Origin: a virus
Virus record (IMG/VR): IMGVR_UViG_3300032213_002091
Span: 25,041 to 89,040 of that record
Length of the DNA stretch: 64,000 bases
Direction: 5' to 3' (one strand)
Shown here in pieces: positions 1 through 64,000 of this stretch. Within the stretch, counting starts at the first letter, position 1; every line of letters begins with the position of its first letter. A model generated the notes under the pieces. It worked only from the letters and a program-made list of their open reading frames with translations. It ran no database searches and was not told the DNA's origin. Made by a program: the position numbers and the translations under genes.

Positions 1-1
1 T

Positions 2-361
2 GAAGCGCCAGTCTGGGACGCAAGCATTTACAAGTTCCCCCCAACCTGCGACAATCCGTCAAAGACTTACGATGTAGATGCAAACAACTACAAGATCGGT
101 TACGCATACTTTGTGGCCGATGCGTCCGCTGCGGAGGACGGTTTCTTCGACGTTCAGCAGGAAGCAGCGTGGAGGTTTGCTGAAACGCAACCGCAAACTC
201 TTTATATCACGCCGGATTGCCCTGCCGAGCCTTCCGGACCCGGAGAGCCAATCACCGTAACAATCTTGCCGACACCGCCTCCCATAGACTCGCCCACCTT
301 TGAAGCCACTTGGTTAAACTGCAGCAGTCTAACTTCCTTCCCCGTAGCTAACCCGGAGTAG
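2..361 (+). CDS. virion/tail surface protein, C-terminal part (5' truncated by window edge)
   Basis: Open from base 2 to a TAG at 359-361; the start lies outside the window, so 119 C-terminal residues are visible. The last 25 residues form one unit (TWLNCSSLTSFP) of the repeat that fills the next gene, which starts 2 nt after this stop in another frame. The link suggests a tail-surface or fibre-tip protein. No family is recognised for the remaining part. The shared repeat at the junction could mean recombination between neighbouring genes or a split reading frame. Confidence 0.7.
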   Translation, partial: EAPVWDASIYKFPPTCDNPSKTYDVDANNYKIGYAYFVADASAAEDGFFDVQQEAAWRFAETQPQTLYITPDCPAEPSGPGEPITVTILPTPPPIDSPTFEATWLNCSSLTSFPVANPE

Positions 362-363
362 TC

Positions 364-2502
364 ATGCCAAACTTCAACTGTGACCCTAATGCAGACACTG
401 CCGGATTGGTAGATTTATCCTACGGTTGGGCGAGCTGCACCTCCATAGTAAGCTTCCCACCCAAAGATTTCAGCTCGGGGCTCAATTTCGATTACACTTG
501 GGCTAATTGCTCTTCAATGGCGATTATCGCTGAGCTTTACCTGTACGACCAGTTGCGAGACGCAACCGAGTTGGTACGAACGTGGGAGGGTTGTTCGAGT
601 CTTACAAGTTTTCAGGACAATTTGTACTTGAAGGCAACTTTGTTTGATCGAACATGGAAAAATTGCAGCAGTTTGACAAGTTTTCCACCTACCACTATTG
701 AGTCGGGTGTTACTTTCACGGAAACATGGTCCGGTTGCTCCAGCCTAACCTCTTTCCCCCTGTTGAATACGGGTCAAGGCACTAATTTCCAAGCTGCGTG
801 GTTCGAGTGTAGTGGGTTAGTTTCTTTCCCGCTGTTAAACACAAGCCAAGGGACAAATTTCATCGGCACTTGGGCGTATTGCTCAAACCTCACTTCATTC
901 CCCCTGTTAAACACAAGTCAAGGCACTAACTTTGCGGGCGCTTGGGCGTATTGCTCAAACCTCACTTCATTCCCCCTGTTAAACACAAGTCAAGGCACTG
1001 ACTTTGCGGTCGCTTGGGCCGACTGCAGTAGTTTAACATCCTTTCCGCTATTGGACACAAGTCAAGGCACTAATTTTTTTGCCACTTGGGCGCTGTGCGG
1101 CGGGTTGACTTCGTTCCCGCCACTAGACACAAGTAAGGGCACTAATTTCCAGTCAACTTGGGAGCAGTGCAGCGGATTAACTTCGTTCCCGTCTTTGAAT
1201 TTGAGTCAAGGAACCAACTTTTCCGGTACCTGGTTAGGTTGCGTAAGTTTAGCCGACTTCCCGCCGAACATGTTTGACTCGTCACTCACCGGCAATTTCA
1301 GTCGAGCTTGGGAAGTTTGTGCGCTGACCCCCGAAAGTATCGAAAATATCTTTGTTTCCCTCGACACCAGCGGGGTAGTGAACGGTACGTGTACTGTTGC
1401 TGGAGGGACCAACGCCTGCTTCGGGGAGTGGACTGCTCTTGCCACTGCCGCTTACGATAATCTAATTGGCAAATCCTGGACCATTGAATACAACTATTGC
1501 CCGCCTCCGGCAGAAGCACTAATCACATTAACTGCCTCGCCTACCGCAGTCGTTAATACCGGGGCAACCAACATTATTTTCAGCTTCACGCGGACCGGGT
1601 CAACAGCTAACCCTCTAACTGTTAATTTCAACGTTGGGGGGACGGCGACTCTTGGAACGGACTACACTCAGTCTGGCGCCGCTTCTTTCTCGCCAACCAG
1701 CGGAAGCATTCTCATTCCTGCAGGGCAAACCACTGGTCAAATTACGATTGACCCAGACCCAGCCGCCTCGATCGTATCCAGCGAAACTGTTGAAATTACC
1801 TTGGTTTCGGGCTCCGGGTACACGCCGGTAACGACCAACCCGGTGGTTGGAACTATCTACGAGGATATACTCCCTGTTGCAATACAGCAGACTATCTATA
1901 TTCGAAGCATTCTTGGAACCATCGGTGGAAACCTGCTGACCGGAGAAGTTAACACCCCTGGACCCAACCCGACTCTTCCGGTGGTTTCCGTGCCGCCTGT
2001 TGTGGGTGCTGGGGGACCGGACTACCAAATTTTTGAGCTTATCAGTGATTCCATTGGGTCCTACGGTATATTCACCTTGAGTTCAAACGGGGATTTTGAG
2101 TACATTGTTGATTTAACCAACCCGATAGTCCTTAACCTCAGCCCTTACACCCCTCCTTACTACACCGGTGTGAGTGAACCATTCCAATTCCGTGTTACAG
2201 ACCTCGCCGGAAACACTAGCGAGGGTGTTGTAAACGTTTCTATACAGGCCAGTTACACAAGGGTCGCTGCTGCTTTCACTTTTGACCCTATTCCTCCCGT
2301 TCCCCCAAATCAAGGGAGGAAAATGTGGCATCTAAACGAACCCCTTGTATCCACACTATCCAACCCGAACTACTCATTCTTCGGCTTAAACTACCCGTGG
2401 ACCGGGCCAGTAACAGATCCCCCCCCATACATCACAGGTTATACCGATCAGCCTGGAAATTGGCTTATAGGTGGCCCTCCCCCTAGTGGTTTCTTTGACT
2501 GA
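364..2502 (+). CDS. DUF285/BspA-like repeat surface protein with Calx-beta-like domain (adhesin-like)
   Basis: 712 aa. Residues about 15-330 are roughly a dozen 24-26 residue repeats of the type TW-x2-CSSLTSFPLLNTSQGTNF, resembling the bacterial surface 26-residue repeat (DUF285/BspA-type). Residues about 385-500 resemble a Calx-beta domain (TDYTQSGAASFSPTSGSI, then E-x-VEITLVSG). Residues about 515-620 resemble a VCBS/cadherin-like beta domain (GIFTLSSNGDFEYIVD). The proline-rich C-terminus is unique. This composition is typical of extracellular adhesion proteins, so a host-contact role on the tail or capsid surface is inferred. The DNA repeats are nearly identical in places, so copy number may vary. 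Confidence 0.8.
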   Translation: MPNFNCDPNADTAGLVDLSYGWASCTSIVSFPPKDFSSGLNFDYTWANCSSMAIIAELYLYDQLRDATELVRTWEGCSSLTSFQDNLYLKATLFDRTWKNCSSLTSFPPTTIESGVTFTETWSGCSSLTSFPLLNTGQGTNFQAAWFECSGLVSFPLLNTSQGTNFIGTWAYCSNLTSFPLLNTSQGTNFAGAWAYCSNLTSFPLLNTSQGTDFAVAWADCSSLTSFPLLDTSQGTNFFATWALCGGLTSFPPLDTSKGTNFQSTWEQCSGLTSFPSLNLSQGTNFSGTWLGCVSLADFPPNMFDSSLTGNFSRAWEVCALTPESIENIFVSLDTSGVVNGTCTVAGGTNACFGEWTALATAAYDNLIGKSWTIEYNYCPPPAEALITLTASPTAVVNTGATNIIFSFTRTGSTANPLTVNFNVGGTATLGTDYTQSGAASFSPTSGSILIPAGQTTGQITIDPDPAASIVSSETVEITLVSGSGYTPVTTNPVVGTIYEDILPVAIQQTIYIRSILGTIGGNLLTGEVNTPGPNPTLPVVSVPPVVGAGGPDYQIFELISDSIGSYGIFTLSSNGDFEYIVDLTNPIVLNLSPYTPPYYTGVSEPFQFRVTDLAGNTSEGVVNVSIQASYTRVAAAFTFDPIPPVPPNQGRKMWHLNEPLVSTLSNPNYSFFGLNYPWTGPVTDPPPYITGYTDQPGNWLIGGPPPSGFFD
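869..1012 (+). repeat. 72-bp tandem repeat (two nearly identical units) inside the adhesin gene
   Basis: The unit beginning CTTGGGCGTATTGCTC starts at 869 and again at 941, period 72 bp (24 codons), with only a few differences before 1012. Older, more diverged units flank it. Near-identity at the DNA level indicates recent duplication and slippage potential. Confidence 0.85.
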
Positions 2503-2518
2503 GCCCTAGACTGTGAGC

Positions 2519-2527
2519 GGGTAAAAC
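2519..2527 (+). promoter_or_regulatory. GGGTAAAA box (putative late promoter), unit 2549 onward
   Basis: GGGTAAAAC 14 nt after the stop of the adhesin gene and 30 nt before the ATG at 2549. It is one of a series of identical boxes at the same position relative to virion genes. No Shine-Dalgarno sequence precedes the ATG. Confidence 0.6.
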
Positions 2528-2548
2528 TAAACAGTCTTCAACCCACAG

Positions 2549-2803
2549 ATGGCCCCTAGACGACGCAAAACACCTTCGCAGATCGAACCGAGTACAATTG
2601 AAACTATGGAAGACGAATCAACATTTAGCCTGGAAGAAACGGTTGAAACTCCTTTGGAAACAGTTGAAGTAGTTGAAACGGTAAAAGAACCTTTGGAGCC
2701 GAAACCAACAGGTCGAACGATTTCTCCGCCGGTTGCACCCGTTCCACCCAAACGCCATCCCCGAAACTTACCGAAATTTTCACAGTTTCGTAAGGACATT
2801 TGA
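2549..2803 (+). CDS. small acidic protein of unknown function
   Basis: 84 aa with a basic start, a middle very rich in Glu, Thr and Val (repeating ET-VE steps, probably disordered or extended) and a proline/basic end. First gene after a GGGTAAAA box and directly before the OB-fold spike-like gene. No family recognised. It may be a baseplate or assembly accessory, judging only by position. Confidence 0.6.
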   Translation: MAPRRRKTPSQIEPSTIETMEDESTFSLEETVETPLETVEVVETVKEPLEPKPTGRTISPPVAPVPPKRHPRNLPKFSQFRKDI

Positions 2804-2805
2804 GA

Positions 2806-3609
2806 ATGCACCAGCCCAAACTCAGAGCTTCTGAATTTGTAAGCCAGTTTGTTGCAATGCTCAATGCAACTGAGGCGAACATGAAGTTTGCTGGACTGCC
2901 TCGGGGAACGCTTCGTGGAACGATTGTGGATATCAACGATCCGCTGGATCGGGGAAGAGTGAAGGTCATCTTTGACGACCACAACATCGAAATTCCCCAA
3001 ATCTCTGGTGCCACCGGAGAGTTTTCCGCCGAGCGCGAAGGCCAACAAGCCAAACCATCACACTGGATTGACACTTCCCCTGCGTTCAAGGGGAAACAAC
3101 CGAAAGGATTGGTCGGAAAGCGTGTAAACATCGTACCGTCAAGCGGAGAGTACCAGTACGCCATCCTCCAAGATGTCTTGTACGACCCCCAACTTCTGAC
3201 TTCAAAGGCAGAGAAAAACCTCAAGATGCCGGACAACAGCACGATGATTCGGCTGCCGGTATACCCCGCAGGAAGCCTTCCGCCCGCATCCAAAGAAAAC
3301 CACGGTTGCACCGTGATTGAAGAAGGGGGGCCAATGAGCTCCGACTGGTTGTGTGTCTGTCTGAAACGAAACGGCAGCTATATCTGGGTCCGCCACGTTG
3401 ACTTAGCACATGGTCACGCAGGCGAAAACGATGGAACTCAGCCAAACGACAGCCGTGGCGACGCAGAACAGCCTGTCAAGGAGCAATCCATTTGGGACTT
3501 TGTTTTCCCCACTTCGGCAAAGGAAATGAGCAAAAACTCTGCTTACGGAACTTCTCCTCGCCCAAACCCCTACGGCGGAAAAGCCACCTGGTACAAACCT
3601 CCCTCTTGA
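2806..3609 (+). CDS. baseplate spike/hub protein with gp5-like OB fold
   Basis: 267 aa from ATG 2806, chosen over TTG 2800 because an AAGGA lies 9 nt upstream of the ATG. Residues about 30-65 carry the gp5/VgrG OB-fold signature (RGTIVDINDPLDRGRVKVIF), where a D-P-x-x-x-G-R-V-K-V strand pair is diagnostic. The rest lacks an obvious lysozyme or triple-helix motif. The C-terminal 70 residues look disordered. A role in the central spike or hub of a contractile tail is inferred, consistent with the hub and tape measure at 44-49 kb. Confidence 0.65.
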   Translation: MHQPKLRASEFVSQFVAMLNATEANMKFAGLPRGTLRGTIVDINDPLDRGRVKVIFDDHNIEIPQISGATGEFSAEREGQQAKPSHWIDTSPAFKGKQPKGLVGKRVNIVPSSGEYQYAILQDVLYDPQLLTSKAEKNLKMPDNSTMIRLPVYPAGSLPPASKENHGCTVIEEGGPMSSDWLCVCLKRNGSYIWVRHVDLAHGHAGENDGTQPNDSRGDAEQPVKEQSIWDFVFPTSAKEMSKNSAYGTSPRPNPYGGKATWYKPPS

Positions 3610-3612
3610 ACT

Positions 3613-4035
3613 ATGGCAATTCGTCGTCCCGGAATTCAATCGCCCACTTGGCTCTTTCAGGATTTTCTTTACTTTGAAGATCCTCCGAGTGAGTTACGAT
3701 ACCTATTGGTGAAGTGGGACGGTGAGATTTTCGATCGAGTCTCAGAAACTTTCGACTATAGCAATCCGCCTTACGCTGACGATGAGCAGCGCGGCGGTTC
3801 AATCGTTGCTCGAATCGACTACACGATCGAAGGTTTTCTTGTTACAATCGACTCCTGGGAGGTGAACTGGAGGGACGAGTGGCCGCTCCGGTTGGCTTCG
3901 AATTACCTTCGAAATTGCAAATACCGGGAGTTGGACGGTTACGTCATTCAAGTTCCACAAGACGCTTATTCGTTCTGGGTGAGTGAGTACTTCCACCCGT
4001 TCTCCAACGACCCTCGTACCAATCTTTATAGCTGA
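3613..4035 (+). CDS. conserved-looking protein, tail/neck module, function unknown
   Basis: 140 aa, rich in aromatic residues (W, Y, F) and predicted mostly beta. Starts 3 nt after the spike-like gene stop and lies 8 nt before the DUF1320 gene, so it is almost certainly co-translated in the tail/connector operon. No recognised domain. A head-tail connector or baseplate part is plausible from position only. Confidence 0.6.
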   Translation: MAIRRPGIQSPTWLFQDFLYFEDPPSELRYLLVKWDGEIFDRVSETFDYSNPPYADDEQRGGSIVARIDYTIEGFLVTIDSWEVNWRDEWPLRLASNYLRNCKYRELDGYVIQVPQDAYSFWVSEYFHPFSNDPRTNLYS

Positions 4036-4043
4036 GGAAGCTG

Positions 4044-5123
4044 ATGGCTGCGCCTAAGATCAAGGAAATTCTAGTTTCGACACCGACGACGGTTGTTCTG
4101 TACTTTGACGCGCCACTGGACACAAATGTTCCGGTTCCGCTTACTTCCTTTACCGTCAACTACGGGCAGTACGGGGTGGAAACCCTGATCTATTCTTCGG
4201 ACACGATGGTGTCTCTTGGGTTGGACAGCACTCTAACTCCCTGGGACCAAGCATTCGTTTCCTACGAGCCGCCTCTTGACCTCAACCTTTGCCTGCGCGG
4301 GCCGATTCCCCCTACGGCGAACGACGTTGTCAAGAAACGCAATGCCTCTCGCGCTTTTTATCGCGTTGCAGCGAGAAACACTCTTGCACCGGATGAAACA
4401 ACCGATGGCTCTCGAGTTCAGTCTAACCTGGGCCAAACCATCGGCGGATACGGTTTCCCTTACCAGAACCGTTCCGGCGTACTCACAAACAACAAGACCG
4501 ACCCAAGGAGTGCCTCACCCGACGACTTCATTATCGCGTTCGGCCTCAAAGAAGCCATTCAGCTAACAAACATTGATGACGCAGCAGCCACGACAGTGAA
4601 TGTGGCGAAGCTGCACATGGCGATTCAAGACGCCAACTCTCTGATTGACTCGTATATTGAGCAGTCGGGTAAGGCTGGCATGGTGCTAATCACAAGCAAT
4701 CGCCGCCGCACCGCACTCACAATCGCCCGTTACTACCTCGACACGGTTCGCCGCAGAGAAGACGTCTACAAGGATTACGACGCCGCTCTGAAGCAGATGC
4801 AGGCCGAGATGGGAATGACTGCGATTCGCGCAGGAAATGGGGACTCCGCCATTGATACGCCTCAGGGAATTATGCGGTCCTGGCGCATTCCTCAACGTTA
4901 CAACTCGGTTTCTGGCAAAGGTCTTTCAGGCTGGACAACCGACACCGCTGGAGACCAGGCCCCGGATTACCGCTTCGGTTGGGGCGCAATCGGGCAGAAT
5001 AACGACTTCCCGAACTGGATTACGGCCAACAATTTCCTGGAGTTGGGCGGAACGCTGCAGATTGCTGAACCGAACGATGCTGGCGGCTGGTATATCGACG
5101 GCTCAAACACGAATTTCCCGTAA
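4044..5123 (+). CDS. DUF1320 (Mu Gp36-like) connector protein with N-terminal SwmB-like domain
   Basis: 359 aa. Residues 1-95 resemble an SwmB/Ig-like beta domain (VVLYFDAPLD, VSLGL, QAFVSYEPP). Residues about 155-260 match the DUF1320/Gp36 helical pattern: DDFIIAFGLKEAIQLTN, then A-x2-DANSLIDSYIEQ and ARYYLDTVRRREDVYKDYDA. Gp36 family members act near the head-tail junction. A GAGGAAG sequence precedes the ATG. The fusion of a surface-type beta domain to Gp36 is unusual. Residues 275-359 are of unknown function. Confidence 0.6.
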   Translation: MAAPKIKEILVSTPTTVVLYFDAPLDTNVPVPLTSFTVNYGQYGVETLIYSSDTMVSLGLDSTLTPWDQAFVSYEPPLDLNLCLRGPIPPTANDVVKKRNASRAFYRVAARNTLAPDETTDGSRVQSNLGQTIGGYGFPYQNRSGVLTNNKTDPRSASPDDFIIAFGLKEAIQLTNIDDAAATTVNVAKLHMAIQDANSLIDSYIEQSGKAGMVLITSNRRRTALTIARYYLDTVRRREDVYKDYDAALKQMQAEMGMTAIRAGNGDSAIDTPQGIMRSWRIPQRYNSVSGKGLSGWTTDTAGDQAPDYRFGWGAIGQNNDFPNWITANNFLELGGTLQIAEPNDAGGWYIDGSNTNFP

Positions 5124-5126
5124 ACC

Positions 5127-6344
5127 ATGGAATTGAATACAATCAGTCGTATCGAGCAGTTCATTGTTGATGCTCTTGTTGCCTCCCCCCTGATTCCAAT
5201 CAGCGTGAATGTTCTTCGCCTCGCAGACGCGATCGAAAACGAGGGAGTGGTGCAGCAAACTAACAACATCGTCGTGCGTTACACGGGTTCTTCAAACACA
5301 GTCAAGAATCGCATTCCGATGGTTTTCGAGCGGAGTATGAGCTTCGAGCTGAACTTCTCCTGCCAAAACTATCTCACCTCCTCGGGTCACGATTTCGCCA
5401 CTCAACTTCTTGCAGGCGCTTTCAACACGATAAACGGCAGTGTTCCGTCCGGTGCGTCAGTGCAGACGATCGAACCTTTCACGTGTCAAAACGAACTGTT
5501 CACTGGCATCAGTCCCGAATCTCAGTACACCTACACTCAAACTTACGTTCTCACGATTGAGGAAACGCTGCCGTATGTTGCCCTTGACCCTTGCGTTCAA
5601 CGTGGCGATTGCCGGCAAATCTTTCCGGGACCGAACGTTGAAACGCGCCTTCCCCTGGCCGGAGTTGTTGACACTGCAAGCGGAGAGATTTACGTTCCGT
5701 GGTACACGGGAATCAAGTTACCCCTGGAAGACTATTCCGCCCCGTACGGTGTTCGTTGGAGCAATCCTGCGACTTCGTCAGGAAACTGGGTGTTTGTTTG
5801 CGACCCGGACACGGTATTCCTCCCAGATCCACTCAACCAACCGATTTATCTTTTGAGCAACAACAGCTATACTGAAGATGGCAGGTTAGTTGTGACCGTC
5901 TGGGACGCCGAGACCTCGGAACCGATTGAGGAAGTTTTCTACTCGCCGACCGGAAAGTTTTTGGCGCGGTACGCGATCGAGCTGTGGAATGACGTCGCAG
6001 GCAAAGCCGATCCGATTTCCGACCGGGCTTCAAAATATGCTGAGTGGTTCACAGGCATGAACGTAGGTGAGTTTGCGGTCATTACCGGAGCGTACACCTT
6101 CTTGAACATCGACCCGCTGAACCCGGAGGCAAAACAACTGTACCTCGAGGGCGGTTCCGTGATCGGAATTGTCCCCGAGACGTTCATTCAGACCCCGAAG
6201 GGAAGGTACTACTTTGTGGCTAAATCTCCTCAAGGGAAAGGGTGGATTCTGGAAGATACATTCCAGCTCGCCTCTATCAACTCACTGTGGAAGTTAGGTT
6301 GCGTTCCCTGTGAAGGCAATCCCGGTCCCATCGCCCCTTGTTAA
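5127..6344 (+). CDS. tail completion/terminator-like protein (Gp37/DUF1834-like N-terminus)
   Basis: 405 aa. The first 150 residues resemble the Gp37/DUF1834 family: an N-terminal helix, a beta segment with R-YTGS and R-S-SFELNFSCQNY, then a helix and a strand ending in an ETLPYV segment. The order Gp36 then Gp37 matches Mu-like phages and supports both calls. Residues about 165-405 are an extra Cys-containing region (CVQRGDC, CVPCEGNPGPIAPC at the end) with no recognised family. Inferred role is tail terminator or connector. Confidence 0.5.
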   Translation: MELNTISRIEQFIVDALVASPLIPISVNVLRLADAIENEGVVQQTNNIVVRYTGSSNTVKNRIPMVFERSMSFELNFSCQNYLTSSGHDFATQLLAGAFNTINGSVPSGASVQTIEPFTCQNELFTGISPESQYTYTQTYVLTIEETLPYVALDPCVQRGDCRQIFPGPNVETRLPLAGVVDTASGEIYVPWYTGIKLPLEDYSAPYGVRWSNPATSSGNWVFVCDPDTVFLPDPLNQPIYLLSNNSYTEDGRLVVTVWDAETSEPIEEVFYSPTGKFLARYAIELWNDVAGKADPISDRASKYAEWFTGMNVGEFAVITGAYTFLNIDPLNPEAKQLYLEGGSVIGIVPETFIQTPKGRYYFVAKSPQGKGWILEDTFQLASINSLWKLGCVPCEGNPGPIAPC

Positions 6345-6502
6345 TGGACTCATCACAAGAACTTTGGAACAGTTACCACATCGCCGTGCAGCGCGGCGAC
6401 ATGGAAGAAGCAAAGAAGATCTTGCAAAAGATCGTGTCATACAAGGGGAATCCCCCGCCACCGAGAGGTGGTTGCTCCAAATGTAGAAAGAGGCTTTACT
6501 GA
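6344..6502 (+). CDS. small CxxC protein, unknown function
   Basis: 52 aa. The ATG shares its A with the TAA of the preceding gene (TAATG) and its stop overlaps the next ATG (ATGA). A short N-terminal helix is followed by a PPPPRGGCSKCRKR end, a single CxxC knuckle in a basic tail that could bind zinc or nucleic acid. Sits directly before the candidate small terminase. Confidence 0.6.
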   Translation: MDSSQELWNSYHIAVQRGDMEEAKKILQKIVSYKGNPPPPRGGCSKCRKRLY

Positions 6503-6780
6503 TGGCTAAATCACGCGAAGACATTATCAAGCAGAAAGAGATTCTGGCTCAAGACACCCTTCTTGTGGCGAAAGACGCTCTGGATCAGCTTGCCAACCAG
6601 ATGGAAGAGTGCTCCACTCGCGACCTCGTTTCCATCTTCAACAGTGCGATCAAAGCGCACAGAGAAATTACTTCGGACATCGTTGCCCTGACCCAAGTTG
6701 ATTCAAAAAGCGAGCAGGAATTAGCTGTTGCGTACGACGGAAAAGTTGGGGAGCTTCTGAAAAAACTGACGGGGGATTGA
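6502..6780 (+). CDS. candidate small terminase subunit
   Basis: 92 aa, nearly all alpha-helical and charged (IIKQKEILAQDTLLVAKDAL, then IKAHREITSDIVAL). Position immediately before the large terminase (1 nt gap), size and helical makeup fit a short TerS. No helix-turn-helix can be asserted. The call is by context. Confidence 0.45.
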   Translation: MAKSREDIIKQKEILAQDTLLVAKDALDQLANQMEECSTRDLVSIFNSAIKAHREITSDIVALTQVDSKSEQELAVAYDGKVGELLKKLTGD

Positions 6781-6781
6781 T

Positions 6782-8515
6782 ATGCGTCCCGTAATCACGA
6801 AAGCCAGCCAGCTCGAAGAACACAGCTCGTGGAGAAAATACCAGCGAGGCATACGTGAACTGACGCTTATGGAAGCACCACGCATGGTGATTCAGGATTT
6901 TCGGTACAAAGCTGCTCGCGATTGTTTTCTTGCTTTTTGCGACATTATGAAGCACGGCGACCTGCAGGTTGCCCCGTTTCATGAACTGATCGGCTCAGCG
7001 TTTGAAGACCTTGCTACGCGAAGGTACAAGCGATTGATTGTTTCCTGCCCGCCACGATCGGGGAAGTCAATGCTTGCGACCATGTTCCTAGCATGGCTTC
7101 TCGGGCGAGACCAAAGGACACAACACGTCATTGCCTCTTACGGTGCGTCCCTCTCCTTCAAATTTCACCGTGAAGTAGTTCACATGATGAAGTCGAAGGA
7201 GTTCAAGCGGGTGTTCCCTGAGTGGCTTGGATTCTCACCGGACTCAAAGTATGACATGGTCGGCGGCGGTTACATTCTTGCCACTTCCGTTGGCGGGGTT
7301 CTAACCGGTTTCACCGCCGGAACAACAGATATGGACAGCCCTGGCGTTGGCGCCATGGTGATTGACGACCCGCTCAAATCTTCGGACTCTAAACAAGCAC
7401 TCGACAACCTTGAATCTTGGTGGCAAGAGCAGGCGTCCACCCGAAGAACCAACCACTACTGCCAGATGGTTATCGCAACTCGCTTCCACGAGAAAGATTT
7501 GCATGGCGTTCTGATGGAAGGCGACGGCCTTTACGACGAAGTTCACAACCCGTTTGGTTGGCGTTGGATCAATATCGCAGGACTTTGCGAAGACCCGCGC
7601 ACTGACCCGCTTGAGCGGCAGATCGGTGATTCGCATTGGGGTGACAATCCGACTTTTTCTGTGCCGATGCTTGAGTCGCAGAAGAAGATTATGGGAAGCT
7701 TCAAATTTGCGGCGCTTTACCAAGGCGTTCCCGTTGCTGCGGAAGGCCAGATTGTCAAGAACAGTTGGATTGAGGTTATCGAAGAAGAAGATTGCCCGCC
7801 ACTTGATGTCGTGTGGTTAGCGGCTGACTGCGCTTTCTCCGAGAAACAAATGGCGGACGAAACCGCGATTTGCGTGGCTGGGATTAGTATGCGAGATCCG
7901 ACTGTGATCTACATTCGGGAGATCGTGAAAGGTCGATGGGGTTTCCCCGACTTGGTTGAAGCCGTGAAGCAAAACTACACATATTATCAGGCAAAAGTTC
8001 TATGTATCGAAAAAGCAGCTTCGGGGCACTCTCTCATTCAAGTTCTTCGAAAAGAAGCGAGAGTTCCGATCGAAGAGATGAAGCCGTTGAAGTCGAAGAC
8101 TACGAGACTTCAGGCCGTTTGTCCTTTACTGGAGAACAGCCGGGTTAAACTGGTTCAAGGGCACTGGACTGACACATTCATCAAGGAATTAACCTCATTC
8201 CCGTTTGTCCGTCACGACGACAGTACGGACGCTTTTGCTTGGGCGCTCACTTACTATGCAATGAAAATGGACGTTGTTGATCGTAACCTGCAGGACACGA
8301 TTATTCAAAACAAGCGATTCAAAGGAGATTTACTTCGCGATGGGCTCGGGGATAAGTCCGTCTTTGGGGAAATTCGCACAGGACGGCAGAAGTTGTTCTC
8401 GGGCGACACCGCAATTAACGACCCGGACTACGACGCTTCAACGATGGGTGTTGATGCTCGTTCACCTTTCGTGAGCGGAAGACGGGGTGGAAGAGGACGA
8501 CTCGGCTACGAATGA
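6782..8515 (+). CDS. terL: terminase large subunit (ATPase and nuclease)
   Basis: 577 aa DNA-packaging motor. Walker A CPPRSGKS at about residue 89-97, Walker B GAMVIDDP at about 189-197, and coupling segment MVIATRFHEKDL. The RNase H-like nuclease domain starts with VWLAADCAF (acidic residue about 347) and a second acidic strand VLCIEKAASG at about 410. The order (TerS-like, TerL) and operon with connector genes agree. Typical length for the family. The C-terminal 70 residues are basic and Gly/Arg-rich. Confidence 0.93.
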   Translation: MRPVITKASQLEEHSSWRKYQRGIRELTLMEAPRMVIQDFRYKAARDCFLAFCDIMKHGDLQVAPFHELIGSAFEDLATRRYKRLIVSCPPRSGKSMLATMFLAWLLGRDQRTQHVIASYGASLSFKFHREVVHMMKSKEFKRVFPEWLGFSPDSKYDMVGGGYILATSVGGVLTGFTAGTTDMDSPGVGAMVIDDPLKSSDSKQALDNLESWWQEQASTRRTNHYCQMVIATRFHEKDLHGVLMEGDGLYDEVHNPFGWRWINIAGLCEDPRTDPLERQIGDSHWGDNPTFSVPMLESQKKIMGSFKFAALYQGVPVAAEGQIVKNSWIEVIEEEDCPPLDVVWLAADCAFSEKQMADETAICVAGISMRDPTVIYIREIVKGRWGFPDLVEAVKQNYTYYQAKVLCIEKAASGHSLIQVLRKEARVPIEEMKPLKSKTTRLQAVCPLLENSRVKLVQGHWTDTFIKELTSFPFVRHDDSTDAFAWALTYYAMKMDVVDRNLQDTIIQNKRFKGDLLRDGLGDKSVFGEIRTGRQKLFSGDTAINDPDYDASTMGVDARSPFVSGRRGGRGRLGYE

Positions 8516-8539
8516 GTGGTGATCTGGTAACCACCACTC
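8514..8539 (+). terminator. hairpin after terL, possible terminator
   Basis: GAGTGGT (8514-8520) pairs with ACCACTC (8533-8539) around a 12-nt loop, overlapping the end of terL. No T-run follows. Instead a TATAAT (8540-8545) follows directly, so the hairpin may separate transcription units. Confidence 0.35.
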
Positions 8540-8571
8540 TATAATCTAAAAGTTGCTGTTGTTTACAACAG
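8540..8571 (+). promoter_or_regulatory. TATAAT box plus leader hairpin before the 65-aa gene
   Basis: TATAAT at 8540-8545 is a canonical -10 hexamer, 33 nt before the ATG at 8578; no convincing -35. CTGTTG-TTTA-CAACAG (8556-8571) is a perfect 6-bp hairpin ending 6 nt before the start codon, where it could mask ribosome entry. Confidence 0.4.
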
Positions 8572-8577
8572 ATTACC

Positions 8578-8775
8578 ATGGCTATTCATCCGACTGACTT
8601 TAACAGTGAGATTATGCGTGCCGAACACGGCACTGTGGTATTGGCAACTTCGCCAATAGCTGACCAGTATTTGGCAAAAGCAAGGGACAAACAATACAAC
8701 GTGCCGACCGACCGGTACTCTCGATGGTGTGGCGGAAAAGGCGGATTCGATGACTTCGCAGAGCGACTTCACTGA
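8578..8775 (+). CDS. small protein, unknown function
   Basis: 65 aa, no recognised domain, with a short RYSRWCGGKGG stretch near the end. It has its own TATAAT-containing leader, and its stop is 3 bp from the stop of the convergent desaturase gene, so it is isolated from both neighbours. Confidence 0.55.
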   Translation: MAIHPTDFNSEIMRAEHGTVVLATSPIADQYLAKARDKQYNVPTDRYSRWCGGKGGFDDFAERLH

Positions 8776-8778
8776 GAG

Positions 8779-9468
8779 TTAAACTCGCTCCAGTGAAGAA
8801 GCTGCCCAGTAAATAAGATCGAATTTGTGCATCTTTTTTCGTTCAGGGTGACGGTGGTGGTCAGAATGAAACTCTTCTCCCCACATCAAGGGGTACAACA
8901 GGGGGAGATTCAAAGCACTGCCCCCTTCACCCTCACCTAAGTGATTCACAATGAAGATGAGGTTCAGCATCCAGAAAGAAACCACTGGTATGAAAGGGAA
9001 CACCAGAGAGGAAAGTAGGAAAAAATTAGCATTATTTCGATGCTGCAGGCAAATCTCTGGATCTCGCAGATACCTGACGTAGGATTTCACCGGCGGGTAG
9101 AATGTTTCGTCCCAACGCTTGAAAACGGTTCTCACGAGCCCTATCCTGCGAAAATCGTGAGGGTCTAGAGTCGTATCGGTGTGCTTGTGATGTTCAACAT
9201 GAACGGCGCAACTCACTGCAAGACTTCCGAATCCGCACATCGAGAAAAGATCGCACAGAAACTTCTTGACACGGCGTGAAAATTGAAACTGATTGTGGGC
9301 CACCGCCCTATGCATAAACGCATACGAGGCGATGTTGAAGCTGAGCAGTCCCACGAACAAGGCAGCCAGCATATAGGTGTAGCCGAACACGTAGGAATAC
9401 ACGCCAAAGGTAATATGGCTTAGCGCGTAGAGAGTGGCGTACAGCCTGACGCTTCTTTGCAATTTCAT
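8779..9468 (-). CDS. fatty acid desaturase (membrane di-iron)
   Basis: Integral membrane desaturase with three His boxes. From M at 9468 (229 aa) they are HRAVAH at 53-58, HVEHH at 90-94 and HSDHH at 201-205, plus VNHLGEG upstream of the third box. Hydrophobic stretches flank the boxes. An upstream ATG at 9507 would overlap the preceding gene; ATG 9468 is 1 nt after that gene's TAA, so it is preferred. Expected to introduce a double bond into membrane acyl chains of the host. Second gene of a minus-strand pair. Shorter than cellular delta-9 enzymes, but the metal ligands are intact. Confidence 0.85.
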   Translation of the reverse strand: MKLQRSVRLYATLYALSHITFGVYSYVFGYTYMLAALFVGLLSFNIASYAFMHRAVAHNQFQFSRRVKKFLCDLFSMCGFGSLAVSCAVHVEHHKHTDTTLDPHDFRRIGLVRTVFKRWDETFYPPVKSYVRYLRDPEICLQHRNNANFFLLSSLVFPFIPVVSFWMLNLIFIVNHLGEGEGGSALNLPLLYPLMWGEEFHSDHHRHPERKKMHKFDLIYWAASSLERV

Positions 9469-9469
9469 C

Positions 9470-9922
9470 TTAACCTGCTGCACTAAAGTCCCTGAAGTAA
9501 AGACCAAGTTTGAGAGAGGGCTTAAACTGAAACCGTTTTAGAAGTTTGTCCGAGATTTTACCATTCTTTCGGAGAACAGCCACCCCTTTTACGCAAGGCC
9601 GATTCAAATCACGCAAAAGTTTGAAGGTTCTTTCTAGAATTTTAGGTCTATCCCCGTGGTTCGGTAGAATAAAGACCCCTAAATAGTAGTATTTGCCCTT
9701 CAGGTACGGGGAGTATCTGGCATCCCCTGTAACCGTTCCGACAACTGTATTGGTGGGATTGTGTAAAATCGCCATTACGACTTTGTTAACCCGTACTTTC
9801 GCAAGATTGAGGCTGTAAACTTTGTTGTTCACCCATAACTCTACAGCTTGAGTTTGGACAACCGCAGATTTCAGGCCGTCGCCGAAGAGTAAGCTGTATT
9901 CGGTAGTTTGATCTTCAGTCAC
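9470..9922 (-). CDS. unknown protein, possibly acetyltransferase-like, partner of desaturase
   Basis: 150 aa from a GTG at 9922. Alternating beta segments are followed by a helix (PKILERTFKLLRDL) and a late strand (VKGVAVLRKNGKISDKLLKR), vaguely like the C-terminal half of a GNAT fold, but the acetyl-CoA loop is not clear. Directly upstream of, and probably co-translated with, the desaturase. A GGGTAAAA box reading on this strand lies at 9961-9954. Confidence 0.6.
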   Translation of the reverse strand: MTEDQTTEYSLLFGDGLKSAVVQTQAVELWVNNKVYSLNLAKVRVNKVVMAILHNPTNTVVGTVTGDARYSPYLKGKYYYLGVFILPNHGDRPKILERTFKLLRDLNRPCVKGVAVLRKNGKISDKLLKRFQFKPSLKLGLYFRDFSAAG

Positions 9923-9942
9923 ATCTCAAAGGGGAATGACCA

Positions 9943-10842
9943 ATGTATTTCGATTTTACCCACCAGCCTGTGTTCGTTGAGAGTGGGGTAAAATTCACTG
10001 TACGAGTTGCCCTTCCAACCATGACTCGTTCCATTCGTTCTGAAGGGGGTGATAAGGATGTAATCCTGTTAAGCAGCAAAGTGTATGACCTACCCACCGA
10101 CTGTATCACTCCCTTAAACATGTTAGATTCAAAGACAAAGCGCAAGGCTCGCCGTGCTGAAAATGCCCAGATGCTAGAACAATCCTACCACAAAGGAATG
10201 GATGTCATGCCTCCCAAGTTTCTGACTTGGCGGCAAGAAGATCTGTGGAATTCCCTCAAGAAAAACACTGTTACTCTCGCCCATGGCTGTGCCGGAACCG
10301 GGAAAACGCTGATTGCGTTGCATTACGGATTGTATGGTGTCGCCTCCGGCGATTTCAACAAAGTGTACTACGTTCGAAGTGACGTGGGTGTTGAATTCCA
10401 GCGCGGGCGCGGAGCGCTGCCTGGAGACCTTTCCGAGAAGATCGCACCCCTGATTGCGCCTGTTCTTGACAACTTGCCCTGCATCATGAGATCGCACGGT
10501 GCAAGTGAGTACCTGCTGAACAAGAAAATTATCGAGCCTGTTCTCCTGGAAGACATTCGGGGACGCTCACTCAACGAGGCTTTCATCATTGTTGATGAGG
10601 CTCAGAATTTCCTCCCTTCACAAATCAAAACCGTCCTGACTCGCGTCGGCAAAGATTCGAAGATCCTTCTGATTGGTGACACGAAGCAGACCGATATGGA
10701 AGTGTTTCGAAGGGAAAATGGTTTGGTCGACGCTATTCACCGACTGCGCCACCTGTCGGAAGTTGGAATCGTAGAGTTCTCAAAAGAGGACATCGTTCGT
10801 AACTCCGTTATCGCTCACATTCTCGACCGTTACGAAGACTGA
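9943..10842 (+). CDS. phoH: PhoH-like ATPase
   Basis: 299 aa from ATG 9943, which has an AAGGGGA upstream, or 273 aa from ATG 10021, the start predicted by the internal GGGTAAAA box. Walker A GCAGTGKT at about residue 115-122, Walker B IIVDEAQN at about 213-220, and sensor segment LLIGDTKQTD. PhoH is a P-loop ATPase/RNA helicase-related family common in marine phages; its role is unsettled. Divergent from the desaturase pair. Confidence 0.92.
   Translation: MYFDFTHQPVFVESGVKFTVRVALPTMTRSIRSEGGDKDVILLSSKVYDLPTDCITPLNMLDSKTKRKARRAENAQMLEQSYHKGMDVMPPKFLTWRQEDLWNSLKKNTVTLAHGCAGTGKTLIALHYGLYGVASGDFNKVYYVRSDVGVEFQRGRGALPGDLSEKIAPLIAPVLDNLPCIMRSHGASEYLLNKKIIEPVLLEDIRGRSLNEAFIIVDEAQNFLPSQIKTVLTRVGKDSKILLIGDTKQTDMEVFRRENGLVDAIHRLRHLSEVGIVEFSKEDIVRNSVIAHILDRYED
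9954..9961 (-). promoter_or_regulatory. GGGTAAAA box on minus strand for the desaturase pair
   Basis: TTTTACCC on the plus strand reads GGGTAAAA on the minus strand, 39 nt before the GTG at 9922 and inside the start of the phoH frame. It is the only exact inverted copy I noticed in the window, and it sits where the plus-strand boxes sit relative to their genes. Confidence 0.6.
9986..9993 (+). promoter_or_regulatory. GGGTAAAA box inside the 5' end of phoH
   Basis: GGGTAAAA 35 nt before an in-frame ATG at 10021 (residue 27 of the longer phoH frame). With the inverted box at 9954-9961 it forms a divergent pair separated by 24 bp. Confidence 0.45.
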
Positions 10843-10847
10843 TTGCA

Positions 10848-12485
10848 ATGGGAAGTAAGTATCGCTGGTTTGACTTTGCAGACTCTCGCAATCTGCAAGG
10901 GGACGACGCAACTGTGGAGCGTCTTGGGCAAAAACAAGGAATCACAGGAGCATCTTCACCTTTGCCTAGCAAACCAGCGGCTTCCTCCAAATCAGAGGGA
11001 CCTACTTCTTCTGCTATCCGACAGGCAAACGAAAAGGCTGTTGGGGGGAAGCAGAAAAGATGTTCGGTTGGAAAGAAATGTAACGCAACGTGCATCCACA
11101 TCAATGACGACTGTTTAGTAGGCCTCAGCCCTTCTGTTGGGGCAGCTTTAAGCAGAGTTTCTAAGATTCTTTCGGAGCAGGTGGAAGGCGGACGAGTTAC
11201 CGAAGAGACCGCCGAAGAAGTTGTAGAAAAAGTTAAAGAACTGGAACAGTCTCAGACAAAAGCATTCTCAACGTTTAAGAGTTTACTCGACTCCGGTAAA
11301 ACCTCCGATGCTGAAGCAGATGGTGTTGCAAAACTTCTCGTTAGCACGATTATCACTCCCGGCCAAGACCGGAATATCGTTCGCAAAATGAGTTTTGAAG
11401 ACATTGAGGCCGCCCTTAAGCCCGGCAGACTTGAAGCCCTGGAGCAAGCGTATCAGAAATCTTTCAAATCTGACGGTAAGTTTGACCCTTCTCAGAAAGG
11501 TGGAATGGGGGACTTGATTAAGTCCACTTTCCTGAAACACGAAATTTCTGATGAGGTTGCCCAAGCCGCCTATTACATGCTTCCCTCGAAAGTCCGGTCC
11601 GCGATCGATAAAGCAGGGGCAGTAAAAGGAACCGCCGTAATGTATGGGGGTGACGACAGTAATGGAAACCCGACATTCACCGACAAACCTTCACGAGAAC
11701 GTGGAATTTTCCTTGTGAAACGGTGGATGGAGCAGGGTGGCCTAGATCCATACACTGGAAGACCCATCGATATTCGCAACGCGGAGCCTGAGCATATGGT
11801 TGCGTTTGCTCACGCCCTTGCGAAAGGTGGTGGTGGTGACCAACCGCGAAACCTTTTGTGGGCGGCACCTCAACCTAACAACCAGAAAGCGGGAGCCGAC
11901 GATAATTTCGTCACCTGGAAAAAGAATTTGGAAGAATATCGGAAAATGGGTAAAGACCGCTACGATAACGAAATATACAAACCCGCTTTGCAGGAGTCCG
12001 AGTCAACCAAAGGAAAGAAGGGGGCAGCACCAACCGACTTGGCAAATGCTTTGAGTTCAACTTCTCCCGAGGAACGTGTGGCCACCACTCGTAAACTCGT
12101 TGACTCGTATGGAGATAAAGTTCGCTACCTTGTCCGCGCAGCTGGAGTTGGTTGGCAGCACCAGGATCGAGATCTTGATCACAGACTAGGTGGAAAACCA
12201 GCCTTCATGAACAACGGGGTTCCGAAGCTACCCGGAACTAATGTTAAACCAAGTACGGCTGTTCTTATTGCACTTTCCGCAGTTGACCCAGCTAAGCGTG
12301 AATCCTTGAAAGAACGACTAGAAGAATTACGGAAAGCTCGCATTTTAACTGATTCCGAAGCAGCGGCCGTAAGAGGCGACAACTCCGCACGGCTAAGTCT
12401 ACAGGGGCAAAAGAGTAAAGACTATGGTGATGACCTTGCATCCCTTCTGAACGAGTTTGTACCCAACCTTGATTCTTTCTTGTAA
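10848..12485 (+). CDS. large virion-accessory protein with Cys cassette and HNH-like domain
   Basis: 545 aa. Residues about 68-90 hold a cysteine cassette (KRCSVGKKCNATCIHINDDC) closely resembling the N-terminus of the kinase-like protein at 17647. Residues about 290-360 resemble an HNH nuclease (DPYTGRPIDI, EPEHMVAF, NLLWAAPQPNNQKA), although the zinc cysteines of many HNH proteins are absent. Residues 100-200 are helical. A second conserved-looking patch at about 430-445 is GWQHQDRDLDHRLGG. Follows phoH by 5 nt. Could be an ejected or packaging-linked nuclease; this is inference. Confidence 0.6.
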   Translation: MGSKYRWFDFADSRNLQGDDATVERLGQKQGITGASSPLPSKPAASSKSEGPTSSAIRQANEKAVGGKQKRCSVGKKCNATCIHINDDCLVGLSPSVGAALSRVSKILSEQVEGGRVTEETAEEVVEKVKELEQSQTKAFSTFKSLLDSGKTSDAEADGVAKLLVSTIITPGQDRNIVRKMSFEDIEAALKPGRLEALEQAYQKSFKSDGKFDPSQKGGMGDLIKSTFLKHEISDEVAQAAYYMLPSKVRSAIDKAGAVKGTAVMYGGDDSNGNPTFTDKPSRERGIFLVKRWMEQGGLDPYTGRPIDIRNAEPEHMVAFAHALAKGGGGDQPRNLLWAAPQPNNQKAGADDNFVTWKKNLEEYRKMGKDRYDNEIYKPALQESESTKGKKGAAPTDLANALSSTSPEERVATTRKLVDSYGDKVRYLVRAAGVGWQHQDRDLDHRLGGKPAFMNNGVPKLPGTNVKPSTAVLIALSAVDPAKRESLKERLEELRKARILTDSEAAAVRGDNSARLSLQGQKSKDYGDDLASLLNEFVPNLDSFL

Positions 12486-12489
12486 AACC

Positions 12490-12822
12490 ATGCGCAAAGA
12501 CACTCGATTTAATCGCCCCGAGCGGCAAGAAATTGAAACCAAACTGAAGCCTGGAACTCTGGCCGATGCTCAAGCACTCGGGGTATGGAATATGATGCTG
12601 CAAGCTGACGACCCGTCGGAAGTCTGCCGGTGGTATCGTTCCTATCGTGACAGCGATCATTGCACTCTCCCGCGAGAGCAACTGCGAAATATGCGCGACA
12701 CAATGGTTCAGTCGATGCGAGAAACCAACCGCCAAGATTCAAACCCCCGCAAAGAAAAGAAGAAAGGGGTTCACTACGACCACCACAACGACGGTCGCAT
12801 TCGCCCAAGATCCGGAGCCTGA
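12490..12822 (+). CDS. small charged protein, unknown function
   Basis: 110 aa from ATG 12490, 4 nt after the previous stop. Contains an Arg-rich helical region with W-x-R and Cys residues (VCRWYRSYRDSDHCTL), then a disordered basic tail. Its stop overlaps the spacer before the next ATG (12824). No recognised family; lies in the accessory block between phoH and the fibres. Confidence 0.55.
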   Translation: MRKDTRFNRPERQEIETKLKPGTLADAQALGVWNMMLQADDPSEVCRWYRSYRDSDHCTLPREQLRNMRDTMVQSMRETNRQDSNPRKEKKKGVHYDHHNDGRIRPRSGA

Positions 12823-12823
12823 C

Positions 12824-13270
12824 ATGAACGCACTCGAAGAAATTTCTCAGCACAGGGTTCCCTGTGGCCCGATGACTGTGGCTGCTTCGGGTGTCTGCAG
12901 AAGGCGGCTGCGCGACTCTTACGACCGCCTTCTTGATCGTCTGGCACAAGAAATTCACCAGGAGTACACTCCGCCGGAACTTCCAAAGGATCACAAATTT
13001 GACAAAGAAGGAAAACTTGTTCACAAGGAAGAACTTGCCAAGCGTGAGCAAACTGCGAAAACAATGCAGAAGGGCAAAGAGAAGGCAAAGAAAGAGCGAG
13101 AGAAGAATGCTCCGCATTCTCCAGAGATTTTAGAATCCAAGAAAGAAAAGCTGCTGCAGGAAGGTATGATGAAGGCCGATGTCAAGAAGCAAGTGAAAGA
13201 GTACGAAGAGAAATTGATGGGGAATAGCAAGATGGGGCAAGATATCACGGGCAAGATCAAGAAACGTTAA
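12824..13270 (+). CDS. coiled-coil Lys/Glu-rich protein with N-terminal Cys pair
   Basis: 148 aa from ATG 12824 (longer forms run into the previous gene). Residues 12-30 contain a Cys pair (VPCGPMTVAASGVCRRR), followed by long charged helices (EELAKREQTAKTMQKGKEKA), probably coiled coil. The last gene of its unit: a GGGTAAAA box begins directly after its TAA. Function unknown; may be structural or scaffold-like. Confidence 0.6.
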   Translation: MNALEEISQHRVPCGPMTVAASGVCRRRLRDSYDRLLDRLAQEIHQEYTPPELPKDHKFDKEGKLVHKEELAKREQTAKTMQKGKEKAKKEREKNAPHSPEILESKKEKLLQEGMMKADVKKQVKEYEEKLMGNSKMGQDITGKIKKR

Positions 13271-13279
13271 GGGTAAAAC
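13271..13279 (+). promoter_or_regulatory. GGGTAAAA box before 13302
   Basis: GGGTAAAAC immediately after TAA 13268-13270 and 31 nt before the ATG. Leader lacks a Shine-Dalgarno. Confidence 0.6.
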
Positions 13280-13301
13280 TTGAGCAGATTACATTAGTGT
13301 T

Positions 13302-14024
13302 ATGCTCGGTTCTTTTTCAGAGGAAGCTCTCTTCAAGTATTCGGAGATGGTTTCACAAACACAATCTGCAGACTTCTCCGAAGGAGAGAGTTACGACTTC
13401 ACACGGTGTATGCGACCTAACGGGTCTATCTACGGTACGCGAGGGCAATGCCGCAAAGGTGTAGAATCCACCAAAGGCGCAGCAGCCAAAGTAGCGGAAA
13501 GAGCAGCGAAACTGGCACGTCAGAGAAAGAATCAAACACCTGAAAGAAAAGACATGTATGACCGACTCGCAGCGAACGCCGCCGGTCGTGCGCGTGAACC
13601 TTTTGAGAAGGGCGATACCAGGGGGAATATGACGCCCGGTGAAAGGGAAAGACGCAGAGAAGCTGACGCGTACGAGTCAAGTCTATACGGGCATAAAAAT
13701 AACACTTACGGGCCAGGGGGTGTGACCAAGGATACGGGAAAGAAGAGAAAGCAAGAAGCACTCGGCGAATTCGCCAAGGCTGGATTACCATCAAGAGTTG
13801 ACGAGGCCATCGCAAGGGTTATGGAGCACCCGAAATTACAGAAATACGTTGACAAAAACGCCGCCTACGATGATATTGCAGCTACGGTACCAAAAAAAGT
13901 TCTGAAGAAAGTGTTGGGGTGGACCGACAAAGACCTCGTGGCAATTGTTAGGGGGACAGACCCTTACGAGGGAACTATTTACGAGGACGACGAAGGGAAT
14001 TACCAGTTTTACGGGGCGGCCTGA
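13302..14024 (+). CDS. Cys-cassette protein of the accessory block
   Basis: 240 aa. Residues 32-54 carry FTRCMRPNGSIYGTRGQCRK, a two-cysteine cassette of a type I recall from cyanobacterial and cyanophage proteins. The middle (60-150) is a basic, Ala/Arg/Lys-rich helical region. The C-terminal part (about 155-240) is a compact alpha/beta region ending in an acidic stretch. No enzyme motif is visible. A virion-internal or maturation role is only suggested by the block it sits in. Confidence 0.6.
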   Translation: MLGSFSEEALFKYSEMVSQTQSADFSEGESYDFTRCMRPNGSIYGTRGQCRKGVESTKGAAAKVAERAAKLARQRKNQTPERKDMYDRLAANAAGRAREPFEKGDTRGNMTPGERERRREADAYESSLYGHKNNTYGPGGVTKDTGKKRKQEALGEFAKAGLPSRVDEAIARVMEHPKLQKYVDKNAAYDDIAATVPKKVLKKVLGWTDKDLVAIVRGTDPYEGTIYEDDEGNYQFYGAA

Positions 14025-14026
14025 GC

Positions 14027-14034
14027 GGGTAAAA
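14027..14034 (+). promoter_or_regulatory. GGGTAAAA box before 14062
   Basis: GGGTAAAA 2 nt after TGA 14022-14024 and 35 nt before the ATG; no Shine-Dalgarno. Confidence 0.6.
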
Positions 14035-14061
14035 TAATTAAAGTTCTATAACAACTGACAA

Positions 14062-14424
14062 ATGAGCAACAGAATTGGAGGCGACTTCGACATGGACGCC
14101 GTTGAAGCATTTCGCGATGCGTACGCATCTCGTCTAATGACTCCGGAGGATCAAGACGTTGATGCGTTCACAGGTCTCCCCACTGGCGAAATCTCAAACA
14201 CTTCTCCGTGGCTTGCCCACACAGGATTGTGGAAATACCCAAGCGGAAAAGGCCCCGACGACGATCTGAAACAACCCTTCCAACCGGAATCCTACTACGA
14301 GGAGGAAGAGACCGACGAGGATGAGGAGCTCACTGAAGAAGAGATTGATACCCTTATCGATGAAATTCTTGACGAAATTAGAACGGAGGGAGACGATGGG
14401 TCTACTGACGAAGACAACGAATAA
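14062..14424 (+). CDS. acidic protein, unknown function
   Basis: 120 aa. N-terminal half mixed, C-terminal 45 residues extremely acidic (EEEETDEDEELTEEEIDTLI), so probably disordered or a DNA mimic-like tail. Overlaps the next gene by 29 nt. No recognised family. Confidence 0.6.
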   Translation: MSNRIGGDFDMDAVEAFRDAYASRLMTPEDQDVDAFTGLPTGEISNTSPWLAHTGLWKYPSGKGPDDDLKQPFQPESYYEEEETDEDEELTEEEIDTLIDEILDEIRTEGDDGSTDEDNE

Positions 14425-14716
14425 TTTTAATGAGCGGCGTTTTCTGATTCGCAGCCTCGTTATCATTTTCTTGATTCAGTTTGCATCTACTGGTGCGCAG
14501 TTTGCCAACTGTTTCAAACTCTCAAACAGCTCGGCTGAAACCGAGCGCACGAACCTCGTCTGCAGCCAGGCAAATTCAAGTTTCTCCGAGACTAGCAAAT
14601 TAGCGTTGACAACTCTGCTGGCTTTGTTAGTTCCCGCCGCGCCTGCAGGCGGTGCCGTGGTTGAGCAAGGGACTCGCCGTCGCAAAACTACTGAAGAGTC
14701 CGAGAATCTTTCGTAA
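14396..14716 (+). CDS. small membrane protein, two predicted TM segments (holin candidate)
   Basis: 106 aa from ATG 14396, which has a GGAGGGAG upstream; a longer frame from 14321 is inside the previous gene. TM1 at about residues 16-36 (IRSLVIIFLIQFASTG) after a basic flank, TM2 at about 66-88 (LALTTLLALLVPAAPAGG), two Cys between them, and a basic C-terminus. Two TM segments and a charged tail are compatible with a holin, but nothing else proves lysis function. Confidence 0.5.
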   Translation: MGLLTKTTNNFNERRFLIRSLVIIFLIQFASTGAQFANCFKLSNSSAETERTNLVCSQANSSFSETSKLALTTLLALLVPAAPAGGAVVEQGTRRRKTTEESENLS

Positions 14717-14717
14717 A

Positions 14718-14725
14718 GGGTAAAA
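14718..14725 (+). promoter_or_regulatory. GGGTAAAA box before 14751
   Basis: GGGTAAAA 1 nt after TAA 14714-14716 and 33 nt before the ATG. Confidence 0.6.
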
Positions 14726-14750
14726 GGAAAGTATTGCCACTACCCCCTGT

Positions 14751-15458
14751 ATGTACGGATCCCGTCTCGACTTCTCCGACGTTTCGCTTCCTGGCGTGGG
14801 CGGTAACATTAACGCCTCAAATGCGATTAGCGTGGACAGGTTGAAAGAAATGAACGCCTCCGGCAAGAAGTGGGCTCCCGACATTACTGGCGGGATGTCT
14901 CACCACAACGAAAGTGTTCTGAAAATGAACGCTGCCAATCGCGAAAAACGTGCCAACCTCGTCAACCGGGATTACAACGAAAATTGCGATGGCAACAAAG
15001 CAATGAAAGAGATTTTCGACCGCAAAAAGTCTCGCATGGCCTCCTTCAAGGAGCTTAAGAAAGCCGAGTATGGGTTCGCCGAAGGTGATTCCCAGGACAC
15101 CGAGCTGCTTGCAATCCCGCAACCTTTCGCAATGGCCGAATGCAAATGCGGAGGAACCTGCCCCGTTTGCCGCGATAAAAAGCGCAAAGATGCAGAGTAC
15201 CGTGAGTGGAGCACGGAGAAGCGCAAAGAACTGAAAGAAGGGGGAGTTAAGGGGGAGTTCGCCGGGCCTGAAATGTCCTTCCCAATCTCGAGCCCTGAGG
15301 ACGTTGCCGCTGCATGGTCTTCTGTAGGCAGAGGAAAAAACCCTCGTCAAATCATGGCTAACATCATTCGTATCGCGAAGAAACACGGCTGGGAGTCGGG
15401 TTTGCCGCAGTCCGTAAAAGACCGTCTAGCCTCAGGTCAATCTGGTCTGCCGGAGTAG
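14751..15458 (+). CDS. accessory-block protein with zinc-knuckle and DUF6582-like C-terminus
   Basis: 235 aa. Residues about 128-142 are AECKCGGTCPVCRDKK (CxC-x3-CxxC), a probable zinc site. Residues about 165-230 (EMSFPISSPEDVAAAWSSVG, then NIIRIAKKHG) resemble the DUF6582-type module that in other phages is attached to portal, protease or head proteins. The N-terminal 110 residues are mostly helical and Asn/Lys-rich. No catalytic motif. Probably head-associated, by analogy. Confidence 0.55.
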   Translation: MYGSRLDFSDVSLPGVGGNINASNAISVDRLKEMNASGKKWAPDITGGMSHHNESVLKMNAANREKRANLVNRDYNENCDGNKAMKEIFDRKKSRMASFKELKKAEYGFAEGDSQDTELLAIPQPFAMAECKCGGTCPVCRDKKRKDAEYREWSTEKRKELKEGGVKGEFAGPEMSFPISSPEDVAAAWSSVGRGKNPRQIMANIIRIAKKHGWESGLPQSVKDRLASGQSGLPE

Positions 15459-15459
15459 T

Positions 15460-15726
15460 ATGGAACCCGTAACAATCTTAAGTATTGTGGCGTCAGTCGT
15501 AACAACCGTGTCTGGAATCGGGTGGGTTCTGGAACGAAACGGTAAGCGCATTGACGACAGATTTGGAACCATTATCCGTCATATGGAGAAGATGGAAAGG
15601 GTTCTTGACAACCTAAGAACGGACCTGCCAATCAAGTACACTCTGCGGGAAGATCACTTGCGCTTAACGGAAAAAGTCGAGGATATCCAGAAAGAACTCA
15701 TCATTTGGAAGACCACGGAGTCATGA
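15460..15726 (+). CDS. small membrane-anchored coiled-coil protein
   Basis: 88 aa. N-terminal hydrophobic helix (VTILSIVASVVTTVSGIGWV, residues about 3-22), then a long amphipathic helix (MEKMERVLDNLRTDLP and LRLTEKVEDIQKEL). A similar TM-plus-coil layout occurs in small phage lysis accessory or structural proteins. Starts 1 nt after the preceding stop. Confidence 0.55.
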   Translation: MEPVTILSIVASVVTTVSGIGWVLERNGKRIDDRFGTIIRHMEKMERVLDNLRTDLPIKYTLREDHLRLTEKVEDIQKELIIWKTTES

Positions 15727-15727
15727 A

Positions 15728-16285
15728 ATGAACTTTGAAGATTATGACTGGAATCGCCTTGACGGGCTAGGTTTCAAAGAAAGTACAAAAGATGATCTCA
15801 AAGACGCCTGCTGGTCTGGCTATAAGGCGTATGGTCTCAAGAAGAAAGGTGGGAGAATGGTTCCCAACTGCGTAAAGATCGATAGTAAGCACAGTGAAGG
15901 TGACATTGCCACTGCGGAAATGACACCGAACTACCTACCGAAAGAACCAGGCGAAGGCGACGAAAAAAACCCCCAAATGAATGAAGGAACCCCGATTCGA
16001 ATGCCCCGCATGGAAGTGATCAAGAAGGCAGCCGATAAAAACGGTCAGCTTGCTATGCACGCTTCTGTCAACGACTCCACTTATTCCGAGGTTCTTCAAT
16101 CCACTGAGAACAACGGCGGAATGATCATTACCCAGCTTCGTGTTGCTCTGGAGAAGATCGAAATTATGCTCGATATGCTCGATGCAGAAGACAATCTTCC
16201 ACCGTGGGCTGCAACCAAAATTGCAAACGCTGGTGTTGCCTTAGCAAGCGTTGGCGACTACATTCGTTTCGGCGAGGAAGGTTGA
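15728..16285 (+). CDS. accessory-block protein with Cys pair and helical C-terminus
   Basis: 185 aa. Residues about 28-50 hold ACWSGYKAYGLKKKGGRMVP followed by NC, a W-x-GY-x3-G-x-K-x4-G-R-VPNC pattern I recall from phage structural proteins. Residues about 125-180 form two helices (LRVALEKIEIMLDMLDAE, LPPWAATKIANAGVALASV) similar to a small helical module found in marine phage proteins. Overlaps the next ATG by 1 nt. Function unknown. Confidence 0.6.
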   Translation: MNFEDYDWNRLDGLGFKESTKDDLKDACWSGYKAYGLKKKGGRMVPNCVKIDSKHSEGDIATAEMTPNYLPKEPGEGDEKNPQMNEGTPIRMPRMEVIKKAADKNGQLAMHASVNDSTYSEVLQSTENNGGMIITQLRVALEKIEIMLDMLDAEDNLPPWAATKIANAGVALASVGDYIRFGEEG

Positions 16286-16593
16286 TGTGGGGTTCTTTCT
16301 TTGCGGGAGTTCTTGAGCGGTTTTACCAGGACTACGCCGAAAAAGCAAACTTAGCCTGCAACAAACCGCAGGCGGACACTCAAGGCGGACACAGCCATGT
16401 TGTCAAAGCGTGTTACGACGGTCAGGAAAAGTTGATTCGGTTCGGTCAAGCTGGCGTCAAAGGTTCCCCTAAGAAAGAAGGTGAGTCGGAGTCTTACAAG
16501 GCTCGACGCGAAGCTTTCAAAGCGCGGCACGCAAAAAACATCGCGAAAGGACCGTCTTCCGCCGCATATTGGGCCAACAAAGTTAAGTGGTGA
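16285..16593 (+). CDS. small Cys/His protein with FGQxGVKGSP module
   Basis: 102 aa from ATG 16285 (TGATG overlap). Residues 24-50 include LACNKPQADTQGGHSHVVKA and then CYDGQEKLIRFGQAG; the C-terminus (RREAFKARHAKNIAKG...AAYWANKVKW) is a strongly conserved-looking module that I recall in phage and plasmid proteins. Cys2/His content could bind metal. No function known to me. Confidence 0.6.
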   Translation: MWGSFFAGVLERFYQDYAEKANLACNKPQADTQGGHSHVVKACYDGQEKLIRFGQAGVKGSPKKEGESESYKARREAFKARHAKNIAKGPSSAAYWANKVKW

Positions 16594-16598
16594 ATCTC

Positions 16599-17102
16599 AT
16601 GCAAAGCAATTTCAATTTCCCCTCCGTTGACCACCTGATTGAAGGTGTTCACTACACTATCGTAGACTGGGACTTCGCGGACGGCCAAGGTTGCGGAGAT
16701 GGCGAGAAGATGGTTTTTGGCGTCTGTCGCAAAGTTGGTGGTGGAACGGGTGAGAAAGACTTCGACTCCAGCAAGAAAACAAAGCAGGAAGAAGAAGGGG
16801 AAGCCGAAGCTAAGAAGCAAGGTTCCGACGTCAAAAGCAACAAACCGGTGACAGTGAACGGCAAGAAGATGGGCTGGGCCGTCAAAAACGGGAAGCCCGT
16901 GCTTGTTGAGTGGGGTTCAGTCGCTGGTGAAAAGAAAGTGGGTCCGAAACCCGTAAAACCAAGTCAATCGCCCCGCCCAAAAAACGTTCAAGCGCCCTCC
17001 CCTGCCCAACCGGCTTCAGCTTTGGCGAACCCGAACGCTAGCAGCTCGGCTCGACAGCAGGCTATCAACACAATCGGTCGCAACACCCTTCAAAACACTT
17101 GA
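16599..17102 (+). CDS. Cys-pair protein with low-complexity C-terminus
   Basis: 167 aa from ATG 16599 (a GTG at 16587 overlaps the previous gene). Residues about 22-46 hold a Cys pair in DWDFADGQGCGDGEKMVFGV followed by CRK. The middle is Lys/Glu-rich, then a compact VTVNGKKMGWAVKNGKP segment, and a Pro/Ala/Ser-rich tail. Another member of the paired-cysteine block. Confidence 0.55.
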   Translation: MQSNFNFPSVDHLIEGVHYTIVDWDFADGQGCGDGEKMVFGVCRKVGGGTGEKDFDSSKKTKQEEEGEAEAKKQGSDVKSNKPVTVNGKKMGWAVKNGKPVLVEWGSVAGEKKVGPKPVKPSQSPRPKNVQAPSPAQPASALANPNASSSARQQAINTIGRNTLQNT

Positions 17103-17104
17103 TA

Positions 17105-17112
17105 GGGTAAAA
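17105..17112 (+). promoter_or_regulatory. GGGTAAAA box before 17138
   Basis: GGGTAAAA 2 nt after TGA 17100-17102 and 33 nt before the ATG. Confidence 0.6.
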
Positions 17113-17137
17113 GTATCCATAAAGCCTCCGTCCCGAC

Positions 17138-17650
17138 ATGCGTACAGACGCCATTTCTGAAAAGGCTATTGAACAAGCCTACTTGATTTATTCGGAGCGG
17201 GGACACCAGATCCTCGATTACTCCCACACACCGACAGATTACGCTCGCGGAACCGTTCTAGAACCCGAGAATACATCTGTGATCAACTCCCGTTTCGGCG
17301 AGCTTCTGCCGGAAAGCATTCGGGATGGCGGAGAGTATGACAGCCTTTCCGAGCAAGAAAGATCCCTCGATCTGCGCATCGACTCTCTTCAAAACGAGAT
17401 GCGTACCTCGCGTATGCGTGGAAATTTCAAGGGCCTGCAAGCTCAGATGAAGGAAATGCACAACCTAATCAAAGCCAAAGAGGCGCTTGACGCAAAGCTC
17501 GCCACGCTTGATCTTGGTTGCAAACAAATGGACGATTACGACCGGACGATGAATCAGGACGATTCTTACTCCGAGCAAATTCAGTCCGTCGGAGCTCGCA
17601 TTTCTGAACTCGAAGCCAAACTTGAAGAGTACCGGGAGAGCCGCCAGTGA
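17138..17650 (+). CDS. coiled-coil protein, unknown function
   Basis: 170 aa. Residues about 65-170 are long heptad-like helices (EQERSLDLRIDSLQNEMRTS, then SVGARISELEAKLEEYRE). First gene after a box and translationally coupled (GTGA) to the kinase-like gene. Could be an internal head or scaffold-like protein; not recognised. Confidence 0.6.
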   Translation: MRTDAISEKAIEQAYLIYSERGHQILDYSHTPTDYARGTVLEPENTSVINSRFGELLPESIRDGGEYDSLSEQERSLDLRIDSLQNEMRTSRMRGNFKGLQAQMKEMHNLIKAKEALDAKLATLDLGCKQMDDYDRTMNQDDSYSEQIQSVGARISELEAKLEEYRESRQ

Positions 17651-19620
17651 AAAAGAGATGCAGCCGCAGTAAAGCGTGTGGAGCAGGTTGTATCAGCAAT
17701 TCAAAAGCGTGCCGGCTCAACTTCCCAACCACTGTAAACAACATTCTCAACAAAGCCTCGGATCAAGTCGGGGTTGTTGAACTCTACCGTGCTGCTGCTG
17801 CAGGCGGAAAGCGCGGCGGCGCGGCTCAGTTCGAGAAGATCAAGAAGGAACTTCGCCAAGAACTCGGCAGAAACATTCGCGCAGGCGAAGACGCACGGGA
17901 ACTCAAGCGACGCCTCGTTGCGGCTGGCGTGATTCCAGCACGAGGTGCTGCAGCACCTAAGACAGAAGAAAACGCTGGGCAAATTTTCCAGAAAGCCGTC
18001 GCACAACCACAATCGGTTCCTTCCGCTCTGAAGCAAGAACTGAATCAAATCGCGGCTAGAGATCAGCAACAAAAAGATAACAAACCCGACTCCTTGTACG
18101 GAGCATGGGATACGAATCTTCTAGTTAGGTTCCGGAAAGATCTCTCGAACCAAAAATTTGAGGATAGGGAGATCATTAAGCTAGCTAAAAATAGAGTAGA
18201 CCGGGAGTTAGCTCGCAGAGAGGAAAAACCGAGTGAGAAACCTCCGGTAGTTCTCGCAGCGCGGCAACTTGATAAGTCACCCGGCGCTCGAACAAGAACG
18301 GTCCCCCCGCCAAGGGGAATAACGAATGGCGAATCCGATAACTGGCAATGGACCGGCGTGACTGACGTATTCGACGATATTTCACGCATAATGAGGGGAG
18401 TATCTCCGCGACACATTTCCATGGTTGGTGACGAAAGTGCGCGAGTCAAGAAATCACAAATCGCGCAACTTCAATCCGTGTTGGGTCTCGGAGCTCAAAC
18501 GAGGAAAGAAGTTGGCCGTGACCTGGAAGGGCTTCTCGATGAGGCAAGAAATCTGAAAGGCAGACTCATTAGTCAGCAGAAAAGGTTCAAAGGTAGTGAC
18601 CAGGAGAGATTGGTTTTACTCGATCGTCTCAAGAAAGTTCGAGAAGCGATTCAAGGTCCTGCCACCAAAGCAACCGGAAACGTTCGCTACGCTCGTGAAG
18701 ATGCCCGCGACCATGACGGTGATATGCTGAGCAAAGGAATTTCTCGTGAGCTTGGAAACAAGTCGTATCGCTGGGAAGATTCTTACGGCTCCGGCTCAAC
18801 TCTTCTCGGAAGAGGTGCCTATGGAACTGTTCTTCGTGAACCAAACAAGGGTAACGCCATCAAGAGAGGCGAAGTTGGCAAAATTGAGGCCGATCTGATT
18901 GATCGCCTTGGTAAAGTTGATCTTGGTCCGAAACTTCTTGCTGCACAACTTGACGGTGATTCTCAGTATAACCCTGGAACGAAGATCGGTCGCGTGGCGA
19001 TGAGCGTGGTTGCAGGAAGTCCGATCGGCTCAAAAGCGCCCGACAAAGAAATTGGCGGTGTCAAAGTCGCTGATGCGTATTGGATTGCTCGAGCAAATCT
19101 TCACAGAATGGGTATCGCTCACAACGATATGCACATTGATAACGTCCTTGTTGATCGCAAAGGTAAAGCCCGTTTCGTTGACATGGGCCTCGCTCAGGAT
19201 TCACCGAAGGCAGCTTTAGCTGAGGCAATGGGTGTTTTTCTTCCACCGAGGGGATCTACGGCAGATAGAGGACGTGGTGCTGCAGGGCAAGGGGACTGGC
19301 AAGTTCGCAGATGGAAGGGAACGGCAGGCGATCTGTTGTCAATATATGAGAAGGGAACTAAAAATGGTGGTACCCCGCTGGCAACAGAGAGAGCCCGGAA
19401 AGATCTAGAGACAAAAGCCCCCATCCTTGCTAAAGTTCGAGAAAACAAAAACGAAGTGCAGTTTGCGATGCTTCGAGATGGTTTCTCCAAAGACGACATC
19501 GCCACCGTGATGGACCACGGGATTCGCTCGCCGATGGAGACTTACGAGCAGGGCGTCTGGGCTAAAATAAGCAACGAACAGGCACAAAAATACATCTCGA
19601 TTCTTTACGACGGAGTTTGA
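17647..19620 (+). CDS. protein-kinase-like protein with N-terminal Cys cassette
   Basis: 657 aa from GTG 17647, overlapping the previous TGA. Residues 1-25 are a Cys cassette (KKRCSRSKACGAGCISNSKA, then C). Residues about 385-560 show kinase motifs in order: Gly loop LGRGAYGTV (about 389-397), Lys strand AIKRGE, HRMGIAHNDMHIDNVLVD with the HxD-like HND and the metal-binding Asn (about 486-503), and DMG (about 510) in place of DFG. The middle is helical and Gln/Lys-rich. Sits at the end of a structural operon, so it could be a virion-borne kinase delivered at infection. Confidence 0.72.
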   Translation: MKKRCSRSKACGAGCISNSKACRLNFPTTVNNILNKASDQVGVVELYRAAAAGGKRGGAAQFEKIKKELRQELGRNIRAGEDARELKRRLVAAGVIPARGAAAPKTEENAGQIFQKAVAQPQSVPSALKQELNQIAARDQQQKDNKPDSLYGAWDTNLLVRFRKDLSNQKFEDREIIKLAKNRVDRELARREEKPSEKPPVVLAARQLDKSPGARTRTVPPPRGITNGESDNWQWTGVTDVFDDISRIMRGVSPRHISMVGDESARVKKSQIAQLQSVLGLGAQTRKEVGRDLEGLLDEARNLKGRLISQQKRFKGSDQERLVLLDRLKKVREAIQGPATKATGNVRYAREDARDHDGDMLSKGISRELGNKSYRWEDSYGSGSTLLGRGAYGTVLREPNKGNAIKRGEVGKIEADLIDRLGKVDLGPKLLAAQLDGDSQYNPGTKIGRVAMSVVAGSPIGSKAPDKEIGGVKVADAYWIARANLHRMGIAHNDMHIDNVLVDRKGKARFVDMGLAQDSPKAALAEAMGVFLPPRGSTADRGRGAAGQGDWQVRRWKGTAGDLLSIYEKGTKNGGTPLATERARKDLETKAPILAKVRENKNEVQFAMLRDGFSKDDIATVMDHGIRSPMETYEQGVWAKISNEQAQKYISILYDGV

Positions 19621-19781
19621 TGGGCAAGCACGACGAACAGTATATCGCTCTGATGTCACGTTACAAGGAGCGCAGACAAGAGCTGGGCGAAAGAGCGGAT
19701 CTCTACCTTGAGGCGGCAATGAAGCTTCGAGAGAAGGGAGAAGTGAGCGAAGACGCGATTATCGGCGGGGCCTACCTGTAG
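19620..19781 (+). CDS. small helical protein, unknown function
   Basis: 53 aa. ATG overlaps the kinase stop (TGATG) and its TAG overlaps the first G of the next GGGTAAAA box. Charged helix (MSRYKERRQELGERADLYLE) with a hydrophobic end. Too short for family assignment, but the tight packing supports a real gene. Confidence 0.6.
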   Translation: MGKHDEQYIALMSRYKERRQELGERADLYLEAAMKLREKGEVSEDAIIGGAYL

Positions 19782-19815
19782 GGTAAAAGGTTGAAGCGTC
19801 ATTACGCGTTTCAAC
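19781..19815 (+). promoter_or_regulatory. GGGTAAAA box and leader hairpin before the giant fibre gene
   Basis: GGGTAAAA 19781-19788, 49 nt before ATG 19830. Directly after it GTTGAA-GCG (19790-19798) pairs with CGC and TTCAAC (19805-19815) around a TCATTA loop with a 2-nt bulge. The leader is longer than in most units. Confidence 0.6.
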
Positions 19816-19829
19816 TCGCTCTTTAGCAA

Positions 19830-22800
19830 ATGTCTGCTGTAAAAATCGTTTTCAAGCGTTCGAGCATTCCGGGAAAGCGCCCGACGAGCTCAAACCTTGA
19901 GGTTGGTGAGATTGGCCTAAATACGAACTCAAACGATCCCGGTCTATTCTTTGAGGTTAACAACGACACTGTTGTTAAAGTAGGTCCAACATCGGTTCTT
20001 CCGCAGGCTCCGACAAGTTTACCCTCGAAAGGTGAACTCTGGTTGAATACGCAAGACGGAACCCTGAATTGCGGTGTCTTCAAAGATTTCACCTCTCAAT
20101 GGCAAACGATTGCAGCACCCTACCTCGGCGGTGGTGGATATGTTGTGTTCGTTGCCCCCGAATTTCTTGGCTCCACGGATTCAATTCTGAATGATGGCCA
20201 AGCGTTGCCGTTTCAGACTCTGACACGCGCAATCCTGGAGCTAAGCAAAATTACAATCAATGCAATCTTGACGGGTGCGACTCCCGCAAGCGAGAATAGC
20301 AAATATACGATTTACCTCGCCCCTTCTCGCGTCACTGCGAACAATGGCCCTGGCGCAAGTCTTGCCGAGTTCAACGTTAACTTCTCGTCAGATCCGTTTG
20401 CTCAGGTTACAACAACTCAGCTAACTCAGTTCAACAGTCCTACCGGGGGAATCATCGTTCCTCGGGGAATTTCGATTGTTGGCCTTGACCTCAAGAAGTG
20501 CATCTTGAGCCCAACATACGTCCCCAATTACAAGAACCCTGCGTACCCCGCCGGAGTCGATGGCGACTTTGACCAACCGATTACATCAGTCCTGAAGTGG
20601 ACTGGTAACACTTACCTCAACAACTACTCCATTCTTGACAAAGTTCAGTCACGGGATGTGTATAAAATTGAGTCCTCAACAAACGGGGAAGCAGTGTTTT
20701 ACTCGACTCGACCACACGGTCTAGAGGTGAACGATCTTGTTGAGGTCGAGTTCGCAGCCAGTGTGAATCAAATCACAGGAACTTTCTTAAACGGCAAATA
20801 CTACGCCTACCCGATTGATACTTTCTCTTTCTACTTGCGCACTGCGCCGGAAGCTCTATACGTAAAATACTCCGCCCTTCCGACGATTTCAACGTCCGAC
20901 TCGATAATTCTTTACGTCACAAATACACTCAAGTCAGCCCACCGCCTTCGCGGTAGCTTGAACACGACTCTGAGCGAGTTGGCAGATTATTACACCAAAG
21001 TTCAAAGGGCTTTCCCCGACTTCTTTGGCGGACAGGTAACTAACGGAGCTCTCCTGGTAAGTCAGGCTGAGTTCGTTATCGTGGCACCTACGAATTCCGA
21101 CTACCCAAACAACCGAGCTGCTAACAGCACCAGCAACTCCTCAGCTTACGCGAACAGCGTAAACGTTCGTTCCGATTACGGCATGTGCTGGGGCGAGGTA
21201 ATTGGTAACCAGATTCAAGGATTCAGGTCTCTCATCGCAAACGAATGCACTTGCGTTTCATTGCAGAACGACCCGGCGGCGTACGAAATTTACACGACTC
21301 TGCTCAACCCGATCACAAACATTTCGGAACAAAAGTGGTGGTCTCTCGCAAGAGCAACGTACCTTTCACTTCCGCTGAACGAGCGTCCTTCAACAATCGA
21401 TGCGGTTTCAGTAGAGGCTCAACTCGACCTTCTCAACAGAACTCAGATTAAGAACATTCGTTACTACTACCAAAATCAAGTTACGGAAAGCAACGAAAGT
21501 ATTGGCATTGTTAACACAGAGGTGGACTTCCGTCACTTCGGGTTTAGAATTCGAGATGGTGCATACGGTCAACTTCAGTCGATTTACACGATTGGTTGCG
21601 CAGTGGGCACGTGGGCTTTGAACGGAGGTTTCGTTTCCCTCACAAACAGCACGAGCAACTTCGGGTCAGTTGCGATCAAATCTGAAGGATTCTTCGGAAT
21701 CAACACTGTTGGTGGTGCAGATGCCAACCAAACCGGTTTTCTGTTCGAGGGTATTCAACGACCTCTTGCGCTCACAGAGTCTCAAGTTGTGTCGGACCAG
21801 AACAAACAAATTCTTTCTCTTGGGGCGAAAGTAGTCTCGGTCACTATTGATTCGGTGCTGGATCCGGGCATTCAATTGATTGAGCTCAGTTCAGAGTTTT
21901 CTCCTTGCTATCTTCTGCCGTACTCACTTAACCCTGGAAGTGCCGTATGGGTGAGAAACTCGACCAACGGGCAAACTTATCGAGGTTTCTTTGCAACAGA
22001 TGGCGGACCAACGGTAGTTCCAACCCCTGGATCTTGCGGCCTCACTTCAACCCTAAGGTTGAGAGCATCCGACAGCAGCATTCCTTTGGCGGCGGCTGTA
22101 ACTGAGCTGGAAGTCCCCTATATTCGTCGATTTGTTGATCCCCGTCCGGAGTTTGACCGGGCCTATAGTTTCAAAGTGTCGAACACATATCCAACCGTTA
22201 TTCCTCCCCAGGTAGGTTCAGTTCTTCGCCTCAACCAAACCAACCAAGCGATCAACCCTGGAACTCTTCGCCCCAACGTTCAATTCGACCCTGGCGTGTT
22301 GGGGGGGTGGGGGAGAATCTTCACCGTAGACCACGTATTTACCGCAGCTTTGGCGGAGTCGCCGCAATTCAACTACGTTATCGGAGACAGCAACGAGAAC
22401 GTAAACTACTACTTCACGGCCACCGTTTCTGACTACGCCAGACCCTGGAAGCAGGAGTTTGATAACTCTACCGGTACGATTGTCACTTACCAAGAGAGAA
22501 ACTGGTACACGGCGGAAAATAACATTTGGGACAATCTTTACTACGGAAGTGCGAACAACTTCCGACCAAGCGCAGGTCCGTTGAAACTTGCCCCCACCGA
22601 ATCTTGCTCACCGTTTGTGGATACGAGCGTTACTGAACGACAGGAGCGAATCTCCACAACTTACCAAGGAAGTTATGCGCCAGATGTGTACATCGAAGGA
22701 GATGTGTACTCGGAGACGGACACCTATTTCCGAGGGTCAACCTACCCCTACCCTTCCTACAGTGTTCAATCTTACTTTGACGGAGATGATGGTTCTCCCA

Positions 22801-23642
22801 GCCTAGGAATCTGTCTAAGCGACATTCCTAATGGATCTACAACTCAAACTAGCGGCGGGCTAACTGTTATTCAGACTTCTCTATCAGCTGGGGCCACAAC
22901 AAGATATCGGCCTGCGGTTGTTCAGTTTTCAGTGGCAAATGCCTCGGTTATCCCGAACCCTGAGGAAGAAGTTTCGATCATCCAACTTGTTGGAGGGGGC
23001 AATTTTGAGTACATGCAGGTGATTGACGTTTCCGGGTCAACCTTGAAAGCGATTCGCCTAAATCGAACCAACAGTTACTACCCGAACCCTTCTGCGGAGA
23101 ATCAGAATTGGCCCTCAGGCACATCTGTGATTGTTTGCGAAACAAACAAAACACCGAGCCCAGAAATTTACGACCCGATCTGGAGCAACACGAAGCAAGC
23201 TGTTCTTCGTTTCTTCGAGATCATGGGTTACTCGAACGAGGAGATTCTTCCGTATCTTGGTCCAATGTACTGGGGCGACAGAACTCTGGCAATTACGTCC
23301 ATTCCGTTGACCCCCGCCCAAGGGTACGCTCTGGTTACCGAGCGCTGGCCACTCGAGTTCAACAGTCCTTCAACGATTATTGCCAACACTCATACTTGGG
23401 CCTTCACCGGATACTTAAACTACTCCCGTGGCCTACCCAAGTTCCAGAATAACGAGTTGTCCAGAAAACTTTCCGCCGACTACCAGTCGACTGTTCTGTG
23501 GGGCGGTAAAGTTACGATCACTGGAGTAAGCAACCGAGGGGAAATCGTTCTGTTTGGCCCGCAACGTCAGGCTTTGACGGGAAGGTTCTACGAAGATGTC
23601 AACCCCCTGGTCAATCCCGCGAACCAACAACTTTCTCAGTGA
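19830..23642 (+). CDS. giant tail fibre/structural protein
   Basis: 1270 aa. Residues 1-55 are the fibre N-terminal module IVFKRSSIPGKRPTSSNLEV with GEIGLNT and VGPTSV, also present in degenerate form in the gene at 24135 (QLLRSKAFRQRP, EFEPGLFFS, KVGPTSV). The rest is beta-rich, Asn/Ser/Thr/Tyr-rich, without enzyme motifs, as expected for an extended fibre or baseplate wedge protein. About residues 100-230 (SILNDGQALPFQTLTRAILE and PRGISIVGLDLKKCI) look like a right-handed beta-helix start. A major host-interaction or baseplate protein is inferred. Confidence 0.75.
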   Translation: MSAVKIVFKRSSIPGKRPTSSNLEVGEIGLNTNSNDPGLFFEVNNDTVVKVGPTSVLPQAPTSLPSKGELWLNTQDGTLNCGVFKDFTSQWQTIAAPYLGGGGYVVFVAPEFLGSTDSILNDGQALPFQTLTRAILELSKITINAILTGATPASENSKYTIYLAPSRVTANNGPGASLAEFNVNFSSDPFAQVTTTQLTQFNSPTGGIIVPRGISIVGLDLKKCILSPTYVPNYKNPAYPAGVDGDFDQPITSVLKWTGNTYLNNYSILDKVQSRDVYKIESSTNGEAVFYSTRPHGLEVNDLVEVEFAASVNQITGTFLNGKYYAYPIDTFSFYLRTAPEALYVKYSALPTISTSDSIILYVTNTLKSAHRLRGSLNTTLSELADYYTKVQRAFPDFFGGQVTNGALLVSQAEFVIVAPTNSDYPNNRAANSTSNSSAYANSVNVRSDYGMCWGEVIGNQIQGFRSLIANECTCVSLQNDPAAYEIYTTLLNPITNISEQKWWSLARATYLSLPLNERPSTIDAVSVEAQLDLLNRTQIKNIRYYYQNQVTESNESIGIVNTEVDFRHFGFRIRDGAYGQLQSIYTIGCAVGTWALNGGFVSLTNSTSNFGSVAIKSEGFFGINTVGGADANQTGFLFEGIQRPLALTESQVVSDQNKQILSLGAKVVSVTIDSVLDPGIQLIELSSEFSPCYLLPYSLNPGSAVWVRNSTNGQTYRGFFATDGGPTVVPTPGSCGLTSTLRLRASDSSIPLAAAVTELEVPYIRRFVDPRPEFDRAYSFKVSNTYPTVIPPQVGSVLRLNQTNQAINPGTLRPNVQFDPGVLGGWGRIFTVDHVFTAALAESPQFNYVIGDSNENVNYYFTATVSDYARPWKQEFDNSTGTIVTYQERNWYTAENNIWDNLYYGSANNFRPSAGPLKLAPTESCSPFVDTSVTERQERISTTYQGSYAPDVYIEGDVYSETDTYFRGSTYPYPSYSVQSYFDGDDGSPSLGICLSDIPNGSTTQTSGGLTVIQTSLSAGATTRYRPAVVQFSVANASVIPNPEEEVSIIQLVGGGNFEYMQVIDVSGSTLKAIRLNRTNSYYPNPSAENQNWPSGTSVIVCETNKTPSPEIYDPIWSNTKQAVLRFFEIMGYSNEEILPYLGPMYWGDRTLAITSIPLTPAQGYALVTERWPLEFNSPSTIIANTHTWAFTGYLNYSRGLPKFQNNELSRKLSADYQSTVLWGGKVTITGVSNRGEIVLFGPQRQALTGRFYEDVNPLVNPANQQLSQ

Positions 23643-23651
23643 GTGATTAAA

Positions 23652-23660
23652 GGGTAAAAC
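23652..23660 (+). promoter_or_regulatory. GGGTAAAA box before 23687
   Basis: GGGTAAAAC 9 nt after TGA 23641-23643 and 35 nt before the ATG. Confidence 0.6.
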
Positions 23661-23686
23661 CTTGCATAGGCCGTTTTGAGACCCAA

Positions 23687-24073
23687 ATGTCTTTACCAAC
23701 TCCCCCTCCTTTCTCAGATCCTATTCCCAACCCTTCGCCGACAGTCCCTAACGTACCCGAGGAGTACATCGTGAAGGGTCCTTACTGGGATATGAAAGTT
23801 GTGACGACAAGCGGATTGTCTGTCACTTCCGGCGGAAAACTTCAAGTGACTGGTTCTCCTACGGTGTACTCGTCAGCCGAGACGTCTAATCTTACCAGTT
23901 ACTCTGGACATCTGAACATCGGTAACGGCATTGGAGTTGTAGGAGGAAACAATCTGCAAATTGGCACAGGAACCAACACGATTCCTTACTATGTGAAGAC
24001 AGCCCAGGGACTTTTGATTCTTGGGAATGGTTTCGATGTAAATAGCGCAACAGGCACTCTGAGCCAGGACTGA
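23687..24073 (+). CDS. small fibre-region structural protein
   Basis: 128 aa. Proline-rich N-terminal 25 residues, then Gly/Ser/Thr-rich beta repeats (LNIGNGIGVVGGNNLQIGTG). Own transcription unit with boxes on both sides. Probably a small tail-fibre or fibre-connector protein. Confidence 0.55.
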   Translation: MSLPTPPPFSDPIPNPSPTVPNVPEEYIVKGPYWDMKVVTTSGLSVTSGGKLQVTGSPTVYSSAETSNLTSYSGHLNIGNGIGVVGGNNLQIGTGTNTIPYYVKTAQGLLILGNGFDVNSATGTLSQD

Positions 24074-24075
24074 CA

Positions 24076-24084
24076 GGGTAAAAC
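24076..24084 (+). promoter_or_regulatory. GGGTAAAA box before 24135
   Basis: GGGTAAAAC 2 nt after TGA 24071-24073, followed by TATATT at 24090-24095; the leader to ATG 24135 is 59 nt. Confidence 0.6.
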
Positions 24085-24134
24085 TTACTATATTTCTAAA
24101 CAACTTCCCTTTCGAAACTTAGTCAGCATAAGTA

Positions 24135-26378
24135 ATGGCCAATTCGATCCCAATTCAATTACTACGTTCAAAAGCTTTCCGACAGAGGCCAGACGCTGCC
24201 TTTCTGCTGGAAGGTCAGCCCGCCGTCAACATCAACGAGTTTGAGCCGGGGCTGTTCTTCTCGGATTCTGCGAACAACCTGTTCAAAGTAGGTCCCACTT
24301 CAGTCGGCCCGGAAGCTCCGAACTCGGGTATTTCCGGCTCTGGGGCGCAATTTCTTCTGGTGGGAGCTGTTACAGCAGTTTCCGTTGAGGACGGAGGAAC
24401 AACTTACGCCGTTAACGATGTTCTTACCGTTATTGGGGGATCGGGTACTGCCGCTACGCTTGAGGTTACAGGGGTTTCCGCAGGTGAAATCACTTCCGTC
24501 ACCCTTCTGAACGCAGGCAACTACTCAGTCTTCCCGGTTTCTCCTGTAATTGTCTCCGGGGGCTCAGGCTCTGGGGCAACATTCAATTTGACTGGAGGAG
24601 TTACCTCCGCCGCTGTAAGTTTTGGTGGAACGAACTACTTCGTAGGAAATATTCTGACCCTTTCGGGTGGCACTGGCATTCCTGCGGTTCTTCAAGTTCA
24701 GACTGTGTCTGGAACTTCGGTTACCTCGGTCAGTCTGGTGACGCCGGGAAGTTACACCGTGTTCCCGGTTCCGCCTGCCGGTGTTATCGAAAGCAGCGGC
24801 ACGGGTGGAAATTCGGTTGGGGAGCAGTGGCTAGACACCTACAACCCGAATGCCCCAGGATTGAAAGTATTTGATGGTGTTCGGTGGAGAGGAATCACAC
24901 CGATCTCAAATACCCTGTGGGTTGACGTGAACGGGAATGACGGGAATGACGGAACGAGTCCGCAAACAGCGAAGAGAACAATCAAGAGCGCCTTGGCACT
25001 GGCTGAAGTTGGCACTCAAATTCGGGTTTCTACTGGTAACTTCGAAGAGCAGAACCCCCTGGTGTTCCCTTACACGGACGTCTCGATTGTTGGAGCAGAC
25101 CTGCGCGCCACGACCATCACCCTTCTGAATCCGAACAACGATCTGTTCCACGTTCTTAACGGTTGCTATGTTCAGAACTTTTCCTTCTTAGGGGAAGTGA
25201 ACAAGATCCCAAACCCCCTGAACCCGTTGGAACAAATCCAGGGGTACGGGATTATGTCCTTCAAGCCCGGTGCGCCTGATATCAACACACCTGGCTCGCC
25301 GTTGTATATCACACAGAGCCCTTACGTTCAGAACTGCACAAACTTCGTTACCAACAGCATTGGCCTGAACGTTGACGGTAGCAAAGCGGGCGGCCTGCGA
25401 AGCATGGTGCTCGACAGCTTCACTCAATACAACCCTGACGGTTTGGGCGTCAAAGTTTACAACAAAGGTTACTGCCAAGTCGTGAGTATGTTCACGATCT
25501 GCGCGGATAAGTCCGTGTTGGCAGAAACCGGTGGAACAGTTAGCGTTACCAACAGTAACTCTGACTTTGGAAACTACGCGATGTACGCAGATGGTACGGG
25601 ACCACTGGAGCAATCCGGTGAGCTGGCGAGTGCCGCGACAGTTAACAACAGCGTGTTTAGCCTAGAAAACCTGACAACGAATCAGATTCCTTACGTGGGG
25701 CAGGTGATTACGGTTGGTGAGCTTTACTATAATGTGTCTGGTTTCGAGATTACGAATCCGGGCAGTGGTTTTACAAGCACCCCGACTGTCACTGTGTCGA
25801 TTGGAACGGGTCCGAATGCAATTCGGGCCCAAGGTATCGCGGTAATTAAGAACAACCAACTGATTGATATCGAGGTTGCTTCTTCTGGTCAGAACTACAC
25901 AGCTTCAGACACGATTGTCGTCACGATTACCGGGGGAGGCGGTGTCGGAGCAACTGCAACGGCAGTGAAAAATCCTGTGTATTACACCGTTGCCGGAGTC
26001 ACAGAACCTTACGACAGCATTACGGATACGGTTTCGATCGCGATTCAAGAAAACCTCCCATACACACCTTCAGTTGGCGACACCGTAAACTTCTGGCGTG
26101 TTAGCCGGATCATTGCGAACTCTCACTGTATGGAATACGTGGGTAGCGGAACCGACATCAACACTGCTATTCCCTTTACAGGTGGAACTGCCATCCAAGC
26201 TAACGAAGTCATTCAAATCAACGGTGGTCGCGTTGCCATTACTAGCACGGACCAACTTGGTGACTTCCGCGTTGGCGAAGACCTGGTAATTAACCAAAAC
26301 ACTGGAACAATCTCTGGCCAAGCGTTTAGAAAGTCGATCCTGGCCATCGTGATTCCTTACATCCTCGCCCTCTCCTGA
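24135..26378 (+). CDS. tail fibre with beta-helix domain
   Basis: 747 aa. N-terminal module shared with the 1270-aa fibre (residues 1-58). Residues about 75-220 have Gly-rich beta repeats (GGTTYAVNDVLTVIGGSGTA and a diverged copy, GGTNYFVGNILTLSGGTG). Residues about 255-520 match a right-handed beta-helix of the DUF1565/pectin-lyase type (NTLWVDVNGNDGNDGTSP, KRTIKSALALAEVG, DVSIVGADLRATTI). A further Gly-rich repeat pair lies at about 530-620. Beta-helix fibres often bind or cut surface polysaccharide; no catalytic residues can be assigned. Confidence 0.75.
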   Translation: MANSIPIQLLRSKAFRQRPDAAFLLEGQPAVNINEFEPGLFFSDSANNLFKVGPTSVGPEAPNSGISGSGAQFLLVGAVTAVSVEDGGTTYAVNDVLTVIGGSGTAATLEVTGVSAGEITSVTLLNAGNYSVFPVSPVIVSGGSGSGATFNLTGGVTSAAVSFGGTNYFVGNILTLSGGTGIPAVLQVQTVSGTSVTSVSLVTPGSYTVFPVPPAGVIESSGTGGNSVGEQWLDTYNPNAPGLKVFDGVRWRGITPISNTLWVDVNGNDGNDGTSPQTAKRTIKSALALAEVGTQIRVSTGNFEEQNPLVFPYTDVSIVGADLRATTITLLNPNNDLFHVLNGCYVQNFSFLGEVNKIPNPLNPLEQIQGYGIMSFKPGAPDINTPGSPLYITQSPYVQNCTNFVTNSIGLNVDGSKAGGLRSMVLDSFTQYNPDGLGVKVYNKGYCQVVSMFTICADKSVLAETGGTVSVTNSNSDFGNYAMYADGTGPLEQSGELASAATVNNSVFSLENLTTNQIPYVGQVITVGELYYNVSGFEITNPGSGFTSTPTVTVSIGTGPNAIRAQGIAVIKNNQLIDIEVASSGQNYTASDTIVVTITGGGGVGATATAVKNPVYYTVAGVTEPYDSITDTVSIAIQENLPYTPSVGDTVNFWRVSRIIANSHCMEYVGSGTDINTAIPFTGGTAIQANEVIQINGGRVAITSTDQLGDFRVGEDLVINQNTGTISGQAFRKSILAIVIPYILALS

Positions 26379-26382
26379 TAAC

Positions 26383-26718
26383 ATGGCACTTCCATTAACA
26401 GTCTTTAAGACGATTCCCGTCGACGTTCCTACTTCGGCCACGAACGTTTACACCGCGCCCACTGGTTACAACGCGATTGTTCTGACAGCGCAAGCGGTTA
26501 ACACAGATGCCGCCGCTCAAAACTTCTCGATGAGGCTTGTTCGGAACTCAACTGTGCATCCTATAGTCTTCAACTATGCGATTCCTTCTCAGGAAGTTTT
26601 GATTGCGTCGGGCGGAACCGCTGGCAAACTTGTTCTTCAGACCGGGGACACTCTCTCGATCGTCGGAACAACCACAAACATCAAATTTACTTTAAGTGTC
26701 CTTGAAACGCTGATCTAA
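26383..26718 (+). CDS. small beta-sandwich structural protein
   Basis: 111 aa, nearly all beta (TVFKTIPVDVPTSATNVYTA, then AIVLTAQAVNTDAA). This size and pattern occur as small virion or fibre-attachment proteins in marine phages. 4 nt after the beta-helix fibre and 3 nt before the collagen-like fibre, so co-translated with both. Confidence 0.6.
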   Translation: MALPLTVFKTIPVDVPTSATNVYTAPTGYNAIVLTAQAVNTDAAAQNFSMRLVRNSTVHPIVFNYAIPSQEVLIASGGTAGKLVLQTGDTLSIVGTTTNIKFTLSVLETLI

Positions 26719-26721
26719 GCC

Positions 26722-28443
26722 ATGGCAGGATTTTTCGATGGAAGGGTAATTCCCGTTCCCCCAACTTTAGCGAACGCTACTCGTTACGAAATTCTTGGTT
26801 TGGCCGACACAGAGCCCAACCTTGGAGTTCCGCCAGTTGATGGCTACGGGTTAGTTAGTACGGCGGCGGGTGTGCGAAGCTGGCAACTTGTTCCCCCGGC
26901 AGGACCGCCAGGCCCTCCGGGAGCACCGGGGCCAACAGGAGGCACAGGAGCTTCCGGGCCGCCTGGTCCCTCCGGTCCATCGGGAACGCCTGGCACTCCT
27001 GGCACACCTGGCCCAGTTGGACCTCCAGGGTCCGGCGGGGGATCAGGCGCACTTAACGCAAAATATATTGACAGTATCTCGTTTAACGGAACTCAAACCA
27101 CTTTCACTCTGACATCTGCTGGAGTAAATCTTCCTATCACAGTTCTGCAGCAAGATTTAGTTCTGTTTATTGGTGGTGCAATTCAACTTGCAGGGACGGC
27201 TTTCACATGGAACGCTGGTCTGAGCCAGGTTACGTTCACGAGTGCGCCACCTGCAGGAGATTACTTTGTAGGTTGGGTTGCGAGTCAAGTTGCCACCGGA
27301 CCAACCGGACCTACAGGGCCAACTGGCGCGGGTGGACTTGAGCGTCTTGATAACATTAGCGGCGGTTTCAACGGCTCAACAGTTACTTTCACTCTGACGT
27401 ACCTGGGCGGAACAACGCTGCCTTCGAACGTAACCGCAGACGATTTAGTTTTGTTTATCGGCGGCGCTGTTCAATCCACGGCAGCATTTTCGTGGAACCC
27501 CGCGCTGAGCCAAGTAACCTTCTCGACTGCCCCGCTAGCGGGAGATTATTTCGTCGGATTTGTTGGAAACACCGTTGCTATCGCGGGCGTTCCCACCGGT
27601 CTGATTTCCATGTGGTCTGGTTCAGTTGCGGCCATCCCAGGCGGTTGGCAACTGTGCGACGGAACAAACGGAACACCGGACTTGCGGGACAGATTCATTG
27701 TCGGTGCAGGAAGCAGTTACGCCCCTGGTAACACTGGCGGTCAGAATGCGGTCACTTTAGGCATTGGCGAAATGCCTAACCACGGCCACGGATTTTCCGA
27801 TCCTGGTCACTCTCACCAGTCGACCAGGAATGACTTTGCCGCAAATACCGGGGGGTATGGTTCCGGTTCTGGCGGAGGTGGACTGGGTCCAAATACAGTC
27901 TTTACAAACAACGTAGGTACTGGAATAACATTCGTTGCGGAGGGTGGGAGTGGAGCTCACGAAAACAGACCTCCTTACTACGCCCTTGCGTACATTATGT
28001 GCATAAGCGGCAGCAGCAGCGGTGGAGGTTCAGTTACCGGAACCGTTATTTGGTCGTCAGCCTCTACAGCGCCTATTGGCTACGTTGCGTGTAACGGAGC
28101 GGCTGTCTCACGAACCACCTATAGTAATTTGTTCGCTGTTATCGGAACCACTTACGGCAGTGGGGACGGAAGCACAACATTCAATCTTCCGGACTTGAGA
28201 GGCGAATTCATTCGAGGTTGGGACGCCGGTCGTGGAGTTGACTCAGGCCGAGTTTTTGGTAGTTCTCAGCTGGATGACTTTGCGAGTCACGATCACCCGC
28301 TCTTCAACCAAATATCTGGACCGGGAACTTCTGTCATTAGCGGACCCTCCGGTAGTAATACAATTAACACGGTAACCGGCAGTACCGGTGGAACTGAGAC
28401 TCGTCCTCGCAACGTTGCACTTCTCCCCTGCATCAAGTTCTGA
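26722..28443 (+). CDS. collagen-like tail fibre with two phage tail-collar domains
   Basis: 573 aa. Residues about 60-107 are Gly-X-Y triplets ([14 protein letters not shown]). Two related beta modules follow at about 113-195 and 205-285, each with a DLVLFIGGA core, joined by a short [11 protein letters not shown] linker. Two tail-collar domains (PF07484-like) end the protein: first [20 protein letters not shown] then [12 protein letters not shown] with MPNHGHG; second [16 protein letters not shown] then [13 protein letters not shown] with SHDHP. A classic receptor-binding fibre layout. The collagen shaft may be a substrate of the oxygenase at 28922. Confidence 0.88.
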
Positions 28444-28451
28444 TAATAACC

Positions 28452-28895
28452 ATGAAAATCTATCACTATCACCCAGTCTACAAATACTTCTTGGAGGAGG
28501 GAATCGCAGATTCCTCCCCTCTGGACCCTCCAGGCGTATGGCTGATTCCCGCTCACGCAACTGAAGAAGAACCGCCCAGCTTTTCTTCGGGCCGCATTCC
28601 CGTTTTTCAGGAGGATTCTTGGAAAGTTGTGAAAGACAAAAGGGGGGTTTATTACCGCACCTCGGATCCAACGCAACGTCTCGAAAACTTTGATCCGTCC
28701 GAAGCTCCGAGGGGCTACACTAAAAAAGTTCCACCCGAAGTTCCACCCGGAAAAGAATTAACTTGGGATGACGGGTGGGTTCTCGTTGACGCGGAGATCA
28801 AACCTCTCGTCGAAACCACTTTGAGCCCACACGAGAAGCTGGAAAAACTGGGCCTTACTCCCGACGACCTCAAGGCAATCCTCGGCCTTTCCTGA
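28452..28895 (+). CDS. tail fibre assembly chaperone-like protein
   Basis: 147 aa. MKIYHYHPV...PGVWLIPAHAT at the start, a W-x-VVKDKRGVYYRT segment in the middle and a C-terminal helix pair match the Tfa/tail fibre assembly layout (short N-terminal module describing the fibre tip, then a charged helical end). Directly downstream of the tail-collar fibre, as is usual for its cognate chaperone. Confidence 0.65.
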   Translation: MKIYHYHPVYKYFLEEGIADSSPLDPPGVWLIPAHATEEEPPSFSSGRIPVFQEDSWKVVKDKRGVYYRTSDPTQRLENFDPSEAPRGYTKKVPPEVPPGKELTWDDGWVLVDAEIKPLVETTLSPHEKLEKLGLTPDDLKAILGLS

Positions 28896-28921
28896 CCTAA
28901 CATACGATCAAAACACCCCTA

Positions 28922-29524
28922 ATGAAAAACCCACTTATTCAGGTTGTTCCAACCCTGAGCAAAGAAGAGTTGCGCGTTGTCAATCAATTTTGCGACCGCA
29001 AAGAGAATTTACGCTTAAAGAACACTGTTTTCTCAGGTGAAAGTTTTCGAGTGGACACTTCTCTTCGCTCGAGTGAAGGATTCACTCTGGTGGAAGAAAC
29101 TGCGATCACCGACTTAGTCGGGAAAGCTATAAATACTGCTCTGCTTGAATACCGAGACCGCCTCGGGGGAATCCACCCTTCGCTCGTCAGCTATACTCTC
29201 GCCCCTGGCGCTGCAGGAACTCGATCTCACCGCGAAGGCATTCAAATTCTTGAGTACGGGCCTGGTCAGGAATACAAATTCCATTACGATCAGAATTGGG
29301 ACCGGGCGCAGAACACTTTTTATCGAACGATTTCTGTTGTTCTTTACCTCACCTCTGACTTTGAAGGTGGCGGAACCGAATTCATCGACGAAGTCTATAA
29401 ACCGAAACCGGGCCACGCACTGATCTTCCCTTCGAGTTGGTGTTTTCCTCACCGAGGCCAAGTTGTAACATCCGGACTCAAAAGAGTCGCTGTTACATGG
29501 TACTACGTCTACCCGGCTTCGTAA
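28922..29524 (+). CDS. 2OG-Fe(II) oxygenase, prolyl 4-hydroxylase type
   Basis: 200 aa, double-stranded beta-helix dioxygenase. Iron ligands H121 and D123 (KFHYDQNWD) and H177 (FPHRGQ), with R188 (GLKRVAV) to bind 2-oxoglutarate; GGGTEFID and PKPGHALIFPS are typical P4H segments. P4H-like enzymes are frequent in cyanophages with unknown substrates. Here the gene lies between a collagen-like fibre with its chaperone and further collagen-like proteins (33245, 34031), which makes fibre prolines a plausible substrate. Confidence 0.88.
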   Translation: MKNPLIQVVPTLSKEELRVVNQFCDRKENLRLKNTVFSGESFRVDTSLRSSEGFTLVEETAITDLVGKAINTALLEYRDRLGGIHPSLVSYTLAPGAAGTRSHREGIQILEYGPGQEYKFHYDQNWDRAQNTFYRTISVVLYLTSDFEGGGTEFIDEVYKPKPGHALIFPSSWCFPHRGQVVTSGLKRVAVTWYYVYPAS

Positions 29525-29527
29525 ATG

Positions 29528-29576
29528 GGGTAAAATTGCCTCAGTTGAACTGGAGAAGTTGGCTCGCCTCAACTTC
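29528..29576 (+). promoter_or_regulatory. GGGTAAAA box and leader hairpin before 29604
   Basis: GGGTAAAA 29528-29535, 76 nt before the ATG, the longest such leader. GAAGTTG (29555-29561) pairs with CAACTTC (29570-29576); no T-run follows, so it is more likely a leader structure than a terminator. Confidence 0.55.
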
Positions 29577-29603
29577 ACGGGCTGTTATCGCTAAAGAATC
29601 ACA

Positions 29604-30719
29604 ATGGCAATTAGTAAAGTTGAACTCTTAGATGACACCGGCGTAGTAGCTGGAAGTTACACTACCTCCAACATCACAATCAGTTCGGACGGTAGAATCA
29701 CCAGCGCCACGAACGGTTCCCCAGCCGCCACAGGTGTCACTCCCGGAACGTACACGAATCCGTCATTTACGGTTGGCGCAGATGGTAGGCTCACAGCTGC
29801 TTCAACCTTGGGGTCGATCGATCTTCCTGGCGTAAGTGCCGGGGATGGGGACATTTTGAGTGCTGGCGGCTTCGACGGCATGGTGGGATTGTACAACACT
29901 AACACCTCAGCAGCAAACAGAAATATCAACTTCAACCTGAATAACAACTCAGGTGCTAATTCCTCTTATCTTGTCGTCGGGCGAGACGCGGGTACAGGAT
30001 CTTTTCTTACGGATGTCTTGACGAATTTCCGGGCCGCCCAAGGAGCTTTCACTATAACAAACGGAGACGGTTTTACAATTTGGGGGGATAAAGGCGATGT
30101 CTTGGTTAACGGCGGTATAGACGGAACGTGGGGCATGTTCCTTCAGTCCAATGCCGCTGACCGAAATATGGGGTTTTATACTTATAACGATTTTGGCAAT
30201 ATTTTTCCTATTTTGACTTTAGGCCGGGACCCAAACACCGGACGATATTACGCGGCAGTTAATAGTGCAGCGCCGTCCGGAGGTTCTGATTTGTTCGTCA
30301 ACGCTGGCAACCTCAACGTAAACGGCGTAAAGAATTTCCGAATCAATCACCCCTTGGACGAGAATAAGTACCTCGTTCACACATCGGTTGAGGCACCGCG
30401 AGCCGACCTGATTTACAGGGGGACGGTTCAGCTGGTGGCTGGAACTGCCGCAATCACGCTCGACGAGGAATACGGCTTGATTCCTGGCACTTGGGAGGAA
30501 CTCTGCAGAAATCCGCAAGTTTGGGTCACAAGCGTCGATGGCTGGGAACTTTGCAAGGGTTCGGTCGTTGACGGAGTCTTAACCATTCAAGCGAAAGATC
30601 CCGCATGCGTTGAAACTGTCAGTTGGTTGGTAGTTGCCGAGCGCCAAGACGAAGTTATGTACACCTACGGGCACGACGAAGACGGTCGCCCGCTTCTTGA
30701 GCCAGACAAAAGTATTTGA
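29604..30719 (+). CDS. tail fibre with shared N-terminal anchor and shared C-terminal domain
   Basis: 371 aa. Residues 1-36 (SKVELLDDTGVVAGSY, ISSDGRITSA) are homologous to the starts of the proteins at 34031 and 36212. A second related repeat follows (TGVTPGTY, VGADGRLTAAS). Residues about 240-360 (FRINHPLDENKYLVHTSVEA, then TLDEEYGLIPGTWEELCRNP and WLVVAERQDEVMY) are shared with 36212 and resemble a C-terminal trimerisation or maturation domain of phage fibres. No enzyme motif. Confidence 0.72.
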   Translation: MAISKVELLDDTGVVAGSYTTSNITISSDGRITSATNGSPAATGVTPGTYTNPSFTVGADGRLTAASTLGSIDLPGVSAGDGDILSAGGFDGMVGLYNTNTSAANRNINFNLNNNSGANSSYLVVGRDAGTGSFLTDVLTNFRAAQGAFTITNGDGFTIWGDKGDVLVNGGIDGTWGMFLQSNAADRNMGFYTYNDFGNIFPILTLGRDPNTGRYYAAVNSAAPSGGSDLFVNAGNLNVNGVKNFRINHPLDENKYLVHTSVEAPRADLIYRGTVQLVAGTAAITLDEEYGLIPGTWEELCRNPQVWVTSVDGWELCKGSVVDGVLTIQAKDPACVETVSWLVVAERQDEVMYTYGHDEDGRPLLEPDKSI

Positions 30720-30730
30720 TTGACCCGAGA

Positions 30731-30739
30731 GGGTAAAAC
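30731..30739 (+). promoter_or_regulatory. GGGTAAAA box before 30782
   Basis: GGGTAAAAC 11 nt after TGA 30718-30720 and 51 nt before the ATG; TATATC follows 3 nt after the box. Confidence 0.6.
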
Positions 30740-30781
30740 CGTATATCAGACCCACTCTTAGACCCTTGTTCTGTTCAGATT

Positions 30782-31813
30782 ATGGCCGTAACAAAACAAA
30801 TTTACTCGCTGACAGTTGGCTTCAGCCAGACCGACGTCATTGATCAACTGGAGCAAGCCCTCATTGACGCGGGTTTGATGACGGGTTGGCACGACTCTTT
30901 TACGTCCGGAGCCCGCGCATACGGTGTGTTTGAGTGCGTTTACGATCCCACGAAAACGTTTGGAACCACCTACTACTTGTTCACTATTGAGCAACAGCGA
31001 ATCGGTGTTTCAATCGGAACGGGTTGGGATACCGCTACGAACACCTTTACAGGGACACAGTACCTGGACTACTTTCTTCAGCCCCCGGATATTCAGGTTT
31101 ATGGGAACTACGGTGCCACAGCCATCGGTCAGCCGGGTGTTGAAACGTACAGTAACACCACTACCTTTAACATTTATCGCTACACATCCACGGTCAACAG
31201 CAATCAGAGTTGGTTCGTATTTCAGCAAGGTTTCAACATAAGTTACCCCTTCACCTTCCACAACCCTGCGGAGACCCTTTACCCTTGGTTGGATCTGGAT
31301 CTAGGCATGATTCCGGGCCTTTACGCAACTATCTGCGGTGTAAATTACAACGCAGGTGCCACAAGTTTCTGCCTCCAGTCGAACATTCGTCGTGCCTACC
31401 CGTACGGGCAGGTCTTAACGGGCTACTCAAACTACTACGGCAATGATACTTTCAACGGTCTTAAGACTCCATCCTACACCTACTACGGCTGCGGTAAAAC
31501 GAACAATGCTGCGACCTACAACTTTCCCCCAGGGGGCGCCAAAATCGTTATTCCGGTAGGGTCGCCCGACGCGAACCCCGCTTACTCTCAAAATTACGTT
31601 CCGATCTGCTCCGATCTACCTTGGACCCCGTTCTCTTCTTCTCCCTTGGCGACGGATTTCGGTGTCTACATGCATTACGCGAACAACACTCTGAACTTTG
31701 AAGATCGGTTCGTCGTTGACCCTGGCGTTGAAGAGTGGGAAATTCTGTACTGTGTGAATAATCCTACGGTCACAACCGGTGCGAGTTCGACATTCCTGGC
31801 TCGCGTGGTCTGA
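30782..31813 (+). CDS. fibre-region structural protein, unknown family
   Basis: 343 aa, rich in Tyr, Asn, Thr and Gly, beta-type, with a helical start (VIDQLEQALIDAGL) that reads like a small adaptor head. Contains scattered Cys. Placed between fibres in its own unit and coupled to the short MATFPIGDDF protein 2 nt downstream. Likely a fibre or accessory tail surface protein. Confidence 0.55.
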   Translation: MAVTKQIYSLTVGFSQTDVIDQLEQALIDAGLMTGWHDSFTSGARAYGVFECVYDPTKTFGTTYYLFTIEQQRIGVSIGTGWDTATNTFTGTQYLDYFLQPPDIQVYGNYGATAIGQPGVETYSNTTTFNIYRYTSTVNSNQSWFVFQQGFNISYPFTFHNPAETLYPWLDLDLGMIPGLYATICGVNYNAGATSFCLQSNIRRAYPYGQVLTGYSNYYGNDTFNGLKTPSYTYYGCGKTNNAATYNFPPGGAKIVIPVGSPDANPAYSQNYVPICSDLPWTPFSSSPLATDFGVYMHYANNTLNFEDRFVVDPGVEEWEILYCVNNPTVTTGASSTFLARVV

Positions 31814-31815
31814 CG

Positions 31816-32049
31816 ATGGCCACCTTTCCGATTGGCGACGATTTTATTTACGATCTTGTCAACTCCACCTCTTTCACAGAGGTAACTGATGGTAGCCAGC
31901 CGGTTTTATCGCCAAAATTGTTAGTGATTAGTAACAACCGAATCAGCCTCGACTTATTTCCCTCGGAGGATTGCCCAACTCTGCCAAATCAGGGTCAAGT
32001 TTGGCCGCAAGGGTTATTCTTCGGGTCTTACGCTAACCGCGCAAACTAA
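31816..32049 (+). CDS. short paralogue of the lectin-like protein (no lectin domain)
   Basis: 77 aa. Residues 1-30 (MATFPIGDDFIYDLV, STSFTEV-DGSQ) are nearly identical to the start of the gene at 32114, and the C-terminal CPTLPNQGQVWP matches that protein's NWPTLPTTGQIWP. It lacks the middle repeats and the LamG-like domain. Possibly a remnant of a tandem duplication or a cap that uses the same docking site. Confidence 0.6.
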   Translation: MATFPIGDDFIYDLVNSTSFTEVTDGSQPVLSPKLLVISNNRISLDLFPSEDCPTLPNQGQVWPQGLFFGSYANRAN

Positions 32050-32113
32050 GCCCCCAGTCGTTCCGAGTTGATCTCGTTGATTACTCTAGTCTGTGTTAAA
32101 TTGACGATGTAAG

Positions 32114-33202
32114 ATGGCAACTTTTCCGATTGGCGACGACTTTATCTTCAACCTTGTTAGCTCCACTTCGTTTACAGAGGTGAGTGATGGCAGCCAAGGG
32201 GAATTGTTGCCAAGGTATTGGTCTGCCCAAGGGTTACTTGATCTACTTCCGGGCTTCACGTCTTTCACGCCCATACTTAACCAGACGAGCCAAGTGTCCG
32301 TTCGCACTTGGCCCGCTCAAGGTTTACTCAACCTGCTGCCGGGGTTCACGTCTCTGACGCCCCTGGTTAATCAAACAAGTCAGGTGTCGGTTAAAACTTT
32401 CGTTGCGACGAACACACTAAACTTGAATCTGCCAAACGCACCCACTTGCAACTGGCCGACCCTTCCAACTACGGGACAAATCTGGCCGTTAAACAATTAC
32501 TTCTACGAGTACGTGCCAGCTCCCCCTGCACCCACGGACCCAATTCCAGCATTGTCCCCCGTTCTCTGGTATGACTTTGCCGATGAATCGACTGTTACCA
32601 CTTCGGGAACTGCGATCACTTCGGTTACAGACAAGGGCAGCAATGGCTGGACATTATCAGTTGGCGGCACAAGCCCTCAGTATGTAACTGGCATTAATGG
32701 CAATAAGTGTTTAGATTGGGGCGTAAGTCCGTCTCATGCCAACTTCATGTACAACAGCAGCAGCACTTCTACAACAATCGGCGAAGTGTACGTTGTTGTT
32801 GATGCTAGTTTTGGTGGCACTGCAGGTAACTATGCCGGTCTTTTTACCTCATACAACAACGCCTGGTACATGCTGGCATTCTCTTCATCTCTTGATGAGT
32901 CGGGCACAGGTTTCAATCAGCTATTTGTCAATGGTGGCACCAGCAACAGGTTCTCAGGGGGATTGTTTACCTCGCCTTCGATCGACAACCCTGCGATCAT
33001 GCGTATCAACAACTCATCTGGCACCGCATTCAACACAACCGGTGGCTTTGAAATCGGCAATGATCGCGGAAACTCCAGCCTCAATCGCGGCTGGCCTGGC
33101 TTGATTGGGGAGTACATTGTCTTTCCCTCCGTTCTAAGCCCCACCGACCGCGATTCTGTGCAGGCATGGCTTGCCTCCAAATGGGGCATCACGCTGGTTT
33201 GA
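32114..33202 (+). CDS. fibre-tip protein with LamG/concanavalin-like domain
   Basis: 362 aa. N-terminal docking module MATFPIGDDFIFNLV, then an internal duplication (LLDLLPGFTSFTPILNQTSQ and LLNLLPGFTSLTPLVNQTSQ). Residues about 145-362 look like a concanavalin-like lectin domain: LSPVLWYDFAD, VTDKGSNGW, and IGEYIVFPSVLSPTDRDSVQ then LASKWGI at the end, the usual closing segment of such domains. Sugar binding on the host surface is inferred. Confidence 0.7.
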   Translation: MATFPIGDDFIFNLVSSTSFTEVSDGSQGELLPRYWSAQGLLDLLPGFTSFTPILNQTSQVSVRTWPAQGLLNLLPGFTSLTPLVNQTSQVSVKTFVATNTLNLNLPNAPTCNWPTLPTTGQIWPLNNYFYEYVPAPPAPTDPIPALSPVLWYDFADESTVTTSGTAITSVTDKGSNGWTLSVGGTSPQYVTGINGNKCLDWGVSPSHANFMYNSSSTSTTIGEVYVVVDASFGGTAGNYAGLFTSYNNAWYMLAFSSSLDESGTGFNQLFVNGGTSNRFSGGLFTSPSIDNPAIMRINNSSGTAFNTTGGFEIGNDRGNSSLNRGWPGLIGEYIVFPSVLSPTDRDSVQAWLASKWGITLV

Positions 33203-33208
33203 CCGCAG

Positions 33209-33217
33209 GGGTAAAAC
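33209..33217 (+). promoter_or_regulatory. GGGTAAAA box before 33245
   Basis: GGGTAAAAC 6 nt after TGA 33200-33202 and 36 nt before the ATG; TATAAA follows 4 nt after the box. Confidence 0.6.
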
Positions 33218-33244
33218 CTCCTATAAAGGGTTTAAGTTTGTTGT

Positions 33245-34021
33245 ATGCCAACTCTAATTTTCCCGTCGCCTGCTTACAACGGACAGATCTACCCTGATCC
33301 CCCCATCGTAGGTGTAGATCAATATCAGTATAACGAGCAATTTGACACTTGGGAGTTGCTTTCAAGCGGACCTGGACCGGTTGGGCCTGTCGGGCCACCG
33401 GGACCGCCAGGACCTTCTGGCACTCCGGGTACTCCCGGAACTTCTGGTTCACCTGGACCTACAGGTTCACCTGGACCTACAGGTTCACCTGGGCCTACAG
33501 GACCAACTGGTACTCCTGGAAATAATGGGACTCCTGGTTCACCGGGTACTCCTGGGACTCCTGGTTCACCTGGGCCTACAGGTTCGCCGGGGCCGGAAGG
33601 ACCTACGGGACCTGTGGGGCCTCCCGGGGGAGGGTCAGAATATACTTTCACGGACTTTACAACAAGCGTACTTCCTGCAGGAGGAGTGCAAGACTTCCAA
33701 CTTGCGTTGGGTGGTTTATTCCACTTGGTGGCAATTTCTTCGGACTTGCCTATGTGGATTCGCGTTTACGGGGACTCAGCATCGAGAGCCGCTGACACAA
33801 GGACATCTCCGGGAGGAACTCCCCCTTTAAGCGGAACCGGTTTCTATGCCGAAGTTGTAACGACCACGGCAGACGAGACAATCGACTTCGCACCCTTGCC
33901 AGCGGTTTATGCAGGGTTTGGCCTAACTTTCTTCAGAGTGGTAAACATGGGAGTCAGCTCTGTGGCTTTCCAGTTGCAGTTCAAAACGGTCGAAGTCGTT
34001 CCTGGCCTCACACCTGGCTGA
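33245..34021 (+). CDS. collagen-like fibre protein
   Basis: 258 aa. Residues about 43-128 are uninterrupted Gly-X-Y triplets ([16 protein letters not shown]), with many G-T-P and G-S-P, i.e. proline in the Y position, the position hydroxylated by prolyl 4-hydroxylases. An N-terminal 40-residue head and a C-terminal 125-residue beta domain ([15 protein letters not shown]) flank the shaft. Expected to form a trimeric rod. Coupled to the next collagen-like gene (9 nt gap). Confidence 0.82.
33445..33500 (+). repeat. 18-bp tandem repeat in collagen shaft
   Basis: Three successive copies of GGTTCACCTGGACCTACA (last one with G for A), encoding GSPGPT. Part of the Gly-X-Y coding array and likely length-variable. 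Confidence 0.7.
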
Positions 34022-34030
34022 TAAAATCCT

Positions 34031-35467
34031 ATGGCACTCGACAAAGTTCAACTGCTGAATAATACCGGGGTAGCAGCCGGAACATACGTTAACCCGAACC
34101 TCACCGTAACCTCTGACGGCAGAATTTCGAGTATTTCTTCGGATCCTACTCCTGGCCCTGCGGGACCACCTGGTACTCCGGGAACTAACGGGACTCCTGG
34201 TTCACCTGGGCCTACAGGTTCTCCTGGACCTACAGGGCCAACCGGTCCAACCGGGCCAACTGGTACTCCGGGGAATGATGGGACTCCTGGTTCACCGGGG
34301 CCTACAGGTCCAACTGGTACTCCTGGAACTGACGGGACTCCTGGTTCCCCTGGGCCTACGGGTCCAACCGGTGATCCTGGCACCCCTGGAACTGACGGGA
34401 CTCCTGGTTCCCCTGGGCCTACAGGACCAACCGGTGATCCTGGCACCCCTGGAACTGACGGGACTCCTGGTTCCCCTGGGCCTACAGGACCAACCGGTCC
34501 AACTGGGCCTACAGGACCCACAGGTCCCACACCGTTCATCCCCTCCGGATCCCCGGCAAATAAAATTGTCTCCCCGTTAGAAGTTTTAACAGGAACTTAC
34601 TTCTGTAATGATTTCACCCTTAACAGTGGCACAAGCTGCTACATTCGGGACACGGTTTACATCATGGCCCGTGGCAACGTAATTATCGACGGCCTTATAT
34701 CAGGCGACGGATCCACCGCGAATGGTCCTCCCCCGATGAATTATGCCTATTTAGGGAGCCAATGGATTTCAACAGGGGTTGGCCAAGGCGGTCAGTTTGG
34801 AAACTACGGAAACTACAACGGTGCAGGTATTGCCGGAGGGCGGACGTCCATAGGCGGTTTGGCCTCTGACGCGATTGTGAATTTACGCGGTTCAGATGGT
34901 GCCTCAGGGTACATGGCTAATTCGGACACGGTAACCGTTTCTGGTCATTACTCTTCGGGGGGTCTTGCCGGAAAGACCCTCATCATTCGAGCGTTAGGAT
35001 CCATTCTAATTGGTCCCAGTGCTGTAATTAACTGCAATGGGGCCTGGGGACAAAATTGGAACCTTCTATTCCCCTTCCCCGCGACGCTTTTGTACTCAGG
35101 TGCCGGTGGTGGATCAGGGGGCGCAATTATTTTAGACGCTGACGGGGATTGCATCAATAGTGGGAGTCTTGCCGCCACCGGTGGCAACGGAAGCGATGGT
35201 CTAAATGGTACTTATGGTGGTGGTGGTGGTGGTGGTGGTATTATTATCGTTCAGTCGCGTTATGGGACCTCCTCGGTAGGGACTGCGATTGTAAGCGGGG
35301 GACTTGCGGGCAACAGTTCAGGTACTACCTTGGGTTCAGGGGGCGGAGGAGGTTGCGGTGGGTTTGGCGGAAATGGGGGATTCGGGTACGTACCTGGTGA
35401 TCCCACTCCTGTTGCTCCGTATAACGGCCTAGCAGGAGTTGTTCGACAATGGGGTACTCCTTGGTAA
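34031..35467 (+). CDS. collagen-like tail fibre with Gly-rich tip
   Basis: 478 aa. Residues 1-36 are the shared fibre anchor ([28 protein letters not shown]). Residues about 40-167 are Gly-X-Y triplets with 63-bp tandem repeats. The C-terminal 310 residues are a beta-rich, Gly-rich tip ([13 protein letters not shown], polyglycine at about 396-403, [16 protein letters not shown]), reminiscent of glycine-rich receptor-binding tips of phage adhesins. Probable receptor-binding fibre. Confidence 0.8.
34325..34513 (+). repeat. 63-bp tandem repeat, three units
   Basis: GGAACTGACGGGACTCCTGG begins at 34325, 34388 and 34451, period 63 bp (7 Gly-X-Y triplets), with near identity between units. Indicates recent expansion of the collagen shaft. 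Confidence 0.85.
35216..35239 (+). repeat. (GGT)8 microsatellite encoding polyglycine
   Basis: Eight GGT triplets in a row inside the Gly-rich tip of the collagen-like fibre. Slippage would change glycine number in frame. Confidence 0.85.
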
Positions 35468-35799
35468 TGACTTTAGACACAAACATGAACTATTCTGTCA
35501 CTGATTGCTACTACGCGGATGTAGACCACAAAACCATAGCTTGCTGGCTAGAGATACCAGATGCTGAAAAAATGTTTCTACTTCTTACGGCGGACGCTCC
35601 CGATTCAACAGCAACTTTTTATGAAAACGCCCTGAACGGAGATTATGGGCCCATCACAAGTTACGCTGACTCTCACTGGTATTGCACACTACACGGGTTT
35701 TACTGGAATAACCAGTACTACGGTTTAGGGGATGTGATGATTTCCCCTTCTGGAGAACAACCTCCCAACGCAACTCAAACACCCCCTCCACGACCCTGA
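35467..35799 (+). CDS. small fibre-associated protein, unknown function
   Basis: 110 aa from ATG 35467 (TAATG with the fibre stop; an in-frame ATG at 35449 lies inside the fibre gene). The body is aromatic-rich (YADSHWYCTLHGFYWNNQYY) and the end is proline-rich. Between a fibre and a chaperone-like gene, so a fibre-specific accessory is likely. Confidence 0.5.
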   Translation: MTLDTNMNYSVTDCYYADVDHKTIACWLEIPDAEKMFLLLTADAPDSTATFYENALNGDYGPITSYADSHWYCTLHGFYWNNQYYGLGDVMISPSGEQPPNATQTPPPRP

Positions 35800-35805
35800 G
35801 CTAAA

Positions 35806-36138
35806 ATGTTACAACCCCAAAACCTATTTGTCAGCTGGGACGGAGAGGGCTGGCGTCAGTCCCCCTTTGACTGGAACAACTCTCTGGATGACTCGAAAGA
35901 GTTTATGATCTCCCAGACGAATTCTTTCGCTTACAAAACTCTCTCCCCAAGCGACTGGTACGTTACACGTCAAGTTGAAGCGGCGGTTCCCGTTCCAGCG
36001 GAACTGGGTGCATGGCGGCAGGAAATCCGAGACGCAGCCAGAGTCAAGAGAGAAAGTGTGCTGGAATGCGACACGAAAGAAGAGCTGAACACGTACACCA
36101 AGAGCGAAGAATACCTGTTCTGGCCTGATCAACCCTGA
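35806..36138 (+). CDS. tail fibre assembly chaperone-like protein
   Basis: 110 aa. The C-terminal half (SDWYVTRQVEAAVPVPAELG, WRQEIRDAARVKRE, LECDTKEELNTYT) has the D-W-x-x-x-R-x-x-E then WR-x-x-I-R pattern of phage tail-fibre or tail-assembly chaperones. Sits downstream of the collagen-like fibre and before the next fibre unit. Confidence 0.55.
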   Translation: MLQPQNLFVSWDGEGWRQSPFDWNNSLDDSKEFMISQTNSFAYKTLSPSDWYVTRQVEAAVPVPAELGAWRQEIRDAARVKRESVLECDTKEELNTYTKSEEYLFWPDQP

Positions 36139-36177
36139 TATTTATTTCAAGACTTAAAAATCAAGACTTAACCTTAG

Positions 36178-36185
36178 GGGTAAAA
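36178..36185 (+). promoter_or_regulatory. GGGTAAAA box before 36212
   Basis: GGGTAAAA 34 nt before the ATG. The 39-nt spacer after the previous stop also holds two copies of TCAAGACTTA (36147-36156 and 36161-36170). Confidence 0.6.
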
Positions 36186-36211
36186 TACCAAAAAGAAGGT
36201 GTGAAATTTCA

Positions 36212-37627
36212 ATGACACTCGACAAAGTTCAACTCCTGGACGACAGCGGGGTAACCCCTGGAAGTTACACCCTTACCAATCTTACGGTGGGTGCGGATGG
36301 AAGACTCACAGCCGCTTCTAGTGGCTCTCTGAATGCTACAGGTGTGACTCCTGGAAGTTACAATCTTTCCAGCATTACGGTGGGTGCGGATGGGAGACTC
36401 ACAGCCGCTTCCACTCCCACAAGTATTAACTTGCCTTCTATCGCAAACCCCGGTGACGGGGATATCACTAGTGCGGGTGGGTCCGACGGAATATTCACTA
36501 TATCCAACTCGTCTAACGACACACCAATGTTGCTAGGGGCCACAACAGGTGGTGTTATGGGTCCTAAAGTTGTATTAGATCCTCGTCCGAGCAACTGTTA
36601 CACGTGGCCTTTCGTTCTGCCGGGGTCATCCCCTAATGGTTATTTCTATGTCAAAGGTAACTTACTACTTGGAACTCAGTTTGATGACTCGGGGGAACTA
36701 TCCAGCACAGGTGGCAGTGACGGCAATTTCGGCATATTTAATGGAGCGGAAACCCTAGGCGACCCTATCAACACTACCTCAAGGTCTATTTCTTTCTGGA
36801 CAAAAACTTACTCAAATAATAACACGGAGTGCAGATTTACTATTAACCAGTACGGTTCTACATCTCTTCAAAGTTTGGGGTACTTAGGTCAACTTATTGG
36901 TGTAGGTGGTGGTGCTTTAGGGTCCAGCGATATGGTCGTTGATGGTGGCACTGATGGGCAGTTCGTTATTTTCAATAACAGCGGCGCTGCTGCCAGGATG
37001 ATATCCCTTGCCATTAACAACGAATCTTTAAATGGGCCCGACGCATTGCTCCGGTGCTACAGGGATGGTGGTACTGGAGCACGCATTGTAGATTGCCCCC
37101 TCCCTGGAACTACCTTTGATGTGAACGGTACTAAACTGTTCCGAATCGAACATCCTATCGATAGCTCTAAAGACCTCGTTCATGTTTCAATCGAAGGGCC
37201 AAGAGCCGATCTAATTTACCGCGGAAACGTAAAACTCATAAACGGTGGGGCGACCGTCGATTTAGACGAAGAGTATGGGCTGATTCCGGGAACTTGGAAG
37301 TCGCTTTGCAGAAACCCCCAGGTTTGGATTACAAGTGTAGATGGTTGGGAGCCCTGCAAAGGCTCCGTTTCTGACCAAATCCTTACAATATACTCCAAAG
37401 ACTCAAATTCTAAGGAAACAGTTAGCTGGTTGGTGGTGGCGGAACGGAAGGATTCGGCTATGTATGGCCCCTCTAGTGATGAAGAGGGTAGACCGATTCT
37501 TGAACCAAACAGAAGGCCCCCAAACAACCCTCACCCCTACCCGGATTTTCCAAATTCACCAGTTCAACAGACTCAGTCAAACTCTAGTGAGAGTTCTTCA
37601 GAAGACGACGCAGCAAAACTTCCATAA
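36212..37627 (+). CDS. tail fibre, paralogue of 29604
   Basis: 471 aa. Anchor module LDKVQLLDDSGVTPGSY with two VGADGRLTAAS repeats; central Gly/Asn-rich beta region with two GGSDG- or GGTDG-type repeats (STGGSDGNFGIFN, VDGGTDGQFVIFN); C-terminal domain at about 305-440 shared with 29604 (FRIEHPIDSSKDLVHVSIEG, LDEEYGLIPGTWKSLCRNPQ, WLVVAERKDSAMY). A Pro/Ser-rich tail follows. Its last 55 bp overlap the 3' end of the minus-strand gene at 37573. Confidence 0.72.
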   Translation: MTLDKVQLLDDSGVTPGSYTLTNLTVGADGRLTAASSGSLNATGVTPGSYNLSSITVGADGRLTAASTPTSINLPSIANPGDGDITSAGGSDGIFTISNSSNDTPMLLGATTGGVMGPKVVLDPRPSNCYTWPFVLPGSSPNGYFYVKGNLLLGTQFDDSGELSSTGGSDGNFGIFNGAETLGDPINTTSRSISFWTKTYSNNNTECRFTINQYGSTSLQSLGYLGQLIGVGGGALGSSDMVVDGGTDGQFVIFNNSGAAARMISLAINNESLNGPDALLRCYRDGGTGARIVDCPLPGTTFDVNGTKLFRIEHPIDSSKDLVHVSIEGPRADLIYRGNVKLINGGATVDLDEEYGLIPGTWKSLCRNPQVWITSVDGWEPCKGSVSDQILTIYSKDSNSKETVSWLVVAERKDSAMYGPSSDEEGRPILEPNRRPPNNPHPYPDFPNSPVQQTQSNSSESSSEDDAAKLP

Positions 37628-38328
37628 AGTCCTTCCGGAGTCTCATATTCACCGCAACCCTTACTTCGGTTGGCACTGGCGAGGACGATTGCGTACCTCG
37701 CCTTTTCATTATGGAACTTTTTCCACGACTCCCAGAGCGCCTCGAGTCGAAACTTCTTCGCAGTCGGCGGACCAACCAACGCAATGTCCGTGTACTTCAG
37801 TTTATTTTCAGTCATGAAAATATCGGCAATCTCGCTGAACGACAGCCCAGTATGATCGACGTCTGTGCGCATTCCTCGACGAATTTGCTTGCCCGTTAGG
37901 CAGCAGACGCAGGGCAACTCAACCTGATCTCGAAATCTCTTCAACTGATCTTTGACGGCGCCACGCATCGCAGACTTCACGGCATTGTAATGTTTTTCCT
38001 CCGAAGTTGCCGCAGTGGCGATCTTCTTGGTCGGATACAACGCCTCCACCAGCTTGCTCTTTGAAATCGGCTGGCGAGTTCCAGCTCTCTCGAGTGAGAG
38101 CATCTTCACTTTTCGCCCACCGGCAATCTCAACGTTGCGAAGGTAAACAGCAGTCTCAGAATCCTGGCCCAGTTTCCCCCACTGTTCGGTCAATCGGCAG
38201 CTGCGAAGAATGAACTCGGCAGGCTCACCACACAGACGACTGCCTGCGCGATGGTTGCCAATTATTCGGCCAATCTTTTCGTTGTACTGACCTTTGTTCA
38301 GATCGAAAGTAGTTTTTCCAAGTGTCAT
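37573..38328 (-). CDS. HNH-like protein (DUF3223/DCL-like), minus strand
   Basis: 251 aa. The middle has CVCCLTGKQIRRGMRTDVDH then SEIADIFM, i.e. a CxxC followed by an xDH motif as in HNH nucleases and DUF3223 proteins; ISKSKLVEALYP precedes it, and a further Cys lies near the end (SKGCGEYE). Lone minus-strand gene convergent with, and overlapping by 55 bp, a fibre gene. A free-standing mobile HNH endonuclease is plausible. A one-mismatch GGGTAAAg lies about 48 nt upstream on its strand. Confidence 0.55.
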   Translation of the reverse strand: MTLGKTTFDLNKGQYNEKIGRIIGNHRAGSRLCGEPAEFILRSCRLTEQWGKLGQDSETAVYLRNVEIAGGRKVKMLSLERAGTRQPISKSKLVEALYPTKKIATAATSEEKHYNAVKSAMRGAVKDQLKRFRDQVELPCVCCLTGKQIRRGMRTDVDHTGLSFSEIADIFMTENKLKYTDIALVGPPTAKKFRLEALWESWKKFHNEKARYAIVLASANRSKGCGEYETPEGLYGSFAASSSEELSLEFD

Positions 38329-38368
38329 GACATATTTCGCGGAATATCCCGCAGTTTCCCTCGATAAC

Positions 38369-38395
38369 TTTACCCACCACGGCTCTCGCTATAGT
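38369..38395 (+). promoter_or_regulatory. TTTACC-N15-TATAGT promoter
   Basis: TTTACC 38369-38374, 15-nt spacer, TATAGT 38390-38395, followed by the gene at 38406. Same architecture as six other sites in the metabolic regions. Read on the other strand, the TTTACCC is GGGTAAA in front of the divergent HNH-like gene. Confidence 0.6.
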
Positions 38396-38405
38396 GAATG
38401 AGTGA

Positions 38406-38777
38406 GTGGTACCCGTCGATGTGAACACCGTTATTCGTCAACGCGACGACCTACGACTGCTGGAAGGCACGCAGGTTGAATGTTCGGGTCGGGTCAAAGA
38501 GTTTCGCCGCCACGAAAAACGTCAAGACCTTGACACCATTCTCCTTGTCAGCTTGATCGTTACTCCCCTACCAATCGGAGAGTCGATTCTGGTTAGCCAC
38601 CTGTGGTTTCTTCGCCGCCAGTTCAAGAAGATTGGTCGCGTGCCAGAGCAAAACGAGCGTGTCAAATTCTTCGGGGAAATCTACTGTTACACTCGCCTCG
38701 GAGGGAAATCCATCGACCGAAACCTGTTCGGATCTACCGACTACGGGATTAAGCCACTAAGTTACAATGCAAATTGA
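38406..38777 (+). CDS. possible OB-fold protein, unknown function
   Basis: 123 aa from GTG 38406; GTG 38421 is an alternative closer to usual leader spacing. Beta-rich pattern (LLEGTQVECSGRVKEFRR, ILLVSLIVTPLP, VKFFGEIYCYTR) suggests an OB-like barrel, perhaps nucleic-acid binding. First gene of the exonuclease unit. Function not recognised. Confidence 0.5.
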   Translation: MVPVDVNTVIRQRDDLRLLEGTQVECSGRVKEFRRHEKRQDLDTILLVSLIVTPLPIGESILVSHLWFLRRQFKKIGRVPEQNERVKFFGEIYCYTRLGGKSIDRNLFGSTDYGIKPLSYNAN

Positions 38778-38967
38778 GATTGTCAACCACTTCACCAACA
38801 CCGGAAAAGAGTTCTTTCGATTTGAACTCTACGACGGGCCAGACGGAATCGAGCACGTAAGCGGTTTCGCCTCCGATCTGGTTGAAGCTTTCAGCAAGAT
38901 TATTGAGTGGAGAGAGCGAATCGGCCAAGACTACTACAACGAAATTAACGATGAAACCGACTACTGA
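38767..38967 (+). CDS. small protein, unknown function
   Basis: 66 aa, alpha/beta (MQIEIVNHFTNTGKEFFRFE, then a helix LVEAFSKIIEWRER). Overlaps both neighbours by about 11-17 nt, which fits the compact early operon. No recognised family. Confidence 0.5.
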   Translation: MQIEIVNHFTNTGKEFFRFELYDGPDGIEHVSGFASDLVEAFSKIIEWRERIGQDYYNEINDETDY

Positions 38968-39571
38968 GGAACTTGCCCGTTTTCGGGAGAGCGCAACCGA
39001 ATGGGCCAAAGAACGCCTCGCCGATGCGTCCACAGTCATAATTGACACGGAAACCACCGGCCTGCCAAGCAAAGATCCCGACACCGAAATTTGCCAGTTG
39101 GCGATTACCGACGTCAAGGGTCGCCCGCTCTTCTCGATGCTGGTGAAACCCAACAAGCCGATGAACGACGAGGTGATTGCGATTCACGGTATCACCAACG
39201 AACAAGTTCAAAACCAGCCCATCTTCTCTCAAATTGCCAAGATGGTCGCCTTCGTTCTTGAGGGCAAGCACGTTGTTTGCTGGAACAGTGACTTCGACGT
39301 GAAACTTCTGTGGTCTCTCTTCAAGAAGTACGACCAAAAACTGCCGAAGATTGCCGGTGCATCCTGCGCGATGGACCAGTATTCCGAGTGGGTTGGCGAG
39401 TGGAACGCGAAGAAAGAAGGTTTCAAATGGCAGCGCCTTCCCGCCCTTTCCGGAATGCCAGCTCACGACGCTTTCGCAGACTGCCTTTCAACCATCAAAG
39501 TGATTGAGATGATGGCGGGATCGGTGAGCAAGGAAGAACTCAACGCTGAGGATATTGACCTCGACTTCTGA
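38951..39571 (+). CDS. DnaQ-like 3'-5' exonuclease (DEDDh)
   Basis: 206 aa from ATG 38951. ExoI IIDTETTG (about 30-37), ExoII CWNSDFDVKLL, ExoIII AHDAFADC with the His typical of DEDDh enzymes. Homologous to polymerase proofreading subunits and RNase T. It ends in an acidic peptide EDIDLDF like the SSB-like protein at 49170, possibly a shared docking tail. Role: proofreading or end trimming in phage replication or recombination. Confidence 0.85.
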   Translation: MKPTTEELARFRESATEWAKERLADASTVIIDTETTGLPSKDPDTEICQLAITDVKGRPLFSMLVKPNKPMNDEVIAIHGITNEQVQNQPIFSQIAKMVAFVLEGKHVVCWNSDFDVKLLWSLFKKYDQKLPKIAGASCAMDQYSEWVGEWNAKKEGFKWQRLPALSGMPAHDAFADCLSTIKVIEMMAGSVSKEELNAEDIDLDF

Positions 39572-39599
39572 TTTACACGTGGCACTCTTCCCCTATACT
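39572..39599 (+). promoter_or_regulatory. TTTACA-N16-TATACT promoter
   Basis: TTTACA 39572-39577 directly after the exonuclease stop, TATACT 39594-39599, ATG 25 nt further at 39624. Confidence 0.6.
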
Positions 39600-39623
39600 A
39601 TTCCCGACCAACTTACTGGAACA

Positions 39624-39806
39624 ATGTACGAATTTGGGCGTTATCATCTAACATACGAGCCCCCCTCCGATGTAGTCGAAACTGAAATTTCGATGACCAT
39701 CTCTTCAGACGCGACTCTACCTCAAATGGTAGAGCTCTTTCAGAATTTCCTTCAAGTCAACGGGTATCTACTTGACGGCGCAGTACTGAAGGTCTCAGAA
39801 GAATGA
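39624..39806 (+). CDS. small protein upstream of thyX
   Basis: 60 aa from ATG 39624, chosen because it follows the promoter at 39572-39599; a longer frame from 39555 would start upstream of it. Alpha/beta, VETEISMTISSDATLPQMVE. Overlaps thyX by 4 nt (ATGA). No recognised family. Confidence 0.55.
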   Translation: MYEFGRYHLTYEPPSDVVETEISMTISSDATLPQMVELFQNFLQVNGYLLDGAVLKVSEE

Positions 39807-40582
39807 AAAACAGCAATCCCTGGTTCATTGAAGGGTCGTCTCGCGCCCGCCTTGTCTGGGTAACTCCCGACGCTGAAGAGCACATCGCCTACATCGCTCG
39901 TGTCAGCAACCCGAAGAATCAAGAGAACGAAAAGTTCGAAGGTCTTCTGAAGTATTGCATCAAGCAAGGCCACGTTTCGGTGTTTGAGCAGGCTTATATG
40001 TGCGTGGAGTTGATCACTCCGCTGGCAATCGCAACGCAAATGCTTCGTCACCGGTCTTTCTGCTTTCAGCAATTTTCGCTACGTTACAGCTCGAACGAAG
40101 AGTTGAAAGATCTGCTTGGTGAATTCGGCTCCCTGTACTACATTCCCGAAGAGGCTCGGGTGCAGGACCACAAGAATCGGCAGAACAGCATCTTTGCGGA
40201 TGACGCAAAGCTGACTGACGAGATGATGAACACAATGCAGTCCGCTTACACAGTTGCAGACCTCGCCTACAATGATCTCCTTAAAAGTGACATCGCGAAA
40301 GAAGTCGCCCGCTTCGTACTTCCGCAGGGTGGTTACACTCGTATGTACGTCACAGGTAATGTTCGCAGCTGGATGCATTACGTTGGGGTACGTGACGACG
40401 AAGGTGTTGCTCAATGGGAGCACGTTGAACTCGCCCGCGCAATCCGCCCCATCTTCTCAACGCAATTCCCCACCGTCTCCAGAGCCTACTTCAATCGGGA
40501 GCCTTCTTCCCTAGAGATTGAAAACCAAGAACTCAAAGCTGAGATCGAAACCTTGAAAGCTATCCTGCGGGGCAAACTCTGA
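39803..40582 (+). CDS. thyX: FAD-dependent thymidylate synthase
   Basis: 259 aa. Makes dTMP from dUMP using flavin and methylene-THF. ThyX signature RHRx7S at residues 82-92 (RHRSFCFQQFS) followed by LRYS; VLPQGGYTRMYVTGNVRSWM carries the conserved late region. C-terminal helix extension. Common in cyanophages; fits with MazG, dCMP deaminase and RNR in the window. Confidence 0.96.
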   Translation: MKNSNPWFIEGSSRARLVWVTPDAEEHIAYIARVSNPKNQENEKFEGLLKYCIKQGHVSVFEQAYMCVELITPLAIATQMLRHRSFCFQQFSLRYSSNEELKDLLGEFGSLYYIPEEARVQDHKNRQNSIFADDAKLTDEMMNTMQSAYTVADLAYNDLLKSDIAKEVARFVLPQGGYTRMYVTGNVRSWMHYVGVRDDEGVAQWEHVELARAIRPIFSTQFPTVSRAYFNREPSSLEIENQELKAEIETLKAILRGKL

Positions 40583-40583
40583 A

Positions 40584-40805
40584 ATGGCAACGTTGACTAA
40601 ACAGCTCGTTCACGCCCACTGGCACATTCTGGAAGACTGGCCGAAGAAAGATGGCGATTACGTTGTTTGTTTCCTTCAGGACAACGGCGATTACGGCTGG
40701 CCGGATATCTGGGAATTCACTGCCCGCGATGGGTGGGAACCCGTTGCCGGTCAAGATCACGCAGACCAGCCTACGCACTGGTGCGACTTACCCATGCCTC
40801 GATGA
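40584..40805 (+). CDS. DUF551-like small protein
   Basis: 73 aa. W-rich pattern WHILEDWPKKDGDYVVCFLQ and a PTHWCDLPMP end match the DUF551 layout (opening W-P-K, closing P-THW-x-LP). Between thyX and the FEN-like nuclease, 1 nt after thyX. Function unknown. Confidence 0.6.
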   Translation: MATLTKQLVHAHWHILEDWPKKDGDYVVCFLQDNGDYGWPDIWEFTARDGWEPVAGQDHADQPTHWCDLPMPR

Positions 40806-41773
40806 TTGACAGACCGAAACTAGAAACCAACTTTCAATTTCGGAACGATCCAGCTCCCGTCGTGGTGGTAGATTTTCACGTCTACCTTCACGACATTCTT
40901 CGCTGGTTTGAGGAAAAGATTGAAAACTCGTTCAAGCCCGAGGTTGAAGACAAACTCCTCAAAGGTGCCTGGGCGCTCAAAATAAATCGTGGCCCGGATA
41001 TGCTCCCTCGCCACTCGTACCGCATCGTGGTTGTGGCCGATAGCAGATTCTCTGATACAGGGAACTATTGGCGAGACCGGTTCATGCGGGAATCAACAAC
41101 CGTGAAATTCGCTTGGGAACAGTATGCTGAGTCGCAAGGTAAAAACCTTTCTGAGATTCCTACACATTACAAGGGAACCAGGGGCGAGAAAACCGACAAC
41201 TTCTGGCGTGTTTTCAACGTCGGATGGGCGTATTGTAATGAGTACTTCCCGATTTTCGCTCAGGAAGGTTTCGAAGCGGACGACATTGCGGGCGCTATCT
41301 ATCGCCTCAGTCGGGATAGCGGCGCTGACAGCGTTGTTACTCAGCGGCAAATCTTCCTCTCGACCTTAGATCGTGACTGGAGCCAACTTGTCGATGAAGA
41401 ACATAGGGTCTACTTCGCAAACACTCGAGTACCGTTCCCAAAGGAGAAAATACAGGAGAGACTTGTCGGCAACCAAGGCGTTATTGAGCATACTCTTCAT
41501 CGCATGGGTTACGAACTCGATCATCCTCGCAATCTCGCTGATTGGAAAGTCAAACACGGTGATCTGGGTGACAATTTGCCTCCAGGCAGTCCTAAATGTC
41601 TCTTTGATCTTTGCGAACCGAACCCTCATTATTCTGTTGAGGAAACGGCACCGTGGTATAGTCGACTTGTGGAGTGTTTGAACGATCCGAAACCGAATGA
41701 TCGTGTTGACCACTTTGAATCAACGATTCGTCAGTTTGCGAAGATCTGCCTTGAGCCTCCGGTGAGGCTTTAA
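40802..41773 (+). CDS. FEN/PIN-like 5'-3' nuclease
   Basis: 323 aa from ATG 40802 (overlaps the previous stop). Acidic motifs in order: VVVADSRFSDTGNYWRDRF, HYKGTRGEKTD, the FEN hallmark GFEADDIAGAIYRLSR, TLDRDWSQLVD and KHGDLGDNLPPGSP. This is the layout of phage RNase H/flap nucleases that remove Okazaki primers. The insert after the third motif is longer than in T4 Rnh. Confidence 0.8.
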   Translation: MIDRPKLETNFQFRNDPAPVVVVDFHVYLHDILRWFEEKIENSFKPEVEDKLLKGAWALKINRGPDMLPRHSYRIVVVADSRFSDTGNYWRDRFMRESTTVKFAWEQYAESQGKNLSEIPTHYKGTRGEKTDNFWRVFNVGWAYCNEYFPIFAQEGFEADDIAGAIYRLSRDSGADSVVTQRQIFLSTLDRDWSQLVDEEHRVYFANTRVPFPKEKIQERLVGNQGVIEHTLHRMGYELDHPRNLADWKVKHGDLGDNLPPGSPKCLFDLCEPNPHYSVEETAPWYSRLVECLNDPKPNDRVDHFESTIRQFAKICLEPPVRL

Positions 41774-41776
41774 TCA

Positions 41777-41784
41777 GGGTAAAA
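41777..41784 (+). promoter_or_regulatory. GGGTAAAA box before the tail module
   Basis: GGGTAAAA 3 nt after TAA 41771-41773 and 31 nt before ATG 41808. Marks the switch from metabolic back to virion genes. Confidence 0.65.
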
Positions 41785-41807
41785 GTTAACAGCTAAGCTG
41801 AATAAGG

Positions 41808-42491
41808 ATGTCTGATGCCGCCTACCAGGCGAAGTACCTGTCGATGGCGCGTCTCTTGTGGGAGGCGGCAGAGGGCTTGCCTGAAAGAATTTCTGATAAC
41901 TACTCTAATTATCTCCGGCACGATTATTCTGACGGTTCCGTTTCTCTCGCGCCGCTGATCAACAAGTTTGACTTTGCCGATGGCCTGGAACCCGAAGAGT
42001 GGGACGAGGCCGTCGAGATTCTTGGCAAAGTTGACCCGTCTGATTGGCCATTTGTTGACGACATCGTTTCAGTCAACACAGAAGAACTTCTGCGAATCTA
42101 CGACGAAGACGCAACTCCTGGGTGCGAGACTCAGGACTTCATCGAAGATAGCCTAGGGTGCGGTGAAAAGTGTGAGCAGGTGCTGCAGAGGGTAATTGAG
42201 TCCGTGTTTGGCTCACCTGTAGAAAAGATTCGTAGCAATTCCGGCGACTTTCCGAAAGAAGAGAACAAATTTCTCCAGAAAAGCGACGGAACATTTGCCG
42301 GCACGTTTATGCACGGCGACCACAAATTCAACTTTGAAATTGCGCCCACTGAGAGCGGCTGGCTTTGCACATACCGCATGAAGGCGGACTCGCTTGACCG
42401 TCTGCCACCGGTTCCGAATGAGCACAAAGACGAAGACGACGAAACGAAGAAGGACTACACACGCAGAGTGCGAAATCGGGGGTGGAAATAA
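41808..42491 (+). CDS. tail-module protein, unknown function
   Basis: 227 aa, acidic and helical in the first half (WEAAEGLPERISDNYSNYL), three Cys in the middle (ETQDFIEDSLGCGEKCEQVL), alpha/beta C-terminus. First gene of the tape-measure operon; the usual place of tail assembly chaperones, but no homology is visible. Overlaps the next ATG by 1 nt. Confidence 0.5.
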   Translation: MSDAAYQAKYLSMARLLWEAAEGLPERISDNYSNYLRHDYSDGSVSLAPLINKFDFADGLEPEEWDEAVEILGKVDPSDWPFVDDIVSVNTEELLRIYDEDATPGCETQDFIEDSLGCGEKCEQVLQRVIESVFGSPVEKIRSNSGDFPKEENKFLQKSDGTFAGTFMHGDHKFNFEIAPTESGWLCTYRMKADSLDRLPPVPNEHKDEDDETKKDYTRRVRNRGWK

Positions 42492-43267
42492 TGGCTAATC
42501 CTGGCGGTCCGCTGAACGTGGTCGGCATTACGCCGCAGCTTATTTCAAACTTAGTTACAACGAGCGTGAGCTCAGGAGTTATATCCAGCGCGAATCAACT
42601 CCTGGCAGGCGTTGCGAACCAGAGCCTCGCACAAGCGGGTTCAGCTTTGGTGGGGAATGCTGCCGGCAACCTCGTGAACGTCGGTATCAACTCTCTTCTT
42701 GGGACGCAAGTCGCTGGTGTTTCCGGTCTCAATTTGAACACCGGAGCAAACGTTCTTGCCTCGACGATCACACCTTTTGTTACAGGTGCGCTCGCGCAAG
42801 GAATCAACCAGTCGATTCAAAACAGTCTGAAAGGTGCTGGGCCACTTGGTCAAGTTCTGGCCGAGATCGGGACTGGCCTGGTAAATCAAGGCCTCAACGG
42901 TCTTACGAACTTGATTGGCGGGGGAATCACGCCTGGTTCGGGCTTAAGCTCTAGCAATGCCACGAGGTTTTTCCCCGGTGCTGGGGATGAGCCGGAAGCA
43001 AACTACAATGGCGGCGGTTCTTACACGCTGGGTTCAAATGGCCCCGACGTGGTGATTGCGATTCGCGCAGCAAACTCGGGTCCGCAGACTTTTGAGAACT
43101 ACTCTTCAATTTTCAACCCTACAACTCCAACCACGTTACCCTTAACAAGTGTAACGAATCCGGGCAAAAGTCAGAACTCAATTGTAAACCAACTCAAGAG
43201 CGCAGCGATAGGCGCAGTCGGGAGCATAGCAACCAGAGGACTTACAACAGCTTTGTCGAGGATATGA
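42491..43267 (+). CDS. tail/baseplate protein with hydrophobic helical core
   Basis: 258 aa from ATG 42491. Residues about 10-150 are Ala/Gly/Asn/Leu-rich low-charge helices (LLAGVANQSLAQAGSALVGN), the rest Gly/Ser-rich. Not clearly membrane-spanning. Lies just upstream of the LysM/CIS-type protein and the tape measure, so a baseplate or tail-tube-associated protein is inferred. Confidence 0.5.
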   Translation: MANPGGPLNVVGITPQLISNLVTTSVSSGVISSANQLLAGVANQSLAQAGSALVGNAAGNLVNVGINSLLGTQVAGVSGLNLNTGANVLASTITPFVTGALAQGINQSIQNSLKGAGPLGQVLAEIGTGLVNQGLNGLTNLIGGGITPGSGLSSSNATRFFPGAGDEPEANYNGGGSYTLGSNGPDVVIAIRAANSGPQTFENYSSIFNPTTPTTLPLTSVTNPGKSQNSIVNQLKSAAIGAVGSIATRGLTTALSRI

Positions 43268-43270
43268 TTC

Positions 43271-43993
43271 ATGGCCTATTCTGATAGTTTCTCGAATTCG
43301 TTCAAAACCGATTCGTTGATATACGACCCGGCAACGAAGGTCACTTTGACAAATGTTGACCCGAACGCGATAAACTCCTTGAGTTTTAACCCCGCCGCTT
43401 TCAACCCGAATGTTAACCTGGGACCCACAAGTTGGACCTTCATCTGCGCCCCGGAGGAAATCTCCTGGACGACTTCTAACGCAGTCAATCGCGTCGACAT
43501 CTTCGGTACAAACAGCCCGCCAGCAATTTCTGGGACCAAGGGGTTGCGTGAATTTACTCTGAACAATGCGCTCGTCGAGGGTTTCTCTCGCAACAAGACG
43601 GTCGAGGCCAAGGTTTCAGCGTTAGAGGACCTCTTAAAGTACAAGTCTTCGCTGTCCGGCGGTTTCGTTAACGTCCCTGTGTACCAAGTGTGGGCGAACC
43701 AGAAGGGTTACGGCCAGCAGGCATATTTCCTGCTCAAGAGTGTACAGGTTAAGGAAAAGATGCGCGATCTCACGGGTGACTCAACTCGTGCTTACGTTGA
43801 CGTCTCTTTCGTCGAGGTTCCGGCGTTTCAGGTGGACTCCGGTATTGACCAGGCACCTTTTTCACAACAAGGGGGGAACAGTTCTCTTGCCAGGATTAGC
43901 TTAGCGAACGCACAGGCGAATGTGGTGGCGTTAAAGGCGCAAGCTCAGGCCAAGGCAAAACCTGCCCCCAGAGCAAACCCTGCAAGGAGATAG
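43271..43993 (+). CDS. baseplate protein of the CIS/gp53-like (LysM-associated) type
   Basis: 240 aa. Residues about 53-120 (SWTFICAPEEISWTTSNA, then AISGTKGLREFTLNNALVEG) resemble the N-terminal domain of contractile-injection-system tube-adaptor/baseplate proteins, where F-x-x-P-E-x-I is followed by a gly-rich turn and a strand. The C-terminus is Ala/Lys-rich. Position before the tape measure fits. No LysM sequence is evident. Confidence 0.5.
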   Translation: MAYSDSFSNSFKTDSLIYDPATKVTLTNVDPNAINSLSFNPAAFNPNVNLGPTSWTFICAPEEISWTTSNAVNRVDIFGTNSPPAISGTKGLREFTLNNALVEGFSRNKTVEAKVSALEDLLKYKSSLSGGFVNVPVYQVWANQKGYGQQAYFLLKSVQVKEKMRDLTGDSTRAYVDVSFVEVPAFQVDSGIDQAPFSQQGGNSSLARISLANAQANVVALKAQAQAKAKPAPRANPARR

Positions 43994-43995
43994 CC

Positions 43996-44003
43996 GGGTA
44001 AAA
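43996..44003 (+). promoter_or_regulatory. GGGTAAAA box before the tape measure
   Basis: GGGTAAAA 2 nt after TAG 43991-43993 and 31 nt before ATG 44027. Confidence 0.6.
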
Positions 44004-44026
44004 GTAAGAAAGAATAACCTCGAAGA

Positions 44027-47000
44027 ATGGCCGACAACAGGACATTTACGCTGATTGGTAAGTTTGACGATCAAATCAGCAAGAAGCTGAGGGAGGTCAA
44101 CAAACTCTTTGCCGACATTCGCAAGTCAACGGAATCGTTCAGTTCTGAAGTTGGGAGTGCGTCGAAGTCGATCAATAAGATGACGTCCGCGTTAGAGGAC
44201 GCAGGTAGAGCAGCAGGTAAAGTTCGCGACACTGTATCTCAGATTGGCGAGGGCGTAAAAGGACTAGACGGCATTTCAGAGTCTCTTGAATCCGCAGCGA
44301 GAGCGGCTGGCAGAGCACAGGATGAAGTTCTCGGCATCGGTGAAGCGGCAGGACGGGCAAATCGTCAAGCAGACGACTTGATGAACACCCTCTTGAAAGC
44401 TGAGGGACTAAGCAAATTTGGCGACGCGATGGCCCAAGGTTTCAATCGCGGTATGAATGTTGTCATGGGCACCATTCAAAAGGCAGCGGGACTGACCGCG
44501 AAGCTCTTCAAAGACGCGATGGACGATGAGCTGGCGGACATCAAAGCAGCACAAGGTATCGAAGGTTCCTTCGGTTTGGCAGGGTTTAAGGGAGATTTTA
44601 AAGAATCTCAAAGGATGTACAAAAAGTACGACCAAGTCGTCTCTGAGATGATTCGACAATCGTCTGCTCCAACTTCAAAAGTCGTGGAGCTGCAAAGGTA
44701 CACTCTTGACACGATTGGTCCTTTGATGCTTGCGGCGCAAGGTGTCAAGAAGGGCACCGCGATGAAAGATATTGACCCGAAAAAGATTCAGGATTCTGCA
44801 AAACAGTATGGCTCTTTTCTGGAAAAAGCAGCCCTATTCTCTCAAGGAACTGGCTCCAACACCGTTCGAGTTGCGGCGGGCCTTGAGCAGTTGGTAACAA
44901 GGGGAAAGATTGACACCACGATCGACTTCTTCTCAGACAACATCATGCTGATGAAGAACCTTGAAGCGGTAGGGTTTATGGGCCGCCGAGGTGGAGGCGG
45001 AAGCGGAAAAATGATGAACGCCACCGACGCCCAAAGGATGGCGGCGATGATGGAAGCTTTCAATAAGTCGATGTCGGGCGAATCAACAAAAGCGATGGCC
45101 AACAGCCTGACCGGCTCTTTGCAGGGACTGCAAGACACGATCTTCAACCCTTCCGTCGGTATTCTTGGAATGTCTGTGACATTCTCGAAAGAAGAGCAGA
45201 AGAAAGCAAACGAGTCCATACGCCGAATTCAGAATGAACGAATCGCGGGTTACCGAAAAGAGTTAAAGAATGTTTTACTATCAGAAAAACGCAAAGAGGA
45301 GCTGAGGATCAACATTAAACAAGCTGAGACCACACGAGATCAGCTTATATCCGAAGACGAGATTAGCACTCCCTTTAAGGCATTTAGTTACGCATTCTCC
45401 AACCTGATTAGAAACTTGACCGCAGCGATCAACGCGATTGGCCCGGTATGGACGAGTTTTGCTGTTGCAGCCATTGAAGTAACTAACAAAGTTTTTGGCC
45501 CCTTGGGGGAAACTCTCGGAAACGTTGCATCTGACATGCGCGCCAAGAAAGTCACCCAAGCAGAAGGTTTCGGTCGCATTGTTGGGGAAATCTTTAAGAC
45601 AATCGGTCAGATCATGGGCGACCTTGCCAACATGATTAACGACCCGAACAGTGCGATGGGCAAAGTCCAAAGTGAGTTCATGAAAGGTTTCATGGCAGCA
45701 TTTAAAGCTCCAGGAACACTACAGGCAGCGCAGGAAGGAATTAAGAATGGTTTGTCAGCACTTATCGGAAAATTCTTCGAGTTCCTGTGGAAAGCAATCA
45801 CGTTTGAGCCGATTCGTCCGTTGATGCTTCTCTTCGTCGCAGGTATCTTTGGGCCACCTTTGATCGGAGCTGTGATTGCCGGCGCGACTCCCTTGATTAT
45901 TTCCGCCATTGGAAAGATGGTGGTGGGTTCACTCGGAAGAGGTGGTGGTGGGACAGGTGGAGCGGCTGCAGGCTTAGGGGCTTTCATCACTCCGGCAGGG
46001 GCAAGAGCAGCTGGCGGAATTCGCGGAGCAGCAGGATTTGGAAAAGGGCTTTTAGGGCTGGCGTACAGTCTTGGTGGACGTCCGGGCCTCAAGGCCGGCA
46101 GAGGTTTGGCGAATGCCCTGGGGGGAATCGGTGGAGCTGCGGGGAAAGTGGGCAAATTTGTCCCTGGCGGAGCGTTAGCGTTCGGAGCTCTTGACGCCGG
46201 AGTTAGAATGGCTTCCGGACAAGACGCAGGAAAAGCAATCGGGGGTGCCGCAGCAACAGCTATTGGAGCCACATTAGGGGGTATTCTAGGTCAAGCACTC
46301 ATTCCTATCCCCGGTGTTGGAGCTGCGGTGGGCGGTATCGCCGGTGGAATTATCGGGGATAAAGTTGGAACCTTCTTTATGGGTCCTGCGGATGCTCAAA
46401 GCAAAGCCGCAGAAGCGCAGACGCTTGCGGCGAACGCGATGAAGAGCGCCAGCGATAAGTATGGACCTGGTGCAGAAGGACTGGGCGGTGTTGAAGTTTT
46501 ATCGAGAAAGTTTGGCGGAGGGGCCGGTTTCTCGAAGTTCATGGACGAGGAAAAGAAAGCGGGACGTATAACTCAGCAAGAGTATGTTGAGGGTCGCGTT
46601 TTGGCGTCTCAAATGAAGACGCTTAACAGAGCCACCGATAAAGTTAAGTCAACTCAGGAGAAATTATCTGAGGCAACAGCTCTTAGCACAGGTCAGCAGA
46701 AAAAGATCGCGTCGGAGCTTGAAGTAGCCAAGCAAAAACAAAAAGCAGCAATGGACGCGATCACTCAGCAGTGGTCGAGTATGGACTCGGCAAACAGGGT
46801 CAAAATCTTAACTTCGGCAGGAGTTCTGGCGTCAGCGATTCAAGAAGCGGCAGACAAAATTAGGAATGTCAGAGTTCCTACAAGAGTTACCCCTGTAACT
46901 GGGCCGGTTCCCGGGAGCCCCTACGCAAGACCCTCGGGTGAGGAGCCGGGGAAAACAAGAGTAAGAAATGGGTGGGTAGAAGAGAGTGACGGAATGGGAG

Positions 47001-47674
47001 GATGGTATAGAATAAGGAAGGCAAATCCAGGGGACAGGCGAGGGGAAGGGTGGCCTCTGTCTCACTTCTCCACGAAGAATTGGGGAGAAGGTTGCTCTGT
47101 CGGCAGTCTTGGAGGAAGCCAAGCCGGAAGCGTGGACGCTTTCAATTCTGTTGCACGAGGGAAGGGATTAAGCCTCACCAGCGGTTACCGACCAGGGTCC
47201 AGGGGTTTCCACGGAATTAACCGGGCCAGAGATTACTCGAACGGCTATTCTCCAACTCCGCAAATGTTGTCCTTCGCCACACACATGGCCCAAACCTACG
47301 GCGCGAACCTGCGAGAGCTCATTTACACACCACTAGGCTTCAGTATCAAGAATGGTAGAAAAGTTCCGCCTTACGCAACGGAAGGGCACTATAATCACGT
47401 TCACGTGGCTTACGCCCTTGGCGCAGGAATGCCAGCGTTCTTCTCATCACAAAGAGCTGCGATGGACTGGGAGCGCAAGGCGACACTCGGCAACGTCAAA
47501 GTTTCCTCGATAACTTCGAATTCCTCCGAAGGAATGGGAGGTGCGGTGTCCGTGAACGCACCGATCACGATCTACCAGCAGCCGGGCCAAAACTCCGAGC
47601 AACTTGCCGCTTTGGTAGCGATGGAACTTTCAAACGCAATCAATCAAGCTCGCTCTTCTTCAATGTACGTGTAA
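44027..47674 (+). CDS. tape measure protein with C-terminal M15-like peptidase domain
   Basis: 1215 aa. N-terminal 130 residues are heptad helices with repeated VRDTVSQIGEGVKGLD-type units; the middle (about 590-770) has strongly hydrophobic and Gly/Ala-rich segments (MLLFVAGIFGPPLIGAVIAG). Residues about 1010-1140 resemble a D-Ala-D-Ala peptidase (M15-like): TSGYRPGSRGFHGINRARDY and EGHYNHVHVAY supply His/Asp/HxH zinc ligands. It sets tail length and probably cuts cell-wall peptides during ejection. Confidence 0.85.
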   Translation: MADNRTFTLIGKFDDQISKKLREVNKLFADIRKSTESFSSEVGSASKSINKMTSALEDAGRAAGKVRDTVSQIGEGVKGLDGISESLESAARAAGRAQDEVLGIGEAAGRANRQADDLMNTLLKAEGLSKFGDAMAQGFNRGMNVVMGTIQKAAGLTAKLFKDAMDDELADIKAAQGIEGSFGLAGFKGDFKESQRMYKKYDQVVSEMIRQSSAPTSKVVELQRYTLDTIGPLMLAAQGVKKGTAMKDIDPKKIQDSAKQYGSFLEKAALFSQGTGSNTVRVAAGLEQLVTRGKIDTTIDFFSDNIMLMKNLEAVGFMGRRGGGGSGKMMNATDAQRMAAMMEAFNKSMSGESTKAMANSLTGSLQGLQDTIFNPSVGILGMSVTFSKEEQKKANESIRRIQNERIAGYRKELKNVLLSEKRKEELRINIKQAETTRDQLISEDEISTPFKAFSYAFSNLIRNLTAAINAIGPVWTSFAVAAIEVTNKVFGPLGETLGNVASDMRAKKVTQAEGFGRIVGEIFKTIGQIMGDLANMINDPNSAMGKVQSEFMKGFMAAFKAPGTLQAAQEGIKNGLSALIGKFFEFLWKAITFEPIRPLMLLFVAGIFGPPLIGAVIAGATPLIISAIGKMVVGSLGRGGGGTGGAAAGLGAFITPAGARAAGGIRGAAGFGKGLLGLAYSLGGRPGLKAGRGLANALGGIGGAAGKVGKFVPGGALAFGALDAGVRMASGQDAGKAIGGAAATAIGATLGGILGQALIPIPGVGAAVGGIAGGIIGDKVGTFFMGPADAQSKAAEAQTLAANAMKSASDKYGPGAEGLGGVEVLSRKFGGGAGFSKFMDEEKKAGRITQQEYVEGRVLASQMKTLNRATDKVKSTQEKLSEATALSTGQQKKIASELEVAKQKQKAAMDAITQQWSSMDSANRVKILTSAGVLASAIQEAADKIRNVRVPTRVTPVTGPVPGSPYARPSGEEPGKTRVRNGWVEESDGMGGWYRIRKANPGDRRGEGWPLSHFSTKNWGEGCSVGSLGGSQAGSVDAFNSVARGKGLSLTSGYRPGSRGFHGINRARDYSNGYSPTPQMLSFATHMAQTYGANLRELIYTPLGFSIKNGRKVPPYATEGHYNHVHVAYALGAGMPAFFSSQRAAMDWERKATLGNVKVSSITSNSSEGMGGAVSVNAPITIYQQPGQNSEQLAALVAMELSNAINQARSSSMYV

Positions 47675-47677
47675 ACT

Positions 47678-49084
47678 ATGGCAGGAAACTTAATCATCCC
47701 TCGCGTAGAAGTGTACTGGGGAAAAGTGAATCTAACCTCTTACGCCGGTGACGAAAACTACCCGAAAGGCGACCCCCTGGTTTACAAGGTCGAGTGCACA
47801 TTGCCGCAGCAATCAGACAACCCGAGCGGTTCGATGATGTGGGTGCCTACAGCGGGAGCATACAAGATCTATGAGAAACTACTTCGAGAGAACGCTGACG
47901 AACAGATCGTAACAACCTTCGGTTACGCGGGAAAGAAGAAAGTCTCTTTCATCTGGATGTGGGGTGGCAACGGGTACAGTTACGGTAACACGATGGCGCT
48001 GAAAGTTTTCCTCCTTTCCGAGCTCAGCGGTTTGATCAACGCAAATACCCGAAGCGTTGCAAACAACGAGGACAACTCAATGACGATGCTGGGTGCGGTT
48101 CAAACAACGGAAAGACTCTTCGCCGTAGACAAATTGAAGATCGTCCGTTACACAGACACGGCTCGAAAAGATCTACAGGACAACAGAATCAAGAACCAGT
48201 ATGGCCGAGACCAAACATTTGTGTCTTCGATCAACAACATCGTCAAAGAAAACGGAAACTACGTCTTTTCGACTAACATTGTCTCGGAAGCTGCTACAAC
48301 CAGCGGAAACACTTCCGTCACAGGTAAGACCGAAACGGCTTCAAAATTGGTGATATTCACCCCTTACCAGCATGAGGAAGGAAAAGCTCCCGTTCTCGAT
48401 GGTCAAAGTAGAGGTTATAACGAGTTCCCCGACCCTACAAAACGTTATGGTTATTTGCTCGGTCCCAGTCTGATTAACACAATGGAGCGTTCATTCCAGT
48501 GGGCACCTCCTCAGCAGACTCAAATGCCAACTCCTGCGAAAACGAGCACTCCTAAAGGGAACAAGGGGAAAGCCGGTACGAAACCCCCTGTGAATAAACA
48601 GCAGGAAAAGGCTTCTGGTGTTGGTGCGGTTAGCGGAACCGCTCTGGCAGCAACAAACCCTGGAATCAGCGTGGCCCTTGACAAAGTTGGGCCAGGTAAG
48701 CAAATTCTTCAGCAGCTGGAAGCAGCAGCGAAACTAAGTTTCAGCACCTTTCTTGTTCCCGCGCTCGTTGGTATCAAGCCCTACGACATTATCTATATCC
48801 CTGCCTTGGACGCAGAAGGTCCAGAGGATATTGAAGACTGGATTGTAAACACGGTTGATTATAATCAAACCGACGGAGGTGTAGACGTCAGCGTTACAGC
48901 GAGTCGAACATACGGATTCGGAGGGAACTTGATGAACCCTGTAAGTGGGTTCGTTTTCCTTGAGAAAGCTAAAACTCTTACAACACTAGAGAAGTGGGAA
49001 GAGTACGCCTGGTGTATTACACCGAGCACTCCGACAACTTTGGCAGGACCGGTCCCCATTCCTGTTATTCCGGCTTCGCGATAG
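47678..49084 (+). CDS. baseplate hub protein (gp27/gpD-like)
   Basis: 468 aa. Starts IIPRVEVYWGKVNLTSYAG and has a late IKPYDIIYIP...DWIVNTVDYNQTDGGVDVSVTA stretch, the pattern of tail hub proteins (a binding strand, then an intermolecular beta barrel). A Pro/Lys-rich linker at about 270-310 separates the two halves. Directly after the tape measure (3 nt). Pairs with the gp5-like spike at 2806. Confidence 0.6.
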   Translation: MAGNLIIPRVEVYWGKVNLTSYAGDENYPKGDPLVYKVECTLPQQSDNPSGSMMWVPTAGAYKIYEKLLRENADEQIVTTFGYAGKKKVSFIWMWGGNGYSYGNTMALKVFLLSELSGLINANTRSVANNEDNSMTMLGAVQTTERLFAVDKLKIVRYTDTARKDLQDNRIKNQYGRDQTFVSSINNIVKENGNYVFSTNIVSEAATTSGNTSVTGKTETASKLVIFTPYQHEEGKAPVLDGQSRGYNEFPDPTKRYGYLLGPSLINTMERSFQWAPPQQTQMPTPAKTSTPKGNKGKAGTKPPVNKQQEKASGVGAVSGTALAATNPGISVALDKVGPGKQILQQLEAAAKLSFSTFLVPALVGIKPYDIIYIPALDAEGPEDIEDWIVNTVDYNQTDGGVDVSVTASRTYGFGGNLMNPVSGFVFLEKAKTLTTLEKWEEYAWCITPSTPTTLAGPVPIPVIPASR

Positions 49085-49086
49085 AG

Positions 49087-49113
49087 TTTACCGTCTAAGG
49101 TCGCCGCTATAGT
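49087..49113 (+). promoter_or_regulatory. TTTACC-N15-TATAGT promoter
   Basis: TTTACC 49087-49092 (2 nt after the hub stop), TATAGT 49108-49113. ATGs follow at 49122 and 49170; the expected transcription start is near 49120, which favours 49170. Confidence 0.6.
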
Positions 49114-49169
49114 GAGGTTGAATGCGCTGGCAACAAGGCCAGACTGCCGCATTCTTACCGAGACACAAA

Positions 49170-50138
49170 ATGGCTACTCAAACTTTCAAAATCAGCCCCA
49201 ATCTCGACGAGCGTAATCGCGCTCGACTCGAAAGCAAAACCTACACTCGGGCATACACCGACATTCCGAACTCCGCTCTTCCAGAGAGCCTGCGAGTTGC
49301 TCTCAATGCGGTCTTCAAGGCTCTGACCGGTGAAGATCTGGACGAGTCCGGAAGCACTTTCACCGTCCGTGCGGACGCGAATGGTGTTTTCAAGCGCCTC
49401 TACTCCCCGACCGTTTTCTCTACTGAGGAAAAAGGTCTTGTGATTCGCTGGGGCGACCAGGATATCTCCCTGGACGTTCAACCCGGTAAAATCACTACCC
49501 CTTCCGCCCCGAAAGGCACCAAATTTGCCTTCAAGGAAGAACAGATTGGCAAGTTCACCGAGCCTGTCCTCAGCGTTTCTACAACGTTTGACGGCACTCT
49601 GTACACTCTGCCGATTCCGGTTCGTTCCGCTGACTACGAAGACAAAATCAGCGCGGATCTTCTTGACCTGCTCCTGGATGAAAACCCGGAAGCAATCGCT
49701 GAGAAAGTTCAGCTTGCCTCTGATCTTTCCAAGCGTGGCGAAGGTTCCGGCGAGCGGATGGTTGGCCCCTTCGTGAAGGTGGCAAGCCTGCCGATCGGTG
49801 AATACAAGATCACCACTTACCGCAAAAAGGAAGGCGGCCAATACGGCACCGACTACTTCCTACAGGCCCAGGTAACTGAGCCCTTCACCGCTCCCGTTCG
49901 CACGGAAGTTGATGGAGAATGGATGGACGTCGAAACCGAAGTTGTTGACTGGTGCATTGTTCGCCCGAACAACGCTCTGAAGAAAACTCTCGCTGCCGAT
50001 CCGTTGATCGCTCCGGATTCCCCTGCCACTCTCCGTGTGATTGAACATGGTGAGTATAATGGGTTCCCGACTGCGAAGTGCATCCTGAAGGTTGCTGCGT
50101 TCGCCGAAGACCCTGATTCGTTCGATCTGGACTTCTGA
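49170..50138 (+). CDS. candidate single-stranded DNA-binding protein with acidic C-terminal tail
   Basis: 322 aa from ATG 49170. Beta-rich with charged loops (FTVRADANGVFKRLYSPTVF), followed by FVKVASLPIGEYKITTYRKK and ADPDSFDLDF-like ending (EDPDSFDLDF). The acidic, Phe-terminated tail recalls SSB/gp32 tails that recruit replication proteins. First gene of the replication block, before the helicase. The fold itself is not recognised, so the call rests on tail and position. Confidence 0.45.
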   Translation: MATQTFKISPNLDERNRARLESKTYTRAYTDIPNSALPESLRVALNAVFKALTGEDLDESGSTFTVRADANGVFKRLYSPTVFSTEEKGLVIRWGDQDISLDVQPGKITTPSAPKGTKFAFKEEQIGKFTEPVLSVSTTFDGTLYTLPIPVRSADYEDKISADLLDLLLDENPEAIAEKVQLASDLSKRGEGSGERMVGPFVKVASLPIGEYKITTYRKKEGGQYGTDYFLQAQVTEPFTAPVRTEVDGEWMDVETEVVDWCIVRPNNALKKTLAADPLIAPDSPATLRVIEHGEYNGFPTAKCILKVAAFAEDPDSFDLDF

Positions 50139-50154
50139 ACTCCTTGACATTTTG

Positions 50155-50181
50155 CCCTGGCCTTACCGGCTGGGGCTTTTT
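50155..50181 (+). terminator. intrinsic terminator after the SSB-like gene
   Basis: CCCTGGCC (50155-50162) pairs with GGCTGGGG (50168-50175; two G-T pairs) around loop TTACC, followed by CTTTTT (50176-50181). A Rho-independent terminator layout. Confidence 0.75.
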
Positions 50182-50189
50182 GCTATACT
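50163..50189 (+). promoter_or_regulatory. promoter overlapping the terminator (TTACC-N16-TATACT)
   Basis: TTACC at 50163-50167 is exactly the loop of the terminator; TATACT at 50184-50189 follows the T-run; ATG 50219 is 29 nt further, with a CCCAAACTAAAAC leader. Confidence 0.55.
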
Positions 50190-50218
50190 CGAACGGAAAC
50201 AACTACCCAAACTAAAAC

Positions 50219-52204
50219 ATGGCCGACCCTTTTTCTGGAGCTGCTGGCACCACGAAACAAGAAATTGACATTCTAGGGAAAGGAAAAGAAAGGAAGAAAG
50301 CACGCTCATTTGGCTCATCGGCAAAGAAAGAGGAGGAAGACAAGAAAGCTCCCGTGAAAGTATCGGAGCTGTACAACGCTGGGATCGCACTTCTTGAGGC
50401 TCGGGGTTTCCGAGTGGAACTCACCGAAACTGGCGACCACGTTAACCACCGCATTCTAAGACCGCAACCACCGGAGCAAATCAAGGGAATCAAGTATCCA
50501 AACTCCTTTGAACCACTGCAGGACATCTGCACCGATGCTCACTTCGAGCTGATCGAAGCTGCTTTTCACCCGGACACTTGTGAACCAGAAGTAAGAACGT
50601 TCTGGGAACCTTTGTTTCGCCCGAGAGCGGGTGACAGCGACCTATCTTCCTTCACTGAACGCCTGCTAAAGATGAAGCGGGTGAATCAAGCGAAGAACAT
50701 TCACCAAACACTTGACTATGGACACACCTTTGACCCAGTTGGCCGTTGGGGTGGCCAACCTGTTCTTAACCCTCGGATCTGGGTTCCTGACCGGGATTGG
50801 TTTGACCCTGCGCTTAACAAGGTCACTTTTTCTGATGTTTTCACAATCTTCCCCGAAGCCGAGCAAGAAATGCTCCGACTTATCCTCGGAAGAGTTGGTG
50901 TCGGCAGAGCCAATCACCTTCCTCCCGGGAGGACAGAGCCAGTGGACCACACCGCTCGTATGGCGGGTGTTATCGTCGGGAAAGACGCAGGTCTTGGTAA
51001 GTCAACCCTGTTCAATGGGCTCACCGCAGCTCTTCAGCGATGTGGTTTCGTCACCCACACCTTCAAATCAACCGAGGACCGATTCGGTCTCAAAGCAGCA
51101 GCTCTCAGCGACGTTGCCTACAAAGACGACACAAGTCTCACGTCGCTCAAAAAGTTCCTCGCAGCCGAAGAAACCAAAATCCTGATTACCAATGGCTTGT
51201 TCCAAGTTGAAGAGAAGTTTCAGGCCGCTGAGCAGATTTGGCCGAAGACTGTTATCCTGGTTAACTCAAACGACTGGAATAGCAAGTTCGCCTACGATCT
51301 TGATCCAGGCATTATCGACCGAATCAAAATCATTTCGACCTACCGCGAGTACGAAGTGGCAAAGAATCGAGAGACTCTGGAGGGAACCGTTTCGGAGGGC
51401 TCACCGGATCTCCGCCCACGGGCACATATCCCGTACCTTGCGGACAAACTCGGGGTCAGTCAAGAGGCGCTTTATCTTTGGTGCTTGCGGTTGGCAACTG
51501 ACCGATTCTGGGAAGTCATCAACGACACTCGTGACCCTTCAATTAACCGGCTCCAAGTCGAGGTCCGGTACTGGACGACTCGGCAGAGGATCCGCTTCAA
51601 AGCGGATGTTACACAAGCGCTCGTCAATGGGATGGCATTTGCGTGGATGCTCCGGACAGGAAACACGGAAATCCCTGAGCTCACGCCGGACATGCTACAA
51701 GAATGCCTCGACCACTTCTACTTCCTCGGAGTTGACCCGTCGGGCCTTCACATGATGACCAGGATGAAGAAACATTGGGAACTCGCAGGTAGGCCATCGA
51801 CGCACTACTATCAAGGTTTCCGTGAGATTCGTTGGGAGTCGATCAAGAAAGCCGTCACGTATTTCGAACAGTTCGGCCGGAACTCAGGGGGAAGTTCAAC
51901 CACCGCTGAAGTTATCAAGGACATGATGGAAAAACTGGTGATGCGAGACGGCTTCAAGATCGGTGGGTCTGCGAACTACGTGATCGAGAACTGGGAAAAC
52001 ATGCGTCACGCGAGCGAAGAACTGCAGATGGAGGGCAAGGAACTTATCGAGGAAATCGAGGAATTCGATCGAATTCGTCTAAGCAATCCGGAAGAGCGTT
52101 GTTACGACAAGTGGTTGGAAAACAAGCACTACTCACCCGATCGCGCTGAAAAGTTCCGCTCTGTCGCTCGTGAAAAGCTTTTCCGTCTGGAAACGATCTC
52201 CTGA
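50219..52204 (+). CDS. SF3-like replicative helicase/primase-helicase ATPase
   Basis: 661 aa. Walker A GKDAGLGKST at about residue 258-267, Walker B-like DVAYKDDTSL about 302-311, and sensor/motif C VILVNSNDW about 346-354, the order found in superfamily 3 helicases and D5-type primase-helicases. A basic, charged N-terminus (about 1-45) precedes; the C-terminus is helical. Expected to unwind DNA at the phage fork. The N-terminal part shows no classical primase motifs. Confidence 0.65.
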   Translation: MADPFSGAAGTTKQEIDILGKGKERKKARSFGSSAKKEEEDKKAPVKVSELYNAGIALLEARGFRVELTETGDHVNHRILRPQPPEQIKGIKYPNSFEPLQDICTDAHFELIEAAFHPDTCEPEVRTFWEPLFRPRAGDSDLSSFTERLLKMKRVNQAKNIHQTLDYGHTFDPVGRWGGQPVLNPRIWVPDRDWFDPALNKVTFSDVFTIFPEAEQEMLRLILGRVGVGRANHLPPGRTEPVDHTARMAGVIVGKDAGLGKSTLFNGLTAALQRCGFVTHTFKSTEDRFGLKAAALSDVAYKDDTSLTSLKKFLAAEETKILITNGLFQVEEKFQAAEQIWPKTVILVNSNDWNSKFAYDLDPGIIDRIKIISTYREYEVAKNRETLEGTVSEGSPDLRPRAHIPYLADKLGVSQEALYLWCLRLATDRFWEVINDTRDPSINRLQVEVRYWTTRQRIRFKADVTQALVNGMAFAWMLRTGNTEIPELTPDMLQECLDHFYFLGVDPSGLHMMTRMKKHWELAGRPSTHYYQGFREIRWESIKKAVTYFEQFGRNSGGSSTTAEVIKDMMEKLVMRDGFKIGGSANYVIENWENMRHASEELQMEGKELIEEIEEFDRIRLSNPEERCYDKWLENKHYSPDRAEKFRSVAREKLFRLETIS

Positions 52205-52214
52205 GGGTATAACT

Positions 52215-52598
52215 ATGAATGTAACTAACTCTCTCGAGACTACCACGGTGGACGCATTTTCCTATGAGTGTCAAAAACAAGCAAGGTTGAAAGCCCAGCT
52301 CGAATCAGAAGGCTTCACCTGCTGTGACGACCCTGCAAACCTTTACGACAAGATTGGCACTGTTCAAGAGATTGAGTGTCTCTGTGAGCAGTATACCCCT
52401 CGGCTGCTAGCCAAGCTGTATGCCAAAGGCACGGAAAGTCTCGAGCATTCATTCTTCCTCTGTCCTCTGTGGCAGATCATCAAATTCAGCTACGTGATTC
52501 CTCAGCCTGGGGAGTATTTCACCGCAAAATATGTGATTGGAATTCGTCGCGTCGGTGAAAACGTTTTCGTACCTTCCTTGCGTCTTCCTTTGACATGA
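52215..52598 (+). CDS. small protein downstream of the helicase, unknown function
   Basis: 127 aa from ATG 52215. Several Cys (EGFTCCDD, IECLCEQ, FFLCPLW) and a hydrophobic beta segment (WQIIKFSYVIPQPGEYFTAK). A GGGTATAAC, one change from the late box, lies just upstream but too close to the ATG to count. Overlaps the next gene by 4 nt. Confidence 0.5.
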   Translation: MNVTNSLETTTVDAFSYECQKQARLKAQLESEGFTCCDDPANLYDKIGTVQEIECLCEQYTPRLLAKLYAKGTESLEHSFFLCPLWQIIKFSYVIPQPGEYFTAKYVIGIRRVGENVFVPSLRLPLT

Positions 52599-53014
52599 GC
52601 AGCGAATTCTTCAGCAGCAACACCCCCGATACACCAACGCCTCTCAACAGTGCTGGAACGCCAACGCAAAAGTATCAGAACGCTGCTGGAGAGTTCGACC
52701 TGAAGAAATCCCTTGAGCGCAAAATCAAATCGAGAAAAGATCAGGACATTCCGGCTTTCTCTGAGGACGATGCAATTCAACGCTACTACGGGGATTTCTC
52801 GATCGAGTCGAAACGAAATGCGCGAGATCTTCTTCGTACGCACCCGGAGTTCGGGCAAGAAGGAAAGATGCGAATGAACCGTGTGGGCAATAATACCCGC
52901 GAAGTTCTACCTCATGACCCCACCAAGACCGTTGAAAACGGTGGGCACATTGTCTACCAGGATCAACCGCAAACCTCTCAAAAGAAGTACAACAATGGCT
53001 CAAAAGTACACTGA
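52595..53014 (+). CDS. disordered charged protein, unknown function
   Basis: 139 aa, rich in Pro, Thr, Ser, Lys and Asp; a helical patch (KKSLERKIKSRKDQDIP) and a C-terminal Gln/Asn/Lys-rich tail. ATGA coupling with the gene before it and 20 nt overlap with the one after. No recognised family. Confidence 0.5.
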   Translation: MSSEFFSSNTPDTPTPLNSAGTPTQKYQNAAGEFDLKKSLERKIKSRKDQDIPAFSEDDAIQRYYGDFSIESKRNARDLLRTHPEFGQEGKMRMNRVGNNTREVLPHDPTKTVENGGHIVYQDQPQTSQKKYNNGSKVH

Positions 53015-53507
53015 TCCGCAGACATTCCTGAAAAATCTGGTTGTCAAGAAAGGCAAAAGCGACCTTCTAGGTGTGTATCTAACCGGTGTCACCGTTGTAG
53101 CCGACGCTGTGAACGATTACGGTTACGAGTACAGCCAAGAGTGGGTTGCAAAGAACGTTGAAACTCTTCAAAGAAAAGAAGAAGCCAGCTGGAACAAGTT
53201 GCTGGTTGAAACTCGCAAGAACACAGACGATATCGTTCACACTCTTACGTTCAGCCGGTTGGACGAATCGATCACGATGTATTTCATTGTGGAAGGGCAT
53301 GAAATGTCAGCGATGGTTTTCATTCCAACGCTTTTGGTGAACGAGTTCGTATCGGAAATTGCCTTTTACAATCAACTCCTGACTGAAGTGGCAGCTTTCG
53401 CGGGTAAAACACCAACCAGCGTCAAATTTACGTTGGGCGCTGCTTTGATGGACTGGGACGACCTTGTTGAACAAGGGTGCGCTCGCGAGGTGGACGTCGG
53501 CTTCTAG
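52995..53507 (+). CDS. unknown protein, possibly a degenerate thymidylate-synthase-like fold
   Basis: 170 aa from ATG 52995. The C-terminal region (LVNEFVSEIAFYNQLLTEVA, AFAGKTPTSVKFTLGAALMD) has the spacing of the C-terminal part of ThyA/dCMP hydroxymethylase (N-x-A-x-Y-x-LLT-x-hA...G-x-x-x-x-T-x-G-x-A), but no catalytic Pro-Cys segment is present and the length is short. Ends in an acidic peptide (REVDVGF). Function open. Confidence 0.4.
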   Translation: MAQKYTDPQTFLKNLVVKKGKSDLLGVYLTGVTVVADAVNDYGYEYSQEWVAKNVETLQRKEEASWNKLLVETRKNTDDIVHTLTFSRLDESITMYFIVEGHEMSAMVFIPTLLVNEFVSEIAFYNQLLTEVAAFAGKTPTSVKFTLGAALMDWDDLVEQGCAREVDVGF

Positions 53508-53508
53508 G

Positions 53509-53535
53509 TTTACCGGGCTTCGGCCCGCCTATACT
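53509..53535 (+). promoter_or_regulatory. TTTACC-N15-TATACT promoter with hairpin in the spacer
   Basis: TTTACC 53509-53514, TATACT 53530-53535, ATG 53557. The spacer contains CGGGC-TTCG-GCCCG (53514-53527), a stable UUCG-type hairpin overlapping the TTTACC, as if terminator and promoter share the site. Confidence 0.65.
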
Positions 53536-53556
53536 ACCCTTGACTACCTAAACTAA

Positions 53557-53886
53557 ATGGATCTGAACAGCTACCAAACCTCGGCTCTTAACACTGCGGT
53601 TTACCCTAACCAGGGTGCAAATTTCGTCTATCCTGCCCTGGGTCTCGTTGGCGAAGCTGGCGAAGTTGCGGACAAACTGAAGAAAGTTATTCGCGACAAC
53701 GACGGAATCTTGACCGATGAAGTTCGCGACAAAGTTGCCAAAGAAATCGGGGATGTAATGTGGTATGTCGCCGTGCTATCTTACGAGATGGATTACCCCC
53801 TGGAGGACATCGCCAAGATGAACCTGGACAAACTTGCTTCTCGTGCTGAGCGTGGAGTGATCTCTGGCTCTGGTGACAACCGATGA
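53557..53886 (+). CDS. mazG: MazG-like nucleotide pyrophosphohydrolase
   Basis: 109 aa. GLVGEAGEVADKLKKVI (about 29-45) and VAKEIGDVMWYVAVL (about 64-78) give the E-x-x-E ... E-x-x-D magnesium-binding pattern of the MazG family. Hydrolyses (d)NTPs or related nucleotides; proposed in cyanophages to affect the host nucleotide or ppGpp balance. ATGA overlap with the next gene. Confidence 0.85.
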   Translation: MDLNSYQTSALNTAVYPNQGANFVYPALGLVGEAGEVADKLKKVIRDNDGILTDEVRDKVAKEIGDVMWYVAVLSYEMDYPLEDIAKMNLDKLASRAERGVISGSGDNR

Positions 53887-54143
53887 GAGCTTCCAAGTGC
53901 ACCTTCAAAGACATGATGATTGCCGCCATCGGCAATCTCCAGCTCGGCACTGCTACCTCCTTCATCCAGGTGGAGTTTGGCCTTGCAGAGCTTGAAACCT
54001 GCTGGAGCGGGTTTGTAGATTCTTCCGACCATTTTGGTCTGGACTTTACATCGAAAAAACACGTATTCAATGAGTTTGCATCCGCCCTCTCAGACTACAT
54101 CGAGTTCCTTGGTGAACCCACATCTATTAAAGTGGGATCGTAG
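53883..54143 (+). CDS. small protein between mazG and dCMP deaminase
   Basis: 86 aa, mixed alpha/beta, with a Trp/Cys in LAELETCWSGFVDSSDHFGL. Overlaps mazG by 4 nt and the deaminase by about 32 nt. Not recognised. Confidence 0.5.
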   Translation: MRASKCTFKDMMIAAIGNLQLGTATSFIQVEFGLAELETCWSGFVDSSDHFGLDFTSKKHVFNEFASALSDYIEFLGEPTSIKVGS

Positions 54144-54714
54144 ATTCCTCCGAATCGCCGAAGAGGTGCGCCTCTGGAGCAAAGATCCAGGCACCAAAGT
54201 TGGTTGCGTTCTAGTTAACGATCGTCGCATGATCGCTTCGGGATACAATGGTTTTCCGAGCACTTTGTCAGACTCTCTGGAGCTGTACGAAGATCGCGAT
54301 TACAAATTGGCAGTGACAGTTCATGCCGAAGCGAACGCTATCATGAACGCTGCTAAAAACGGTGCTAAAACACAGTCCTGCACCGCCTACGTTACTTTTC
54401 CTCCCTGTAGCCAATGCGCTGCGTCGCTTATTCAAGCGGGAGTGAAAAGAGTTGTGTGCCCAGACCCAGCAAATGCCCCTGAAAGGTGGAGGGCAAGTTT
54501 CAAGCTGGCGAATGAAATGCTATATCAATCCGGCGTGAAACTCCTTTACTATACAGAGGCCGACTTACAATGTCTAACCGAAACTGCCCCGTCTGTGGAG
54601 CCCACTGGGTTCAAGGACAACTCTACTGGTCCACAGGAAAACCTGGAAAAGACGAAGATCTCAACGCTCTCGTATGCAGGCGATTACCTGCCGAAAAGGC
54701 TGAGCGATGCGTAA
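54112..54714 (+). CDS. dCMP deaminase-family enzyme
   Basis: 200 aa from GTG 54112 (in-frame ATG 54034 would overlap the previous gene by 110 nt). Zinc sites HAEANA (H and catalytic E) and PPCSQC match the dCMP/cytidine deaminase family; produces dUMP for ThyX. Core ends near LLYYTEADL; the last 50 residues overlap the Zn-ribbon gene at 54570 in another frame and may be a read-through extension. Confidence 0.85.
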   Translation: MNPHLLKWDRRFLRIAEEVRLWSKDPGTKVGCVLVNDRRMIASGYNGFPSTLSDSLELYEDRDYKLAVTVHAEANAIMNAAKNGAKTQSCTAYVTFPPCSQCAASLIQAGVKRVVCPDPANAPERWRASFKLANEMLYQSGVKLLYYTEADLQCLTETAPSVEPTGFKDNSTGPQENLEKTKISTLSYAGDYLPKRLSDA

Positions 54715-54800
54715 ATCCCTCCCAAGGGAAGGACGGGGGTGTCGGCTGGGCGGAACGGCAAGCCATGACAGAAGCTGCTCTTACGAAATTTGATCTCTGA
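54570..54800 (+). CDS. small zinc-ribbon protein
   Basis: 76 aa. CPVCGAHW near the start and two later Cys (ALVCRRLP, AERCVNPS) give a probable four-Cys zinc site; a helical, acidic end. 145 nt overlap with the deaminase frame. Followed by a strong terminator at 54808. This small protein type is likely conserved in cyanophages; function unknown. Confidence 0.65.
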   Translation: MSNRNCPVCGAHWVQGQLYWSTGKPGKDEDLNALVCRRLPAEKAERCVNPSQGKDGGVGWAERQAMTEAALTKFDL

Positions 54801-54807
54801 GGCGGAT

Positions 54808-54830
54808 AACCGCCCCATGTCTGGGCGGTT
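54808..54830 (+). terminator. intrinsic hairpin after the Zn-ribbon gene
   Basis: AACCGCCC (54808-54815), loop CATGTCT, GGGCGGTT (54823-54830): perfect 8-bp stem followed by TACCCCCTTT. GGCGG at 54801-54805 offers an alternative pairing with CCGCC. The TT of the stem end begins a TTTACC (54829-54834). Confidence 0.7.
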
Positions 54831-54838
54831 TACCCCCT

Positions 54839-54866
54839 TTGCAAACTGGCCGAAAAGCGGTATACT
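54839..54866 (+). promoter_or_regulatory. sigma70-like promoter of the first sigma-factor gene
   Basis: TTGCAA 54839-54844, 16 nt, TATACT 54861-54866, then ATG 54878 or 54887. The TTTACC seen elsewhere is present but 26 nt from the -10, so the TTGCAA is the better -35. Confidence 0.5.
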
Positions 54867-54886
54867 AATTACAGTTGATGAGAACC

Positions 54887-55477
54887 ATGAGTAACGACCA
54901 AACCTTCTACGACGCTGTCAAGGGCGACGCCCGCGCTGTCACTCAAGTGATTAAACAATACACTCCGCTAGTTCATAAACTGGTGAACAAATACGCCTGG
55001 ATGGCCCCGAAGCACAGCCGAGAGGATCTTGTGCAAGAGGGTTTGCTGGGAATTGTTAAAGCAATCGAAACCTTTGATGCTGACAAAGGTTGCAAGCCGA
55101 TGACCTGGATTTACCCTCAAGTTCGTGGAGCTGTTCAAGGTCTAGCGCGAAAAGAAAACCGAAATCCAAAGTATCCCCTGTCGCTTGAACAGTCGGATTG
55201 GGCGAAGAATCTTGAGGATCCCAATCAGTTTGAAGTTCGCGACGAGATTGCTTCCGCCCGAATTCGTGACATTGTTCTGTCCGGTTGCGGTTCCCTCGAC
55301 AGCAAACGAGCGCAAATTGTTTGTGCCCGTTACGGCCTTCTCGGAGAGAAAGGACTTCGTCAGGGGGAGGTTGCCCAGAAGTTCGGAATGTCGAAGCAAG
55401 CGATCAACTCGCATATCTCACGTTTCACCCGAATTGTGCGCGAAAAGCACCCGGAACTGGAGGCTTTGATTCAGTGA
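54887..55477 (+). CDS. sigma70-family RNA polymerase sigma factor (first)
   Basis: 196 aa from ATG 54887 (ATG 54878 also possible). Region 2 is clear: HKLVNKYAWMAPKHSREDLV, QEGLLGIVKAIETFDADKGC, PMTWIYPQVRGAVQGLARKE. Region 4 HTH: RQGEVAQKFGMSKQAINSHI, then SRFTRIVREKHPEL. A complete small sigma factor, the functional counterpart of T4 gp55 in cyanophages. It could redirect host RNA polymerase to the GGGTAAAA boxes. Confidence 0.85.
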   Translation: MSNDQTFYDAVKGDARAVTQVIKQYTPLVHKLVNKYAWMAPKHSREDLVQEGLLGIVKAIETFDADKGCKPMTWIYPQVRGAVQGLARKENRNPKYPLSLEQSDWAKNLEDPNQFEVRDEIASARIRDIVLSGCGSLDSKRAQIVCARYGLLGEKGLRQGEVAQKFGMSKQAINSHISRFTRIVREKHPELEALIQ

Positions 55478-55698
55478 CAAAGCTTCTGGTTGTCGTCCCG
55501 TTTTTACTAGCTCAGCACGGGTCGATTGATCCCTTTGTGTTTGGGCAGACGTACTGCTTTCTTCGACAACAAGGAGTTTCTGAACGAACTGCAATCAACC
55601 AAGCTGTGGATGAGGCTTGGCGCCCAAATCGAACCTCGGAAATGTTGAAAATTGACGTTCCTGTGGCTAAACAATTTATCGAAACAAATTGCCAATGA
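55474..55698 (+). CDS. small protein after the sigma factor
   Basis: 74 aa from GTG 55474 (overlaps the sigma stop, GTGA). Helical, with a hydrophobic start (TKLLVVVPFLLAQHG) that could insert in the membrane but is short. Not recognised. Confidence 0.5.
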   Translation: MTKLLVVVPFLLAQHGSIDPFVFGQTYCFLRQQGVSERTAINQAVDEAWRPNRTSEMLKIDVPVAKQFIETNCQ

Positions 55699-55928
55699 CT
55701 GAACCTCTCTCCCCCTCCGCGCAGGCCGTGTTGGATGCCGCCGACTCCGCATTTGACCAAGCCGGAACAACTCGCCAAGGCATCGCCGCCGCCCTCCGCG
55801 CTGCTGCGGATCAAGTGGCCTCCAGTGATGCAATGGAGCCGCGTAACCACATACCCATGGCGCTTGAGTGCCAACGCATCCGCAAAGAACTACTAACCAT
55901 CGCCGCCGAGCTGGAGGGTTTTAACTAA
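55695..55928 (+). CDS. GC-rich small protein (LSPxAQAVLDA/AALRAAADQV type)
   Basis: 77 aa from ATG 55695 (shares ATGA-type overlap). LSPSAQAVLDAAD and GIAAALRAAADQV are a family I recall from Synechococcus-type genomes and their phages; ends in TIAAELEG. Codon use here is much more GC-rich than in the flanking genes. Part of a 1.4-kb foreign-looking patch. Confidence 0.6.
   Translation: MTEPLSPSAQAVLDAADSAFDQAGTTRQGIAAALRAAADQVASSDAMEPRNHIPMALECQRIRKELLTIAAELEGFN
55896..55919 (+). repeat. 24-bp direct repeat, copy 1
   Basis: Exact 24-bp sequence encoding TIAAELEG, repeated at 56330-56353. The two copies bracket the gene at 55928. Confidence 0.85.
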
Positions 55929-56365
55929 TGTCACCTTGTTCATCCTGTATTCATTATCGGGTAGCTATAGGTGGTCTGCACCCCATTGAAAGCTGGTGTG
56001 CTATCTCGGGAGAATGGTTAAGTGCCAGAGACGTATGGCACAATAACCCTGAAGCACACACCGGAGTTTGGGGAGTGAAAACAAATAACATTCCCGAGTG
56101 TAAGTTCACTATGTCTGCCCGTGAGGTTGGCGAATACGACGAATGGTATGCTTCAAAGATCACTATGTACTACCGGGAGAATCGTGGAGGGTACAAAGGT
56201 TTCCACAACGATTGGCGCAATAGCCACTGGCTAGATACTTTCATCGAAGAAAGGGAAGTAGCATTAAACAACCGAAAAAGATTTTGGCCTGGTAACGATC
56301 TTGCACACTTTGTACAACGACAACCCCCCACCATCGCCGCCGAGCTGGAGGGTGGCAATGACTGA
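55928..56365 (+). CDS. Cys/His-containing protein between direct repeats
   Basis: 145 aa (TAATG start). CSSCIHYRVAIGG, SWCAISGEW and PECKFTM give four Cys resembling a small treble-clef or Zn-site. The body is less GC-rich than its flanks, but the last 13 residues (PTIAAELEGGND) are encoded by the second 24-bp repeat and so duplicate the end of the preceding protein. Looks like a gene inserted by repeat-mediated recombination. Confidence 0.6.
   Translation: MSPCSSCIHYRVAIGGLHPIESWCAISGEWLSARDVWHNNPEAHTGVWGVKTNNIPECKFTMSAREVGEYDEWYASKITMYYRENRGGYKGFHNDWRNSHWLDTFIEEREVALNNRKRFWPGNDLAHFVQRQPPTIAAELEGGND
56330..56353 (+). repeat. 24-bp direct repeat, copy 2
   Basis: Identical to 55896-55919; lies 5 nt before the ATG of the DUF551-like gene. 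Confidence 0.85.
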
Positions 56366-57020
56366 TTGGCAGGACAGAGACAATGGCGATGCAGTGCTTG
56401 ACGGCTGGTACGCAATCCTCGTCTCTTGGGGAACTCCGTGGGAAGAAGATACGCCAGATGTTCTTCTATTCAGGGATGGAGCATGGGTGCAACGGCAAAA
56501 AGACTGCAGTCTTCCAAACTTTTATTACTTTCAAGGACCATTTCAAAGCTCCATGGAAGCTCGCGATTGGGGTCACGCGCATGACGGGGTTGGCAAGTAT
56601 TTTGCAGAACGTGCCGAGGAGGCACTCCGCGCCCGCGCCGCCCTAGCCCAGCCGGTGGGGGAGGGGCCGACGGACAAGGAGCTTCTGGGGTGGATGCTGA
56701 AGGCTGCCGCTTCAGTTCCTGGCGGGCAATGCACCGGCATCCTGGACTGGGATAAAGAGGCCGTAGCCGCCGCCCGCGCCGTCCTCGCCCGCTATGGCCG
56801 CCCCGCCATCGAGCCGGTGCCGGTGAGCGAGCGCCCGCCGGGGCCGGAGGATTGCGATGGGGAGGGGAGGTGTTGGTTGCAACAACCTCATCCCGCAACA
56901 CCAGAAACTCCCGAATGGAGGTTGATGCCCGCCAGGTACGCCAGCACCCTTTACGGCACAACCCACTGGCTCCCCCACTGGGCGCTGCCGGTGCCTGGGG
57001 TGGAGGGTGCCGATGCTTAA
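56358..57020 (+). CDS. chimeric protein with DUF551-like C-terminus
   Basis: 220 aa from ATG 56358. N-terminal 90 residues (DNGDAVLDGWYAILVSWGTP) have phage-like composition; from about residue 92 (EEALRARAALAQPVGEGPTD) onward the DNA turns very GC-rich and ends in VSERPPGPEDCDGEGRCW...THWLPHWALPVPG, a DUF551-type closing. The junction suggests a fusion of two segments of different origin. Confidence 0.6.
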   Translation: MTDWQDRDNGDAVLDGWYAILVSWGTPWEEDTPDVLLFRDGAWVQRQKDCSLPNFYYFQGPFQSSMEARDWGHAHDGVGKYFAERAEEALRARAALAQPVGEGPTDKELLGWMLKAAASVPGGQCTGILDWDKEAVAAARAVLARYGRPAIEPVPVSERPPGPEDCDGEGRCWLQQPHPATPETPEWRLMPARYASTLYGTTHWLPHWALPVPGVEGADA

Positions 57021-57162
57021 CGCCCTGCTCGCCCTCGCCCTGCTGCTCGTCCTTGCCCTGTGGTTCACCCTCGGCGCAGCGGTTGAGCTGTGCATCAAGG
57101 TGACCTTCGTGCGCCTGTTGCCACTCCTGCTAAGATTGCCACCACCGGAGGCGGATCAGTGA
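57013..57162 (+). CDS. small membrane protein (49 aa)
   Basis: ATG 57013 overlaps the previous gene by 8 nt; stop overlaps the next GTG. N-terminal hydrophobic helix LNALLALALLLVLALWFTLG (residues about 2-21), then a second weaker one and a proline-rich tail. Same GC-rich patch. Possible holin-type or unknown. Confidence 0.45.
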   Translation: MLNALLALALLLVLALWFTLGAAVELCIKVTFVRLLPLLLRLPPPEADQ

Positions 57163-57290
57163 CTAACAAACAACTGTATACTCTTTGTGGCGTGATTACT
57201 TTGTCTGCAGCGTATATTACGAACAGCACATTTCTGAGTGTGTTTGCGTTTTTGTGGTTCGTTTCTTCACTAGTTAGTAAAAATGACTAA
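57159..57290 (+). CDS. small membrane protein (43 aa)
   Basis: GTG 57159 overlaps the previous TGA. Two short hydrophobic helices (LCGVITLSAAYITN, FLSVFAFLWFVSSLV). Overlaps the next ATG by 8 nt. No recognised family; AT-rich again, marking the end of the GC-rich patch. Confidence 0.45.
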   Translation: MTNKQLYTLCGVITLSAAYITNSTFLSVFAFLWFVSSLVSKND

Positions 57291-57639
57291 TTCAACCACG
57301 GGTAAAACTTTCATTGTCACGAAGGTCTACGACGAGGACTGCGATGTTTGCAAACACATGAGCAAACATGATCGAGCAGTGTACGAAGGTTTTTCGGAAG
57401 TTGCTTATCAGGAAGTTAACCTGAATGACGTAATCAACCACGACAACGACTTTACGAAACTCCGTTTGTACCAGTGCCTTGAGCGCTATGCGCTTAACAA
57501 CGACTACACGATCGACCTTCCTGTTTACGTGTATTTAACGAAACAGGGGAAGTACGTGGGACACCACATCGGTTCAGCAACTGTTGTCGAACTTCGTGAA
57601 AAAACAAAAGAAATCCTCGAAGACTGTTTACCAGAGTAA
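57283..57639 (+). CDS. thioredoxin-like protein
   Basis: 118 aa. An N-terminal CxxC (DEDCDVCKHM, residues about 19-28) after the first strand and a cis-Pro-type IDLPVYVYL followed by GKYVGHHIG match the thioredoxin/glutaredoxin fold. Could reduce RNR or other phage enzymes; the NrdA in the window has its own glutaredoxin domain. Confidence 0.75.
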   Translation: MTNSTTGKTFIVTKVYDEDCDVCKHMSKHDRAVYEGFSEVAYQEVNLNDVINHDNDFTKLRLYQCLERYALNNDYTIDLPVYVYLTKQGKYVGHHIGSATVVELREKTKEILEDCLPE

Positions 57640-57673
57640 ATCCTGAGGAGAATAACTACTCAGTGTATAGTCT

Positions 57674-58297
57674 ATGTACCACATTCTTTACAACTCTTTT
57701 GAAGAAAGACCGGGTGGGAGAGACTATATCGGTGCCCATAGCACTGATAACTTGAACGACGGGTACTTGGGTTCTTTCTCGGACCCAACTTTCGAACCTA
57801 CTGCTAAAATCATCATTTCTTTTCACCCTGACAGAGAATCTCTGATGAGGGCAGAAATGCACCTCCAGCGACTACTCAAGGTTGTAGAAGATCCCCAATA
57901 TGCAAACCGTGCTTACCAAACCTCGTCAGGTTTTTCAACTCAGGGGTTAAAACACTTAAGTGGGTGGAAATGGAGTGAAGAAGCGAAAGAGAGGCGAAGG
58001 GGAGAAGGAAACCCCATGTTTGGGAAGTCTCGCGAAAGGAGTCTTGACAGCTCCCTTGCCTTAGAAACCAAACAGAAAATGCGGGAAAAGAAGTTGGGTG
58101 AAAACAACCCAATGTATGGCAGGTCGGGTGAGTTGAGTCCAACTTACGGCAGAGTGAAGTCAAAGGCGGAAATAGAATCTCGTCGTGGTAAAATGAAGAA
58201 AAAACGATGGTTTGTAAACCCTGATGGGGAAACTAAAATGTTTGACACACAACCTCAGGGCGAATGGCGTCCTGGACGCCTTTGGGAGGAAGACTGA
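57674..58297 (+). CDS. GIY-YIG-like homing endonuclease with NUMOD3 repeats
   Basis: 207 aa. YIGAHSTDNLNDGYLGSF near the start is the phage GIY-YIG-type nuclease segment (seg-like); the second half has NUMOD3-type repeats (GEGNPMFGKS, GENNPMYGRSGELSPTYGRV) that bind DNA. A free-standing mobile gene next to speD, with TATAGT (57666-57671) 3 nt before its ATG. Its end overlaps an alternative start of speD. Confidence 0.75.
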   Translation: MYHILYNSFEERPGGRDYIGAHSTDNLNDGYLGSFSDPTFEPTAKIIISFHPDRESLMRAEMHLQRLLKVVEDPQYANRAYQTSSGFSTQGLKHLSGWKWSEEAKERRRGEGNPMFGKSRERSLDSSLALETKQKMREKKLGENNPMYGRSGELSPTYGRVKSKAEIESRRGKMKKKRWFVNPDGETKMFDTQPQGEWRPGRLWEED

Positions 58298-58299
58298 CG

Positions 58300-58626
58300 T
58301 TGGGACATCACGTACTTGTATCCCTTTACGGGATAGCTTTTAACTTGTTGGATGATTCTAACGGGATTAAACAGGCTTTTGAGAAAGCTGTGGAAGTTTG
58401 CGGCGCAACCGTTCTCAACCGGTTTTCTCACCAGTTTTTCCCTCAAGGCGTAACAATCGTTTACGCTCTCGCAGAAAGTCACATTAGCATTCACACTTTC
58501 CCGGAGAGAGGGTGTTGCGCAATCGACGTATACACCTGCGGGGACATGAATTCGCGAGAAGGAATGCAAGTCTTGATTGACTACTTTCAACCAATTGAAA
58601 TTTCAATGCAGGAGATCAACAGATGA
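58300..58626 (+). CDS. speD: S-adenosylmethionine decarboxylase proenzyme
   Basis: 108 aa from TTG 58300, with GGAGGAAG 9-16 nt upstream; ATG 58264 would lie inside the previous gene and add 12 residues not seen in the family. The self-cleavage site ALAESHISIHTFPE has the pyruvoyl-forming Ser60; GHHVLVSLYG at the start and CAIDVYTCGD complete the SpeD pattern. Makes decarboxylated SAM for polyamine synthesis, known in cyanophages. Confidence 0.9.
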   Translation: MGHHVLVSLYGIAFNLLDDSNGIKQAFEKAVEVCGATVLNRFSHQFFPQGVTIVYALAESHISIHTFPERGCCAIDVYTCGDMNSREGMQVLIDYFQPIEISMQEINR

Positions 58627-58772
58627 CAAGTAAAAAGAAACTGGCTAAAGAAGCTCTCAAGAATCCCGAGCTTTTCTCATTCGGCGAGCTGGCATTCTTT
58701 CGCAAATGGCTAGAACACCGTCGCCTGCGAAAGCTCCAGAAAAAAGAGCAGAAGAACAAAGATGAGGCGTGA
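58623..58772 (+). CDS. small basic helical protein (49 aa)
   Basis: ATGA overlap with speD. LAFFRKWLEHRRLRKLQKKE gives a strongly basic amphipathic helix. Too short to classify. Confidence 0.5.
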   Translation: MTSKKKLAKEALKNPELFSFGELAFFRKWLEHRRLRKLQKKEQKNKDEA

Positions 58773-58774
58773 CG

Positions 58775-58801
58775 TTTACTTTTGTAACTAACCCCTATAC
58801 T
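58775..58801 (+). promoter_or_regulatory. TTTACT-N15-TATACT promoter of hli
   Basis: TTTACT 58775-58780, TATACT 58796-58801, then CTAAACTAATG leading to ATG 58826, 25 nt after the -10. Confidence 0.65.
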
Positions 58802-58825
58802 GGTGATGTCCTACGCGCTAAACTA

Positions 58826-59023
58826 ATGACAGTCACTTCCAACGAGCTGGGACAGCAAAACATCTTCGCAAAAGAACCTCCAATTACCATGGTTGACCAT
58901 CCTTACGGCGTTCCTCACAACGAACGCGCAGAAAAACTGAATGGCCGCATCGCAATGCTTGGTGTCATCGCTGCTCTTGGCGCCTATGCCCTAACCGGGC
59001 AGATCATTCCTGGAATTTGGTGA
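58826..59023 (+). CDS. hli: high-light-inducible protein
   Basis: 65 aa from ATG 58826, downstream of the promoter (GTG 58769 would lie before it). Single transmembrane helix with the chlorophyll-binding motif ERAEKLNGRIAMLGVIAALG and a GAYALTGQIIPGIW tail. Photoprotection of host photosystem II during infection; a hallmark of cyanophages. Confidence 0.95.
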   Translation: MTVTSNELGQQNIFAKEPPITMVDHPYGVPHNERAEKLNGRIAMLGVIAALGAYALTGQIIPGIW

Positions 59024-59268
59024 CACAAATGTGGTGGCCAACCCTCGAATCGCTCAAAGATCTTACGGTTGAAGAAACTGAAGAAGGGTTCGATCTTTCC
59101 GCTCCGGACGGCTCCGAGTGCGGACTCTGGTTGGCCCACTTTTCCGAGACGGAAGAGCTTAGACAAGAGTTTCAAGCAGAGCTAGAGACCTGTATACTTA
59201 ACTACATCAAGGAACACGATGTCAAAAATGAAGTCCCCGACCGGTCAGAAAGTGGTTGTTCGGGTTGA
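59020..59268 (+). CDS. acidic protein, unknown function
   Basis: 82 aa from GTG 59020 (overlaps the hli stop), or 79 aa from ATG 59029. Trp-rich start (WWPTLESLKDLTVEETEEGF), acidic, helical end. Contains the promoter of the next gene. Not recognised. Confidence 0.5.
   Translation: MTQMWWPTLESLKDLTVEETEEGFDLSAPDGSECGLWLAHFSETEELRQEFQAELETCILNYIKEHDVKNEVPDRSESGCSG
59172..59198 (+). promoter_or_regulatory. possible internal promoter (TATACT)
   Basis: TATACT 59193-59198, 21 nt before ATG 59219, with TTTCAA about 16 nt upstream. Lies inside the preceding gene. Confidence 0.4.
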
Positions 59269-59362
59269 AAAGAAAACGGCGCAGGGCCGTTCTCGCAATA
59301 CGAATCTTGCTGCAACGCCGAACCGGGGAAGGAAACGCCGGTATCGGGGCCAAGGTTCATGA
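59219..59362 (+). CDS. small Arg/Lys-rich protein (47 aa)
   Basis: ATG 59219 (overlaps the previous gene by 50 nt). Strongly basic: TAQGRSRNTNLAATPNRGRK then RRYRG; likely nucleic-acid binding. Stop overlaps the next ATG (ATGA). A similar short protein is likely conserved in cyanophages near nrd genes, from memory only. Confidence 0.5.
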   Translation: MSKMKSPTGQKVVVRVEKKTAQGRSRNTNLAATPNRGRKRRYRGQGS

Positions 59363-59673
59363 GCCTAACACAGTTGAACCCCCCATTGCCCCTAGAAACT
59401 CCGAAAGGGAAAGGGTGGGCTCACGCTGTTATCGACTATTCACAGGAGCACGATCTTCTGTGGATGGTCTTTTTGAACGAGGGTGGTGAATGCTGGTGCT
59501 TCCCGAACTCGGATATTCGCATGGTTAACAATTTCTCTCTTGGTCGTTATGTCCCTGATTATCAGTCTTACCGTAGCTTCGGCAGTGGGAACCCTCCTTG
59601 GCAATCTCAGCCTGTTCATGATAATCGGCGCGATGGCGGAGAGGCAACAAAAGAAACAACAAAGGGAACTTGA
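59359..59673 (+). CDS. conserved phage protein of unknown function
   Basis: 104 aa. Residues about 8-65 (PPLPLETPKGKGWAHAVIDY, EHDLLWMVFLNEGGECWCFP, NSDIR) match a small phage family of unknown function with a conserved G-E-C-W segment. The C-terminal 40 residues, overlapping the next gene, are low complexity. Confidence 0.6.
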   Translation: MSLTQLNPPLPLETPKGKGWAHAVIDYSQEHDLLWMVFLNEGGECWCFPNSDIRMVNNFSLGRYVPDYQSYRSFGSGNPPWQSQPVHDNRRDGGEATKETTKGT

Positions 59674-59752
59674 GCGCATGCAGAACGCATTCCTGGAGAT
59701 GCGACAGAAAGAAACCGAGCGACTGTATCGCTACGCACAAATGGAAAGCTAA
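59549..59752 (+). CDS. small membrane protein with cytosolic basic helix
   Basis: 67 aa from ATG 59549 (GTG 59483 alternative). TM helix SLIISLTVASAVGTLLGNLS then a charged helix (RQQKKQQRELERMQNAFLEM). Overlaps the previous gene by 125 nt in another frame. Function unknown. Confidence 0.45.
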   Translation: MSLIISLTVASAVGTLLGNLSLFMIIGAMAERQQKKQQRELERMQNAFLEMRQKETERLYRYAQMES

Positions 59753-59754
59753 GG

Positions 59755-59782
59755 TTTACCGCCCGGTTTTCGAGCCTATATT
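59755..59782 (+). promoter_or_regulatory. TTTACC-N16-TATATT promoter
   Basis: TTTACC 59755-59760, TATATT 59777-59782, GTG start 59806 24 nt on. Likely drives the RNR unit. Confidence 0.6.
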
Positions 59783-59805
59783 AAACTCACCTGTTCCAAA
59801 CCCCT

Positions 59806-60447
59806 GTGAACATTTTCGCTGTAAACAACGACCCTCGCCTCGCCGCCAAAGACCTACCCGACAAACTCATAGTGAAAATGCCCACGGAGTCGCTTCAACT
59901 GCTGACCCCATGGGCTTTCAACACGCATGGGGTTAAAATCGAAAAGCCGGGGCAAAAAGAACTCTTTGAATCCGATAAAAAATACTACGGCATCAAAGGA
60001 TTCGCTCACCATCCCTGTGCAAAGTGGCTCTACGAAAGTCCCGCGAACGTTCATTGGTTGCTTGAACATGCTTTTGGCATGGCCGACGAGTATTGGCAGC
60101 GTTATGACAAATACCACGGAACTCTACACGGACTAAACCAAATCAGAACTCTGGTGTACACCAATCACAACAAAGATTACTCCCGAGACCACACCGAGTT
60201 TGTCCAAGCAATGCCCGAGGAGTTCAAAGTTCCTGACGACCCTGTAACTGCATACCGCAACTACGTCAACGGTTACAAAGGTTACGCCGAGTGGCGTTAC
60301 AGTGAGAAACCAGACTGGTGGGATGAAACAAAGCACGAACCTGTGCGCAAACAGTATCTCGCCGAGCGAGAAGAAAAACGCCTGAAACGTAAGAATGACA
60401 AGTATCCGCGAGTACCGGCAACCCTACAAAGTGAACGGGAAATTTGA
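59806..60447 (+). CDS. conserved phage protein, sometimes annotated as DNA glycosylase-like
   Basis: 213 aa from GTG 59806. NIFAVNNDPRLAAKDLPDKL, VKMPTESLQLL and HHPCAKWLYESPANVHWLLE match a phage family that begins NIF-x-DP...DKHVVKM and continues HPC-x-W; its function is not settled. The basic C-terminus overlaps nrdB by 53 nt. I recall glycosylase-type annotations but do not rely on them. Confidence 0.6.
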   Translation: MNIFAVNNDPRLAAKDLPDKLIVKMPTESLQLLTPWAFNTHGVKIEKPGQKELFESDKKYYGIKGFAHHPCAKWLYESPANVHWLLEHAFGMADEYWQRYDKYHGTLHGLNQIRTLVYTNHNKDYSRDHTEFVQAMPEEFKVPDDPVTAYRNYVNGYKGYAEWRYSEKPDWWDETKHEPVRKQYLAEREEKRLKRKNDKYPRVPATLQSEREI

Positions 60448-61372
60448 ATTCCCCGAGTTTTTCGAAGCCTACCACAAGGCTCAATCGTCTCAATGGCGCC
60501 CTCAAGAGGCTTCCTTTGAGAGTGACATTCGCGACTGGCAAAACGCAAGCCAGGACGAACGGGAAATCGTGGGTGGTATCCTCCGAGGATTTACCCAACT
60601 TGAGTGCCATGTTAGCGATTACTGGTCAAACATTCCAGCATGGTTCCCCAAACACGAGGTTGCTGCAGTCGCAAGAGCTTTCGCTCTTTCGGAAATTGTT
60701 CATGCTGAGGCGTACAATCTGCTATCCGACACTCTTGGGTTAGATGAGTTTGAAGCATTCCTTGGCGACCCAATCGCCCAACAAAAGATCGGATACTTCC
60801 TTGAAAATCGAGGAGTTAAGGAGTCTCTTGCTGTGTTCAGCGGTGCTGGGGAAGGTGTTTCTCTATTCAGTTCTTTTGCTGTTCTTCTCTCCCTTAACCT
60901 TACTGGGCGTTTCAAGGGAATCGCTCAAATCATTTCTTGGTCGGCTCTTGATGAGCAGCAACATTCAGAAACCGGAATAGCCCTGTTCAACCAGTTGGTG
61001 AAAGAAGAGGGCCTGGGTGAAATCGAGGAATACAACATCGTTCGCGGTTTCGATGAAGTTGTGAAGAACGAGCTGGTTTTTCTGGACAACATCTTCAAAG
61101 GCCGAAAGCTCAGCACCATCGACAAATACGACGTTGAGAACTACCTTTATTACCGCGCAAACGACCGGCTCATGCGTTTGAACATTGGCAAAAGATACAC
61201 CTACGATGAAGCTGCCGCCACGCGAATCAAGGAGTGGTTTCACCCGATCATGGAAGGTGCGACCAGCACAGACTTCTTCGCCCAAGCCAAAGATGGAAGC
61301 AACTATGTTTCCAAACCCACTCAAGATTTCATGGGTGTTAACCTCAAGACGCTAGACCTGAACCTCGTATGA
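60395..61372 (+). CDS. nrdB: class I ribonucleotide reductase small subunit
   Basis: 325 aa. Iron/radical site EIVHAEAY gives E-x-x-H with Tyr four residues after the His, as in E. coli Y122; second ligand pair SALDEQQHSETG. Supplies the radical for NrdA. The start ATG 60395 overlaps the previous gene; upstream in-frame alternatives are worse. Stop overlaps nrdA (ATGA). Confidence 0.93.
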   Translation: MTSIREYRQPYKVNGKFEFPEFFEAYHKAQSSQWRPQEASFESDIRDWQNASQDEREIVGGILRGFTQLECHVSDYWSNIPAWFPKHEVAAVARAFALSEIVHAEAYNLLSDTLGLDEFEAFLGDPIAQQKIGYFLENRGVKESLAVFSGAGEGVSLFSSFAVLLSLNLTGRFKGIAQIISWSALDEQQHSETGIALFNQLVKEEGLGEIEEYNIVRGFDEVVKNELVFLDNIFKGRKLSTIDKYDVENYLYYRANDRLMRLNIGKRYTYDEAAATRIKEWFHPIMEGATSTDFFAQAKDGSNYVSKPTQDFMGVNLKTLDLNLV

Positions 61373-63297
61373 CCGAACCAATCGCCCCCAAGTGGCTTTC
61401 CAACGAAGGAATGCACACTTTATCCGCAGGCTATTTGCTGCCTGGGGAAACTCCCCGTGCGATGTTTCAACGGGTTTCCCGTGCAGCGTCCGTAATTAAC
61501 GAAGACGAAACCCTTTATGACGACCTTTTTACTTGCCTTTGGAATGGGTGGCTGGGTCTGGCTTCTCCCGTCGCTGCTAATTTTGGGACCTCACGAGCCC
61601 TTCCCATATCTTGCTACTCTGTACACCCTAGCGATTCTGTTAGCAGTATTTACTCACATCTCAAAGAAGTCGCGCAGCTGAGCAAAAACGGTGGCGGTGT
61701 TGGGGTTTATTTTGGCGATGTACGCCCTGCTGGCGCTCCTATTACAGGTGGTGGAAAGTCTACAGGGATAGTTCCCTGGGCGCAGCAGTACGACCTCTGC
61801 GCTCGAGTTGTATCGCAGGGCGGAGTTCGTCGAGGATCATTCGCAATCTACCTCCCGATTGATCACCCCGACGTTCCCGAACTGCTTCGATCTAAGGATC
61901 ACACGAAGGGAGATCCTCGAAAGTTTATCGACTCAAACGTGGCCTTAACAATCACGGATGAGTGGGTTGAATCGATGATCGCCGGTGACAATGAGAAACA
62001 AGAACTCTTCGGAGAAGTTCTGAAGACAAGACTGATCTCTGGTTCTCCCTACTTGGTTTTCATTGACAACGCTAATCGGCAAAACCCGGAGTGCTACACT
62101 GAGCGTGGCCTCTCCGTGAAAACCTCAAATCTTTGCTCAGAAATCTTCCTTCACACCGATGAGTATCATTCGTTCGTCTGCGTCCTCAGCAGCCTCAATC
62201 TTAGTCGGTACGACGAGTTTAGTGATTGGAAATCTCCTACTACTGGACGTACGGTCCCCGAACTCGCGATTCATCTCCTCGATGCAGTCGTTTCGGAATT
62301 CATTCGCAAGGCAAAAGACAAAGTTGGACTCGGTCGCTCCGTTCGCTTCGCTGAGAAAAGCCGGGCACTAGGTCTTGGCACAATGGGCCTTCACACACTG
62401 TACCAGAAACGTGGATTACCTTTCAGCTCGCCTGGCGCTCGTGAACTCAACATCGAAACGCATAAGTGGATTCGAGAGCGAGCTGAAGTTGCCTCACGAG
62501 AACTGGCACAGAAGTTTGGGGAGCCCGAATGGTGCGTGGGGTCCGGTAGACGCCATACTCATCTTATTGCTGTTGCTCCTACTCGGACCAATAGTGTTAT
62601 TAGTGGAGCGTTTAGCCAAGGTATTGAGCCAATCGATTCAAACTATTTTGTTGCGAAACAAGCCAAAGGAACTTACGTTCGAAAGAACCCTGTTCTAGAA
62701 AAGCTTCTTTGTGAACGCGGAGTCAGCGAAGGGATTTGGGAGCAGATTCTGACAGCAAAGGGGAGTGTTCAGGACCTTACCGTTCTGAGTGACGAGGAGA
62801 AAGAAATCTTCAAAACAGCTCGAGAAATTGACCAGTTTGAACTGGTGAAGCAAGCAGCTGATCGTCAACCGTTTATCTGCCAAGGGCAAAGTTTGAATCT
62901 GTTTGTAGACCCGGAATCTGACGCCGCATATATCACTCGCCTTCACCTTTCTGCCTGGAAAATGGGACTGAAATCCCTGTACTACCTAAAGTCAAGTTCT
63001 TTGCTAACGAATAAAAAGGTGGTGCCAGCGCTGGTGGTTACAAAAGAAGGTTGCCCGTGGTGCGTCAAACTGAAAGACGAACTTCAGAAGAGAAACATTG
63101 TTTTCGAGGAAATCTCAAAACAAGAGGCTCAAGATAGAGGATATTGGAACCCTGAATGGCAGACAGTTCCCCAGCTTTGGCTATACAAGAAGCACATTGG
63201 CGGCTATACTGACTTCATGGCTCACACCGAAAAAGCCGAAATTCCTCAAGAAACTGGGACAACAAACTATGCTGAATGCACTTCCTGCGAAGCCTAA
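61369..63297 (+). CDS. nrdA: ribonucleotide reductase large subunit with nested glutaredoxin domain
   Basis: 642 aa. Catalytic N254, C256 and E258 (SNLCSEIF), redox pair C82 (PISCYS) and C271 (FVCVLSSLNLS), APTRTNSVISGAFSQGIEP late motif. No N-terminal ATP-cone, so allosteric activity control is probably absent. Residues about 552-625 form a glutaredoxin domain (TKEGCPWCVKL, TVPQLWLYKKHIGGYTDF) placed before the C-terminal AECTSCEA tail that normally carries the swinging-arm cysteines. The main body is shorter than usual class Ia NrdA. Confidence 0.92.
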   Translation: MTEPIAPKWLSNEGMHTLSAGYLLPGETPRAMFQRVSRAASVINEDETLYDDLFTCLWNGWLGLASPVAANFGTSRALPISCYSVHPSDSVSSIYSHLKEVAQLSKNGGGVGVYFGDVRPAGAPITGGGKSTGIVPWAQQYDLCARVVSQGGVRRGSFAIYLPIDHPDVPELLRSKDHTKGDPRKFIDSNVALTITDEWVESMIAGDNEKQELFGEVLKTRLISGSPYLVFIDNANRQNPECYTERGLSVKTSNLCSEIFLHTDEYHSFVCVLSSLNLSRYDEFSDWKSPTTGRTVPELAIHLLDAVVSEFIRKAKDKVGLGRSVRFAEKSRALGLGTMGLHTLYQKRGLPFSSPGARELNIETHKWIRERAEVASRELAQKFGEPEWCVGSGRRHTHLIAVAPTRTNSVISGAFSQGIEPIDSNYFVAKQAKGTYVRKNPVLEKLLCERGVSEGIWEQILTAKGSVQDLTVLSDEEKEIFKTAREIDQFELVKQAADRQPFICQGQSLNLFVDPESDAAYITRLHLSAWKMGLKSLYYLKSSSLLTNKKVVPALVVTKEGCPWCVKLKDELQKRNIVFEEISKQEAQDRGYWNPEWQTVPQLWLYKKHIGGYTDFMAHTEKAEIPQETGTTNYAECTSCEA

Positions 63298-63298
63298 G

Positions 63299-63976
63299 AT
63301 GACACGTCGTCGCAACAAAAAATACCCAAGACTGACGCCCGAGCAGCAGAAACTTGTGTCGGAACACACTTGGATCGCAGGCAGACTCGCCTACGGCGCA
63401 AAGTGTTTAACGGGGGGTCACACGGGTTCACTTACGCGGGAAGATCTTGAGTCGGTGGCAAAATTCGCGTTGTGCGTTGCCGCAACCCGTTACCGCTCCG
63501 ATATGGATGTTAAGTATAGCACTTACGCATGGAACACTGCTAGGGGTTACATTCAACACGCCCTCCGAGATTACTCTCGCATGGTACGGACACCGCGCTG
63601 GATTGCCAATTATCGAAACAAAGTGTCCGACCTCGTGAAAGAGGGCAAGACCTACAAGGAAATTGCCGATATTTTGGGCCTTGACGAGAGCAGAGTTCTC
63701 AACTGCGAGATGTCCGAGAACAATTACCACGTGTCTTACGATAGCTCGCCCGAGGACTGGAGCACTCCCGAGTTCGTCTACAACTTTGAAGAGCACAAGG
63801 CAACGTTGTTAAGCCCAAACCTCATTCACGAGATCCGCGCTTTGACGGACGCTGAGATGGTGATGCTGCTAAAGTACGTCGAGGGTGAGCCCATGAGTGA
63901 CGAGGAGAAGGAATACGCCGCAGAAAAATTCTTTGAACTTCAGGCGATTGCACATGGACTCCGAGAAGAACTTTGA
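63299..63976 (+). CDS. sigma70-family RNA polymerase sigma factor (second, divergent)
   Basis: 225 aa from ATG 63299 (1 nt after the nrdA TAA). Sigma region 2-like: LTREDLESVAKFALCVAATR and DVKYSTYAWNTARGYIQHAL; region 3/4-like: RTPRWIANYRNKVSDLVKEG, TYKEIADILGLDESRVL (HTH). Clearly different in sequence from the first sigma factor. A helical C-terminal domain (residues 160-225) is extra. Possible late or middle-phase sigma. Confidence 0.75.
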   Translation: MTRRRNKKYPRLTPEQQKLVSEHTWIAGRLAYGAKCLTGGHTGSLTREDLESVAKFALCVAATRYRSDMDVKYSTYAWNTARGYIQHALRDYSRMVRTPRWIANYRNKVSDLVKEGKTYKEIADILGLDESRVLNCEMSENNYHVSYDSSPEDWSTPEFVYNFEEHKATLLSPNLIHEIRALTDAEMVMLLKYVEGEPMSDEEKEYAAEKFFELQAIAHGLREEL

Positions 63977-64000
63977 GGTTAAGCCGTTTCCCCTTGAGAC
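63954..64000 (+). CDS. start of a further gene, 3' truncated
   Basis: ATG 63954, 23 nt inside the end of the sigma gene, open to the window edge (15 codons, MDSEKNFEVKPFPLE). Real coding is likely in this dense region but cannot be proved from 47 nt. Confidence 0.35.
   Translation, partial: MDSEKNFEVKPFPLE

Follow-up and report, generated by a model that had tools for sequence, protein, structure and literature searches.

The stretch of viral DNA analyzed here (the window; 64,000 nucleotides of IMG/VR record IMGVR_UViG_3300032213_002091) carries an eight-base sequence, GGGTAAAA, that recurs shortly upstream of virion genes. This raises the question of whether the box is a promoter element and, if so, which sigma factor reads it.

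The box is enriched in a group of related phages

Counting both strands, 18 exact copies of GGGTAAAA were found in the window, against 2.33 expected from 100 dinucleotide shuffles of it (sd 1.48, largest 6). The 14 copies listed in a first-pass annotation were each confirmed as exact plus-strand matches. Four more, at 9986 (+), 9954-9961 (-), 53402 and 57300, had been missed. The last two lie inside ORFs, where they are read as Gly-Lys-Thr codons; they are thus probably coding coincidences and were dropped as promoters. The 9986 box is hidden by a longer ORF from 9943, the probable true PhoH start being ATG 10020; in Synechococcus phage S-CBWM1, a box lies 38 nt before the annotated PhoH start. 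The box tolerates the variants GGGTATAA and GGGTAAAG, and GGGTATAA was likewise enriched. Sites and sigma genes are listed in Table 1.

In the noncoding DNA of 12 related phage contigs, GGGTAAAA was the top-enriched 8-mer (176 observed vs. 9.7 expected), and S-CBWM1 carries 33 forward copies and 1 reverse copy. No enrichment was detected in T4-like and other cyanophages, including Synechococcus-infecting ones, or in cyanophages with SigF-like genes (S-CBS2, S-CRES3, Cr-LKS4, MaAM05). Two genomes considered as box-bearing relatives, G007 and G010 (RNR identity 64%), were rejected, as they showed no enrichment and their enriched noncoding words were T-rich. Judged from these genomes, the GGGTAAAA box is specific to this phage group. 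Searches of a phage collection for relatives, by whole DNA or by fibre protein, gave no match. As a literature query, GGGTAAAA returned mainly primer sequences, and no description of the motif in S-CBWM1 was found in the literature searched, which did not include that phage's genome paper.

Table 1. Box sites, second-class promoter-like sites and sigma factor genes in the window.
Feature	Position	Strand	Context
Box GGGTAAAA	2519..2526	+	before unit 2549-8515, head-tail adaptor to terminase large subunit
Box GGGTAAAA	9954..9961	-	31 nt before minus-strand ORF 9470-9922
Box GGGTAAAA	9986..9993	+	26 nt before probable PhoH start, ATG 10020
Box GGGTAAAA	13271..13278	+	before 13302-14024
Box GGGTAAAA	14027..14034	+	before 14062-14424, S-CBWM1 gp108-like
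Box GGGTAAAA	14718..14725	+	before 14751-15458
Box GGGTAAAA	17105..17112	+	before 17138-17650 and kinase-like 17647-19620
Box GGGTAAAA	19781..19788	+	before baseplate wedge-like 19830-23642
Box GGGTAAAA	23652..23659	+	before 23687-24073
Box GGGTAAAA	24076..24083	+	before tail fibre 24135-26378
Box GGGTAAAA	29528..29535	+	before 29604-30719
Box GGGTAAAA	30731..30738	+	before 30782-31813
Box GGGTAAAA	33209..33216	+	before 33245-34021 and fibre 34031-35467
Box GGGTAAAA	36178..36185	+	before 36212-37627
Variant GGGTAAAG	38368..38375	-	39 nt before conserved minus-strand gene 37573-38328
Box GGGTAAAA	41777..41784	+	before 41808-43993
Box GGGTAAAA	43996..44003	+	before tape measure-like 44027-47674
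Second-class promoter-like site, TTTAC-N-TATAGT	38369..38395	+	
Second-class promoter-like site, TTTAC-N-TATACT	39572..39599	+	
Second-class promoter-like site, TTTAC-N-TATAGT	49087..49113	+	before 49122-50138 and primase
Second-class promoter-like site, TTTAC-N-TATACT	53509..53535	+	
Second-class promoter-like site, TTTAC-N-TATACT	58775..58801	+	upstream of RNR and sigma-2 genes
Second-class promoter-like site, TTTAC-N-TATATT	59755..59782	+	
Sigma-1	54878..55477	+	phage sigma-70 family, 199 aa, regions 2 and 4
Sigma-2	63269..63976	+	SigB/SigF-like phage sigma, 235 aa, regions 2-3, no recognised region 4

The box precedes virion genes at short distances

In the 89-kb record, 21 of 24 forward boxes begin 17-85 nt before a gene start, a placement expected for 6.6% (p=3e-22). 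The first-pass annotation had proposed that its reading would fail if the motif occurred as often inside coding regions, at random distances from starts. This was not what we found: across 13 genomes, a called start follows at 17-34 nt for 155 of 268 exact boxes, compared with 189 of 3346 permuted 8-mers used as a control (5.6%). As originally described, the distance from box start to ATG is 30-36 nt at 10 of the 14 listed sites and 49-76 nt at the remaining four; measured from the box end, it is mostly 21-29 nt, with a maximum of about 100 nt. Proximity to the previous stop codon (14 nt or less) holds for 12 of the 14 but not for 2519 (about 16 nt) or 36178 (39 nt). Shine-Dalgarno sequences are indeed scarce downstream of boxes, but not distinctively so: matches of at least 4 nt were counted for 34% of box genes, 40% of other ATG genes and 28% of shuffled sequence. 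Their absence was therefore dropped as a special trait of box genes, usage being about equal with or without a box.

Box orientation follows the gene on either strand, in a small number of cases of which one is ambiguous in this window. A minus-strand gene conserved among relatives has a minus-strand GGGTAAAG 21-39 nt upstream in 7 of the 11 genomes that carry it; the ambiguous case is the window's own GGGTAAAG site, because it overlaps a plus-strand TTTACC element. Two further minus-strand genes have GGGTAAAA on their own strand, at 31 and 23 nt.

Box-preceded units include sheath, portal, protease, capsid, terminase, baseplate, fibre and tape-measure genes. With virion and metabolic regions drawn by hand after the boxes had been seen, a box precedes 18 of 30 virion-region first genes (19 with PhoH) and 0 of 16 first genes of DNA-metabolism segments. 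The first genes of the metabolic region are thus box-free, as had been claimed, but "nearly every virion transcription unit" overstates the case, since 11-12 of the 30, under crude gene calling, have no exact box. S-CBWM1 also has boxes ahead of genes outside the virion set (HNH nuclease, NMN adenylyltransferase, tRNA region). That box genes are "late" we infer only from the identity of the virion genes downstream.

The box as a probable -10 element

Alignment of the box flanks revealed an A in 61-62% of sites 14 nt after the first G, which is the probable start site; the base directly before the box is never T. The -35 region of box sites carries at most 0.07 bits per column. GTTT at SigB spacing (N12-14) accompanies 9 of 147 exact boxes (1.6 expected), which is above chance but rare. 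A first count had given 16 of 147 (1.4 elsewhere), about half of them GGGTATAA sites doubling as a second promoter class; as exact boxes alone give 9, a SigB-type -35 was dropped as a defining part. The conserved -35 belongs to that second class, TTTAC-N14-19-TATANT, which is found in DNA-metabolism segments. Nor did GGGTAAAA itself hold up as a -35: there is no -10 at the right distance downstream, and the frequent 21-29 nt from box end to ATG would place +1 at or inside the ORF. On sequence grounds, the -10 element of a promoter specific to these phages is the best reading of GGGTAAAA.

Two phage sigma factors accompany the box

Two Sigma70_r2 genes are present in each of G000, G001, G003, G005 and S-CBWM1, and box-bearing relatives whose contigs cover the loci have both sigmas. 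G007 and G010 have neither sigma orthologues nor box enrichment. The S-CBWM1 orthologues of the two sigmas show 48% and 56% identity. Sigma-1 matches Sigma70_r2 (3.7e-15) and SigBFG (5.4e-13), with a good region 4 and no region 3. For sigma-2, SigB/SigF/SigG ranked first, across regions 2-3 (8.9e-11; S-CBWM1 gp152, 2.8e-14); this family (TIGR02980) was the best-ranked for both sigma-2 and gp152, but sigma-2, at 41.9 bits, falls far below its curated cut-off of 234 bits, and gp152 reaches 53.4 bits. The leading profile matches of sigma-2 stop at region 3, and its C-terminal helices have no obvious HTH in a weak AlphaFold model (pLDDT 69, pTM 0.40); its fold matches are sigma factors in general. 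A search for a phage multisubunit RNA polymerase found none. The host of this phage is probably a cyanobacterium.

Taken together, the data make it probable that GGGTAAAA is a phage-specific -10 box of virion (late) genes, most likely read by sigma-2, with a second class serving DNA metabolism. What the sequences themselves establish is the motif, where it lies, how it follows the gene strand, which phages have it and the presence of two sigma genes; promoter activity, start sites, timing and the assignment of sigmas to classes are here inferred. The box would start transcription as an extended -10 element with no obligatory -35, its GGG at about -15 to -13, its TAAAA at about -12 to -8, and +1 at the conserved A that follows the first G by 14-15 nt. 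It would be read by a phage-encoded sigma on host core RNA polymerase. In sigma-2, the likeliest candidate, region 2.4 would contact TAAAA and region 3.0 would contact GGG; having no recognisable region 4, this protein would explain the near-absent -35 at boxes. The GTTT found at a minority of boxes counts against it, as a sigma of this kind would have no need of one. The TTTAC-N14-19-TATANT class, with sigma-1 (regions 2 and 4) or host SigA as its reader, would express DNA-metabolism and sigma genes, giving an early/middle-to-late cascade. A tentative extension, to which we give somewhat less than even chances, is that in a group of lytic cyanophages the two phage sigmas split their domains, with regions 2 and 4 for the -35/-10 metabolism class and regions 2 and 3 for the lone extended -10 (GGGTAAAA) of the virion class, and that the late system arose from SigB/SigF-type stock, independently of T4 gp55.

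Other readings of the box

The same promoter might instead be read by sigma-1, with sigma-2 or host SigA reading TTTAC/TATANT. Sigma-1 has the stronger sigma-70 match and a SigBFG match too, it co-occurs with the box in all relatives covering its locus, and the few boxes that keep a correctly spaced GTTT would be readable by its region 4. As both sigmas occur together, their distribution among relatives does not single out either as the reader, sigma-2 included. However, the box class is almost without a -35, yet sigma-1 lacks a region 3 and its region 4 is a good one, and the conserved -35 belongs to the other class; we consider this arrangement unlikely. Less likely still is that a cyanobacterial alternative sigma (e.g., group 3 SigF) reads the box as a host-type element while the phage sigmas are employed elsewhere. 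In other bacteria, a -10 of the SigB/SigF type is known to read GGG(A/T)A(A/T) (PMC8346170), and the host is probably cyanobacterial, but other cyanophages, including those infecting Synechococcus, show no enrichment, and enrichment tracks the two phage sigmas.

It is very improbable that the box acts at the RNA level, as a translation enhancer or RNA processing site. Its position near starts, most often 21-29 nt before ATG, would suit such a signal, as would the fact that all box genes are read as RNA in the box sense. However, the distance to ATG extends to about 100 nt, a matching sigma-type -10 consensus exists (PMC8346170), and Shine-Dalgarno usage is similar in genes with and without a box; moreover, the A peak keeps its distance from the box rather than from ATG, and where units are spaced, their first genes carry the box. 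Single-subunit phage RNA polymerases typically use short and strongly conserved promoters, but such an enzyme is a most implausible reader, as none is annotated in the complete S-CBWM1 genome, a profile search (whose control was silent) found none, and two sigma genes are present instead.

Relation to known systems

Few cyanophages outside the T4-like group have a known programme of temporal gene control. If the sigma-read -10 box is correct, late operons could be recognised simply across many uncultured genomes, and a sigma lineage other than T4 gp55 would have given a late promoter made of a lone -10-type box. A promoter would also be matched with candidate sigmas in S-CBWM1 and Synechococcus CBW1002, a phage and host in culture, where the match is directly testable.

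The T4 late promoter, TATAAATA, consists of a single 8-bp box of the -10 type and has little or no -35; its reader is gp55, acting with gp33 and the sliding clamp gp45, and a similar consensus was reported in silico for cyanophage S-PM2 (PMC2988020). Like it, the GGGTAAAA box stands alone about one helical turn before the probable +1, has no conserved -35, would serve virion genes and is proposed to use a phage sigma on host core. A T4-type promoter was nevertheless dropped as an explanation, TATAAATA occurring once forward and once reverse in the record and not at all in S-CBWM1. A further difference is that the candidate sigma looks SigB/SigF-like, with a region 3. The suggestion of a phage-specific late promoter unlike that of T4 is therefore supported as to sequence, but the architecture is T4-late-like, so that the two differ in sequence more than in kind.

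SigB promoters have the form GTTTAA-N12-14-GGG(A/T)A(A/T), with a nearly invariant GGG and a less conserved -35 (PMC8346170). GGGTAA, the first six bases of the box, fits this consensus, as known for SigB/SigF of Bacillus and Streptomyces; a minority of boxes have GTTT at N12-14, and sigma-2 best matches this family. In contrast, the phage box extends to TAAAA and mostly has no -35, sigma-2 has no recognisable region 4, and the genes are viral in a probably cyanobacterial host. In Bacillota phages, phage-encoded sporulation-type sigmas have been studied for altering host dormancy (PMC9429907); these too are phage-borne sigmas of SigF/SigG type, but here a genome-wide phage promoter set fits the expected -10. 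The freshwater Microcystis phage Ma-LMM01 has early, middle and late gene classes and, unlike this phage, SigA-like late promoters, with no phage-specific motif and no gp55/gp33 homologues (PMC5780444). The nearest cultured relative, Synechococcus phage S-CBWM1 (Aokuangvirus, MG450654), shares the box, both sigmas and many virion genes with this uncultured virus, and its genome is complete.

A conserved box precedes virion genes

The window covers positions 25041-89040 of a virus record 89,040 bases long. A 20-kb piece, searched against the phage collection, gave no close match at the DNA level. By protein, the nearest cultured relative was the isolate Synechococcus phage S-CBWM1 (genus Aokuangvirus), with identities of 58% for terminase, 48.5% for the sigma-70 family protein sigma-1 and 56% for the SigB/SigF-like sigma-2. 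Many close relatives were uncultured IMG/VR contigs, 13 of which were taken whole for comparison.

The 14 sites of GGGTAAAA listed in the first-pass annotation were all found to be exact. The window holds 18 copies (2.3 expected) and the whole record 24 forward and one reverse, the reversed pattern occurring two and one times, respectively. The four unlisted window copies comprise one at PhoH, one upstream of, and on the same strand as, a minus-strand ORF, and two within ORFs, where they form Gly-Lys-Thr codons. The longest PhoH ORF spans 9943-10842; its start is probably ATG 10020 rather than 9943, because the former suits both the box and the S-CBWM1 annotation. With this start shifted by hand, 21 of the 24 forward copies began 17-85 nt upstream of a gene start, a zone covering 6.6% of the record (p=3e-22). 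GGGTAAAA was also the top enriched noncoding 8-mer in 12 related contigs (176 observed, 9.7 expected). Across 13 genomes, whose relatedness means that counts are not independent, 155 of 268 copies lay 17-34 nt upstream of a start, versus 189 of 3346 for permuted 8-mers. The box is very likely to be a promoter.

Since nearly all genes in these genomes run one way, strand bias alone is weak proof and the few minus-strand genes provide the useful test. One such gene (37573-38328 in the window) carries an own-strand GGGTAAAG at 39 nt in three of the 11 genomes with the gene and at 21-22 nt in four more; in two further minus-strand genes the distance, to a copy of GGGTAAAA, is 31 and 23 nt. The window's own minus-strand GGGTAAAG is ambiguous because it shares bases with a plus-strand TTTACC element. 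The 37573-38328 gene encodes a 251-aa product of unassigned function and is conserved in most relatives, S-CBWM1 (gp123) among them; these genomes are otherwise one-directional.

Gene identities were obtained by mapping to S-CBWM1. Box-led units include tail sheath, portal, protease, major capsid protein, terminase, PhoH with a virion protein, baseplate wedge, tail fibres and tape measure. On a hand-drawn split, boxes preceded 18 of 30 first genes in the virion region versus 0 of 16 in the DNA-metabolism segments (p=6e-5), bearing out the earlier claim that metabolic-region genes lack them. The virion association is a majority rule, because some S-CBWM1 boxes lie upstream of an HNH nuclease, NMN adenylyltransferase and the tRNA region. 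The box would very likely be used late in infection.

Anatomy of the box

Alignment of 104 non-redundant sites gave the consensus (A/C)GGGTAAAA(C)(C/T), with T never immediately 5' of the box. An A peak stood 14 nt past the first G (61% of these sites, 62% of 147 sites), followed by A-rich positions. As sequence, box and A peak are arranged like a -10 element that lies a few bases upstream of a predicted +1. Conservation in the -35 region was almost nil, GTTT occurring at -20 to -18 relative to the first G in 9 of 147 exact sites (1.6 expected). Two variants, GGGTATAA and GGGTAAAG, were also enriched, each occurring 27 times where 0.9 and 3.3 copies, respectively, were expected. The box was rejected as a -35 element, as many transcripts would then begin at or within the ORF.

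A single GGGTATAA at 52205-52212, right behind the primase stop and 2 nt upstream of the next called ATG, is too near that ATG for a promoter role unless the start is miscalled. In S-CBWM1, a repeated intergenic element, GATGTGAAAGATT then CACTGTCCCA, lies beside several boxes (near 26640, 65870, 126610 and 132300).

Candidate sigma factors

Two Sigma70_r2 genes each were found in the genomes G000, G001, G003, G005 and S-CBWM1; contigs with a single sigma gene end close to the locus of the other. In sigma-1, a low-confidence linker connects region 2 to region 4. Sigma-2 matched SigB/SigF/SigG as first-ranked family, across regions 2 and 3, with no recognised region 4 in its C-terminus and a 2.4-3.0 stretch almost invariant among relatives. 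Orthologues of both, and box enrichment, were absent from G007 and G010, genomes with a related RNR and one distant sigma each; T4-like and other cyanophages showed no box enrichment either. The search for a multisubunit RNA polymerase gene gave none. S-CBWM1 has no annotated single-subunit enzyme, the type for which the profile-search control was silent.

SigB-type promoters read GTTTAA-N12-14-GGG(A/T)A(A/T), with GGG almost invariant (PMC8346170), and GGGTAAAA starts with such a -10. We consider recognition by a phage sigma highly likely, the reader probably being sigma-2 rather than sigma-1. On host core polymerase, sigma-2 would contact GGG through region 3.0 and TAAAA through region 2.4, and, having no recognised region 4, would do without a -35.

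A second promoter-like class

Bipartite TTTAC-N14-19-TATANT sites occur in the DNA-metabolism segments of the record (7 forward, 0 reverse) and are forward-only in all box-bearing relatives but one. They lie upstream of the DNA polymerase gene, within the Pol III epsilon and exonuclease island, ahead of the gene preceding primase, and also on the 5' side of the genes for RNR and sigma-2. They would be read by sigma-1, which has region 4, or by host SigA.

Second-class (G)TTTAC-N14-19-TATANT sites in the window
Position	Strand	Remark
38369-38395	+	near DNA-metabolism genes
39572-39599	+	near DNA-metabolism genes
49087-49113	+	near DNA-metabolism genes
53509-53535	+	near DNA-metabolism genes; spacer holds perfect hairpin CGGGC-TTCG-GCCCG
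58775-58801	+	near DNA-metabolism genes
59755-59782	+	near DNA-metabolism genes

Neither sigma gene has a box upstream; a TATACT-like sequence lies a short way upstream of the sigma-1 start, here and in most relatives. Directly upstream of sigma-1 (54768-54877, and at the equivalent places in relatives) are GC-rich hairpins with GGGCGG/CCGCCC arms, plus GGTTTACC, recurrent in relatives' noncoding DNA; the hairpins are possibly terminators sharing sequence with the second-class -35. S-CBWM1 psbA also has a second-class site upstream. Ahead of this gene (~111144) stands GTTTAC-N14-GGGTATACT, which combines the two classes and comes near the SigB consensus.

Comparison with known promoters

The literature searched, to which the S-CBWM1 genome paper did not belong, contained no earlier description of the motif, and a prior mention may exist. 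The box is not a full SigB-type promoter, since the -35 of that type is rare. The T4 late promoter is a lone box at -10, with no -35, read by a phage sigma (PMC2988020). The present box resembles it in working principle, here with a candidate sigma, but differs in sequence, in agreement with the first-pass view that it is not T4-type.

What the first reader, a model, noticed from the sequence alone, without database searches (positions are those of the whole stretch)
54887..63976. Two different sigma70-family factors alongside two promoter classes
The sigma genes at 54887 and 63299 share little sequence but both have region 2 and HTH features. The window also shows two promoter architectures: GGGTAAAA boxes for virion genes and TTTACC-N15-TATACT for metabolic genes. 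One sigma could read the GGGTAAAA class while the host or the other sigma reads the sigma70-like class. Two phage sigma factors in one cyanophage would be an unusual expression cascade.
Basis: inference. Interest (0 to 1): 0.8.

Follow-up and report, generated by a model that had tools for sequence, protein, structure and literature searches.

The report
Two sigma factors, three promoter types
A cyanobacterial virus and its relatives carry two different transcription-starting (sigma) factors and three conserved promoter signals, which looks like a timed relay from host-read early genes to virus-read virion genes; the parts are clearly there, but which factor reads which signal has not been shown by experiment.

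Summary
Both proteins are sigma70-family factors, and both are conserved as a pair: every relative long enough to show both has both, including the sequenced phage S-CBWM1, where both are already annotated as sigma factors. GGGTAAAA is real: 18 copies against 2.3 expected, and the commonest intergenic octamer in 7 of 9 relatives. It has a conserved A where transcription should start, no -35 box, and sits before virion genes. The "TTTACC-N15-TATACT" class is also real but mis-registered, and across relatives splits in two: (G/A)TTTAC-N16/17-TATA(C/A)T before DNA polymerase, primase, mazG, hli and the operon that ends in sigma2; and a dyad plus CTT(T/G)(A/C)C-N18-TATA(A/C)T, which drives sigma1 itself.

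Sigma2 (63299) is nearest the SigB/SigF/SigG group, whose -10 box is GGGTAT or GGTAA, and has no recognisable -35-reading domain, fitting a -10-only promoter. Sigma1 (54887) keeps that domain. Best reading: the host makes sigma1 early, the middle class (read by sigma1 or host) makes sigma2, and sigma2 reads GGGTAAAA late. T4 gp55 and clamp were not found. Two-sigma phages are known, so this is a new variant of a known kind. The sigma-to-promoter assignments are inference.

The parts
54887..55477 (+). Sigma1: sigma70-family factor, region 2 + region 4, no region 3 (196 aa)
   Evidence: Pfam r2 3.6e-15 and r4 1.6e-4; NCBIfam sigma70-ECF 6e-18, above cut-off; AF2 model pLDDT 77, Foldseek hits are sigma factors
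63299..63976 (+). Sigma2: SigB/SigF-like factor, regions 2 and 3, C-terminus without recognisable region-4 helix-turn-helix (225 aa)
   Evidence: SigBFG is the family with the best E-value among the 8 members, 2.8e-14; S. aureus SigB best solved sigma; C-terminal profile hits no sigma
54801..54834 (+). Two dyads upstream of sigma1 (GGCGGATAACCGCC and CGGTTTACC), the second degenerate
   Evidence: sequence; dyad CGGTNNNCCG precedes CTTKVC by 2 nt in relatives
54837..54866 (+). Class A promoter of sigma1: CTTTGC-N18-TATACT
   Evidence: sequence; same place in relatives G005, G007, G008, G009
53508..53535 (+). Class B promoter GTTTAC-N16-TATACT upstream of mazG
   Evidence: conserved in G007, G009 and others
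58774..58801 (+). Class B promoter GTTTAC-N16-TATACT upstream of hli
   Evidence: conserved in 5 genomes
59754..59782 (+). Class B promoter GTTTAC-N17-TATATT of the operon 59806-nrdB-nrdA-sigma2
   Evidence: conserved in 6 genomes; ORFs 59806-63976 overlap or abut
50161..50189 (+). Class B-like promoter CCTTAC-N17-TATACT upstream of primase
   Evidence: phylogenetic footprint
39571..39599 (+). Class B promoter ATTTAC-N17-TATACT
2519..2526 (+). Class C box GGGTAAAA, 30 nt before ATG 2549
9986..9993 (+). Class C box GGGTAAAA upstream of phoH-like gene; true start probably ATG about 10016
   Evidence: same box-ATG spacing in G002 and G003
13271..13278 (+). Class C box GGGTAAAA
14027..14034 (+). 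Class C box GGGTAAAA
14718..14725 (+). Class C box GGGTAAAA
17105..17112 (+). Class C box GGGTAAAA
19781..19788 (+). Class C box GGGTAAAA upstream of tail fibre / baseplate gene 19830
23652..23659 (+). Class C box GGGTAAAA
24076..24083 (+). Class C box GGGTAAAA upstream of tail fibre / baseplate gene 24135
29528..29535 (+). Class C box GGGTAAAA
30731..30738 (+). Class C box GGGTAAAA
33209..33216 (+). Class C box GGGTAAAA upstream of tail fibre gene 33245
36178..36185 (+). Class C box GGGTAAAA
41777..41784 (+). Class C box GGGTAAAA
43996..44003 (+). Class C box GGGTAAAA upstream of gene 44027 (its C-terminal part matches the S-CBWM1 tape measure protein)

Best explanation
A phage-run sigma relay on host core RNA polymerase. 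(1) Host SigA holoenzyme reads class A promoters (dyad + CTT(T/G)(A/C)C-N18-TATA(A/C)T, the canonical sigma70 spacing) early, making sigma1. (2) Class B promoters ((G/A)TTTAC-N16/17-TATA(C/A)T), read by sigma1 holoenzyme or still by host SigA, express replication and metabolism genes and the operon 59806-nrdB-nrdA-sigma2. (3) Sigma2, a SigB/SigF-like factor without a recognisable -35-reading domain, directs core polymerase to the single-element promoter GGGTAAAA, with the start 7 nt past the box, switching on virion genes. Shown by computation: both protein families, three DNA element classes, their conservation and gene context. Inferred: every sigma-to-promoter assignment, the timing, and who reads class B.
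For: Both sigmas co-occur in every contig that spans both loci: 9 of 13 (of the other four, two are cut short and two hold only distant sigma1 relatives), 12 of 12. GGGTAAAA is the top intergenic octamer in 7 of 9 genomes and almost only on the coding strand; pooled over 151 sites there is an A at offset +14 (100/151) and no upstream column above 0.12 bit beyond -1, with no strong k-mer signal upstream. The box lies before orthologous structural genes in the window's genome and S-CBWM1. Its end sits mostly 23-28 nt before start codons, like the -10 box of class B at 21-26 nt. Sigma2: SigBFG matches all 8 members and has the best E-value of any family, S. aureus SigB is the best solved sigma by sequence and, after a B. 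subtilis model, by structure. Known -10 boxes: SigB GGGTAT (PMC9847131), Synechocystis SigF GGTAA (PMC2758279). Its C-terminus hits no sigma4, while sigma1's does, weakly. Sigma1 sits behind class A, sigma2's operon behind class B. T4 gp55 and clamp families not found.
Against: No transcription data. The pair never separates, so presence/absence cannot assign readers. Sigma2's score to SigBFG (42 bits) is far below that family's cut-off (234). The AF2 models are of moderate confidence (pLDDT 71 and 77), with long low-confidence linkers. Picocyanobacteria carry their own SigF-like proteins, so a host reader of GGGTAAAA is not excluded. A minority of class B promoters read GTTTAC-N13/14-GGGTATAAT (12 of 68 have GGG before TATA), which resembles the full SigB consensus and blurs the split. 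The class statistics pool related genomes, and G007 breaks the spacing rule in part.
Confidence: 0.55

Rival explanations
1. Sigma1, not sigma2, reads GGGTAAAA, and sigma2 does something else, such as sequestering core polymerase or acting on few promoters.
For: Sigma1 is the stronger sigma by profile (3.6e-15) and also scores to SigBFG (1.7e-14, second to the ECF superfamily).
Against: Sigma1 keeps region 4, so a promoter class with no -35 box would not use it; sigma2 has SigBFG as best family and lacks a recognisable region 4. Sigma1's own promoter is of the early-looking class A.
Confidence: 0.15
2. A host sigma, for example the SigF-like group 3 factor of picocyanobacteria, reads GGGTAAAA, and the phage sigmas serve other promoters.
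For: All 9 picocyanobacterial genomes tested have SigF-like proteins, below the family cut-off; Synechocystis SigF uses GGTAA at -12 (PMC2758279).
Against: SigF promoters also need TAGGC at -32; TAGGC occurs 0 times in the 60 nt upstream of 151 boxes. S-PM2 and S-B68 stretches, also phages of Synechococcus, show no enrichment, and S-TIM5 only a slight one on both strands.
Confidence: 0.15
3. Class A and class B are both read by host SigA; sigma1 is a modifier or competitor, and only the late class depends on a phage sigma (sigma2). This differs from the best explanation only in step 2.
For: Both classes carry sigma70-like -10 boxes, and their -35 boxes resemble T4 early promoters (general knowledge).
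Against: The association of the first -35 base with spacing (2.6e-10) and of the dyad with class A only (16/21 vs 0/55, 2e-12) indicates two recognition modes; a spacing of 16 from GTTTAC is short for SigA.
Confidence: 0.4

Closest known systems
Synechococcus phage S-CBWM1 (NC_048106, Aokuangvirus)
   Same: Both sigma genes in the same neighbourhoods (49% and 56% identity), annotated as RNA polymerase sigma factors; GGGTAAAA before the same structural genes
   Different: No promoter classes annotated in the record; its original description is not in the held library
S. aureus / B. subtilis SigB and cyanobacterial SigF (group 3 sigma, SigBFG)
   Same: Regions 2-3 of sigma2; -10 box GGGTAT or GGTAA
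   Different: Sigma2 lacks a recognisable region 4; its promoters lack the GTTTAA or TAGGC upstream box; score below the SigBFG cut-off
T4 gp55 late transcription
   Same: Single-element, -10-only late promoters before virion genes; a small phage sigma
   Different: No gp55 family match for sigma2 and no gp45 clamp found; different box (T4 TATAAATA)
phiEco32 gp36 (and 7-11 gp47)
   Same: phiEco32: phage sigma without region 4, single-element promoter, start 6-8 bp past the box (PMC8948821)
   Different: One phage sigma per phage; box tAATGTAtA
Bacillus phage SPO1 (gp28, gp33/34)
   Same: Successive phage sigma factors giving middle and late genes (from general knowledge)
   Different: Unrelated boxes and host; not compared here

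Membership tests
sigma70 family (both proteins) | Sigma70 region 2 | tested here: met
   Sigma1 above the Pfam cut-off; sigma2 below it in the window but above in G005, G006 and S-CBWM1
sigma70 family (both proteins) | Region 4 helix-turn-helix | tested here: inconclusive
   Sigma1: weak but consistent matches to sigma4. Sigma2: none at the C-terminus; single long helix 201-218 in the model
SigB/SigF/SigG (TIGR02980), sigma2 | Best-matching family | tested here: met
   Matches all 8 members with the best E-value of any family; SigB best solved sigma
SigB/SigF/SigG (TIGR02980), sigma2 | Score above curated cut-off | tested here: not met
   42 bits against 234
SigB/SigF/SigG (TIGR02980), sigma2 | Two-box promoter with GTTTAA or TAGGC upstream | tested here: not met
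   No upstream box at 151 GGGTAAAA sites; that these are sigma2's promoters is itself inferred
ECF / group 4 superfamily (TIGR02937), sigma1 | Score above cut-off; r2 + r4 without r3 | tested here: met
   65 bits against 42.9; layout
T4 gp55 late sigma | Match to gp55 family (phrog_234) | tested here: not met
   No hit in six of eight genomes, 11.9 bits at sigma1 in two; sigma2 none
T4 late system | gp45 sliding clamp (PF02916) | tested here: not met
   0 of 8 records; the control set holds no T4 phage, so sensitivity is unproven
phiEco32 gp36 | Sequence homology | not tested
   Comparison is of behaviour only (PMC8948821)

The most novel reading that the evidence does not exclude
A three-tier relay in one cyanophage clade, in which each tier's promoter class drives the sigma factor that opens the next (A -> sigma1 -> B -> sigma2 -> C), ending in a SigB/SigF-derived sigma that lost its -35 domain and came, convergently with T4 gp55 and phiEco32 gp36, to read a single -10 box.
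Probability: 0.35. Interest if true: 0.78.

Novelty: new variant of a known kind. Interest (0 to 1): 0.62.

Why it matters
Marine T4-like cyanophages are usually described with host sigma70 plus gp55. This clade appears to have replaced that with two sigma factors of its own and three sharp, easily scored promoter classes, so gene timing can be predicted from sequence and tested in S-CBWM1, which has a cultured host. It would also be a clean case of a full sigma factor shedding its -35 domain together with the -35 boxes of its promoters.

Tried and rejected
Looking for a -35 element upstream of GGGTAAAA, at fixed or variable spacing: none. Separating the two sigmas by presence/absence: within the clade they never separate except where contigs end. 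EM motif search in the window's own genome for the second class: not above shuffles; it needed the relatives. A bacterial relative of sigma2 by pattern scan: none. Host lacking SigF, as a way to exclude a host reader: hosts do have SigF-like proteins. The dyad alone is not enriched in the window's genome (1 vs 3.7 expected), so class A in the window rests on one site plus its relatives. Literature: GGGTAAAA is not described as a phage promoter in the held library; the original S-CBWM1 paper is not held.

Full report
The window is G000:C1:25041-89040 of an 89,040-base virus record. Its nearest named relative is Synechococcus phage S-CBWM1; protein-level synteny covers most of the genome, but there is no close DNA match. 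Both sigma ORFs exist at the stated coordinates.

The proteins. Sigma1 (54887-55477) has region 2 at 3.6e-15 and region 4 at 1.6e-4, fits the ECF-type superfamily above cut-off, and folds as two helical domains with a low-confidence linker; its structural hits are sigma factors. Sigma2 (63299-63976) is weak alone, but its family profile aligns over residues 11-153 with S. aureus SigB at 1.2e-8, ahead of FliA and SigA; SigBFG is the family with the best E-value over the 8 members, and the two best structural hits are a B. subtilis SigB model (entry labelled RPSB, read here as SigB) and the S. aureus SigB complex. By position, just after region 2, the helix-turn-helix in sigma2 is region 3, not region 4. 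The C-terminus (165-225) hits no sigma and is modelled with one long helix where region 4.2 should turn.

The pair. Both occur in S-CBWM1, in nine of the first contigs tested and in 12 of 12 further contigs. Exactly two region-2 proteins were found in each record that spans both loci.

GGGTAAAA. 18 in the window against 2.3 expected. In the whole record 21 of 24 + strand copies are intergenic against 0.5 expected, and in S-CBWM1 28 against 0.8. In nine genomes it is the top intergenic octamer in seven, second in G002, and in G006 relaxed to GGGTAA(A/G)N. Over 151 sites the only conserved flanks are not-T at -1, pyrimidines just after the box, and A at +14, as expected for a -10 box with the start 7 nt further on. 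No -35 signal was found. S-PM2 and S-B68 stretches show no enrichment; S-TIM5 shows 6 against 2.1, on both strands. In the window all boxes that precede genes lie in the structural part, between 2.5 and 44 kb.

The bipartite classes. Alignment of upstream regions across relatives showed conserved (G/A)TTTAC ... TATA(C/A)T before mazG, hli, primase and DNA polymerase. A scan gave 68 + strand hits, 0 minus. Tabulating -35 variant against spacing split them: C-first boxes prefer N18, G/A-first N16 or N17, and a dyad CGGTNNNCCG stands 2 nt before the C-first box only (16/21 vs 0/55). Of 78 dyads in nine genomes, 27 are followed at exactly +12 by CTTKVC and 25 of those by a TAnnnT at the right spacing. 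Class A drives sigma1 in several relatives; in the window its form is CTTTGC-N18-TATACT at 54837-54866. Class B at 59754 heads the operon 59806-nrdB-nrdA-sigma2, and the same class stands before the orthologue of 59806 in six genomes.

Mechanism. The layout reads as a relay: class A early (host), sigma1; class B middle; sigma2; class C late. The link sigma2 to GGGTAAAA rests on three separate facts: its nearest families read GGGTAT (PMC9847131) or GGTAA (PMC2758279); it has no recognisable region 4; and the promoters lack a -35. The same pairing of lost region 4 and lost -35 is documented for phiEco32 gp36 (PMC8948821). The link sigma1 to class B is weaker; the host could read both A and B. 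A host SigF-like reader cannot be excluded by absence, since picocyanobacteria have such proteins, but the TAGGC box is missing.

Limits. No expression data; moderate models; related genomes are pooled, so p-values overstate independence, although the spacing pattern shows in most single genomes. Gene calls outside S-CBWM1 come from a simple script.

Noticed in passing
relatives G002, G008, G009, G011, S-CBWM1: About a sixth of class B-type promoters read GTTTAC-N13/14-GGGTATAAT, resembling the full SigB consensus, before psbA, Hsp20 and the gene upstream of primase; they may serve both middle and late holoenzymes.
   Followed up: partly
window 61369-63297: NrdA appears to carry a C-terminal glutaredoxin-like segment (VVTKEGCPWCVKLKDEL); the S-CBWM1 NrdA holds an intein.
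   Followed up: no
S-CBWM1 (L001-L003) and G002: Repeated intergenic hairpin GGGCGG-TAAA-CCGCCCTTTAC, in about a fifth of S-CBWM1 intergenic stretches without GGGTAAAA; part of it is the class A dyad.
   Followed up: partly
L091, L092 (contigs of 277 and 279 kb): Contigs about twice the size of S-CBWM1 carry the same sigma pair once each: larger relatives or assembly joins.
   Followed up: no
G006: Box relaxed to GGGTAA(A/G)N (GGGTAAAC, GGGTAAGT), with sigma2 62% identical: a natural test of box-protein co-change.
   Followed up: no

What the first reader, a model, noticed from the sequence alone, without database searches (positions are those of the whole stretch)
61369..63297. Glutaredoxin domain inserted between the catalytic barrel and the C-terminal cysteine tail of NrdA
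A CPWC glutaredoxin domain at about residues 552-625 is followed by AECTSCEA, the expected swinging-tail cysteines. The reductase would carry its own reductant next to the tail that shuttles electrons. The ATP-cone is absent, so activity may also be unregulated by dATP.
Basis: partly seen in the sequence, partly recalled or inferred. Interest (0 to 1): 0.7.

Follow-up and report, generated by a model that had tools for sequence, protein, structure and literature searches.

The report
Phage ribonucleotide reductase with built-in glutaredoxin
A cyanobacterial-type virus carries a DNA-precursor enzyme that has its own electron-supplying protein spliced into its flexible tail, just before the two cysteines that pass electrons to the active site; the layout recurs in other phages and arose at least twice.

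Summary
ORF 61369-63297 (642 aa) is a class I RNR catalytic subunit (NrdA; core about 7-544), then a dithiol glutaredoxin (552-622, C562-P-W-C565), then the terminal redox tail (C637-x-x-C640). It is not an artefact: full-length relatives occur in isolated cyanophages (S-TIM5 group, S-CBWM1) and many IMG/VR contigs. Grx-less relatives end in the same [DE]CxxCE[AGS] tail, so the Grx lies inside the tail rather than at its end. Over 38 inserts from two lineages, the only invariant residues are CPxC, one Leu, VPQ, GG and the two tail cysteines.

The insertion arose at least twice: a tree uniting all Grx-bearing NrdAs is rejected (AU p 2e-70), and the two main lineages pair with different NrdBs (Glu versus Asp first metal ligand). 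In 7 of 7 complete phage genomes tested, the fused Grx was the only Grx. Most likely it is a GSH-driven reductant acting in cis on the tail; no assay exists.

Grx::RNR fusions are known: a 2018 survey counted grx::nrdA in two viruses. I therefore call this a new variant of a known kind.

The parts
60395..61372 (+). nrdB, radical-generating subunit (325 aa); its stop overlaps the nrdA start (ATGA)
   Evidence: Pfam Ribonuc_red_sm E 4e-47; best PDB matches 6cwo to 6cwq, which PMC8463856 names class Id, E 8e-34; metal ligands E70, E100, H103, E153, E187, H190 and Y107; overlap read
61369..63297 (+). nrdA-Grx gene, 642 aa
61387..63000 (+). NrdA catalytic core, aa 7-544 (class Id type, no ATP-cone)
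   Evidence: NCBIfam TIGR02510 over aa 7-544; Foldseek best hit 6dqw, F. johnsoniae class Id alpha, E 2e-54
61612..61614 (+). Cys82, active-site disulfide partner (C225 in recalled E. coli numbering)
   Evidence: invariant in 40 of 40 aligned NrdAs
62134..62136 (+). Cys256, thiyl-radical cysteine in N254-L-C256-S-E258
   Evidence: invariant in 40 of 40; role from established RNR knowledge
62179..62181 (+). Cys271, second active-site disulfide cysteine
   Evidence: nearly invariant (90% or more of 40)
62980..62985 (+). Tyr538-Tyr539, radical-transfer pair near the end of the barrel
   Evidence: invariant in 40 of 40; diagnostic of class I in PMC6370689
62998..63021 (+). Flexible linker 1, aa 544-551
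   Evidence: pLDDT under 50
63022..63234 (+). Glutaredoxin domain, aa 552-622
   Evidence: Pfam PF00462; confident fold; Foldseek hits to Grx1 and Grx3
63052..63063 (+). CPWC, Grx active-site dithiol C562/C565
   Evidence: C, P and C invariant in 38 of 38 inserts
63163..63171 (+). T599-V-P601, Grx cis-Pro / GSH-site motif
   Evidence: V-P-Q invariant in 38 of 38, T in 90% or more
63199..63204 (+). G611-G612, Grx GSH-site motif
   Evidence: invariant in 38 of 38
63235..63276 (+). Flexible linker 2, aa 623-636
   Evidence: low pLDDT; variable in length and sequence
63277..63288 (+). C637-T-S-C640, C-terminal redox tail pair
   Evidence: invariant in 38 of 38; same terminal motif in Grx-less relatives
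63299..63976 (+). Sigma-factor-like ORF starting just after the nrdA stop; listed as neighbour, not part of the enzyme
   Evidence: PHROG RNA polymerase sigma factor, E 2e-14; start read

Best explanation
This is a phage class I (class Id-type) RNR catalytic subunit with a dithiol glutaredoxin embedded in its swinging tail. In each turnover the active-site disulfide (C82-C271) is reduced by the tail pair (C637/C640). The tail disulfide is then attacked by C562 of the Grx on the same chain (or on the partner chain of the dimer), resolved by C565, and the Grx disulfide is reduced by glutathione. Electrons then come from the host GSH pool with no separate redoxin to recruit, which would suit a phage bringing a foreign RNR into a cell. 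Shown here: architecture, two independent origins, strict conservation of both cysteine pairs, and the fused Grx being the only Grx in 7 of 7 complete genomes. Inferred: every electron-transfer step, the cis action and GSH as the donor.
For: Grx fold and motifs. Across 38 inserts of both main lineages the only invariant positions are CPxC, one Leu, VPQ, GG and the two tail Cys, while both linkers vary. All 146 Grx-bearing C-termini with a stop codon in the locus keep the terminal Cys pair (includes duplicates: the 147 Grx-bearing rows hold 91 distinct C-termini); in the non-redundant set 48 of 48. At least two independent insertions at the same place: NrdA-core trees, AU test p 2e-70, and different NrdB types, Glu first ligand in 21 of 21 versus Asp in 24 of 24. 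In 7 of 7 complete fused phage genomes the only PF00462 match lies inside NrdA; in 7 of 13 non-fused genomes a Grx sits next to or is fused with RNR genes. dN/dS of the Grx 0.08-0.22 in the three comparisons where it could be computed. A CPWC Grx fused to NrdB drives its RNR with GSH in Facklamia ignava (PMC6187632, passages read).
Against: No biochemical data. The relay geometry cannot be read from the model because both linkers have pLDDT under 50. Two fused phages, S-TIM5 and S-TIM54, also encode a thioredoxin, so Grx need not be the sole reductant. Host glutathione reductase is not universal in cyanobacteria (PMC10295655, passage read), and the host of this virus is unknown. G000 is an 89 kb linear record that may be incomplete, so 'only Grx' cannot be claimed for this virus itself.
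Confidence: 0.8

Rival explanations
1. The Grx acts mainly in trans, on the tail of the other alpha subunit or as a general phage/host Grx, and fusion serves stoichiometry and co-expression rather than an intramolecular relay.
For: In F. ignava the Grx fused to NrdB reduces NrdA in trans within the complex (PMC6187632). Phages with similar RNRs instead have Grx as a neighbouring gene or fused to either end of NrdB, so the exact location is not essential.
Against: The same position inside the tail was reached at least twice, with the tail cysteines kept at the tip.
Confidence: 0.3
2. The Grx delivers electrons directly to the active site and the tail pair is a relic.
For: Grx-family proteins reduce many disulfides; the Grx is tethered close to the barrel exit (about 12 residues).
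Against: Tail cysteines are invariant in 38 of 38 and 48 of 48; [quoted passage not shown]
Confidence: 0.03
3. The Grx domain is reduced by thioredoxin reductase (NrdH-like) or by host ferredoxin/thioredoxin rather than by GSH.
For: NrdH-redoxins are Grx-like but use thioredoxin reductase (PMC6187632); some cyanobacteria lack glutathione reductase (PMC10295655).
Against: Profile best matches are GSH-using Grx3 and Grx1; TVP and GG conserved.
Confidence: 0.12
4. Assembly, frame or annotation artefact.
For: None found.
Against: Isolated phages and many independent contigs share the layout; Grx under purifying selection.
Confidence: 0.01

Closest known systems
NrdA of cyanophage S-TIM5 (NC_019516; also S-TIM54, S-TIM61, S-TIM66)
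   Same: About 65% identical over 99% of the length, same core-Grx-tail layout; called NrdAi / subclass Id in PMC6370689
   Different: Grx is CPYC and shorter; annotated only as NrdA or RNR large subunit
Facklamia ignava Grx::ATP-cone::NrdB (PMC6187632)
   Same: CPWC Grx covalently joined to a class I (Id) RNR; GSH-driven turnover demonstrated
   Different: Grx is at the N-terminus of the radical subunit, with an ATP-cone; here it is inside the tail of the catalytic subunit
[quoted passage not shown]
   Same: Grx joined to NrdA in viruses; probably the same kind
   Different: Main text gives neither names nor topology; Table S1 could not be read, so identity with this layout is an inference
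F. johnsoniae class Id alpha (6DQW) and A. ureae alpha (6DQX)
   Same: Closest solved fold of the core, about 40% identity, no ATP-cone
   Different: No Grx
Separate grx next to nrdA in Agrobacterium phage Atu_ph07, Sinorhizobium phage Phosso and Salicola phage SCTP-2
   Same: Phage RNR with dedicated Grx
   Different: Grx is its own ORF downstream; the NrdA tail is uninterrupted
C48C1-like marine phages, Delftia phage PhiW-14, Acinetobacter phages nACB2 and SH-Ab 15599
   Same: Grx between barrel and terminal CxxC of NrdA
   Different: Independent insertion(s); NrdB has an Asp first ligand

Membership tests
Class I RNR catalytic subunit (NrdA) | Barrel with three catalytic cysteines, Tyr-Tyr pair, C-terminal cysteine pair | tested here: met
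Class I RNR catalytic subunit (NrdA) | Adjacent gene for an NrdB radical subunit | tested here: met
Class Id RNR | Alpha closest to class Id alpha and lacking an ATP-cone | tested here: met
Class Id RNR | Tyr/Glu pairing in beta (PMC8463856) | tested here: met
   E70 and Y107 in P0002
Class Id RNR | Second-sphere Lys71 and Thr191 of F. johnsoniae beta | tested here: not met
   Ser74 and Ser183 here; no Lys in 21 of 21 lineage-A NrdBs. I therefore write 'class Id-type', not class Id
Class Id RNR | Mn(III)/Mn(IV) cofactor without tyrosyl radical | not testable with these tools
   needs EPR
Dithiol glutaredoxin | Grx fold with CPxC, TVP and GG | tested here: met
Dithiol glutaredoxin | GSH-dependent disulfide reductase activity | not testable with these tools
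   needs HED and RNR assays
Grx::RNR fusion (PMC6187632 kind) | Grx and an RNR subunit in one polypeptide | tested here: met
Grx::RNR fusion (PMC6187632 kind) | Fused Grx serves as the RNR reductant | not testable with these tools
   shown only for F. ignava in the literature seen here

The most novel reading that the evidence does not exclude
Phages have at least twice converted the class I RNR catalytic subunit into a self-reducing enzyme by placing a Grx inside the swinging tail. One chain then holds the whole dithiol relay from glutathione to the active site (Grx pair, tail pair, active-site pair), with no redoxin partner to recruit, and this is the only Grx those phages carry.
Probability: 0.65. 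Interest if true: 0.6.

Novelty: new variant of a known kind. Interest (0 to 1): 0.5.

Why it matters
How RNRs are re-reduced, and how the tail meets its redoxin and then the active site, is hard to observe because tail and redoxin meet only briefly. An enzyme with the redoxin embedded in the tail holds the relay in one chain, so the intermediate complexes could be trapped structurally and intra- versus inter-subunit electron transfer tested directly. The repeated origin suggests that redoxin supply limits phage dNTP synthesis, or that host redoxins fit a foreign class I RNR poorly; PMC6370689 states that the hosts of S-TIM5-like phages carry class II RNRs.

Tried and rejected
Artefact: rejected (isolates, many contigs). 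End-to-end gene fusion by read-through: rejected, because the tail motif comes after the Grx and matches the tail of Grx-less NrdAs. Single origin of the insertion: rejected by the AU test (15 Grx rows against 25; I had seen the 130-row tree before choosing the rows). Whether the Delftia/Acinetobacter insertion is a third event separate from the C48C1 one stays open.

Origin of the inserted Grx: inconclusive. The 40-row tree puts the Phosso/Atu_ph07/MA9V-1 NrdAs next to the cyanophage lineage (99/97), but the 130-row quick tree prefers the L090/L249/L180/L268 group (88). In the Grx tree the inserted cyanophage Grx groups with the free Grx of Phosso and Atu_ph07 (95/81, with a long-branch cyanobacterial row in between). 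The cyanobacterial Grx rows listed best appear to be mostly not dithiol CPxC Grx (the one printed row shows no CPxC), so they say little about a host origin.

Host: no psbA/psbD match in the record (possibly a fragment). Bacterial carriers: of 80 loci kept of 550 relatives in genome contigs, 79 were parsed and 3 had the insert (L185 to L187). I take these to be phage contigs from their neighbours (for L185 and L187; L186 has the same C-terminus as L185, its neighbours were not examined). The other 470 relatives were not fetched. Prevalence was not estimated: searches used Grx-bearing queries, so fractions are biased.

Full report
What is there. The window lies in G000, an 89 kb linear virus record. 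ORF 61369-63297 encodes 642 aa. hmmscan finds the RNR all-alpha domain, the RNR barrel and a Glutaredoxin domain at 556-610; no ATP-cone is reported in it or in the upstream NrdB. The nrdB stop overlaps the nrdA start, and a sigma-like ORF starts just after the nrdA stop. A high-light-inducible protein, an AdoMet decarboxylase and a pyrimidine-dimer glycosylase lie upstream. The nearest annotated relatives are Synechococcus phages, so the virus looks like a cyanophage, but its host is not known.

Fold. AlphaFold2 with 40 homologues (mean pLDDT 88.5) gives a confident barrel and a confident Grx (about residues 552-622) joined by a disordered linker (544-551), with a disordered end (628-642). 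The core is closest to class Id alpha 6DQW and 6DQX. The Grx-plus-tail piece matches Grx1 and Grx3, and its profile hits E. coli Grx3 at E 3e-18.

Internal insertion, not an end fusion. Grx-less relatives run from the Tyr-Tyr pair through a short tail to [DE]CxxCE[AGS]. In Grx-bearing ones the Grx sits between the two and the terminal motif stays. Of 297 NrdA C-termini parsed from 313 loci, 147 carry a Grx (91 distinct strings). All 146 of these with a stop codon in the locus keep the cysteine pair; the remaining one is cut by the contig end. In the non-redundant set (130 rows) 48 of 48 Grx rows and 79 of 82 others end in CxxC. In 38 aligned inserts the invariant positions are C, P, C, one L, V, P, Q, G, G and the two tail cysteines. 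This is the pattern expected if the two dithiols work together while the linkers are free to drift.

At least two origins. On the NrdA-core tree of 130 rows the Grx rows need three changes and strongly supported branches force two. A careful tree of 40 rows gives the same in its 200 bootstrap trees (5%-95% range 3-3). Forcing the 15 Grx rows together costs 234 log units (AU p 2e-70). The lineages also differ in NrdB: lineage A (cyanophages, with this window) has a Glu first ligand in 21 of 21 loci with an NrdB row; lineages B (C48C1-like, 21 of 21) and C (Delftia/Acinetobacter phages, 3 of 3) have Asp. The inserted Grx domains of lineages A and B form separate groups. The C48C1-type C-terminus matched 529 relatives in IMG/VR; 80 were kept and all 80 carry the Grx. 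That query itself held a Grx, so this is not a prevalence.

Genomic logic. In 20 phage records searched for PF00462, the seven with the insert (S-TIM5, S-TIM54, S-CBWM1, C48C1, PhiW-14, nACB2, SH-Ab 15599) have exactly one match each, inside NrdA. Of the 13 without the insert, seven have a Grx at the RNR genes: a neighbouring ORF in Atu_ph07, Phosso, SCTP-2 and Vibrio phage Gary; the NrdB N-terminus in Melnitz-3; the NrdB C-terminus in CcrBL9 and Lacusarx. One has a weak match elsewhere (AD45-P1) and five have none. Seven of the 20 records have a thioredoxin match, including S-TIM5 and S-TIM54. In the window's own record there is one Grx match, in NrdA, and no thioredoxin match. So phages with this kind of RNR tie a Grx to it in several ways, which favours a role as its reductant.

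Selection. Against L006, L007 and L008 the Grx dN/dS is 0.08, 0.22 and 0.08. The other three pairs could not be computed: no synonymous change for L004, saturation for L009 and L012.

Mechanism. Best reading: glutathione reduces the Grx dithiol, the Grx reduces the tail dithiol, and the tail reduces the active-site disulfide, all on one chain or across the dimer. The last step is general class I knowledge (PMC4390871 and PMC6187632, passages read). The middle step has a direct precedent in F. ignava Grx::NrdB, also CPWC, with kcat 1.4 per second with GSH (PMC6187632, passages read). For the present layout every transfer step is inferred. Cis and trans cannot be told apart from sequence.

ATP-cone. 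NrdB here also lacks it, so simple dATP shut-off through a cone is not expected; other regulation is untested.

Novelty. PMC6187632 (section read) reports Grx fusions to all RNR components, including grx::nrdA in two viruses. The main text gives no names or topology and supplements could not be opened. PMC9669993, a family-wide analysis of RNR insertions and extensions, holds no occurrence of 'glutaredoxin', 'redoxin' or 'Grx', and PMC9531940 none of 'glutaredoxin' or 'redoxin'. PMC6370689 notes fused Grx only for beta subunits and calls the S-TIM5 RNR subclass Id (passages read). Searches listed no paper whose title or abstract describes a Grx inside the NrdA tail or its repeated origin; most of the listed papers were not opened. 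The library covers open-licence PMC papers only, so this is no proof of absence from print. I file it as a new variant of a known kind.

Noticed in passing
60395-61372 (NrdB) and lineage-A NrdBs: Tyr/Glu pairing as in class Id, but the F. johnsoniae class Id residues Lys71 and Thr191 are Ser74 and Ser183 here; no Lys in 21 of 21 lineage-A NrdBs, whereas Atu_ph07 and Phosso keep Lys and Thr. The cofactor type is therefore uncertain.
   Followed up: partly
61369-about 61820 against L004, and 61369-about 62090 against L006: The 5' part of nrdA differs strongly (54-79% identity, ungapped) from near relatives whose remaining gene and downstream sequence are 92-100% identical: a recombination mosaic with break points inside nrdA.
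   Followed up: partly
L185 and L186: In the Grx-bearing NrdA of L185 the Cys271 equivalent reads as Tyr (FVYVLSS), which would remove an active-site disulfide partner; a sequencing error is possible. L186 is probably the same contig (same C-terminus) and was not examined there.
   Followed up: no
L088, L172 (Pfam); L037, L293, L295 (long ORFs): NrdA genes of S-CBWM1 and nACB2 carry an intein inside the barrel in addition to the Grx; three other Grx-bearing NrdA ORFs are unusually long (817-997 aa) and may as well.
   Followed up: partly
57283-57639 (+): Small ORF with a CDVC motif that looks thioredoxin-like by eye, but no Pfam or significant PHROG match.
   Followed up: partly
L176 3470-4678; L182 3326-4609; L183 3607-5007: Grx fused to the N-terminus (Melnitz-3) or to the C-terminus (CcrBL9, Lacusarx) of phage NrdB; the Melnitz-3 ORF is annotated as hypothetical.
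   Followed up: partly
57674-58297 (+): ORF with NUMOD3 motifs, probably a homing-endonuclease-type gene upstream of the nrd cluster.
   Followed up: no
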